Virus record (IMG/VR): IMGVR_UViG_3300017989_000370
Location: 1 to 27,653 of that record
DNA from: a virus
DNA: 27,653 nt
Direction: 5' to 3' (one strand)
Shown: in pieces, positions 1-27,653 of the stretch
Position numbering within the stretch: position 1 is the stretch's first letter
How the letters are laid out: every line of letters starts with the position of its first letter
Program-made: the position numbers and the translations under genes
Notes under the pieces: model-generated
Database searches by the model: none
What the model was told of the DNA's origin: nothing
The model's input: only the letters and a program-made list of their open reading frames with translations

Positions 1-150
1 CATAAGCAGAAGGGGCTGCTGGATCCGGATGACCTTGGCAGCGTATCGAGCTATATCCAGGGCCATAGGCTCCAGGAACAGGCGAAGACGCAGCACGCCC
101 GGACGATCGGGCGCGATGTCGAAGTAGACGCTTTTGGGGATCCTGTATAA
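1..150 (+). CDS. C-terminal end of an unidentified phage protein (partial)
   Basis: An open frame enters from the left edge in frame 1 and stops at TAA 148-150, giving 49 visible residues. The tail is hydrophilic, with an acidic LDPDDLG stretch, a helical Gln/Lys/Arg-rich middle and an end in DVEVDAFGDPV. No domain can be recognised in so short a piece. The next gene starts 10 bases downstream in the same direction, so it probably belongs to the same early operon. The frame is judged real because it is open from the edge, hydrophilic in composition, and followed directly by a ribosome site. Confidence 0.6.
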   Translation, partial: HKQKGLLDPDDLGSVSSYIQGHRLQEQAKTQHARTIGRDVEVDAFGDPV

Positions 151-160
151 GGAAAGAATC

Positions 161-355
161 ATGGGCTGTAATTCAACAACGAAATGCGAACCTGAACAGC
201 AGGCGCAGCAGATACTCGATAGGATGGCGGAAATCATTGCGCATAATGAATGCCGGTGCACCGCCTATCCGGATTGCCCAGCACTGCAGAAAGTGGCGTT
301 CATTGCGGCCAAGGTGCAGGTCGACAATGGCGTGCGGATGCTCACTGTAAAATAG
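161..355 (+). CDS. Small Cys-containing hypothetical protein
   Basis: Encodes 64 residues. The ATG at 161 is chosen over an upstream in-frame TTG because AAGGAAAG lies just before it. Early Cys residues (MGC, KCE) and a central CRC...DC group (residues 32-40) could bind a metal, but no known zinc-finger spacing is complete. The rest is helical (EQQAQQILDRMAEII). It sits 17 bases before the replisome-organiser-like gene and is probably co-transcribed with it. Function is unknown. Confidence 0.6.
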   Translation: MGCNSTTKCEPEQQAQQILDRMAEIIAHNECRCTAYPDCPALQKVAFIAAKVQVDNGVRMLTVK

Positions 356-372
356 ACACTGAGGGGATCGGT

Positions 373-1407
373 ATGAAGGGACTGGTGCTAAGTACCGTTG
401 AGGGACAGTCACGGCGATTTGATTTGCTGTGCGAGGCCCTGGAAGTGGATACCGTGGAGGATACGTACACAGTGCGGGGACATCTTATGTGCTGGTTTGA
501 GAAGTGGTCTGCGGATCCGGCGACCGACAGCGGGCTGCTGTGGGATGTCAGCGAACGGCAAATGGGACTGTGGGCGCACTGGTCCCGGCCGCTTGTCTTC
601 GGCCGCGCGCTGGCGAAAGCTGGCTACGTATCTCCTATAGAGTCTATTTATCCTGCGGAACTGGTGAAGGGCCGACCGGGCTTTGTTGTGGCCGGCTATG
701 AAAGCGGTGTCGCGCTGGATACGTCATGGAATGGGGTACATTATCGACGCACAAACGCTCAGGAGCTGGTACTATACCTGACCAATCCTAAGCAGCGTGC
801 GCGGCAGATGGAGACCCTGGGGGTAGTCGTAGAGGACCTGGTGAAGGCCGGCAAGGTACCGGCTGACTGGGCTCCGCAACGTGGCGGTACCGGATCCGCT
901 CAACAAAACGGTGAAGCCGGCAGGGATGGGCCCCAGCGCGGCCAGGGTATGGGGGGAGGTCTAGAGGATGGTCTAGACCCTGGTATAGACCCCTCTTTAA
1001 GACGTAAGAACGTAACCGTAAAAGAAAGTGATTTATCACAACGTGACGTTCCCTCCCCCGTACCCCCTCCCCGGCAGGACGGTACGGGAATGGGAAGGAA
1101 ACCAAGGGAGAAAAGAAGAAAGTACCGGAATGATGCAAGCCACGGGACGCCCGGGACGGGCAATCACAAATCCTCGCAGATGCTGCTATTTGTGAGGGAA
1201 GAGAAATACAACAACCCCCTCGCATGCCTTCAGCAATTCGACGGTACGGATAAGGCCATGGGATTCTGGAAGAAAGCCGTTGATCGGGATGTGCAGGCCG
1301 TCATGCAGGTATTGGCCAACATGACGGAAACGGACGAGGCATGGGCGAAGATCATGAACCCAGCCGCTGTAGCAAGCTTCCGGCTGAAGGAGAAAGTTAA
1401 ATGGTAG
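373..1407 (+). CDS. Probable phage replisome organiser / replication initiator-like protein
   Basis: 344 residues from ATG 373, preceded by GAGGGG. Residues 1-130 resemble the N-terminal part of DnaD-like or O-like phage replication proteins: a helix around LMCWFEKWSA, then LWAHWSRPLVFGRALAKAGYV, which matches the usual pattern of a winged-helix segment ending in a 'val..aGy/wl' turn. Residues 185-270 are low-complexity, rich in Gly, Pro and Arg, and coincide with repeats in the DNA. The C-terminal 75 residues are helical and Trp-containing. Phage lambda O is a known case of an origin inside the initiator gene, and this layout is similar. The replication role is inferred from the pattern only and no catalytic motif is visible. 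It could also be a transcription regulator. Confidence 0.45.
   Translation: MKGLVLSTVEGQSRRFDLLCEALEVDTVEDTYTVRGHLMCWFEKWSADPATDSGLLWDVSERQMGLWAHWSRPLVFGRALAKAGYVSPIESIYPAELVKGRPGFVVAGYESGVALDTSWNGVHYRRTNAQELVLYLTNPKQRARQMETLGVVVEDLVKAGKVPADWAPQRGGTGSAQQNGEAGRDGPQRGQGMGGGLEDGLDPGIDPSLRRKNVTVKESDLSQRDVPSPVPPPRQDGTGMGRKPREKRRKYRNDASHGTPGTGNHKSSQMLLFVREEKYNNPLACLQQFDGTDKAMGFWKKAVDRDVQAVMQVLANMTETDEAWAKIMNPAAVASFRLKEKVKW
959..991 (+). repeat. Three iteron-like decamers (GGTCTAGACC type)
   Basis: Three imperfect copies of one decamer start at 959 (GGTCTAGAGG), 970 (GGTCTAGACC, a perfect palindrome) and 982 (GGTATAGACC), spaced 11 and 12 bases, so they lie on one face of the helix. They fall inside the replisome-organiser-like gene. 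An A/T-richer stretch follows at about 995-1040 with repeated ACGTAA. Iterons next to an AT-rich stretch are a classic phage origin layout. The repeats are also consistent with the encoded GLEDGLDPGIDP repeat, so protein-level selection is an alternative. Confidence 0.5.
1049..1078 (+). repeat. Left arm of a perfect 30 bp inverted repeat
   Basis: The 30 bases 1049-1078 are the exact reverse complement of 1432-1461. This arm is C-rich on the + strand, so the G-quadruplex motif lies on the - strand. It is inside the coding sequence of the replisome-organiser-like gene. A direct repeat ACGGTACGGG begins immediately after it at 1079. Confidence 0.95.
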
Positions 1408-1676
1408 CTCTTATTCACGGTACGGGATACGCCTGCCGGGGAGGGGGTACGGGGGAGGGAAGATTCATTTTCAGGCCTGGGGATCGTTATTCAATACGTC
1501 ATGCGGCCTATGCGTTGCGTGCTGGCAGGATCCCCGTTTACTCTCGCCTGTCTGCCAGCATGCCTTCTTGCCTGGTTGAGCGGCGGCAACCTGTAATAGG
1601 TCGCCCCGCCGCAAGCTTTCACGGAGCCATATCACTGTTCAGGAGTAAACCTAAAATGGAGGGCCGCGGCCGATGA
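1401..1676 (+). CDS. Possible small basic protein over the structured region (doubtful)
   Basis: The open frame encodes 91 residues. In favour: AAGGAG at 1387-1392 is 8 bases before ATG 1401, the start overlaps the previous stop (ATGGTAG), and the stop overlaps the next start (ATGA at 1673). Against: the protein is very Arg-rich with few acidic residues, has no hydrophobic pattern typical of a folded domain, and its first third translates the G-rich inverted-repeat arm. It may be a real fast-evolving basic protein, a coupling frame that only carries ribosomes to the next gene, or chance. No family is recognised. Confidence 0.3.
   Translation: MVALIHGTGYACRGGGTGEGRFIFRPGDRYSIRHAAYALRAGRIPVYSRLSASMPSCLVERRQPVIGRPAASFHGAISLFRSKPKMEGRGR
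1432..1461 (+). repeat. Right arm of the 30 bp inverted repeat, with G-quadruplex motif
   Basis: Exact reverse complement of 1049-1078. On the + strand, 1438-1459 contains G4, G5, G5 and G3 runs separated by 1, 3 and 1 bases, which fits a very tight G-quadruplex motif. ACGGTACGGG recurs at 1417-1426 just inside this arm, and ACGGTACGG also occurs at 1241-1249. The two arms could pair in the transcript to make a 30 bp stem enclosing 353 bases. Confidence 0.95.
1580..1612 (+). other. Imperfect hairpin before the next gene
   Basis: GCGGC pairs with GCCGC, GGC with GCC (two-base bulge) and ACCT with AGGT around a GTAAT loop. No T-run follows, so it is not an intrinsic terminator. The region 1408-1672 otherwise holds the G-rich repeat arm and, at about 1520-1556, a second possible pairing of GCTGGCAG with CTGCCAGC. 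The stretch looks structural or regulatory. Confidence 0.4.
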
Positions 1677-2425
1677 CCAGGAAAAAGAAACCAGCATCCA
1701 AGAGCAAGAAAAAGCGTACTGCCAAGGGCGGGGGCCCAGGCGTGTCTGTTGTGGAGGCAGTGCAGAATGCGAATGCACTGCGCGGCAGCCGCCGCACCAT
1801 GTTCGATGACGGCGAGGCCGTACACTGGTGGTTTGAACTGAGCTATGCACAGTACCTGACCATCCCCAGGTCCGCACTCCAGAGTATGCCGGCAGAGTGG
1901 CAGCGCCGCTTTGTGGATTGCCTCTGCCAGCTGGACAATACGATCGACTGGCGGCCGAAGTCCGGTACCTACTGTGTTGAGCTGCGCGAGTTGGAAGATG
2001 TCCTGGATCCGGATGATCCTGACTTTCCGCAGCGCTGGGGCAAGACGCTCGAGGATCCGCTACAGGACTATGAGCGTGGATCCCGGGTGCTGCCATACCG
2101 AAAGGGCATCATCGAAGTGGATGAGGATACCGCGGCAGCCGCCAAGGCCGCCAGGTTTGTGCACTTCAGCCGCGACCAGCAGTATGGTGACTTTGCCGAG
2201 CACCCTGACACGGAGTGCACCGATGATGAGCTGCGCGATATCATGCGCCGCCAGGTAAACGACACCATCCCGGAGAACCGCCGGTGTCTGGTCGAGTGGG
2301 CCATTAAGCGAACCGACAAGAAGCTTTACGTGGCGTGGCTGTATCCCGGCAACCGCCGCACGTACGAGACCGCCCAGGAGCTTCTGGACGCATGCCTGGC
2401 CGCCCAGGACAAGGGGGACAAATAG
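1673..2425 (+). CDS. Conserved phage hypothetical protein
   Basis: 250 residues from ATG 1673, with GGAGGG about 10 bases upstream. Residues 1-25 are a Lys-rich basic tail. The core around residues 51-85 (ELSYAQYLTIPRSALQSMP, then EWQRRFVDCL and a Trp-containing segment) matches a recurring phage protein of unknown function with the pattern 'yLtiPRs.LQsMP.eWQ.rFv.ll'. A later DPLQDYERGSR segment is also typical of that group. It precedes another phage-conserved gene by one base, so both probably form one operon. The role is unknown; the basic tail hints at nucleic-acid contact, which is only inference. Confidence 0.75.
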   Translation: MTRKKKPASKSKKKRTAKGGGPGVSVVEAVQNANALRGSRRTMFDDGEAVHWWFELSYAQYLTIPRSALQSMPAEWQRRFVDCLCQLDNTIDWRPKSGTYCVELRELEDVLDPDDPDFPQRWGKTLEDPLQDYERGSRVLPYRKGIIEVDEDTAAAAKAARFVHFSRDQQYGDFAEHPDTECTDDELRDIMRRQVNDTIPENRRCLVEWAIKRTDKKLYVAWLYPGNRRTYETAQELLDACLAAQDKGDK

Positions 2426-2426
2426 C

Positions 2427-2885
2427 ATGCCGCTGAAAAACTACACTTCGAAGATCCCGGCGAGCCAGTCAATCGTGTTCATTGAACGCAAGCTGGTGCT
2501 GAACGGTGCCCGCGATATCATGAAGCGCTACGATGACAACCAGCGTGTGTGTGCCATCATGTTTATCATTCCGATCGACGGCCGGGACATGCCCTTTAAG
2601 CTGCCCGCCCAGGTCGATGCCTGTGAACGTGTGCTGGAAGGGAACCTGTCCCCCAGGGCGGCCGCGGAAACCAGGAAGAAGATACCCGCCCAGGCTGAAC
2701 GGACAGCCTGGAAGATCCTGGCGGACTGGGTAGACGCACAGATGGCCATGATCGAGCTGGCGCAGGTCGAGGTACTGGAGGTATTCCTGCCGTACGTCTA
2801 TGACCATGCAAAGGAACAGACGTTTTTCGAGCAAGTGAAGCAGAAGAAGTACAGGGCCCTACTGCCATCCGGGGGTGCCGCGTGA
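2427..2885 (+). CDS. Conserved phage hypothetical protein
   Basis: 152 residues. The start MPLKNYTSKIPASQSIVFIERKL, then LNGARDIMKRYDD and IDGRDMPFKLPAQVD, match a recurring phage early-region protein that I recognise by pattern but that has no assigned function. Downstream, AWKILADWVDAQMAMIELAQVEVLEVFLPYV is the conserved helical core. The stop overlaps the GTG start of the papain-like gene (GTGA at 2882-2885), so the two are translationally coupled. No active-site residues can be pointed to. Confidence 0.75.
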   Translation: MPLKNYTSKIPASQSIVFIERKLVLNGARDIMKRYDDNQRVCAIMFIIPIDGRDMPFKLPAQVDACERVLEGNLSPRAAAETRKKIPAQAERTAWKILADWVDAQMAMIELAQVEVLEVFLPYVYDHAKEQTFFEQVKQKKYRALLPSGGAA

Positions 2886-3394
2886 TAACGGACATTGCCA
2901 TAGATCCATTTGTGCAGAATGACACCTGGACGTGCTTTGCCCGAGTCGCCGCGTGGATAACCGGCAGTCTGCTGCAGGAAGTATTTGACTTCATCGGCCA
3001 CGATGGGAGCGGCGAGGATCCCACGGGCGTGCACCCGCATGGCGCCCGGGGATTCCATGACCAGGAGATACTGGCCTTCCTTCTGAGTCATGACTACATG
3101 CTGTCATTCACTGAGCTGCGCAGCGGCCCGGTACGCTGGAACCGGCACGCATTAGAAGCACAGCCCGAGTGTGTGCTGACAGTGCTGCAGCGCAAGCTGC
3201 TACGTGCTGACGGGTCACCGACCTACCACGCCATCTACTGGGACGGCCGCAGGCTACGGGACCCGGTAAGGCCCAATGAAGTGAACATTGAACCCTATGA
3301 AATCACCCACACCTGGACGGTACGCAAGCTCGAGCGCTACGCACCGTTCAGTATTTCCATCCGGCAGGGACAGGGGAGCATAACGAATGCCTAG
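2882..3394 (+). CDS. Papain-like/C39-like fold phage protein, copy 1
   Basis: 170 residues from GTG 2882, which overlaps the previous stop. The N-terminus has Q12-N-D...C18, the oxyanion Gln and nucleophile spacing of papain-like and C39-like enzymes. A GHDGSGEDP and GFHDQEI segment follows, then H116-A-I-Y-W-D121-G, the usual His plus acidic residue block of this phage family. A cysteine peptidase-like fold is inferred from pattern; activity and substrate are unknown. A second copy lies at 4531-5046 with about 97% protein identity. The last ten residues differ from copy 2. The gene overlaps the next start by 8 bases. Confidence 0.65.
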   Translation: MITDIAIDPFVQNDTWTCFARVAAWITGSLLQEVFDFIGHDGSGEDPTGVHPHGARGFHDQEILAFLLSHDYMLSFTELRSGPVRWNRHALEAQPECVLTVLQRKLLRADGSPTYHAIYWDGRRLRDPVRPNEVNIEPYEITHTWTVRKLERYAPFSISIRQGQGSITNA

Positions 3395-3647
3395 AAGATG
3401 CAGAGACATTGAAGACCACGAATGGGTGCCATCCGACAACCCGCAACACGTTGGCGGGATGGTATGCCAGGTATGCGGGCTGGATCCAGAAGACGCAGCA
3501 ATAGAGGACTATTGCGGGGAGCCAGAAACGTGCTGGCACTGCGGGGGCGATGGCGGCCATCACGATTGTGGGGAGGACACCTGTTGCTGCGCAGATCCAG
3601 AGATAAACGTGCCGTGCAACGTCTGCGGCGGGACTGGCGAGATTTAA
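3387..3647 (+). CDS. Small Cys-rich zinc-knuckle protein
   Basis: 86 residues, ATG 3387 with GGGGAG upstream. It carries many Cys: CQVC near residue 27, CWHCGGDGGHHDC near 49, a CCC run, and CNVCGGTGEI at the end. The CxxCxGxG-like pieces resemble DnaJ-type zinc knuckles, though the set is not a full DnaJ domain. It probably binds zinc. It is the first of five small genes between the two papain-like copies. The target of binding is unknown. Confidence 0.65.
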   Translation: MPRRCRDIEDHEWVPSDNPQHVGGMVCQVCGLDPEDAAIEDYCGEPETCWHCGGDGGHHDCGEDTCCCADPEINVPCNVCGGTGEI

Positions 3648-3672
3648 CGCTTAACGACAAGGAGTGTGAGGG

Positions 3673-3867
3673 ATGATTGAGCGAATACTGTTTGTAGTTT
3701 GTAACGGATGCGGGTTGCGGGCAGAGATACCGAGAGGACCACTTCACACATATTTCAAGATCAAGGACGGAATGGGATGGGCAATAAGCCAAGACGGAGA
3801 AAAGCACTTGTGCCATAGATGCTGCATCCGCGACGTAACGACAGGGAGTGTGACGGATGGAGTGTAA
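3673..3867 (+). CDS. Small zinc-ribbon-like hypothetical protein
   Basis: 64 residues, ATG 3673 preceded by GGAGTGTGAGGG. A CNGC pair (residues 10-13) and a CHRC pair (residues 47-50, followed by another Cys) could form a four-Cys zinc ribbon. Between them lie a basic strand and an acidic segment. It overlaps the next gene by 11 bases in another frame. No specific family is recognised. Confidence 0.6.
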   Translation: MIERILFVVCNGCGLRAEIPRGPLHTYFKIKDGMGWAISQDGEKHLCHRCCIRDVTTGSVTDGV

Positions 3868-4087
3868 GAGAATCCACGTTGGGGACAAGGTTAAGGTCAA
3901 CGAAAACTCTGACTACTACCATGACTGGCGCGGTGAAGTCGTGGAGGTAATCGGAATCAATAAGTACCCCGGTAAGACCACATTGGACTACACGCTTGAT
4001 GATGGAACGGCCGCTGGCTGTGACGGATGGCAGGAGTCAGAGCTTACAAAGATTCCCCAAGAAACGACAGAACGCGAGGGGTCATGA
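3857..4087 (+). CDS. Small SH3/KOW-like barrel protein
   Basis: 76 residues. The sequence HVGDKVKVN...DWRGEVVEVIGINK is typical of a small SH3-like or KOW-like barrel (V-G-D-x-V-x-V, then a turn and G-x-V-x-x-V). Such folds often bind nucleic acid or protein, but no partner is indicated. The start lies inside the end of the previous gene and its stop overlaps the start of the next (ATGAA at 4084), consistent with one tight operon. Confidence 0.6.
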   Translation: MECKRIHVGDKVKVNENSDYYHDWRGEVVEVIGINKYPGKTTLDYTLDDGTAAGCDGWQESELTKIPQETTEREGS

Positions 4088-4281
4088 ATACCAGCGCACG
4101 GATAGCACGATCACTTGAGAAGGCAACCGGGAAAATGGGTAAGCGGATCACCGTCAAGATGCGAGGGACGAAAGAGCTATCCCGGTTCATGCGTATGTTT
4201 CGGAAGGCTCAAAAGGACGGAACAAAGTCGCGGTTGCGGTACGGAGATTCACTACGCAACCCGACAGAACATGAGGACTGA
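4084..4281 (+). CDS. Small basic hypothetical protein
   Basis: 65 residues from ATG 4084, chosen because it overlaps the previous stop (ATGA) and follows a GAGGGG ribosome site. The product is strongly basic (Lys/Arg throughout, for example KMGKRITVKMRGTKELSRFMR) and helical. It may bind nucleic acid, by charge only. The stop TGA shares a base with the next ATG (TGATG at 4279-4283). Confidence 0.55.
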   Translation: MNTSARIARSLEKATGKMGKRITVKMRGTKELSRFMRMFRKAQKDGTKSRLRYGDSLRNPTEHED

Positions 4282-4508
4282 TGGGAAGTAAGCTAGTAAA
4301 GCTAAGCGAAGAGTGCCCGCAGTGTCACGGGTCAGGAATGGCCAGCATTGTAATTCAGGACACCCCGGATGGCGGCAAGCGCAAAGTGGAAATGCGCAAG
4401 CCGGGCACTCCCGGTTACGGGCCGTACTGCAAAGTGTGCGGGGGACTGACGGTCGTATCGAAGCGAACGAAGAAAGAGTTTGAAGCAGTACTGAGTCAGC
4501 CAGCATGA
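4281..4508 (+). CDS. Small zinc-ribbon protein
   Basis: 75 residues, start coupled to the preceding stop. CPQCHGSG (residues 12-19) and CKVCGG (near residue 50) form two CxxCxG knuckles of a DnaJ-like or rubredoxin-like zinc ribbon, separated by a short beta hairpin (ASIVIQDTPDGGKRKVEM). It ends 22 bases before the second papain-like copy. Likely a zinc-binding adaptor; the job is unknown. Confidence 0.65.
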   Translation: MGSKLVKLSEECPQCHGSGMASIVIQDTPDGGKRKVEMRKPGTPGYGPYCKVCGGLTVVSKRTKKEFEAVLSQPA

Positions 4509-4530
4509 CACCGCAGAACAGGGGGATAGG

Positions 4531-5046
4531 ATGATAACAGACATTGCCATAGATCCATTCGTGCAGAATGACACCTGGACATGCTTTGCCCGGGTGGCGG
4601 CCTGGATAACCGGCAGCACGTTGCAGGAAGTCTTTGACTTCATCGGCCACGATGGGAGCGGTGAGGATCCCACCGGGGTACACCCGCATGGCGCCCGTGG
4701 ATTCCATGACCAGGAGATACTGGCCTTTCTTCTCAATCACGATTACATGCTGTCATTCACTGAGCTGCGCAGTGGGCCAGTACGCTGGAACCGCCTAGCG
4801 CTGGAAGCCCAGCCTGAGTGCGTGCTGACCGTCCTACAACGCAAGCTGCTACGCGCAGACGGATCCCCGACCTATCACGCCATCTACTGGGACGGCCGCC
4901 GCCTGCGGGATCCGGTAAGGCCCAATGAAGTGAACATTGAGCCGTACGAAATCACCCACACCTGGACGGTGCGGAAACTTGAGCGCTACGCGCTGTTCAA
5001 TCTTTCACTTCAGCAGTCACAACAACACGGAGGTAGCAGTAGATGA
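4531..5046 (+). CDS. Papain-like/C39-like fold phage protein, copy 2
   Basis: 171 residues from ATG 4531. The sequence is almost that of the gene at 2882: over the first 161 codons I count about 58 base differences but only five amino-acid changes. Q12, C18, H116 and D121 are all kept. The end diverges to a Gln/Ser-rich tail. The stop overlaps the start of the membrane protein gene (ATGA at 5043-5046). Both copies thus look functional. Copy 2 has two GGATCC sites, at about 4860 and 4907, that copy 1 lacks, both through silent changes. Confidence 0.65.
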   Translation: MITDIAIDPFVQNDTWTCFARVAAWITGSTLQEVFDFIGHDGSGEDPTGVHPHGARGFHDQEILAFLLNHDYMLSFTELRSGPVRWNRLALEAQPECVLTVLQRKLLRADGSPTYHAIYWDGRRLRDPVRPNEVNIEPYEITHTWTVRKLERYALFNLSLQQSQQHGGSSR

Positions 5047-5375
5047 AGATTAACGGGAAGGCATTTGTAATAGGCCTGCTTATTGGCATTGTCGGATTCT
5101 TGACGGTTGACAGTATCCGCAGAGGACGCCAGGACGTTCAGCCGCCGCAGCCTGAAGTCACTACGCAGTGGGTGCTGACCGAGGCGCACACGGTTGGCCG
5201 GGACCAGAGCGTGTTTATCGAGTACGGCTACTGCAGCGACGGTATCCTGCGCTGGCGCTACAGCAACGTGGCGTGGCCGCCAGTGGAAGCCACTGAAAAA
5301 CCAGTAGAAAAGCCACAGGGGCTGCCAGGCCCTCGAGCCGCCACCAGGAAATATCTTGACGGTAGTGGGCAGTAG
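5043..5375 (+). CDS. Membrane-anchored protein with a CSDG-LRW motif
   Basis: 110 residues. Residues 7-21 (AFVIGLLIGIVGFLT) form one N-terminal membrane segment after a short Lys-containing N-terminus, so the rest is probably outside the cytoplasm. The outer part contains FIEYGYCSDGILRWRYSNV and a Pro/Glu-rich end. The same CSDG[IV]LRW motif occurs in the membrane protein at 15012, so the two form a family inside this phage. No enzyme motif is visible. Confidence 0.6.
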   Translation: MKINGKAFVIGLLIGIVGFLTVDSIRRGRQDVQPPQPEVTTQWVLTEAHTVGRDQSVFIEYGYCSDGILRWRYSNVAWPPVEATEKPVEKPQGLPGPRAATRKYLDGSGQ

Positions 5376-5385
5376 CCAGTATCGT
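5356..5385 (+). promoter_or_regulatory. Possible sigma70-like promoter before the terminase genes
   Basis: TTGACG (5356-5361) is followed after 18 bases by TATCGT (5380-5385), upstream of the terminase small-subunit gene. The -35 matches five of six consensus bases and the -10 four of six. The host and its sigma factors are unknown, so this is weak. Confidence 0.25.
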
Positions 5386-5435
5386 AATAGCAACGATTGA
5401 CCAAACTACGGCGTAACACCAGGGAGTAAAGCGCC

Positions 5436-6323
5436 ATGCCGAGCCAAGGGAAAAAGGGCCGGAAGGGGAAATCCGCCACGCGCAAACCTAAGCGCAAGAC
5501 CAGTGCGAAACTCACCACGCTGCAGAAGCGCTTTTGTCGTGAGTATGTCGCGGATCCACGTGACGCTGCCGGTGCCCTGGACCGTGCCGGATCCAAAGGG
5601 ACGCCGCAAGCTCGAGCGGTGACCGCGTCCCGATGGCTGAAGGAAGCTAAGATCAAGAAAGAGATTGCGCGACTGGAAGCCGCGGCCGACCAGACCAGTG
5701 GGAAGCGTGGTGCCATTTTCGATCCATCGCTGCCACTGAAAAAGCCGAAGTGGGAAGCATTTGTACTGGCCGTCTTCAATCAGCACGAACAGCAGAATTA
5801 TGGTGAAGCTTACTTAGCCGCGGGCTACAAGCCAGGTACACGTGACGCTGCCAGCAAGATGGGATCGGCGCTCATGAAAAAACATGAAGTGTCTGAACGG
5901 CTGAAATGGTTACAGCAGCAGGCTGCCGATGAGAGCGTGGACACGGCCCGGGAGCGCAGCCAGAGATTGACCAGGATAGGCCGCCAGAACCTACTGAAGT
6001 ACTTGCGTGAAGATGGGACGATGGACGTAGCGGGGATGAAGGCTGACGGGGTAGTGCTCACGCAGATAGACGTACAGGAGCTGCGCGTGAAGGGTGTTGA
6101 GGGCGCGCAGTGTATGCAACTGAAGTTCAAGACGCCGGACCCACTGCGGGCTGCGGAGATCCGCAACAAGATGGACGGCAGCAACGCCCCGGAGGAAGTC
6201 ATACACAAGGGAGAGATCACGAACATGCCGCCTACGCCCAGGTCCATAGCGGAGTGGGAAGAGCAGGCGGCCGAAGCGCGTAAGAAGCACGAAGAGAGGC
6301 AAAGGAAGGAAGGAAGATCATGA
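5436..6323 (+). CDS. terS: Terminase small subunit with two helix-turn-helix repeats
   Basis: 295 residues, ATG 5436 after AGGGAG. The small subunit binds phage DNA and recruits the large subunit for packaging. A basic tail (1-25) is followed by a Terminase_2-like DNA-binding unit at about 26-80 (LTTLQKRFCREYV, then AAGALDRAG and a WLKEAKIKKEI end). A second copy of the same pattern follows at about 105-165 (FVLAVF, EAYLAAGYKPGTRDAASKM, HEVSERLKWL). The C-terminal part (RIGRQNLLKYLREDGTMD to LRAAEIRNKMDG) fits the usual oligomerisation region. Most relatives have one DNA-binding unit, so the duplication is unusual. The stop overlaps the next start (ATGA). Confidence 0.75.
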   Translation: MPSQGKKGRKGKSATRKPKRKTSAKLTTLQKRFCREYVADPRDAAGALDRAGSKGTPQARAVTASRWLKEAKIKKEIARLEAAADQTSGKRGAIFDPSLPLKKPKWEAFVLAVFNQHEQQNYGEAYLAAGYKPGTRDAASKMGSALMKKHEVSERLKWLQQQAADESVDTARERSQRLTRIGRQNLLKYLREDGTMDVAGMKADGVVLTQIDVQELRVKGVEGAQCMQLKFKTPDPLRAAEIRNKMDGSNAPEEVIHKGEITNMPPTPRSIAEWEEQAAEARKKHEERQRKEGRS

Positions 6324-6709
6324 CTGAAGAGACCACAGCAGCAGCCGCCGATGCACAGGAAACCACAGACACGCCCCAGCCGCCGGCACCTAAAGAGCTG
6401 AAGGGCAAAGAGCCGTTGCCGCTGAGCGCTGAGCGCATGCGCACGGCCATTGAGAAGCTGGAGAACGTGGCCCACGGCGCCGCGGACACCATCCTGGAGC
6501 TGGCCGAAACATCGGACGCACCAGTGGTGCAGGTCCACGTGCGGTTTGGCCGTAAGACCGTGGAGCTGGACAGCGGGCACGGGCTGCCGGTGGACGCAGT
6601 GATCAACCTGCTGGGGGAACTGGCCAACGGTGCGCAGGAGCTGGCGGATGAACTGAAGGGGAAACTAGCGGAGCTGAGCGTGGAGCTGCCGGAAGAGAAT
6701 GAACTGTAA
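6320..6709 (+). CDS. Hypothetical protein in the packaging operon
   Basis: 129 residues, start overlapping the terS stop. A Thr/Ala/Pro-rich acidic leader (1-30) precedes an alternating helical and beta segment (AIEKLENVAHGAADTILELAE, then VVQVHVRFGRKTVELDSG), ending in a Glu/Leu-rich amphipathic helix that could form a coiled coil. No family is recognised. Its place between terS and terL suggests a packaging or early-late junction role, which is inference only. Confidence 0.6.
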   Translation: MTEETTAAAADAQETTDTPQPPAPKELKGKEPLPLSAERMRTAIEKLENVAHGAADTILELAETSDAPVVQVHVRFGRKTVELDSGHGLPVDAVINLLGELANGAQELADELKGKLAELSVELPEENEL

Positions 6710-6711
6710 TC

Positions 6712-7050
6712 ATGGCAAAGCTACTGGGAAAGACTGACGAACTGACTATCCTGTGTGTGCAAGAGCCTGAGCTGATCCGCGCGATCAAAGCGGACCTTGG
6801 GCCAGTCGCAGACACGCCATCGGAACAGACGCTGGCTGGTGCCTGCCGCGTGTACGCGGAATACGAGGTCCGGGACAAGAAAGGCGAGCTGAAAGTGCAC
6901 GCCGCCCATGAGTTCTTCCTGCACCGGATCCCGGAAGGCAAGGAAATTGGCCCGTGCCTATGTCTCTCAATACTCGAGAAGCCACCGCAGGAGCGGCTGA
7001 AGTACTACACGAAGCACCTGACCAAGGCGCTGGAGGCAACGGACCGATAG
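6712..7050 (+). CDS. Hypothetical protein in the packaging operon
   Basis: 112 residues, two bases after the previous stop. A soluble alpha/beta protein without membrane segments: TILCVQEPELIRAIKADLG, then YAEYEVRDKKGELKVHAAHEFFLHRIPEG, and a helical end LKYYTKHLTKALEATDR. No motif that allows a function was seen. A short hairpin (CTGCA, loop GGCG, TGCAG at 7056-7069) lies between it and terL. Confidence 0.6.
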   Translation: MAKLLGKTDELTILCVQEPELIRAIKADLGPVADTPSEQTLAGACRVYAEYEVRDKKGELKVHAAHEFFLHRIPEGKEIGPCLCLSILEKPPQERLKYYTKHLTKALEATDR

Positions 7051-7093
7051 CACACCTGCAGGCGTGCAGTAAATCTACTGGTGCATGGAATGA

Positions 7094-8476
7094 ATGAGCT
7101 ACTGGGAACCACAGCCCGGACCACAGGCAATCGCGTCGGTATGCCCGTGCGACTACACACTGTTTGGCGGCACGCGAGGCGGCGGCAAGTCGGACTGTCT
7201 ACTGGGCCGGCAGCTGACGGGAGCGGAGCAGTGGGGTGCATCCTGGGCGGGGCTCATTGTCAGGCGGAAGTACAAGCAGTTTGCAGAAATGCGCCGGCGG
7301 ATAGACGGGATGATCGCCCAGGGCCTGCCGTGCGAGCGGATAGGCGGGGACCAGCAGACGAACTACCTGCGGTTCAGGAACCGGGCACAGGTGGTCCTGG
7401 CGGGCGTGGAGAAAGCCGCGCAGCTGGACGATTTCCAGGGGCACGCATACGGGGAGATAAGCATAGATGAAGGGCCTACGTTTCCGTTCTTCAGCACGCT
7501 CATGGACAAGCTTAAAGGCTGCCTGCGCGCACCGACTGGGTACACGGGCCCGTGCCGGATGTTCGTCACGGGGAACCCGGGCGGCCCAGGACACTCCCAG
7601 GTCAAGTCTATCTTCATCGACCAGGCGCCAGCGGGGCAGGTGTTCTATGATGACGCAGGCGAGTCGTACGTGTATATCAAGAGCTTTCTGCGGGATAACC
7701 GGATTCACTGCGAGAATGATCCGAAGTATGCGCGCCGGCTGCAGTCGATTAAGGATCCAGCACTGCGCAAGGCGTGGCTGGACGGGGACTGGGACGTGTT
7801 TATCGGCCAGGCATTTGAATTCACCAGGACGTACCACGTCATCGACCCGCTCCCGGTACCCAAGCACGCCCAGCTATGGTTCACGTTTGACTGGGGGTTT
7901 GGGGCACCGTTCAGCGTGGGCTGGTGGTGGATGGATGGTGACGGCCGGCTGTATCGTTTTGCTGAGTGGTACGGCTGTGGGGAGCAGCCCAACACAGGCC
8001 TGCGGATTCCAGCGTCCGGGATTGCTGAAGGGATCCTGGAGCGGGAAATGCAGCTGGGAATCAGTAAGCGCAAGATCCTGCGGCTGGCGGGACATGATTG
8101 CTTCTCGAAGCAGCCAAACTTCATGGGCGGCGGCCAGGGTGCGGCCGTGTCTACCATCTTCGCGGACTACGGGATCATTCTCAAAAAGGGTGACTCAAGC
8201 CGCCTGCAGAAGATCCAGCAATTCAGAGAGCGAATCAGGCTCAAGCGCGACGAGAATGACGAAGTCATTGAACCGCCTATGCTGCTGGTCTACAAGACGT
8301 GCAAGCACTTCATCCGGACCATCCCGGCGCTGTGCAATGATGAGGATGACCCGGAAGACGTGGACACTGAGCAGGAAGACCATATCTATGACGAAGCCTG
8401 TCACGTGTGCATGGACCGGCCGCTGGCCGTCGACAACAGTTTCAGGGGAGCGAATGCAGAGAGTGGAGCGGTGTAA
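7094..8476 (+). CDS. terL: Terminase large subunit (packaging ATPase and nuclease)
   Basis: 460 residues. The enzyme pumps DNA into the procapsid by ATP hydrolysis and cuts the concatemer. Visible motifs in order: an adenine-binding PGPQ (8-11); Walker A GGTRGGGKS (25-33); Walker B ISIDE with D125-E126; coupling motif T159-G-N-P-G-G; and the RNase H-like nuclease with FTFDWGF (D266) and EDHIYDEACH near D429/D433. The length is at the compact end for the family. The ribosome site before ATG 7094 is weak, so translation may depend on upstream coupling. In this phage the portal gene is not next to terL but 8.2 kb downstream. Confidence 0.93.
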   Translation: MSYWEPQPGPQAIASVCPCDYTLFGGTRGGGKSDCLLGRQLTGAEQWGASWAGLIVRRKYKQFAEMRRRIDGMIAQGLPCERIGGDQQTNYLRFRNRAQVVLAGVEKAAQLDDFQGHAYGEISIDEGPTFPFFSTLMDKLKGCLRAPTGYTGPCRMFVTGNPGGPGHSQVKSIFIDQAPAGQVFYDDAGESYVYIKSFLRDNRIHCENDPKYARRLQSIKDPALRKAWLDGDWDVFIGQAFEFTRTYHVIDPLPVPKHAQLWFTFDWGFGAPFSVGWWWMDGDGRLYRFAEWYGCGEQPNTGLRIPASGIAEGILEREMQLGISKRKILRLAGHDCFSKQPNFMGGGQGAAVSTIFADYGIILKKGDSSRLQKIQQFRERIRLKRDENDEVIEPPMLLVYKTCKHFIRTIPALCNDEDDPEDVDTEQEDHIYDEACHVCMDRPLAVDNSFRGANAESGAV

Positions 8477-8491
8477 CGATCGGAGCGAACC

Positions 8492-8881
8492 ATGCCAAGC
8501 ATAGCACCCAAAACCTACGGAGACATCAGCCCCGGGGCTATACGCCCAATGATGCAGGCGCTTGGATCCGGCGCATACCCAGGGGAGCGGGTCGAAGTGG
8601 TAGACGATACGGCCCGGTGCCGCATATGCGGTCATCTATTCCCGCCAGGCTATCTTGGCTACTCATACGACGATGGCGTGTGCGCCAGCGCGGCGTGCGT
8701 GTTCGAGAAGCTACGCGAGGAACTGGAGTATGACGAGGGATTTGAAGAGCGCCTGCAGGACGTGCTGCCCGGGTATCGACTCGGCCCCATCATCATGAGC
8801 GACTGGATATTTAGACTGGACGATGAAAGCGAAGAGGCAGCGGCCTGTGCGATAACGCCCACGGTACGGGGGCCGGTGTAG
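8492..8881 (+). CDS. Hypothetical protein with a zinc-finger-like motif
   Basis: 129 residues, ATG 8492 after GGAGCG. A CRICGHLF knuckle (near residue 43) and CASAAC (near 64) could bind zinc, followed by a strongly acidic helix (EKLREELEYDEGFEERLQDV). The N-terminus has a TYGDISPG segment, also seen in the major capsid protein here (NTYGDISPN), which may be chance. The last codons run into the GGTGTA repeat array. No function can be assigned. Confidence 0.6.
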   Translation: MPSIAPKTYGDISPGAIRPMMQALGSGAYPGERVEVVDDTARCRICGHLFPPGYLGYSYDDGVCASAACVFEKLREELEYDEGFEERLQDVLPGYRLGPIIMSDWIFRLDDESEEAAACAITPTVRGPV

Positions 8882-8967
8882 AATTGGTGTAGAAACGGTG
8901 GCAGAAATACACCGGAAAAAGGCGCACGGCGTGTAAAGTGGTGTAGATATCGGTGTATATCGGTGTA
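8875..8967 (+). repeat. Helically phased GGTGTA repeat array
   Basis: GGTGTA occurs at 8875, 8886, 8940, 8952 and 8962, plus one inverted copy (TACACC) at 8908 and near-matches at 8896 and 8928. Spacings of 11, 12 and 10 bases put neighbours on one helix face. Apart from the first copy the array is outside genes, in the 104-base gap before the gene at 8986. This looks like a protein-binding array such as an operator. Confidence 0.6.
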
Positions 8968-8985
8968 ACCGGAGAAAGGGACAGG

Positions 8986-9402
8986 ATGAAGACAAGATTC
9001 CATAAAGCATGCAAGCGGTGCAACCGGTTTGAACGGCCGGGCGTGCCATTCCTGGAGTTTGATCTGTGCATGGACAAATCGTGCATCACAGAAGAGCTGC
9101 ACGAGCTGCGCTACAAGGTCAAGTGCTACTCTCACCTTGAGGCACAGCTAAACGACCGCGAGACAAAGCGCTGGCAAGCACAGCTGCACGCAGAAAAGAA
9201 CGCGGAGGCCCTGGCCGCCGTACTAGATGAACCCACCTTGCCATGGTGGAAGCGCGGGCTGTGGAAAGCCCGGCTACGTGGCGTCAGACGTATCCTTGCA
9301 GTGCACCGCCAGCTGGGCGCATATGACAACGGATTTGAGCACCAGGCGGAAGCCATGGAAGACGAACCACAAAGCGAGGGACAGGATGATAAGCAAGATT
9401 GA
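8986..9402 (+). CDS. Hypothetical protein with Cys knuckle and coiled-coil-like helices
   Basis: 138 residues from ATG 8986, which has GGAGAAAGGGACAGG upstream; an in-frame GTG at 8953 is rejected because it lies in the GGTGTA array. CKRCNRF near the N-terminus and CMDKSC near 29 may form a zinc site. Residues 35-80 are a long charged helix (HELRYKVKCYSHLEAQL onward). The end is acidic and Gln-rich. If the upstream array is an operator, this gene is its likely target. Function is unknown. Confidence 0.6.
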   Translation: MKTRFHKACKRCNRFERPGVPFLEFDLCMDKSCITEELHELRYKVKCYSHLEAQLNDRETKRWQAQLHAEKNAEALAAVLDEPTLPWWKRGLWKARLRGVRRILAVHRQLGAYDNGFEHQAEAMEDEPQSEGQDDKQD

Positions 9403-9727
9403 AGAACCGACCATGCAGGAGCTATACCTGGTCACGGGGGCCTGGGTGATAGCGGAGGTCCGGCCGCACCCGGACAAGAAGAAGATCATACTGCAGGATC
9501 CGCTGAAGGTCCGGCAGGTGCGCGTGCGTGGCCAGGGGCTGGCCCTGGAGATTCAGCCGCTTATCCCGGCGTCCGGTCCGGGATCCGCGCTGGAGCTCCC
9601 GAAGGATGCAGTGGTAGTACCGATGGAAGCCAGGCCGAACCTGGTCAAAGAATGGTGCAAGGCCGCTGGCCGTCCGTACGTTGAGCCTATTCACATGATG
9701 CCGCCGGATCCGGCAGGTGGAAACTGA
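9386..9727 (+). CDS. Sm-like (LSm/Hfq-fold) phage protein
   Basis: 113 residues. ATG 9386 overlaps the end of the previous gene and follows GAGGGACAGG. The pattern ELYLVTGAWVIAEVRPHPDKKKIILQDPLKVR matches the Sm1-like strands of small phage LSm proteins (L-x-T-G-x-x-V/I-I-x-E-V, then I-x-L-x-D/N-P), and a second hydrophobic strand pair follows. Such proteins form rings and some bind RNA. This is a fold guess from pattern. The stop overlaps the next ATG. Confidence 0.5.
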   Translation: MISKIEEPTMQELYLVTGAWVIAEVRPHPDKKKIILQDPLKVRQVRVRGQGLALEIQPLIPASGPGSALELPKDAVVVPMEARPNLVKEWCKAAGRPYVEPIHMMPPDPAGGN

Positions 9728-10311
9728 TGGAATACCCAGGAGAAGAGCTAATATACTGGTTTGTCAGGCGCATGCGATGCACAGAGTTTGAACTGGGGGA
9801 GTCCGTTCCCCTGGCTATGCAGCTTGAAACAGGGAAACTGCCAACCCAAGACATGAAACTGGAGGGACTGAACTGGGCTGCCAAGAACAAGAGCGCAATT
9901 CGTCTGGTAGTGGGCGCACTGCAGCACGGCTTCATCACCAATGGGATGAGCCGCGAGGAAACAAGGAGCGGAATTCAAAAGTACATGCCGGCGCCCGTCG
10001 TGCGACTTAACAAGGCGCTCGAGGAAATCCACTGGGCACTGGTGCCGATACGTTTACGTCCTGGGCACTGGCGCGTTATCGACGATGACAACAAAGAAAC
10101 TTGGGTGAGGGTAAGCCGCACGCTGTTGGCTATCCACGCACAGCCTGGAGGCACTGCATATCTAGAGCTAACTGGGGCCATAATGGAGGTATGCGTACAC
10201 AAGAATGGCCTCACTGTCCGAAGCCGATTAAACCCAGGCAACATGGTAACGCTGCACAACCACGATGCACCGTTTGAAGTGCGAAAAGCCAAGGGGGAAA
10301 CTGAGCGATGA
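9727..10311 (+). CDS. Hypothetical protein
   Basis: 194 residues, start coupled to the previous stop (TGATGG). The N-terminal half is helical (ELIYWFVRRMRCTEFELGE, then LNWAAKNKSAIRLVVGALQHGFI). The C-terminal half looks beta-rich (HWRVIDDDNKETWVRVSR, TAYLELTGAIMEVCVHKNGLTVRSRL). No motif is recognised. The stop overlaps the start of the first Tat-leader gene (ATGA at 10308). Confidence 0.55.
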   Translation: MEYPGEELIYWFVRRMRCTEFELGESVPLAMQLETGKLPTQDMKLEGLNWAAKNKSAIRLVVGALQHGFITNGMSREETRSGIQKYMPAPVVRLNKALEEIHWALVPIRLRPGHWRVIDDDNKETWVRVSRTLLAIHAQPGGTAYLELTGAIMEVCVHKNGLTVRSRLNPGNMVTLHNHDAPFEVRKAKGETER

Positions 10312-10604
10312 AACGAAGGAACTTTTTAGGCATGATGGCTGCCGCGCCCGTAGCAGGCCTAGCAATATCGAAGTGCCAAGCTGGAGAAGACCAGGTGGGT
10401 GCATTGCGTCAGCGGCCATACTCGCGTACGCAAAGGGGCAAGCTGTGTGCGAAGTACAACTGCACGCCACGGGAACTGGGCTTTGCGATGGCACGGACGC
10501 CTGGCCACGGCGGCCGGATTTGCAGCGCAGAAAGGTGGGCGAAGCAACACCCGGTGGCCTTTGGCGAAATAGTGCGTCGGGTCAAGGTGGCAACAAGAAA
10601 GTAG
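10308..10604 (+). CDS. Small protein with a Tat-like leader, copy A
   Basis: 98 residues, ATG 10308. The start MKRRNFLGMMAAAPVAGLAI has a twin-arginine R-R-x-F-L motif, a weakly hydrophobic Ala/Gly-rich core and a likely cut near KCQA-GED (about residue 26), as in Tat export signals. The mature part of about 72 residues is basic, with Cys at LCAKYNC and RICSAE. It has no lipobox. Known Tat cargo is folded protein, often with a cofactor; here the cargo is unknown. A second gene with the same kind of leader lies at 11544. Confidence 0.6.
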   Translation: MKRRNFLGMMAAAPVAGLAISKCQAGEDQVGALRQRPYSRTQRGKLCAKYNCTPRELGFAMARTPGHGGRICSAERWAKQHPVAFGEIVRRVKVATRK

Positions 10605-10614
10605 AGGCATAACG

Positions 10615-10866
10615 ATGGCGGGTAAGGTAATCAAAGCGGCGGTGATGGTCGGGCGCCTGACGTGCATAGGGGAGCGCCATGCAGATATCATGCTGCGCCT
10701 GGTGAAGGCAGGCGTGCGTAAGATAGTCATGCAGGATGACCAAGGATTCATCGACGCGGACGGGGAATGGCTGACACGGGAAGAGGCGTACCAACGTGCA
10801 GTGGCCTGCGGACAGATTGAAGATGAATACGAACCCAAGAAACTGTTATCTGGAATGGTATGGTAG
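10615..10866 (+). CDS. Conserved phage hypothetical protein
   Basis: 83 residues. The order KVIKAAVMVGRLTCIGERHADI, then QGFIDADGEWLTREEAYQRAVACGQI and a short end LLSGMVW, matches a small phage protein seen widely, in which a D/N-QGF-x-x-x-G-x-F/W-x-x-R-E-E-A and a G-Q-I block are constant and the end is usually a SEDLW-like motif. Here that ending is changed to SGMVW. I know of no assigned function. Confidence 0.65.
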   Translation: MAGKVIKAAVMVGRLTCIGERHADIMLRLVKAGVRKIVMQDDQGFIDADGEWLTREEAYQRAVACGQIEDEYEPKKLLSGMVW

Positions 10867-10879
10867 AAAGGTCGGGACT

Positions 10880-11554
10880 ATGAAGTACGTAAGCAAGCGA
10901 ACAGAGATAGACGCAATCCGGTTTGACGGCGAGAACGTGGAAGATATCGCGCACTTCCTGGGCAGTCAGGTACCGACGATCGAAGACGGGTACCTTATGC
11001 TGCAGCTGCAGGGCGGCGAGATTGGCGTGGCCAAGGGTCACTACATTGTCCGGGACTGCGCGGGCACGATCGGCTACTGCCGGGCAGACCCATTCCAGGA
11101 GTGCTATGAGCCGGTGGAAGAACAGACGGCTGAAGCGGTCCCCAACAGCGGCGCCCTGAAGATCATGCAGGAGCGAACCCGGCAGATGGAGCGCGAAGGC
11201 TTTACAGCTGACCATGACAAGGGGCACGCGCCCGGAGTGATGGCGCAGGCTGCTGGGTGCTACATTGGCGATGCACTTCTGGAGGCGCAGCTGACCGCCG
11301 AGCAGCGCGAGAAGACGCATATAACACGCGGCCTTGCCCCGATGGGCTGGCCCTGGGCAGACGAGTGGTGGAAGCCGACGCCCGGGGATCCGATCCGGCA
11401 GCTGGTGAAGGCTGGCGCGTTGATCGCCGCGGAGATTGACAGGCTCTTGGAGGAAAAGAAGATGGGAGAGCTGGTCCAGGAAGCAACAGACACGCTGGAC
11501 GGTCAACCGCTTGTGAACAACAAAGACCTGAAGGAATGCGGCGATGAAGCGTAG
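10880..11554 (+). CDS. Two-domain phage hypothetical protein (PGDYG-like plus ER-Q/WPW domain)
   Basis: 224 residues from ATG 10880. Residues 1-80 fit a small phage domain that typically has 'G-(D/H)-Y-(I/V)-(V/I)-x-(D/G)' near GGEIGVAKGHYIVRDCAGTIGYC and a CYEPV end (PGDYG-like). Residues 92-195 fit a separate phage domain: IMQERTRQMEREGFTADHDKG, then AAGCYIGDAL, PMGWPWADEWWKPTP, and LVKAGALIAAEIDRLLEEK. In many phages I would expect these as separate genes, so this looks like a fusion. Both roles are unknown. Confidence 0.6.
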   Translation: MKYVSKRTEIDAIRFDGENVEDIAHFLGSQVPTIEDGYLMLQLQGGEIGVAKGHYIVRDCAGTIGYCRADPFQECYEPVEEQTAEAVPNSGALKIMQERTRQMEREGFTADHDKGHAPGVMAQAAGCYIGDALLEAQLTAEQREKTHITRGLAPMGWPWADEWWKPTPGDPIRQLVKAGALIAAEIDRLLEEKKMGELVQEATDTLDGQPLVNNKDLKECGDEA

Positions 11555-11837
11555 ATCGTTCCTGAAATTCATGGGGCTGGGAGTGGCTGCTACGGCGCTG
11601 CCGCCCAGGCCGTTCACGCCAGTCCAACGCAAGACGGCAAAGTACCACTGGGTGCGGTTCCACGGAAAGAAGTGCGCAGTGGATCCACGTCTCGTGGTGC
11701 TTTCAGTCAACGGCGAAGTACTGGAGATCAAGCGGGGAATAATTGTGGCCATCCCAACAGCGCATAAGCGCTTGGCCCAAGACTCACTACAGCGAGATAA
11801 TCCAGAGGGTCTACGGGTACCATTTGCCTTCGACTAG
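11544..11837 (+). CDS. Small protein with a Tat leader, copy B
   Basis: 97 residues, ATG 11544 overlapping the previous gene by 11 bases. The leader MKRRSFLKFMGLGVAATALP has the full R-R-S-F-L-K consensus of Tat signals, with a Gly/Ala/Leu core. The mature body is basic (KTAKYHWVRFHGKKCAVDPR, then VVLSVNGEVLEIKRGIIVAIP), apparently a small beta protein, and has no clear similarity to copy A beyond the leader. The two genes are about 1.2 kb apart. The repeated leader suggests a true export route. The cargo role is unknown. Confidence 0.6.
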   Translation: MKRRSFLKFMGLGVAATALPPRPFTPVQRKTAKYHWVRFHGKKCAVDPRLVVLSVNGEVLEIKRGIIVAIPTAHKRLAQDSLQRDNPEGLRVPFAFD

Positions 11838-11871
11838 AGGAATTCAGGAACCAGCTGAGAGGATGAGCGCC

Positions 11872-12273
11872 ATGGACCGCCTAACAACTGCAGAACAATG
11901 CGTACTGGGCCAAATCGCTTCCGATGAATCGCTGACACTTGGGCCGCGGGATGACCGGCTAGGGGTAGCGGCCATGCTGGCTAAAAAGGGACTTGTCCAA
12001 ATAACGCAGCACGCTATGGCCCTGACTTCAACAGTCACGCTGACAGGCAACGGCATCGCTTACTGCCGTCAACACCTGCGCCAGCGAGGCCCGGAAGACA
12101 CCTGCGCGCCAAGTGAGCCAGACGAAGACCGCTTGGACACGGTCGCCAAGATGACAGTGGAAGCGGCCAACGCTATGCTGACGGGACAAGAGAGTACCGC
12201 ACTAACGATGGCCCTGCGCGGGATGCTGCTGCTGGTTCAGGAGCTCAGGGCCGTGCGCGACAAGGAAGGATGA
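11872..12273 (+). CDS. Hypothetical protein with a possible winged-helix start
   Basis: 133 residues if begun at ATG 11872; ATG 11863 is in frame but its GAGAGG site would touch the start, while 11872 has 9 bases. The first 70 residues (MDRLTTAEQCVLGQIASDESL, AAMLAKKGLVQITQ, TVTLTGNGIAYCRQ) resemble a helix-helix-wing unit of a MarR- or PadR-like DNA-binding fold. The last 60 are helical. A regulator is possible but not certain. The stop overlaps the next start (ATGA). Confidence 0.5.
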   Translation: MDRLTTAEQCVLGQIASDESLTLGPRDDRLGVAAMLAKKGLVQITQHAMALTSTVTLTGNGIAYCRQHLRQRGPEDTCAPSEPDEDRLDTVAKMTVEAANAMLTGQESTALTMALRGMLLLVQELRAVRDKEG

Positions 12274-12398
12274 ACAAGACCGTGACCAGGCTACTGCTGC
12301 TGGCAGGCTTTGCCTGCATTCCGGTCTTCTGGATTATGGGCGTTATCACACACGGCTGGATGGCCAGCTGGCTACATTCATGGAGGGGGGGAGCGTGA
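12270..12398 (+). CDS. Small single-pass membrane protein
   Basis: 42 residues, start coupled to the preceding stop (ATGA at 12270-12273) and stop coupled to the next GTG (GTGA at 12395-12398). AAGGAAGG precedes the ATG. After a short basic N-terminus (NKTVTR), residues 8-27 are a hydrophobic segment (LLLLAGFACIPVFWIMGVI). The end is Trp/His-rich with a positive tip. It could be a small holin- or spanin-like protein, but no lysozyme is nearby, so no role is given. Confidence 0.55.
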   Translation: MNKTVTRLLLLAGFACIPVFWIMGVITHGWMASWLHSWRGGA

Positions 12399-12940
12399 AC
12401 AGGAAAGAATCAGAGCAGGCATATCGGGACTACGTTAAGCAGCACGTCGTTGACGTGCAGGCGGTGTGGGCAGCACTGCAGCCGCTGTGTACGGGGGAAG
12501 CCTACATGCCAGAAGCGTATGCGTTTGCGATCAACGCACAGATTGAGTGCCACGACGGCAGCAAGCTGGGCATGAATGAGTTTGAGGGATACCGCCAGTG
12601 GTTTTACCCGGCGGTTCAGGAAATGAAGATCAAGGCAGACTTTGACCTGGCGTGGAACCATCACCAGAAGCACAACCCACACCATTGGCAGTACTGGATC
12701 ATGTGGCAGCCTGACGAATCAAAGGTCCTTCCCATGCCGTTCTGCTACATCATCGAAATGCTTTGCGACTGGGGTGGCATGTCCGTGAAGTTTGGGGACA
12801 GCCCGACGCAGTTCTATGACAAGAACAAAGACACGATGCTGCTGCATGGCACCACGAAACAAACGATCGGGTTCTGGCTCCGTTACGTGGAGTGCGCTGT
12901 AGCCAAGGTGAAGGCTGCGCGGGCAGGGAAAAGAACGTGA
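12395..12940 (+). CDS. DUF5662-like phage protein
   Basis: 181 residues if begun at GTG 12395, which has the GGAGGGGGGG run just upstream; ATG 12380 is an alternative without such a site. The His/Asp pattern HDGSKLGMNEFEGYRQWFYP, then LAWNHHQKHNPHHWQYWIM and IIEMLCDWGGMS, fits the DUF5662 group: a central 'HD-x-SK', paired His residues and 'EM-x-x-DW'. The conserved His/Asp residues suggest a metal-dependent enzyme, but the reaction is not known to me. It is followed at once by another gene (TGATGG). Confidence 0.65.
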   Translation: MNRKESEQAYRDYVKQHVVDVQAVWAALQPLCTGEAYMPEAYAFAINAQIECHDGSKLGMNEFEGYRQWFYPAVQEMKIKADFDLAWNHHQKHNPHHWQYWIMWQPDESKVLPMPFCYIIEMLCDWGGMSVKFGDSPTQFYDKNKDTMLLHGTTKQTIGFWLRYVECAVAKVKAARAGKRT

Positions 12941-13305
12941 TGGAACTGCCATACCACTACTGGGCACGAATATGCATGGAATTCGGACGGATCCTGTGCC
13001 GGAACAATATGCACCTGTGGTCCCGGGCGACGATCGCCGGGGAGTCACTGGTATTCACGGTGCGCTACTGTCACCGCTGCCGCACGCTCGAGCTACGGAA
13101 CCGAAGCGGTGCGTGGCTGCCGATGACCAAGTGTTTCCAGGGGCCCGTCGCGGAGTGGGAGCAGCAGCAATTCTGTGACGCTGCCCTGAAGTACTGTGTG
13201 GAGAGCGTGCAAGACAAGAGCCTGCACGATGACCGGTGCCAGTCCCGGAAGGGCGGGGAATGTAACTGCGCGATCGCAGCGCTTCGAATGAACAAGCAGA
13301 ACTGA
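12940..13305 (+). CDS. Cys-rich hypothetical protein
   Basis: 121 residues from ATG 12940, which shares a base with the preceding stop. A YCHRCRTLELRNR segment (near 43-55) is a CxxC knuckle, with later Cys at residues 65, 79, 86, 99 and near the end (CNCAIAALR). Spacing fits one or two small zinc sites. The rest is basic and aromatic. No family is recognised. Confidence 0.55.
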   Translation: MELPYHYWARICMEFGRILCRNNMHLWSRATIAGESLVFTVRYCHRCRTLELRNRSGAWLPMTKCFQGPVAEWEQQQFCDAALKYCVESVQDKSLHDDRCQSRKGGECNCAIAALRMNKQN

Positions 13306-13315
13306 GACTTTCCGC

Positions 13316-13471
13316 ATGGCTGATCGAATAAAAAGACGGTTGTTGACCAACCACACGATGAAGGAACAGCGCCCAGGGCGTAACACCTTTCTGAGTGGAC
13401 TACAATTCCCCTGGGAGTTCCAGGGGTGCAGCCATGCGGGATTAACCAAAGGAGCAAGATGGGCGGCATAG
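13316..13471 (+). CDS. Possible very small basic protein (doubtful)
   Basis: A 51-residue frame from ATG 13316 to TAG 13469-13471 that overlaps the start of the next gene by 13 bases. It begins MADRIKRRLLTNHTMKEQRP and is basic. The ribosome site is weak and the frame runs over a perfect hairpin, so it may be chance. It is listed because it fills the only larger gap between 13306 and 13458. Confidence 0.25.
   Translation: MADRIKRRLLTNHTMKEQRPGRNTFLSGLQFPWEFQGCSHAGLTKGARWAA
13408..13426 (+). other. Perfect 7 bp hairpin
   Basis: CCCCTGG (13408-13414), loop GAGTT, CCAGGGG (13420-13426), ending 32 bases before the ATG at 13459. No T-run follows, so it is not an intrinsic terminator. It may be a transcript processing or regulatory hairpin. 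Confidence 0.5.
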
Positions 13472-13674
13472 CACCTGAAGATATCGGGAAGTCAGTCAAG
13501 GTCCCACGGGAGTGGGTTGAAGGCGAGACTGTAGCAAGAGCAAAGTGTAACCGCTGCGGAAACCGTATGGCGTTACAGGCGGACGGGACGTTCCCCGAGC
13601 ACGGAGTACTATTCGCTGGAAAGTGCGCAGGATCCAACCAGAAGCCAGCGACTCAACCGAAAGGAACACCATGA
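13459..13674 (+). CDS. Small hypothetical protein with a CxxC knuckle
   Basis: 71 residues from ATG 13459, chosen over GTG 13426 because AAAGGAG lies just upstream. The middle has KCNRCGNRMAL (CxxCG, near residue 30) and a later Cys at residue 56, a partial zinc ribbon. The start EDIGKSVKVPREWVEGETV looks like a small barrel. The stop overlaps the next start (ATGA at 13671). Role unknown. Confidence 0.55.
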   Translation: MGGIAPEDIGKSVKVPREWVEGETVARAKCNRCGNRMALQADGTFPEHGVLFAGKCAGSNQKPATQPKGTP

Positions 13675-13859
13675 ACATCATAGGCAAGATCCTAGCGGCA
13701 CCGGTCAGGCTGGTGAACGCACCGTTACGAATCATCGAAGACGCACTGTACGACGGCAAATGCCCGGAGGGTGAGCGGATGCCCAGCGTACCGCTGGATC
13801 GACTGGCGGACGGGATCGAGAAGGGGACGCGGTACGTCCTGACCGGGAAGAAGAGATAA
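13671..13859 (+). CDS. Small amphipathic helical protein
   Basis: 62 residues, start coupled to the preceding stop. The N-terminal 26 residues (MNIIGKILAAPVRLVNAPLR and on) form an amphipathic helix of a kind often seen in small phage proteins that may lie on a membrane. The rest is charged (PLDRLADGIEKGTRYVLTGKKR). No family assigned. Confidence 0.5.
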   Translation: MNIIGKILAAPVRLVNAPLRIIEDALYDGKCPEGERMPSVPLDRLADGIEKGTRYVLTGKKR

Positions 13860-13878
13860 AGCGAAAGGCTGGTGGTAG

Positions 13879-14331
13879 ATGTTCCAAAGACTGAAGGCAA
13901 AACTGGAAGAGCGCCGGCAGGACAAAAAAAAGCGCAAGCTTTACGAACAGCGGGAGCGCCGGCTATACAAGCTGGGCGGCGGATGGGGCAACAAGATTAG
14001 CTTCTGTGAGTTTGAAGCAGGCAAAGCAGTCCAACGGGTACACGGATTCAAGCACAGGATCCCCAAGGTAGGTGATGTACTGCAGACTCCGATGAACAGC
14101 GGGAAGCCAGGCTACTGGATGTTCACGGAGATTGAGCCATGCCGGGATCCCCGAGATATGTTCTTTGCCACCATTCAGGCGCTGGGGTACGAAGACGAGG
14201 GGGACGCCCGTGACATCCTGCCCCAGGTCACTGAGTTTGACTCGCAGGTGGATGATGTACCGGCATACCTGACCATGAGCCGGGATGAGTATTACCAGAA
14301 GAAAGACACCGGGCTGTTACACCTGGCCTGA
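13879..14331 (+). CDS. Hypothetical protein with a basic helical start
   Basis: 150 residues from ATG 13879; the ribosome site (GGTGGTAG) is modest. Residues 1-35 are a highly charged helix (LKAKLEERRQDKKKRKLYEQ), followed by a soluble alpha/beta part with GKPGYWMFTEIEPCRDPRDM and an acidic segment. No catalytic or metal-binding pattern is visible. It is followed by a gene after 10 bases. Confidence 0.55.
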   Translation: MFQRLKAKLEERRQDKKKRKLYEQRERRLYKLGGGWGNKISFCEFEAGKAVQRVHGFKHRIPKVGDVLQTPMNSGKPGYWMFTEIEPCRDPRDMFFATIQALGYEDEGDARDILPQVTEFDSQVDDVPAYLTMSRDEYYQKKDTGLLHLA

Positions 14332-14341
14332 GAAGGAAGCG

Positions 14342-14578
14342 ATGAGAAGATACGCCGATGAACAAGGCAACCTGAGTTTGGGTGAAGGCGACTACGGGAT
14401 GGACAGCCACGGCGTGTGGCTGGTCAGGCCACCAGGCTGCCATGCTGGCAGGATCCCGCACCACAAGGTGACTGTGCACCTGGACGGGACAATCACCGTA
14501 ACCCCGTCGATCGTGCTGGATGATGGCGAGAAGAAGTGGCACGGCTGGCTGACCAAAGGCGTATGGAGGGAGTGCTGA
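14342..14578 (+). CDS. DUF6527-like small phage protein
   Basis: 78 residues from ATG 14342, after GAGAAGGAAGCG. The pattern H-G-V-W-L-V-R-P-P-G-C near residue 25, HLDGTITVTPSIVL near 47 and KKWHGWLTKGVWREC at the end resembles small phage proteins of the DUF6527 kind, which have a 'T-x-x-PS-(I/L)' block and a 'wHg-(f/y)-l-x-x-G' end. Similarity is by pattern only. Function unknown. Confidence 0.45.
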   Translation: MRRYADEQGNLSLGEGDYGMDSHGVWLVRPPGCHAGRIPHHKVTVHLDGTITVTPSIVLDDGEKKWHGWLTKGVWREC

Positions 14579-14582
14579 TACA

Positions 14583-15005
14583 ATGCCAATATGCAACAGT
14601 TGTGAATGCGAGTTTGACGTAGAGACAGCCCCGGGGGCTTTGATGTTTGGGCATCCGGCAACAGTCAAGGAAGCCGTACCCGTCTGGAAAGCACACCTAT
14701 GCCAAGCGTGTGAAGCCGCAATCTTGGCGGACTGGAAGCGCAAGCCGCTGATCACTCGAAGCGCAAAGCAGTGCACACAATGCGGCAGCCATGACTTGCG
14801 AATACGGTTCCAAAGGCAGGGCATGCTGATAACGTCAACAGGGAGGTCTCGGCATCCAAGCGAGCTTGTCAGGTCTTCAGAATATGACTTCTACTGGACC
14901 CACACCGTAGAAACAAACCATAATCATGTCACGTGTAGATGCTGTGGATATGACTGGCGAGAGACTGCAGACGTAACGAACAAGCCCAACAGGGCAGAAA
15001 GGTAG
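14583..15005 (+). CDS. Zinc-ribbon hypothetical protein with two ribbons
   Basis: 140 residues. CNSCECEF (residues 4-11) with CQAC (near 40) form one four-Cys ribbon. CTQCGSHDL (near 64) with CRCCGYDW (near 118) form another, like the transcription-factor-type ribbon with a C-terminal aromatic. Between them lies a basic beta segment with many His residues. It probably binds zinc and perhaps nucleic acid. It is followed after 6 bases by a membrane protein. Confidence 0.6.
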   Translation: MPICNSCECEFDVETAPGALMFGHPATVKEAVPVWKAHLCQACEAAILADWKRKPLITRSAKQCTQCGSHDLRIRFQRQGMLITSTGRSRHPSELVRSSEYDFYWTHTVETNHNHVTCRCCGYDWRETADVTNKPNRAER

Positions 15006-15011
15006 GGAAAC

Positions 15012-15497
15012 ATGACGGAACTGAACCAGGGGACCAGCGAACAGTCGGGGAAGCAACTGGCGGTATGGAGCCTCATGATGGCGCTGCTGGCGATTCTGCT
15101 GTGTGGACTGAACCTGATGGAGACCGAAAAGGTGCGGGAGAAGATCGTAAGCAAACCGAAAACGATCCACTTCCCGAACCGGGCGTCAACGATCGAGCAG
15201 ATGGGCTGGAGCCGTAAGGCAGGGATTGATGACCAGCCGATGATCGCTTACACGTTCACAGATTCAGCTGAAGAGACCGACGCCGTCCTGGTGTTTGATT
15301 TCTGTAGCGATGGGGTCCTGCGCTGGCATCACGTGACGGCCAAGGAATTCTCCATCCTGACGAAGTTGCGGGACCAGCAGCGCGACCGCCAGGCAGCGAT
15401 GATGCAGCAGATGCGCCGGCCGCCGGCGCCGAAGCCGCCAGCACCTAAGACACCGCCGGCAAAGGATCCGCCGAAGAGTGACAAGCCGAAGAAATAG
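15012..15497 (+). CDS. Membrane-anchored protein with a CSDG-LRW motif and Pro-rich tail
   Basis: 161 residues. Residues 18-37 (AVWSLMMALLAILLCGLNLM) form one membrane segment. The outer part includes VFDFCSDGVLRWHHVT, which matches the FIEYGYCSDGILRWRYSNV segment of the protein at 5043, so the two share an extracytoplasmic unit. The last 50 residues are a Pro/Lys-rich unstructured tail (PPAPKPPAPKTPP). The pairing suggests a phage envelope protein family of unknown role. It ends 7 bases before the tRNA. Confidence 0.6.
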   Translation: MTELNQGTSEQSGKQLAVWSLMMALLAILLCGLNLMETEKVREKIVSKPKTIHFPNRASTIEQMGWSRKAGIDDQPMIAYTFTDSAEETDAVLVFDFCSDGVLRWHHVTAKEFSILTKLRDQQRDRQAAMMQQMRRPPAPKPPAPKTPPAKDPPKSDKPKK

Positions 15498-15504
15498 GAA
15501 ATAC

Positions 15505-15580
15505 GTAGCGGTAGCTCAACTGGGAGAGCGCCGGTCTCCAAAACCGGAAGATGCAGGTTCGACGCCTGCCCGCTACGCCA
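15505..15580 (+). tRNA. tRNA-Trp (anticodon CCA)
   Basis: A full cloverleaf in 76 bases. The acceptor stem GTAGCGG (15505-15511) pairs with CCGCTAC (15570-15576), followed by G and an encoded CCA. The D arm is GCTC/GAGC. The anticodon stem CCGGT/ACCGG holds loop CTCCAAA with anticodon CCA at 15538-15540. The T stem GCAGG/CCTGC holds loop TTCGACG. The anticodon reads UGG only, so this is a normal Trp tRNA, not a suppressor. All stems are intact. Confidence 0.95.
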
Positions 15581-15596
15581 ACGGAGAGTAACCGCC

Positions 15597-16241
15597 ATGG
15601 ATAAGATCGTACGGCCGGACAAGGCCAGCCAGAACCTGAAGCGGCAAACGACAACGCTTATCACGGGAAAAAAGGTCCTGGGGGAATTCTACATAAGGGG
15701 CGGTATTTGCTGGCCAATAGCGGTAAACCGCGGCGACAGCACGGCCATCACCGGGTTCGCCATCCTGCTGGGACTTGACATCGAAACCGAAAAAGCGTAT
15801 GTTTTCGAGGAAAGGTCATTTGTATGCATCGACCACGTGCTGACTGAGAAAGGTGCGATCGAGTATGAAGGCATATCCGCTTGGTTCAATATGTGTTGGC
15901 AGCGGTACTTTGGCCAGAAGTTCTACTACCACCAGGAACCCCTCACCCACAGGAAGTTTCGCGCTCAGGTCCAGAAGTCAACTATGATCCAGCCGAAGCC
16001 GCGGTTCATCCAGGCCAAGTGGCAGAATGACGCGCAAGCGGCACACACGTATTGGGAGCGGCAGAACCTGAACAGGATATTCTACCGAAAAGATGAAGAG
16101 CTACACAAAAGCCTGCAGAACTATGACGTTGACCCAAGCCGGCCGAACCCGGCCGCCCATGCGCTGCTGGCTGCGCTTGTCGGACTTGATCATCACCGAT
16201 GGAAGGAACCGCCGCCCGAACGGATCGGGTACGACTTTTAA
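15597..16241 (+). CDS. Hypothetical protein
   Basis: 214 residues from ATG 15597, 16 bases after the tRNA, with GGAGAG upstream. The N-terminal 90 residues look beta-rich (VLGEFYIRGGICWPIAVNRG, then ITGFAILLGLDIETEKAYVFEE), the rest helical with many aromatics (WFNMCWQRYFGQKFYYHQEP). No motif or family is recognised. It is the last gene before a terminator, so it belongs to the accessory operon rather than the portal unit. Confidence 0.6.
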   Translation: MDKIVRPDKASQNLKRQTTTLITGKKVLGEFYIRGGICWPIAVNRGDSTAITGFAILLGLDIETEKAYVFEERSFVCIDHVLTEKGAIEYEGISAWFNMCWQRYFGQKFYYHQEPLTHRKFRAQVQKSTMIQPKPRFIQAKWQNDAQAAHTYWERQNLNRIFYRKDEELHKSLQNYDVDPSRPNPAAHALLAALVGLDHHRWKEPPPERIGYDF

Positions 16242-16255
16242 ATAACCAGGTCCGC

Positions 16256-16325
16256 CCGGGTCGCTCCCGGTCAGGATCCAACGAACAGAGGAACCCAGCT
16301 GGTGCAACTCACCGCTGGGTTTTTT
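16256..16325 (+). terminator. Rho-independent terminator with an upstream hairpin (element 1)
   Basis: The terminator at 16292-16325 has outer stem AACCCAGC/GCTGGGTT and inner stem GGTG/CACC, followed by a T-run. A separate hairpin, CCGGG (16256-16260), loop TCGCT, CCCGG (16266-16270), precedes it by 21 bases. The same order, loop TCGCT and a TGGTGCA core recur at 18823-18891. Confidence 0.85.
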
Positions 16326-16344
16326 GCATGAAAGGATACAGACC

Positions 16345-16686
16345 ATGCCGAAGCTCGTAAGCATGAAGAAGCCGAAGAAGACCAAGAAGGAAATGGAAAC
16401 CGCTTGTTCACCCATGATGGAACAGGAAAAGTACCCCTACGGTCTGCGCATCACGTTTCACGAAGACGAGATCAAGAAGCTTCCCGGCTTAAAGAAGCTG
16501 AAAGCTGGCGACATGGTCCAGCTGGCCGGCAAAGGCAAAGTCAAAGTGGTCGAGGTCCGGGACACGGATGACGAAAGCAGAAGCAGCCAGCGCGTCGAGA
16601 TTCAGCTGCATGACGTAGCCGTGGAGCCCGCCAGCAACTCCGACTACGGCGCCGGCTTCGATGACCAGTCCAGCGACAAGAAGTAG
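16345..16686 (+). CDS. Phage capsid-staple-like protein
   Basis: 113 residues from ATG 16345, with AAAGGA upstream. The start MPKLVSMKKPKKTKKEME, then PYGLRITFHEDEIKKLPGLKK and LKAGDMVQLAGKGKVKVVEV, fits the small phage proteins with a basic N-terminal tail, a 'PYGLR' motif and a barrel, some of which are annotated as capsid staple proteins. It lies just before the portal gene and just after a terminator, which fits a virion part. The exact role is an inference. Confidence 0.45.
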   Translation: MPKLVSMKKPKKTKKEMETACSPMMEQEKYPYGLRITFHEDEIKKLPGLKKLKAGDMVQLAGKGKVKVVEVRDTDDESRSSQRVEIQLHDVAVEPASNSDYGAGFDDQSSDKK

Positions 16687-16717
16687 ACCTGCGCGAACCG
16701 CAACGAGAGGGTGAGCT

Positions 16718-18754
16718 ATGGGTGACAATGACCGCGTGACAGACCTGGCAGCATTCGTAAAGCGCCGGTACGAAGAGTCGAAGAAGAACCGCAAGTCGAT
16801 CATTGAGAAGATGGCCAAGAACCGCGAGGCCTTCCTGGGCCTGGCGGATAACCACTTCAAGAAGAGCAATACTGAAGACTGGCGCAGCAACGATGTCACG
16901 AACCACACGCGCCAGAAAGTCACCTGGGCCATTGCCATCCTGGTAGACATGGTGCTGCAGGGCGGCCGCTTCCCGTTCATGATTATCCCGGAGTCGGATG
17001 CATCCATAACCGAGCAGCAGCTGCCCGAGGATTGGCAGCAGCAGCTGGACAAAGATCGTGATGACCTGAAGAAGCTGATTGACCGCTGGCTGGATGAAAG
17101 CGAAGCGGACAAGAACTTTGCGCTGAATGCCTTTGCCGGTGCGTTGCACGGTGAAACCTTTGCCAAAAAGGTCATCATCGAAGTGGAACGGCCGGGATAC
17201 CGCCCGAGCCTACCAGAGAACGTCAGCGACCTGAGCCGCATAGACCTGGACAACATCCCATACGAACGGTACGTGGATATCTACGAGCAACCCGGCTGGG
17301 AGTTCGTATCCGGATGGACCGTGCTCTATGACAGCGAGGCCCCGGACATGGTCAGCGGCGACTTCCAGGGGCAGTACGCCCTTGTGTCCCCGTACTGGCT
17401 CAACAAGTTCAAGGGTGAGGCATTCTGGAATGACGATGCCATAGACAAGGTCATATCCAAGGCCCACCGCGAAGCAGCGGGTCAGGAAACCAAGCTACAG
17501 GACGAAGAGCTACCGCCGTACATGCGGGACATTGAGAACCGCAAGAAGAGCATCCTGCATATTGAGTACTGGGGACTGGCGCCCAAAGAGCTCGTCGAGA
17601 AGTACCTGAGAGCCCGGGCGATGAAGGAAGGCAAGGACCCCCAGCTGGAAGGGTCAGCAAAGGAACCGCTGGCCACCGACTCCAACAGGCAGGAACACTC
17701 CGCCGAAATGGTCGAATGCATGGTGACCTGCAGTGACGGCGAGATAACGCGCTACGCACCCACAGAGCGCCGTGACCGTCCTATCATCCAGGGATACTGG
17801 CAGCGCCGGCTTGAAGAGCAGGGCGGCATGAGCGTGGCCGATAACTGCGAGTCGATGCAAAAGGTTTTGGATACAGCACTCCGTGGTCTGATCGACAACA
17901 AGCATATGGCCGGATCCACTATCCTTGCGACAAAGGATGAGTATTTCCTGAACAGGCTGGACCGGATATTCCCGGGCATGCGCCTGCGCCTGAGTGAAGA
18001 CTGCGAAGACGCGCGCCAAGCATTGCAGCAGGTGAGGATCGCAGACGTAGGGGAAGCGTGGGTATCCCTGATTAACCTGGCGTCCTCATTCTTGGAAGAG
18101 GACAGCATGATCCCGCGCGCGTCCCAGGGTCTGCCGGGCAAGAAAGACGAGACCGCGTTTGCCGCGGGGATCCGTGCGGAGCAGTCCGGCAAGTACATGG
18201 GCCAAGTGGTCAAGAACTACGACGAAATGATAGAGGGAATGCTGGAGCATTACGTAGATGTCGCTATCATGGATCCAGACATCCAGGAAGGCCGCGGCAG
18301 TTACACCGTGAAGGCCCTGGGCTTCTCCAGCTTCCAGGCGCGCCTGCAGCGTATCGAGAAGCTGACCAGGTTCATGGAACTGATTATGCAGCACCCACAG
18401 CTGCGCGAACGCTACAAGATTGATGACATGGTCACGGAGATAGGCAAGATGCTTGACCTGGATCCTGCGCAGTTTGAGTACAGCGAGACTGAGCGCATGG
18501 CCAACGAGAGAAAGGGCAACCCCGTCGAAGAGGCGACCCTGGAGAAGCTGCAAGCGGAAATAGAGAAGACCCAGGCAGAGACTGAGAAGGCCCAAGCCCA
18601 GGCCGAAAACGAGCGTGCCGCCACGCAGGCCACCGTCATGGAGTCACGCCAAAAAGCCCTTGAAACCACTGGGAAACTGCTGCAATCGCTGGAGCCGCCG
18701 GCCCCCGCGGTGCCCCCGGGAACGGTGATTCAGACAGAGGAAGTGGCCGCGTAG
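16718..18754 (+). CDS. Portal protein (podovirus type)
   Basis: 678 residues. The portal is a 12-fold ring at one capsid vertex through which terminase packs DNA and to which the tail attaches. Visible features: an N-terminal helical part (RYEESKKNRKSIIEKMAKN), a wing with AFAGALHGETFAKKVIIEV (about 143-162), the ESMQKVLDTALRGLIDNKHMAG region, and a C-terminal helical stem. The last 90 residues are a coiled coil (about 600-660, repeated EKTQAETEKAQAQAE) and an acidic tail. Its length and order fit the N4/P22-like podovirus portals. It lies between two terminators with only one other gene, so its expression may be set apart from the rest. Confidence 0.8.
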   Translation: MGDNDRVTDLAAFVKRRYEESKKNRKSIIEKMAKNREAFLGLADNHFKKSNTEDWRSNDVTNHTRQKVTWAIAILVDMVLQGGRFPFMIIPESDASITEQQLPEDWQQQLDKDRDDLKKLIDRWLDESEADKNFALNAFAGALHGETFAKKVIIEVERPGYRPSLPENVSDLSRIDLDNIPYERYVDIYEQPGWEFVSGWTVLYDSEAPDMVSGDFQGQYALVSPYWLNKFKGEAFWNDDAIDKVISKAHREAAGQETKLQDEELPPYMRDIENRKKSILHIEYWGLAPKELVEKYLRARAMKEGKDPQLEGSAKEPLATDSNRQEHSAEMVECMVTCSDGEITRYAPTERRDRPIIQGYWQRRLEEQGGMSVADNCESMQKVLDTALRGLIDNKHMAGSTILATKDEYFLNRLDRIFPGMRLRLSEDCEDARQALQQVRIADVGEAWVSLINLASSFLEEDSMIPRASQGLPGKKDETAFAAGIRAEQSGKYMGQVVKNYDEMIEGMLEHYVDVAIMDPDIQEGRGSYTVKALGFSSFQARLQRIEKLTRFMELIMQHPQLRERYKIDDMVTEIGKMLDLDPAQFEYSETERMANERKGNPVEEATLEKLQAEIEKTQAETEKAQAQAENERAATQATVMESRQKALETTGKLLQSLEPPAPAVPPGTVIQTEEVAA

Positions 18755-18765
18755 TGTTTTTTTAC

Positions 18766-18792
18766 TTGTCACGATACAACATATGGTATAGT
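18766..18792 (+). promoter_or_regulatory. Sigma70-like promoter after the portal gene
   Basis: TTGTCA (18766-18771) and TATAGT (18787-18792) are spaced 15 bases in an AT-rich pocket of an otherwise GC-rich region. TAGTTT (18789-18794) is an alternative -10 with 17 bases. A start site near 18799 would coincide with the base of the first hairpin of the leader. The host sigma factor is unknown. Confidence 0.45.
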
Positions 18793-18797
18793 TTAAT

Positions 18798-18906
18798 GTC
18801 CTATTGAGGATAGGGACGGGGCCGGTAAGTCGCTCTTACCGCCTGGCAGAAGACAAGCTCAATCTGGTGCACCAGCCGGATTGGGCTTTTTGTTTGCACC
18901 CGTCCC
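18798..18906 (+). ncRNA. Candidate structured leader RNA with an attenuator (element 2)
   Basis: GTCCTAT (18798-18804) can pair with ATAGGGAC (18810-18817, one bulge). GGGACGGG (18813-18820) can instead pair with CCCGTCCC (18899-18906), so the two folds exclude each other. Inside lie CGGTAAG, loop TCGCT, CTTACCG (18823-18841) and the terminator at 18855-18891. This looks like a switching leader or attenuator for the late genes from 18930. It could equally be a short stable RNA. No known riboswitch class is recognised. Confidence 0.4.
18855..18891 (+). terminator. Rho-independent terminator after the portal gene
   Basis: AAGCTCAATC pairs with GATTGGGCTT (one G-T pair), with an inner palindrome CTGGTGCACCAG, followed by a run of T. 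It is 100 bases after the portal stop and 39 before the next ATG. It shares a TGGTGCA core with the terminator at 16292. Confidence 0.8.
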
Positions 18907-18929
18907 GAGGCCTCTGACACTGGAACAGA

Positions 18930-19214
18930 ATGAACAACAACATCATTCAGCAAGCACTCAAGCCAGACGAGATCCTGGAGCTTAGCAAACTGGACCAGAT
19001 AGGTCCCGGCAAAGCTCTATTGAAACTTGCAGCCTTTGAGCGCGACCGCCGACGCAAGACCAACGAGGAAAAGCCCGCCATCAGCGATGACATCGCCCGG
19101 GACTGGCGTACGATAAGCGGAAGAGTCGCGGCGCTCAATGAAGTGCTTGATAGTCCAGCACGCGCAAAGAAGATCAACGCCGAAGTAAACAAAGGAAAGG
19201 GACCCCACTCATGA
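18930..19214 (+). CDS. Small helical hypothetical protein
   Basis: 94 residues from ATG 18930; the ribosome site is weak. The sequence is helical (PDEILELSKLDQIGPGKALLKLAAFERDRRRKT) and soluble. It ends in an ATGA overlap with the next start at 19211. It is the first gene after the structured leader. No family is recognised. Confidence 0.5.
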   Translation: MNNNIIQQALKPDEILELSKLDQIGPGKALLKLAAFERDRRRKTNEEKPAISDDIARDWRTISGRVAALNEVLDSPARAKKINAEVNKGKGPHS

Positions 19215-20287
19215 AGAAACTCCACCGCATGTACCAGACCGCCGCCGCATTCATCCTGCTCATTTGCATGATGGCGTGCATCAGCCCGCTGCACGCAGAA
19301 ATCATCACGCATGACGTGACCTATAAAGGCCGCGTCTGGTTCAACAAGGGATGTATCATGGACATCCGGGGAACCTGGCGGATCGGTGGCACCACGGTCA
19401 ACGCGACGGCCGCCCAGCTGAACCAGCTTTACAGTGGCGCGCTCGAGGCCGACACGGTCTCAGAGAGCACGTCCGGCGCCGGCGTCACCGTCGACGGCGT
19501 GAAGATGAAGGACAATGATATTGTCCATGCCGGCACAGTGGGTACAGCGCTGTGGGCCGGATCCTACATTGCCGCAGAGCCGCAGGACTACTACGAGTTC
19601 ATGGATGACTTCTTTACCGCCGGCTACATTGCCAACGCCGCGGATACGAACACCGCCGGACTCACGATCCTGAAGGGCGGGAAGTTTTCCGAAGCGGCCG
19701 ACCATGCCGGATGGCTGGTCAGCGTGACCGACGGTGACAGCGATGAAGGCGAGACCATTGTGGTTGCCGATGACGCCGCGGGCGGCATCCTGGTCATCAC
19801 GTGTAACGACAAGGCCGACGATGCCGTACAGGCACAAATGAACGGCGAGTCATTCGCAGTGACCACAACCAAGGACCTATGGTTTGAAGCGCGTATCGCC
19901 ATCGAGGACGTAAGCGAAGACACCGCCTTTGTCGGTCTGACCGTCGCAGACACGGACATCCTGGGAAGCCTGGGAAATGACTTCATGGGCTTCTACATGG
20001 ACCAGTCCGCTGTCCTGCAGTACCAGCAGGCCAAGAACGGAACGATTACCACGAACACCGTCACCACGAACCTGCTGGATGCAACGTTCGTACGTGTGGG
20101 CGTGTACGCGGATGGATCCGTGAGTAACAGCTACGTGTACCTGAACGGCACGTGCATTGCCACGAACGCTGCATCCGCCACGCTTCCCAATGATGAAGCG
20201 CTTTCCCCGGCCCTGGCGATCCTGACCACGGACACAGGCGCGGACTATCTCAAAGCTGACTATATGAAAATCCAGGCAACCCGGTAA
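19211..20287 (+). CDS. Signal-peptide protein with a LamG/lectin-like phage domain
   Basis: 358 residues. The start has a Sec signal peptide: basic KKLHR, a hydrophobic core AAAFILLICMMACI, and a cut after SPLHA near residue 29. The mature part from about 125 on (DYYEFMDDFFTAGYIANAAD, then LWFEARIAIEDV, FVGLTVADT, NSYVYLNGTCIATN) has the beta pattern of concanavalin/LamG-like domains seen in phage structural proteins. It lies between portal and scaffold, where a virion part is expected, yet the leader would send it out of the cytoplasm. Mature Cys residues could form disulfides. A structural or decoration role is inferred. Confidence 0.6.
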   Translation: MKKLHRMYQTAAAFILLICMMACISPLHAEIITHDVTYKGRVWFNKGCIMDIRGTWRIGGTTVNATAAQLNQLYSGALEADTVSESTSGAGVTVDGVKMKDNDIVHAGTVGTALWAGSYIAAEPQDYYEFMDDFFTAGYIANAADTNTAGLTILKGGKFSEAADHAGWLVSVTDGDSDEGETIVVADDAAGGILVITCNDKADDAVQAQMNGESFAVTTTKDLWFEARIAIEDVSEDTAFVGLTVADTDILGSLGNDFMGFYMDQSAVLQYQQAKNGTITTNTVTTNLLDATFVRVGVYADGSVSNSYVYLNGTCIATNAASATLPNDEALSPALAILTTDTGADYLKADYMKIQATR

Positions 20288-20330
20288 CGGGAAGCCGTAA
20301 GAAGGCGCACACTGTAACAGGAGACTGAGC

Positions 20331-20684
20331 ATGGCCAAGGACAAAGACGCACCTACTGCTGACCCGAAACCGGAAACGCCAGAACCTTCCGCAGGTCCCG
20401 CGACCGCCGGCGAAGGCGCACCTACGCCCCCGCCCCCGGAACCGCCTGACCAGCCCCCTGAGCCGAAACCGGAGAAGCCGAAACCCCAGCCGAAGAAGGC
20501 TGAGCCCAAGCCCGACACCAACCCGGTGAAGGTCCTGCATGAGGGCGGCAAGGACAGTGAGCGCGTGACCGTCATGAACCTTGGCACGCTTGGATCCATT
20601 ATCAAGATCGGTGACGTTGCAGTGTTTGCGCCTGTCATCATCACGGGGATGAAGGGCAATACGCCCATTTGCAAGGCGGTCTGA
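20331..20684 (+). CDS. Pro-rich hypothetical protein
   Basis: 117 residues from ATG 20331, after AGGAGAC. Residues 1-65 are a Pro/Lys/Glu-rich unstructured region (repeated PEPKPEKPKPQP). The last 50 (DSERVTVMNLGTLGSIIKIG, then VFAPVIITGMKGN) form a small beta domain. In position, between portal and scaffold, it may be a minor head part, but no motif supports this. Confidence 0.55.
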   Translation: MAKDKDAPTADPKPETPEPSAGPATAGEGAPTPPPPEPPDQPPEPKPEKPKPQPKKAEPKPDTNPVKVLHEGGKDSERVTVMNLGTLGSIIKIGDVAVFAPVIITGMKGNTPICKAV

Positions 20685-20750
20685 GTAGGCCGCAATCTGT
20701 CGTTTGGGATAAAGGGGAACACTAGAAACTCCAACGAACGGAGAATAGGG

Positions 20751-22052
20751 ATGAAAAACATACTGAGAATGTTTGCTGGCCCAGGGGACGTGCTGCCGGC
20801 AAGTGAAGAAAGCGACGATGACGAGTACGGTTCCGGGTTCGATGGTAACCTGGACGGCGAAGAGGCCAAGCCAAAGGAAGAGCCAGCCCCCGCGCCGGCC
20901 CCTGCGGATCCTCCGCCAGAACCAAACGCAGACCCGGCCCCCGCGGCCGCAGCACCTGCAGCCCCCGCACCAGAGGGTGACGAGTCTGGTGCCCCAAAGG
21001 ATGACCCCGAAGCCGTAAAGGCGATCGAGGAAGCGACCGAGGCAGCCCAGGGTGCCAAGGAAGCCGCAGACGCCGCGCAGAGGCGCGTAGACAGCCTGGG
21101 GGATGACACCAGTGCTAAAGACAAGGCAGACGCCCAGCAGGCGCTTGAAGCGGCCACACAGGCCAGCCAGGAAGCCGATGCAGGCCTGAAAAAACTTACG
21201 GGTGAGTCAGGAGCCGACAAGCTGAAGGCTGCTGAAGAGTATGCGACCCAGCAGGCCGAAGCCGCCGAAGCTGCGGCCGTCGAAGCCGTCCTGCAGGAAG
21301 TCGAGAAGGTACACCCGTCCGCCAGGCAGACTGTGCAGACCCCCGCTTTCCTCAACTGGGTAGCAACCCAGGACCAGGAGACCCAGCGGAAGGTCTACGC
21401 CGGCAGTGCCCAGGAAGGCATCGAAGTACTGAATGCCTATGCCGAGTCGAACAAGCAGGAAGATAAGAAGCCGACGCCCTTAACGGATGAGGACCTGCTG
21501 GCGATCGAGATTGAGGGTGAAGACGGGAAGAAGACCACGCTGAAGAGCCTGATTGAGGGCGAGGATGATGACGGCTATGGCAACGAGATCCTGCAGCTGG
21601 TCAAAGCGGTCAGCCAGGCGATGGTGGCCAGCCAGGTCAGCGGGATTAACCAGGTAGATCCGCAGATGCTCAACCAGTACCAGGCCCAGCTGGCGTCCCA
21701 GGCTGAAGAGATTGCGGAACTGAAGTTTGATCGGCAGATTCGAGGCAAGCATGCCGACTACCATGCGATCGAAGCGTCCGACGCATACCGGAAAGAGTGG
21801 CTGCCAAAGCAGTCCGAGCGGATCCAGGAGATTGCGACCAGTTACGATGTTGACGGCGTAGCGATGGTCATAGACGCCTACAAAGCTCAGCAGGTCAAGA
21901 AAGGTGCCGCGGAAAGCCGTACAGAAACGCAGCGCACCCGGGACCTGCACAGCAGTACGCTACGGAAGCAAACAGGACAGAAGAAATCCCCAAGTGCGGA
22001 GAGCGATGACTATGACGGCGGATTTGAACAGCAAGCCCAACCCGCCGCGTAA
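20751..22052 (+). CDS. Scaffold protein (probable)
   Basis: 433 residues, after ACGGAGAATAGGG. Phage scaffolds are acidic, helical proteins made just before the capsid and needed to build the procapsid. Here residues 15-90 are acidic and Ala/Pro-rich, 90-190 are helical and Ala/Glu-rich, the middle has LTDEDLLAIEIEGEDGKKT, and the C-terminal 50 are basic (RTETQRTRDLHSSTLRKQTGQKK) with an acidic tip. It lies just before the Com-like gene and the capsid gene, as expected. The identity rests on composition and place, not on a motif. The final bases overlap the next gene by 47. Confidence 0.65.
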   Translation: MKNILRMFAGPGDVLPASEESDDDEYGSGFDGNLDGEEAKPKEEPAPAPAPADPPPEPNADPAPAAAAPAAPAPEGDESGAPKDDPEAVKAIEEATEAAQGAKEAADAAQRRVDSLGDDTSAKDKADAQQALEAATQASQEADAGLKKLTGESGADKLKAAEEYATQQAEAAEAAAVEAVLQEVEKVHPSARQTVQTPAFLNWVATQDQETQRKVYAGSAQEGIEVLNAYAESNKQEDKKPTPLTDEDLLAIEIEGEDGKKTTLKSLIEGEDDDGYGNEILQLVKAVSQAMVASQVSGINQVDPQMLNQYQAQLASQAEEIAELKFDRQIRGKHADYHAIEASDAYRKEWLPKQSERIQEIATSYDVDGVAMVIDAYKAQQVKKGAAESRTETQRTRDLHSSTLRKQTGQKKSPSAESDDYDGGFEQQAQPAA

Positions 22053-22242
22053 TATGGGCAGGGGTACGGAAGTGTCCCTGCTGCCAACGATTAAGGTAGA
22101 ACTGGAAAATGATTACAAGTGCCCATCTTGCGGCAAACTGCTATTCAAAGGCAGGCTTGCACCAGGATCCTCTCTCGAGGTCCTGTGTACGCGCCGGCCA
22201 CGCAAGCGGTGCAACCGGTATATCAAGTTCCAGTCTATGTAG
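22006..22242 (+). CDS. Com-like zinc ribbon protein
   Basis: 78 residues from ATG 22006, with GGAGAG just upstream; ATG 22012 and 22054 are in frame. The last 45 residues (ENDYKCPSCGKLLFKGRLAP, then EVLCTRRPRKRCNRYIKF) follow the phage Mu Com pattern: CxxCgKLLFK, a turn, a strand and a second Cys pair. In Com the second knuckle is CxxC; here it is C then seven residues then C, a longer basic loop. Mu Com turns on translation of the DNA-modifying gene mom. No mom-like gene is visible here, so the role is open. Confidence 0.6.
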   Translation: MTMTADLNSKPNPPRNMGRGTEVSLLPTIKVELENDYKCPSCGKLLFKGRLAPGSSLEVLCTRRPRKRCNRYIKFQSM

Positions 22243-22324
22243 GTAGAGAAAGCAGCCAGATGACCAGAAGGCTCCAGGAAGCCTCCGTGTGTTGGCACCA
22301 AACAGCAGAGGGAGGGAGAACAGC

Positions 22325-23374
22325 ATGAATGGAGTAGGACTCAGAATGGGGTCAGGTGCAAACCTGAACACGTACGGGGACATTTCCCCGAACACAGCTG
22401 GCGGGCTCGAAGCAACCATGCTTCGCGTAGCCGCACCGCGGGCAGTCACAGCGCGCTTCGCGCAGGTCGACGAAATGCCCATGAACAAGGGTAACACCAA
22501 GACGTACCGGCGCTACCACTCGCTGCCGCCGGCGACGGCACCTTTGGCTGATGGCGTGACGCCTGCTGGCCAGAGAATCACCTACGATGACCTGGAAGTG
22601 GTCCTGGAAGAGTACGGTGACTATGTACCCCTGACCAACCGCGTGAAGGACCTGCACACGGATCCCGTGCTGCAGACGATGTCCAAGCGCTGCGGTGACC
22701 AGATTGTGGATACCACGGAGCTGGTGAACATCGAAGTGCTCAAAGGTGGCACGAACGTAGTCTACGCCGCCGGCGTGGCTGGCCGTTCATCCATTGTGTC
22801 CGCCGTGACCCGGAGTGACTTCAGGCTGGCAGAGCGCGCCCTGCACAACCAGCGCGCAGACGTAATCAGTGAGATCATTAAGGCAACGCCGAAGATCGCC
22901 ACTGAGCCCGTCGCAGAGGCATTCTTTGCGATGACGCACACGGACATGAAGGCCGATATCGAGAACGTACAGGGGTTCACGCCCGTCGAGAAGTACGCCG
23001 ATTCGGACGGCAAGATCAAGTACGAGATCGGCAAAGTCGGTAGCGTGCGGATCCTGGCCACCAACAACTTCACGCCCTGGGCGGCCGCTGGCGGTAACAG
23101 CGCCACACTGCTTGCCAATGGAGCGGACCCCGCTTCGGCAACAGCGTGCGATGTTTACCCCATCATCATTGTTGGCAAGGACGCCTATGGAACGGTTCCG
23201 CTGCGCGGCAAGCGCAACGTGAAGCCGCGTGTGCTGCAGCCTGATACCCCGCGTGGTGGTGACCCCATCGGACAGCGCGGAAGTGTTGGCTGGAACAAGT
23301 ACCATGCGTGCCTGATTCTGAACCAGCTGTGGATGATCCGGATTGAAACCGGTTGTACCGCAGTGCCCGATTGA
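22325..23374 (+). CDS. Major capsid protein, N4-gp56 family
   Basis: 349 residues from ATG 22325, with GAGGGAGGGAG upstream. The capsid shell protein builds the icosahedral head. The sequence has the N4-gp56-type course: an N-terminal arm, DDLEVVLEEYGDYVPLTNRV then DLHTDPVLQTMSKRCGDQ, GGTNVVYAAGV, an E-loop-like MPMNKGNTKTYRRYHSLPPA, and a C-terminal part with YGTVPLRG and GQRGSVGW. The length fits the family. It follows scaffold and Com-like genes and precedes a probable head-decoration gene, the usual podovirus order. Confidence 0.85.
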   Translation: MNGVGLRMGSGANLNTYGDISPNTAGGLEATMLRVAAPRAVTARFAQVDEMPMNKGNTKTYRRYHSLPPATAPLADGVTPAGQRITYDDLEVVLEEYGDYVPLTNRVKDLHTDPVLQTMSKRCGDQIVDTTELVNIEVLKGGTNVVYAAGVAGRSSIVSAVTRSDFRLAERALHNQRADVISEIIKATPKIATEPVAEAFFAMTHTDMKADIENVQGFTPVEKYADSDGKIKYEIGKVGSVRILATNNFTPWAAAGGNSATLLANGADPASATACDVYPIIIVGKDAYGTVPLRGKRNVKPRVLQPDTPRGGDPIGQRGSVGWNKYHACLILNQLWMIRIETGCTAVPD

Positions 23375-23445
23375 TCGGACACTGAGCGCGTAAGCGCAAA
23401 GAGAGATTGAGCCAAAAACGAGAACTCAAATAGGAGTGAAGATCA

Positions 23446-24147
23446 ATGAGGAAAGTATCAGGAACATTTAACGGCACGGGCGCAGGTGTATATATCTGCT
23501 GTGGCTTCCTTCCCGACGCCGTTAGGATCTATGGCGCCGAGGATGCAGAAGCTGCCACCCTCGAGTGGAACCGCAACATGCGTGCCGCGGAAATGGTTGA
23601 AGGCCTTATCCGTCACGGCACAGGTCAGGCCCCGACACTGCTGACCGCCGGCACGGGCGTCCGTCCGTACATCGGCGGCGACCTGCTCACGTCAACCCTG
23701 CAGACCAGTGTGGTCTACGGTGAAGGCGTCTACCAGGTCCGCATCCAGCGGGACTACCGTTTCGCTGACCAGGATGCCGACAGCGTCGACATTAACGAGT
23801 GGACGCTGGACACAGCCGGCAGCCGCAGTGGCAAGTTCAATGCCGACGTTGCCAGCACCGCCGTCCATATCGGTGAGGGTAGCCCCATCCAGATTGGCGA
23901 TGACCAGAGCAAGGAATGGTTCATCATCGAGTCTGTAACTGCAGGACAGGGCAAGTCAGATGACGAAGTAGTGTTGAACTACGCCGCACCCAGCGGCACC
24001 GTGTATGCCATCCGTGGCATGTACGATTTCAACGCCCTGGCAGTTGGCCGCGTCACACCGGCTGGCTTCTACCTGGCGACCACCACGGATATCAACGTGG
24101 ATGGCGAGATGCAGTGCTTCGAGGCCGAGCAGTGGGATAACGACTAA
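23446..24147 (+). CDS. Probable virion (head) protein
   Basis: 233 residues, ATG 23446 after AGGAGTG. The start (MRKVSGTFNGTGAGVYICCG, FLPDAVRIYGAEDAE, then TLEWNRNMR) resembles structural proteins often found right after the capsid gene. A long beta region follows. It is the last gene before a terminator hairpin. Decoration or minor head protein is the best guess, by place and pattern. Confidence 0.5.
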   Translation: MRKVSGTFNGTGAGVYICCGFLPDAVRIYGAEDAEAATLEWNRNMRAAEMVEGLIRHGTGQAPTLLTAGTGVRPYIGGDLLTSTLQTSVVYGEGVYQVRIQRDYRFADQDADSVDINEWTLDTAGSRSGKFNADVASTAVHIGEGSPIQIGDDQSKEWFIIESVTAGQGKSDDEVVLNYAAPSGTVYAIRGMYDFNALAVGRVTPAGFYLATTTDINVDGEMQCFEAEQWDND

Positions 24148-24159
24148 GAAGACAACCGG

Positions 24160-24191
24160 GGGAGTGCGGCAGGAGAAGCCGCACTCCCTTT
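24160..24191 (+). terminator. Strong hairpin terminator after the head genes
   Basis: GGGAGTGCGGC (24160-24170) and GCCGCACTCCC (24178-24188) pair perfectly over 11 bases, with loop AGGAGAA and a short TTT tail. The T-run is short, so it may end transcription only partly. It separates the capsid genes from the tail genes. Confidence 0.65.
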
Positions 24192-24225
24192 CCACCAGTA
24201 GCAACACGAAAGAAAAGAGGGAACA

Positions 24226-24843
24226 ATGCCTGACATTAGGGAAAGTCGAGAGCTGATACTGACGAATGCGAACGAGCCGTTCAAGACCCCGGCCAGCGCC
24301 AACCTTGTTAAGACCAATGCGGTCAAACGTGGTGCGATGGATCCGCGGGACTATGAAATCATGCCGTACACCCTGGGGGATAAGGAAGGCTACGCACTGG
24401 TCCGCAAGGGCAGCCAGGTAGCCGCCAAACTCCAGTCTGAAGGGGCTGAACCAGTCGAAACCGCAACAGACCCGACGCGCCAAGTACTGACGGATGACAA
24501 GCGCAAATCAGAAGAGGGTCTAACGCCGGCCGGGCTTCCGGTCAACGGCTATTCAGTTGTGGTGTTCCATGAGAAGCCGCACCAGGACCTGCAGAACGAT
24601 GTCATTCTTGGCCACAACACTGAAGTGATCCAGTGTCAGCGTGGCGTGGAAGTCATCATTCCGAACAAGTACTTGGGTGTGGCGGATGACGGGATATTCC
24701 GGAAGTTTAAGGTTATCCCTGGTGAAGATCGCAAGGTATCAAGCGTGATTCAGCACTACCCGTACACGCGGATCCGTGAAGCGACGAAGGAAGAGTATGA
24801 CGAGTTTGTATCAGTCATGCGCGACCTGCGCCGCACGGCCTAG
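24226..24843 (+). CDS. Hypothetical protein between head and adaptor genes
   Basis: 205 residues from ATG 24226, with AAGAGGGAACA upstream. It begins with a Thr/Asn-rich linker, then a soluble alpha/beta part (MPYTLGDKEGYALVRKGSQV, NGYSVVVFHEKPHQDLQN, VIIPNKYLGVADDGIF). No family is recognised. Position between capsid and adaptor suggests a virion or assembly part. Confidence 0.55.
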   Translation: MPDIRESRELILTNANEPFKTPASANLVKTNAVKRGAMDPRDYEIMPYTLGDKEGYALVRKGSQVAAKLQSEGAEPVETATDPTRQVLTDDKRKSEEGLTPAGLPVNGYSVVVFHEKPHQDLQNDVILGHNTEVIQCQRGVEVIIPNKYLGVADDGIFRKFKVIPGEDRKVSSVIQHYPYTRIREATKEEYDEFVSVMRDLRRTA

Positions 24844-24889
24844 CGTTTACGGTATGTCTGTGGGCTGGTGGAGGTGGAGGGCATGAGAA

Positions 24890-25813
24890 GTGTCGAAACT
24901 CACAAGCTATGCAAGCCTGAAAAAGCACTGGATCCCGTTATTGCCTGGGTGCGATGACGGGATTGTGCTTAATACGCTCAAGCGTGTAGGGCGCAAGTTC
25001 TGCGAAGACACCGAAGCCTGGAAAGAAGAATTCCACGAACCGCTGGTAAACTACCAGCAGGACTACCAGATCAACTACGGCTACAGTGCGGAAATCCAGC
25101 GCATTGACAGCCTGCGCGTAAACGCCGTCAAGTACCATAGCAGCTACTACGGGCTCTATGAGGGCGACACCATCCGGTTTAAGGCCTCACAGATACCGAA
25201 CCAGCTGGATGACATGCTGCTGACCTGTGACACGGCCGGCACTACCACGATCGCAGACTGGAACGCCATCACAGACGGATCCTTTACCGTCGGAATCGAC
25301 ACCGGGACCTACTCAGTAGAGGAACTGGATTTCAGCAACGCCGTAGACATGGATGGTGTGGCGCAGGTCATGATGACCGGCTTGCGCCAGGAGCGCGAGG
25401 CCAACCAGGGCTTTATCCGCTATGACTCCGTGGGCACCCGATTCATGCTGTACGTGGATTCCGGAACCATCACCGTCCTGACCGCCGGTGCGTCCGGCAC
25501 CGATATATCCGGATCCGGATACATGAACGGCCTGACCGGCGCCGGTGAAGTGTCCGGGCATATGATGGTCGATATCGCCTTCCTGCCAGACTCCGATGCC
25601 GATGACCTGGCGGACTACGTCATGGACCGCTGGGGCCTGACCATCCTGGGCGGCGCGGTCGCAGAGCTGGCAGCACAGCCCAAGAAGCCCTGGACGGATC
25701 CCAGCGTGGCAGCAGACCAGAAGCGCGTCTACAAACGCGGCTGGGTGCGGGCGAAAGCTGAGAACGATTTACAGAACAAGCAGGCGCTGAGCGCCTTCAT
25801 GTGGGACGGGTGA
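24890..25813 (+). CDS. Head-tail adaptor with an inserted beta domain
   Basis: 307 residues from GTG 24890, after GTGGAGG. The first 100 residues (ASLKKHWIPLLPGCDDGIVL, then KFCEDTEAWKEEFHEPL and a beta strand set) and the last 85 (IAFLPDSDADDLADYVMDRW, GGAVAELAAQPKKPW, WVRAKAENDLQNKQALS) fit the phage adaptor family that closes the portal ring. Between them, about 106-222, lies a beta-rich insert (AITDGSFTVGIDTGTYSVEE, then LDFSNAVDMDGVAQVM, GTRFMLYVDSG) like domains found in phage sheath-type proteins (DUF3383-like). The insert is unusual. It ends one base before the next ATG. Confidence 0.65.
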   Translation: MSKLTSYASLKKHWIPLLPGCDDGIVLNTLKRVGRKFCEDTEAWKEEFHEPLVNYQQDYQINYGYSAEIQRIDSLRVNAVKYHSSYYGLYEGDTIRFKASQIPNQLDDMLLTCDTAGTTTIADWNAITDGSFTVGIDTGTYSVEELDFSNAVDMDGVAQVMMTGLRQEREANQGFIRYDSVGTRFMLYVDSGTITVLTAGASGTDISGSGYMNGLTGAGEVSGHMMVDIAFLPDSDADDLADYVMDRWGLTILGGAVAELAAQPKKPWTDPSVAADQKRVYKRGWVRAKAENDLQNKQALSAFMWDG

Positions 25814-25814
25814 T

Positions 25815-26849
25815 ATGAACCGAGCTCCAAAACTCTTTGCCGTGACTTTTGTGATATGCTGCCTAATGCCCGTGCTGGTAACTGCGACAACCCTCTATGA
25901 GTCAAGGCCCCGGGAAACCAATGTGGTCTATTACGACATGGGCGCGGAATCGCAGTATGACCTGGCACCGGCAGCGGGCAGCACACCCGAATACTGGTTT
26001 TACCTGTGGCTGGATGAAAACACCCAGTTCAATCCGACGAGCTACACAGCCAGGCTGCATTTCTCCGATGAAGAAGACGTGGACAATGTCAGCGGCACAG
26101 ACTTTGTCACCGGGACGTGCTACAGCAACTATGTGGTGTTCAGCTTCTCCACGAATGACCTGCAGACATCCTGGGAAGAGGGCTACAGCGCCATCACACT
26201 GACATCCGGGACTGAAGTGCATACGTTCTGCCGCGGGGTCCTGACCAGCCTGGTGGCGCCAGAGATAGGCGGCACGAACGTGTTTGCAGGTACCACCGCG
26301 ATCAACTGGGCGGAGTACGGTCCCCATACGTCCGTGCTGACATCTTTTGTGTTATTGGCGGGTAGTAACATGACTACCCGGGCTGTTGGCACGAACGGGC
26401 AGTACTACCTGGACGTGACGCTGCCGGCAACCAACAGAATAGCCGAAGCATCGAAGACCATCAGCGATACGCTGCCAATCGGGGTGACGCCAACCAACAT
26501 CCCGGCCTGGCATTCTGTGAGATCAGATAGCGGTTATGCAGTGAGCGCCACCAATATGGTTGTCACGAACGCCGGTAGCTACACGCTTACGTTCACCGGG
26601 GCCATTGGGTTGCCTGCTGCAGCAACGTACTTTGCCGAGTTTTTCACCAATGGCGTACAGGCAGTGGACGCAGGGGGAAACGATATCGAGGCAGTAGCGC
26701 TCAATGTTATCGGTGGATTTACCAAGAGACTGCACACCACGAGAACCATAACTTTAGGAGCCAACACCGACTGCGAGTGGCGCATGCGGTGTGCTACGGC
26801 CGGAACGGTAACATTTTACGATGCTGTGTGGAGAATAGAAAGCAACTAA
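25815..26849 (+). CDS. Tail or baseplate-like protein with a signal peptide
   Basis: 344 residues from ATG 25815. Leader: MNRAPK, a hydrophobic core LFAVTFVICCLMPVLV, and a cut near TAT (about residue 25). The mature start (YYDMGAESQYDLAPA, then YWFYLWLDEN, YTARLHF and NDLQTSWEEGYSAITL) resembles the N-terminal domain of phage baseplate upper proteins, followed by beta repeats with Thr/Asn-rich links. Cys pairs outside the leader could form disulfides. It lies after the adaptor, where tail genes begin. The identity is by pattern only. Confidence 0.5.
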   Translation: MNRAPKLFAVTFVICCLMPVLVTATTLYESRPRETNVVYYDMGAESQYDLAPAAGSTPEYWFYLWLDENTQFNPTSYTARLHFSDEEDVDNVSGTDFVTGTCYSNYVVFSFSTNDLQTSWEEGYSAITLTSGTEVHTFCRGVLTSLVAPEIGGTNVFAGTTAINWAEYGPHTSVLTSFVLLAGSNMTTRAVGTNGQYYLDVTLPATNRIAEASKTISDTLPIGVTPTNIPAWHSVRSDSGYAVSATNMVVTNAGSYTLTFTGAIGLPAAATYFAEFFTNGVQAVDAGGNDIEAVALNVIGGFTKRLHTTRTITLGANTDCEWRMRCATAGTVTFYDAVWRIESN

Positions 26850-26860
26850 GGAGCATACCT

Positions 26861-27259
26861 ATGAAGACCATCCTGAACGTCATTAACGCATCCCTGGCCA
26901 TCGCCCTTGTCGCCATGATCATGCTGATTGCCGCGGTCCCGGCCCGTGCCGACACGGCCCTTGTCCTCACGGCGTCCTGGGCGGCCGACCAGCACTTTGT
27001 GACGAACACCACGTCCGCCAAGTGGATCTACGCCATCACGCTGAACGGGGCCTTCACGGGTACCAACCAGTGCGAGATAGCCGTGAACAACGGCTTTGGC
27101 TACTACATCCTGGAAAGCGAAAGCACCACCACCAACACCCTTCAGCACCGGGGATGCCCGTCGCTGAAGTGGGAAGCTGGCGGCATCATCCGGTTCACCG
27201 TGACCAGGGCCGGGTCCACCACGAACTTTCACGAAATCATACTGGATAACGCAAAATAA
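26861..27259 (+). CDS. Small beta protein with a signal peptide
   Basis: 132 residues from ATG 26861 after AAGGAGCAT. The leader has a short basic start, a core LAIALVAMIMLIAAV and a classic P-A-R-A cut near residue 30. The mature part is a beta-rich domain (WIYAITLNGAFTGTNQCEI, YYILESESTTTNTL, GGIIRFTVTRAGSTTNFHEI) with two Cys, in style like the end of the previous protein. It probably belongs to the same tail-fibre or surface set. Function unknown. Confidence 0.5.
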   Translation: MKTILNVINASLAIALVAMIMLIAAVPARADTALVLTASWAADQHFVTNTTSAKWIYAITLNGAFTGTNQCEIAVNNGFGYYILESESTTTNTLQHRGCPSLKWEAGGIIRFTVTRAGSTTNFHEIILDNAK

Positions 27260-27270
27260 GCGGGGGCATC

Positions 27271-27653
27271 ATGAAGAGATTATTTGCGGCAGGTATTGCC
27301 GTTCTTATGACGGCAGGCGTGTGCTTTGGGCAGTGGGGCTACTCCGACGGGAAGCCTATTCTGAGCGGGGATTTCTCCGGAACCTGGCAGGGGTACAGCC
27401 CTACGGACTTCTTCAGGATCAACTTCAACAACACCGCAGCGGCGGGTACATTGAACACGTTTGCCGATGTTGCGGTGACAGGGACGGCTGACCTCCAAGG
27501 CGGCATCATAACCAACAGCGCGGGTTCAGTCATCACCTCAGCGGTGCCGTTGGTTGCAAGCAGCGGGCTGACTCTAGGAGATAACATTAACATGGGCGGC
27601 AACTCTATCACCAACATAGGAACCAACTCACTTGTGTTCAGCAATGGTGACAA
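27271..27653 (+). CDS. Tail-fibre-like protein with a signal peptide (partial, runs off the end)
   Basis: The first 127 residues are visible from ATG 27271 (with CGGGGGC upstream). The leader MKRLFAAGIAVLMTAGVCFG is a Sec signal with a likely cut near CFG-QW (about residue 20). Then come Gly/Ser/Thr/Asn-rich beta repeats, with a MGGNSITNIGTNSL segment typical of phage fibres and spikes ('GGN-x-ITN-x-G'). The end of the gene is beyond the window. Confidence 0.6.
   Translation, partial: MKRLFAAGIAVLMTAGVCFGQWGYSDGKPILSGDFSGTWQGYSPTDFFRINFNNTAAAGTLNTFADVAVTGTADLQGGIITNSAGSVITSAVPLVASSGLTLGDNINMGGNSITNIGTNSLVFSNGD

Follow-up and report, generated by a model that had tools for sequence, protein, structure and literature searches.

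A roughly three-fold, codon-independent excess of the palindrome GGATCC in a phage genome fragment

Under restriction avoidance, phages should lose their type II recognition sites, and a hexamer is the size of such a site. The stretch of DNA analysed here, the window (positions 1-27653; 27,653 nucleotides, a fragment of a phage), does the contrary: it has gained the type II site GGATCC about three-fold, at silent positions. What force could enrich a phage genome in such a word? The window carries, all on the plus strand, genes for the terminase small subunit (5436-6323; PF03592), the terminase large subunit (7094-8476; phrog_2), a portal or head-tail connector protein (16718-18754; phrog_332, phrog_1216) and the major head protein (22289-23374; phrog_1357). 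The only other copy of this phage that was found is a 20.8-kb contig; two overlapping pieces of it, which span window positions 5187-25978, match the window with 100% identity and so bring no further sequence. An exact word count gave 49 GGATCC (1.77 per kb), the commonest hexamer of the window, where base composition predicts 8.2; the estimates made by eye in the initial annotation (about 49 and about 8) were thus accurate, as was its remark that one-base variants are far rarer (AGATCC 12, CGATCC 5, TGATCC 7; GGATCA 4, GGATCG 8, GGATCT 2).

The initial annotation proposed a comparison with a Markov background; under a second-order model, 14.2 sites are expected. The maximal-order Markov model predicts 31.5, a figure inflated because the palindrome itself raises the counts of its 5-mers GGATC (63) and GATCC (73). 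This higher prediction, together with dipeptides that exceed the numbers predicted from amino-acid frequencies (D-P 41 versus 27, G-S 42 versus 30), might suggest that the excess is a statistical artefact, produced by codon usage, by dinucleotide composition or by the proteins encoded, but shuffling makes such an origin extremely improbable. In 500 synonymous-codon shuffles that kept the proteins and codon use, the ORFs contained 11.0 ± 2.9 GGATCC versus the 41 observed, a number reached in none of them; when the context at codon boundaries was kept as well, the result was again 11.0 ± 2.9 and none of 300 shuffles reached 41. After codon shuffling, GGATCC had z = 10.4-10.5 and ranked first among all 4,096 hexamers. 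Neither the 5-mer model nor the codon model gives the approximately 49 sites at which the initial annotation would have abandoned the excess. The codon test applied to 119 related contigs and 64 palindromes gave z ≥ 5 in 4 of 7,616 tests, with a maximum of 6.9, whereas the window reached 8.1 by the same procedure. In an opportunity test, 44 GGATCC were realised versus 13.9 expected, a ratio of 3.2. The tetranucleotide GATC, with 146 occurrences versus 148 expected, shows no excess, so it is the hexamer on which the force acts.

The sites were said to fall in several reading frames, and all three phases were indeed above expectation: 12 of 42 Gly-Ser opportunities (GGA-TCC) were realised as GGATCC versus 1.6 expected, 19 of 32 in the X-Asp-Pro phase (..G-GAT-CC.) versus 5.3, and 10 of 20 in the phase.GG-ATC-C.. 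versus 4.0. The shuffles and the excess in every phase led us to reject codon use, codon context and Markov composition as accounts. What these counts establish is a genuine excess that spans the whole window, ends exactly at six bases, holds in every reading frame and does not come from codon use. Most sites fall at silent positions; three of the 49 (6%; sites 1, 2 and 31 at 21-26, 138-143 and 16274-16279) lie in the 8% of the window that the ORF set leaves uncovered. Four belong to the duplicated gene discussed below, and the others are sites 3 to 8 (513-518, 892-897, 1528-1533, 2005-2010, 2053-2058, 2078-2083), site 10 (3482-3487), sites 14 to 30 (5552-5557, 5589-5594, 6926-6931, 7753-7758, 8031-8036, 8564-8569, 9496-9501, 9581-9586, 9706-9711, 11386-11391, 11681-11686, 12989-12994, 13630-13635, 14057-14062, 14145-14150, 14451-14456, 15464-15469) and sites 32 to 49 (17912-17917, 18168-18173, 18271-18276, 18460-18465, 19559-19564, 20114-20119, 20592-20597, 20906-20911, 21820-21825, 22165-22170, 22660-22665, 23049-23054, 24339-24344, 24770-24775, 24930-24935, 25277-25282, 25511-25516, 25696-25701). 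The flanks of the 49 sites show no preferred or conserved base beyond the six positions. Spacing is near random and, if anything, slightly even (CV 0.81, P = 0.09), the widest gap being 1,680 nucleotides where random placement gives a median of 2,357 (P = 0.04). That no large gap occurs hints mildly at selection on spacing.

A gene of no known family is present in two copies on the plus strand (2882-3394 and 4531-5046), and their comparison shows the word appearing at silent positions. One GGATCC is common to both (site 9 at 3016-3021 in copy 1, site 11 at 4665-4670 in copy 2). Site 12 (4861-4866) and site 13 (4908-4913) are found in copy 2, while copy 1 has the silent variants GGGTCA and GGACCC, in agreement with the initial annotation, which had placed these differences near 4860 and 4907. 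The change between GGACCC and GGATCC is a single silent difference; that between GGGTCA and GGATCC consists of two neighbouring silent differences within one codon pair.

The window's terminase and capsid genes led to 192 related contigs. Pooled, these hold 399 GGATCC versus 789 expected under the Markov model, about half, and none of the 192 comes near the window's excess, which is no trait of the phage's family. As a type II palindrome, the BamHI site, GGATCC is the type of word concerned in the restriction-site avoidance of phages, and the relatives do avoid it; the window has the opposite sign, its count not falling under expectation but standing at 49 versus 14. The initial annotation called this the reverse of the phage norm, which holds as a rule, given the relatives at half of expectation, but the case is not unprecedented, as B3 mycobacteriophages share the excess (PMC4841201). 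The nearest syntenic relative, L058, has zero GGATCC and few GATC, and the excess therefore arose after divergence from its line. A triple-GGATCC pattern scan of viral contigs yields examples rather than a frequency, because the contigs among the matches listed were selected for the signal.

A six-base palindrome without flank conservation fits the target of a dimeric or palindrome-specific enzyme. The likeliest explanation, which we put at somewhat less than an even chance, is that GGATCC is the target of a methyltransferase encoded by the host or by the unsequenced part of the phage, and that it has accumulated by repair bias or weak selection in the manner of the highly iterated palindromes (HIPs) of cyanobacteria. 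The host, or the rest of the phage, would make a sequence-specific DNA methyltransferase reading GGATCC, and long replication in such cells would fill the phage genome with the word, mainly at silent positions, as with the cyanobacterial HIPs. Two routes could lead there: methylation-directed repair that fixes changes leading to the methylated word, or a weak selective advantage of having many methylated sites. We infer that a methyltransferase reads the site, that the host supplies it and that the word accumulates under repair bias or weak selection. In favour of this account are the exactness of the six-base palindrome, its first rank after codon shuffling, the rise in all three phases, the GATC total at expectation, the HIP-like density and, mildly, the spacing without large gaps, together with the published findings on HIPs and R-M sites given below. 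The initial annotation had offered a methylation target, a dispersed protein-binding signal and a mutation bias; simple composition, codon or context bias is excluded, and the sharp palindrome fits a methylation-type target. The search for a GGATCC methyltransferase that it had also proposed found no methyltransferase family among the window ORFs scanned against Pfam, which is weak counter-evidence because the window is a fragment of the phage. Searched for in 25 contigs, the families PF01555, PF00145 and PF02086 gave two matches over the cut-off; of about 20 other GGATCC-rich viral contigs, two carry such a gene, and with these three families so rare we rejected a phage-encoded methyltransferase as the common cause. 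This scarcity in the phages counts against the methyltransferase account, as do the lower GGATCC densities of the 783 candidate-host genomes described below and the deamination neighbours of a methylated cytosine (GGATTC/GAATCC, GGATCT/AGATCC), which are not clearly depleted in the window. So does a partly GGATCC-rich phage, with 37 sites versus 18 expected, that belongs to a genome bin without an excess in the contigs sampled (49 versus 46).

The terminase relatives are spread over several phyla, and terminase and capsid relatives together fall in Verrucomicrobiota, Desulfobacterota and Bacillota, which makes a cyanobacterial host unlikely, judging from these similarities. Capsid relatives at 36-44% were found in 7 of 388 genomes (Verrucomicrobiota/Kiritimatiellae phylum). 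Among 783 genomes of the candidate host phyla Verrucomicrobiota and Desulfobacterota, none exceeded 1.31 GGATCC per kb versus 1.77 in the window, and the densest sampled ones had at most 1.7 times the codon expectation versus 3.1 in the window. We rejected the density outliers G362, G109, G038, G231, G029, G524, G483 and G713, in which codon use largely accounts for GGATCC.

The same observations bear on the other explanations. GGATCC could be selected as a functional phage site, to which a dimeric protein of phage or host would bind, independently of methylation, in genome compaction, protection, packaging or replication. We regard this as rather unlikely, even though the excess is confined to the phage where a phage can be set against its bin, a similar ratio is found in unrelated phages, the widest gap is below chance expectation and the GGGTCA of gene copy 1 differs from the GGATCC of copy 2 by two neighbouring silent changes in one codon pair. 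Six positions with nothing conserved beyond them are short for a binding site, however, and the spacing is close to random; a DNA-binding gene common to the GGATCC-rich phages was not found, and PAPS reductase is absent from those outside B3. More broadly, it is unlikely that some unrelated tailed phages were independently selected to accumulate this restriction site rather than avoid it, its many copies serving as functional marks on their DNA, for example for a modification or binding protein of host or phage.

A mutation bias or very-short-patch repair bias (Vsr-like or biased gene conversion) towards GGATCC, with neither present function nor methylation, would agree with the mainly silent positions and with neighbouring words that are jointly under codon expectation (121 versus about 151). 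We think it improbable: the T:G repair donors (GGATTC, GGATCT and their complements) are not specifically depleted, and the most depleted neighbour, GGGTCC/GGACCC, is low as well in phages that lack the excess and in the chromosomes of bacteria, and its depletion is therefore background. On these grounds a Vsr-like T:G repair signature was rejected. Finally, the excess could be a legacy with no current role, left over from a GGATCC-rich host that the phage recently abandoned or acquired by amelioration to the word usage of an unsampled host. An excess that post-dates the split from the line of L058 agrees with such a past. A source host is lacking, since even the densest of the 783 genomes, from two plausible host phyla, are below the phage's ratio, and we find a legacy distinctly improbable.

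An excess of this kind in a phage must track either a host methyltransferase or some need of the phage itself, and there is a case in which this can be approached in the laboratory. A GGATCC excess has been published for the subcluster B3 mycobacteriophages (Pipefishvirus, including Athena and Daisy) and was flagged there for further investigation (Siranosian et al. 2015, PMC4841201); our literature search found no later explanation of it. By the opportunity test, Athena and Daisy realise 79 and 82 GGATCC versus 23.0 and 23.6 expected, ratios of 3.4-3.5 that are similar to the 3.2 of the window, and in the 50-kb stretches examined GGATCC ranked first among palindromes in each phage. The window phage is unrelated to them (GC 58% versus 67-68%). 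In the B3 phages GATC is raised (603 versus 520-526 expected), unlike in the window, and other NGATCC words are up, whereas in the window these neighbours are level or down. The B3 lineage also has PAPS reductase-like and ParB-like genes annotated side by side at its left end. The window ORFs scanned contain neither domain, and PAPS reductase (PF01507) is absent from G001, the window phage's other contig, and from other GGATCC-rich contigs; confined to the B3 phages, this DNA phosphorothioation-like gene was rejected as the common cause. The B3 phages are the only close phage precedent for the window, which is a second, unrelated case. As an unrelated phage has the same word at equal strength without a GATC excess, the comparison shows an effect that recurs and is tied to the hexamer. 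The B3 phages are also amenable to laboratory culture.

The second comparison is with the HIPs of cyanobacteria, such as HIP1 (GCGATCGC) and the GGGATCCC of the hot-spring Synechococcus OS types A and B (Elhai 2015, PMC4390886). Most HIPs have densities of 0.5-2.5 per kb, and a cognate methyltransferase was always found for a frequent alternate HIP (Elhai, PMC4390886). In native-looking genome stretches, 12.4% of the sites of R-M systems are overrepresented (Rusinov et al., PMC4687349). HIPs are described for bacterial chromosomes and not phages, whereas the window is phage DNA; they are linked to methyltransferases, whereas for the window phage, a fragment, no cognate enzyme is known. The unit of the window is six bases, unlike HIP1 or GGGATCCC, the latter occurring once among the 49 GGATCC. 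The window phage nevertheless offers a case for testing how HIPs arise. Its density falls within the range of most HIPs, and, as in HIP genomes, overrepresentation peaks at a single palindrome, which ranks first after codon shuffling. GGATCC shares with them the GATC core, sitting itself inside GGGATCCC, and like them it is a single GC-rich palindrome far above Markov expectation.

The window holds exactly 49 GGATCC sites, bearing out the initial annotation's estimate of about 49 against some 8 expected: the expectation is 8.2 from base composition, 14.2 under a second-order Markov model and 31.5 under a maximal-order model, the last an unfair null because the palindrome itself inflates the counts of the five-base words that the model uses. 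The strongest null is a synonymous-codon shuffle preserving every protein and the codon usage. In comparison with this, the open reading frames (ORFs) carry 41 sites where 11.0 ± 2.9 are expected (z = 10.5), and GGATCC ranks first among all 4,096 hexamers; a shuffle also keeping the codon-boundary bases again gives 11.0 ± 2.9, with 0 of 300 shuffles reaching 41. Three sites fall outside the ORF set. Neither Markov statistics nor codon use thus predicts the observed number. The excess is independent of reading frame: by direct counts of opportunities, GGA-TCC encodes 12 of 42 Gly–Ser pairs (1.6 expected), and GGATCC is realized in 19 of 32 X–Asp–Pro contexts (5.3 expected) and 10 of 20 third-phase contexts (4.0 expected). 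The excess is a real and strong property of the window.

The signal is also exact. No base beyond the six is preferred in the flanks of the sites, and GGGATCCC occurs once. The GATC tetramer is at expectation (146 observed, 148 expected), and the force therefore acts on the hexamer. The silent differences noticed earlier in a duplicated gene are present, copy 2 (4531..5046) having GGATCC where copy 1 (2882..3394) has GGGTCA and GGACCC. Spacing is approximately random, large gaps being somewhat fewer than by chance (p = 0.04). As a separate pattern, the coding strand strongly avoids ACGAC (11 seen, 49 expected) and GACGAC (0 seen, 20 expected; both context-preserving codon shuffle). The ACGAC avoidance, much weaker on the other strand (5 vs. 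8.6), could stem from a codon-pair effect or from an asymmetric motif being avoided; ATGAC is in excess (67 vs. 38).

Relatives of the phage were collected via terminase and via capsid, giving a pooled set of 192 loci. Over these, GGATCC occurs 399 times where a second-order Markov model predicts 789, and L058, the nearest syntenic relative, lacks the site altogether, which rejects the excess as a family trait. For the 119 loci with enough coding sequence, we applied the codon shuffle to all 64 palindromes, and z = 5 was reached in only 4 of 7,616 tests, once each by TGGCCA, CTCGAG, GCGCGC, and GCCGGC, with 6.9 the highest value; the same procedure gives z = 8.1 for GGATCC in the window. The GGATCC excess is therefore a property of the window phage's lineage. 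Strong excesses of other palindromes are sporadic among the relatives. The window itself has 10 CTCGAG sites, 9 of them in ORFs (1.9 expected, context-preserving shuffle), and CTCGAG is likewise in excess in relatives L024, L056, L276, and L279.

The window is a 27.6-kb tailed-phage fragment (GC 58%) with nearly all recognized genes on the + strand, among them terminase small and large subunits, a portal or head–tail connector, a major head protein, and many small unknown genes. Two small phage proteins (10308-10604 and 11544-11837) share an MKRRnFL... N terminus, unusual for phage genes, and the second also fits the twin-arginine (TAT) signal model, just under its cut-off (E 2e-4); late proteins at 19211-20287, 25815-26849, and 26777-27259 have signal-peptide-like N termini, judged by eye from the ORF list.

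The natural reader of a GGATCC signal is a recognition enzyme for the six-base palindrome. The search for a methyltransferase proposed by the initial annotation gave no family match among the ORFs scanned in the window, itself a genome fragment. Among ~20 other GGATCC-rich viral contigs searched for PF01555, PF00145, and PF02086, only two matches exceeded the cut-off. Phage-encoded enzymes of these families are thus not the shared cause, although one could still lie in parts of the genomes that are missing. Two mycobacteriophages of subcluster B3, Athena and Daisy, had no match to PF00145 or PF02086, the two families searched. Their left ends carry PAPS reductase-like genes adjoining ParB-like genes; PAPS reductase was not found in the other GGATCC-rich contigs and, confined to B3 phages among those compared, was rejected as a common cause.

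The host could be the source of a methyltransferase reading GGATCC. Capsid relatives (36–44% identity) were found in 7 of 388 genomes from the phylum of a Kiritimatiellae bin, with a weak eighth match, and terminase relatives in Verrucomicrobia, Deltaproteobacteria, and Firmicutes bins. Across these 388 genomes and 395 from the phylum of a Desulfobacteraceae bin, both candidate host phyla, GGATCC density is at most 1.31 per kb in every genome, and the densest genomes sampled reach at most 1.7 times expectation (codon shuffle). A phage with an integrase-like gene (by inspection of ORFs) in a Verrucomicrobiota bin (G237, contig 56) has 37 GGATCC sites against 18 expected and sampled contigs of its bin 49 against 46, so the excess there is a phage rather than a host trait, if the binning is right. 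TCCGGA is overrepresented in every chromosome piece tested from four genomes of the Verrucomicrobiota phylum (L356–L358, L363–L365, L127–L132; z ~2–5.4, codon shuffle), possibly a phylum-wide word bias.

The best account of the GGATCC excess resembles the highly iterated palindromes of cyanobacterial genomes: the site would be read by a methyltransferase of the host or of an unsequenced part of the phage genome, and would build up either through repair directed by methylation or because methylated sites are weakly favored by selection. Its main rival is selection of GGATCC for a phage function without methylation. A T:G repair bias towards GGATCC is less likely, as the would-be donor words are not depleted.

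The excess is a second case of an already published phenomenon. A k-mer study of B3 mycobacteriophages found GATC and GGATCC ~4-fold or more above zero-order expectation genome-wide and gave no cause (PMC4841201). Our opportunity test gives 79 realized sites against 23.0 expected for Athena and 82 against 23.6 for Daisy, ratios of 3.4–3.5 in comparison with 3.2 (44 vs. 13.9) for the window; the GATC tetramer and other NGATCC words are raised in the B3 phages but not in the window. In the stretches tested, Athena and Daisy also lack GCCGGC (0 vs. ~81) and GGCGCC (0 vs. ~60). A scan of viral contigs for clusters of three GGATCC sites, a search biased towards the signal and thus a source of examples, gave among the matches listed L225, L150, and L223, the last having 53 sites in 12.8 kb and, at 4.1 per kb, being the densest listed contig >4 kb. 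Ratios are 2.8–5.1 in L223, L225, L150, L167, and L228. Other palindromes strongly in excess in phages are CTCGAG (L276), TGGCCA (L286), GCGCGC (L339), and GAGCTC (L228, L162), and such excesses may be more widespread among phages. Among the highly iterated palindromes of cyanobacteria is GGGATCCC, found in two hot-spring Synechococcus; these palindromes accompany cognate methyltransferases and reach densities similar to that of GGATCC in the window (PMC4390886).
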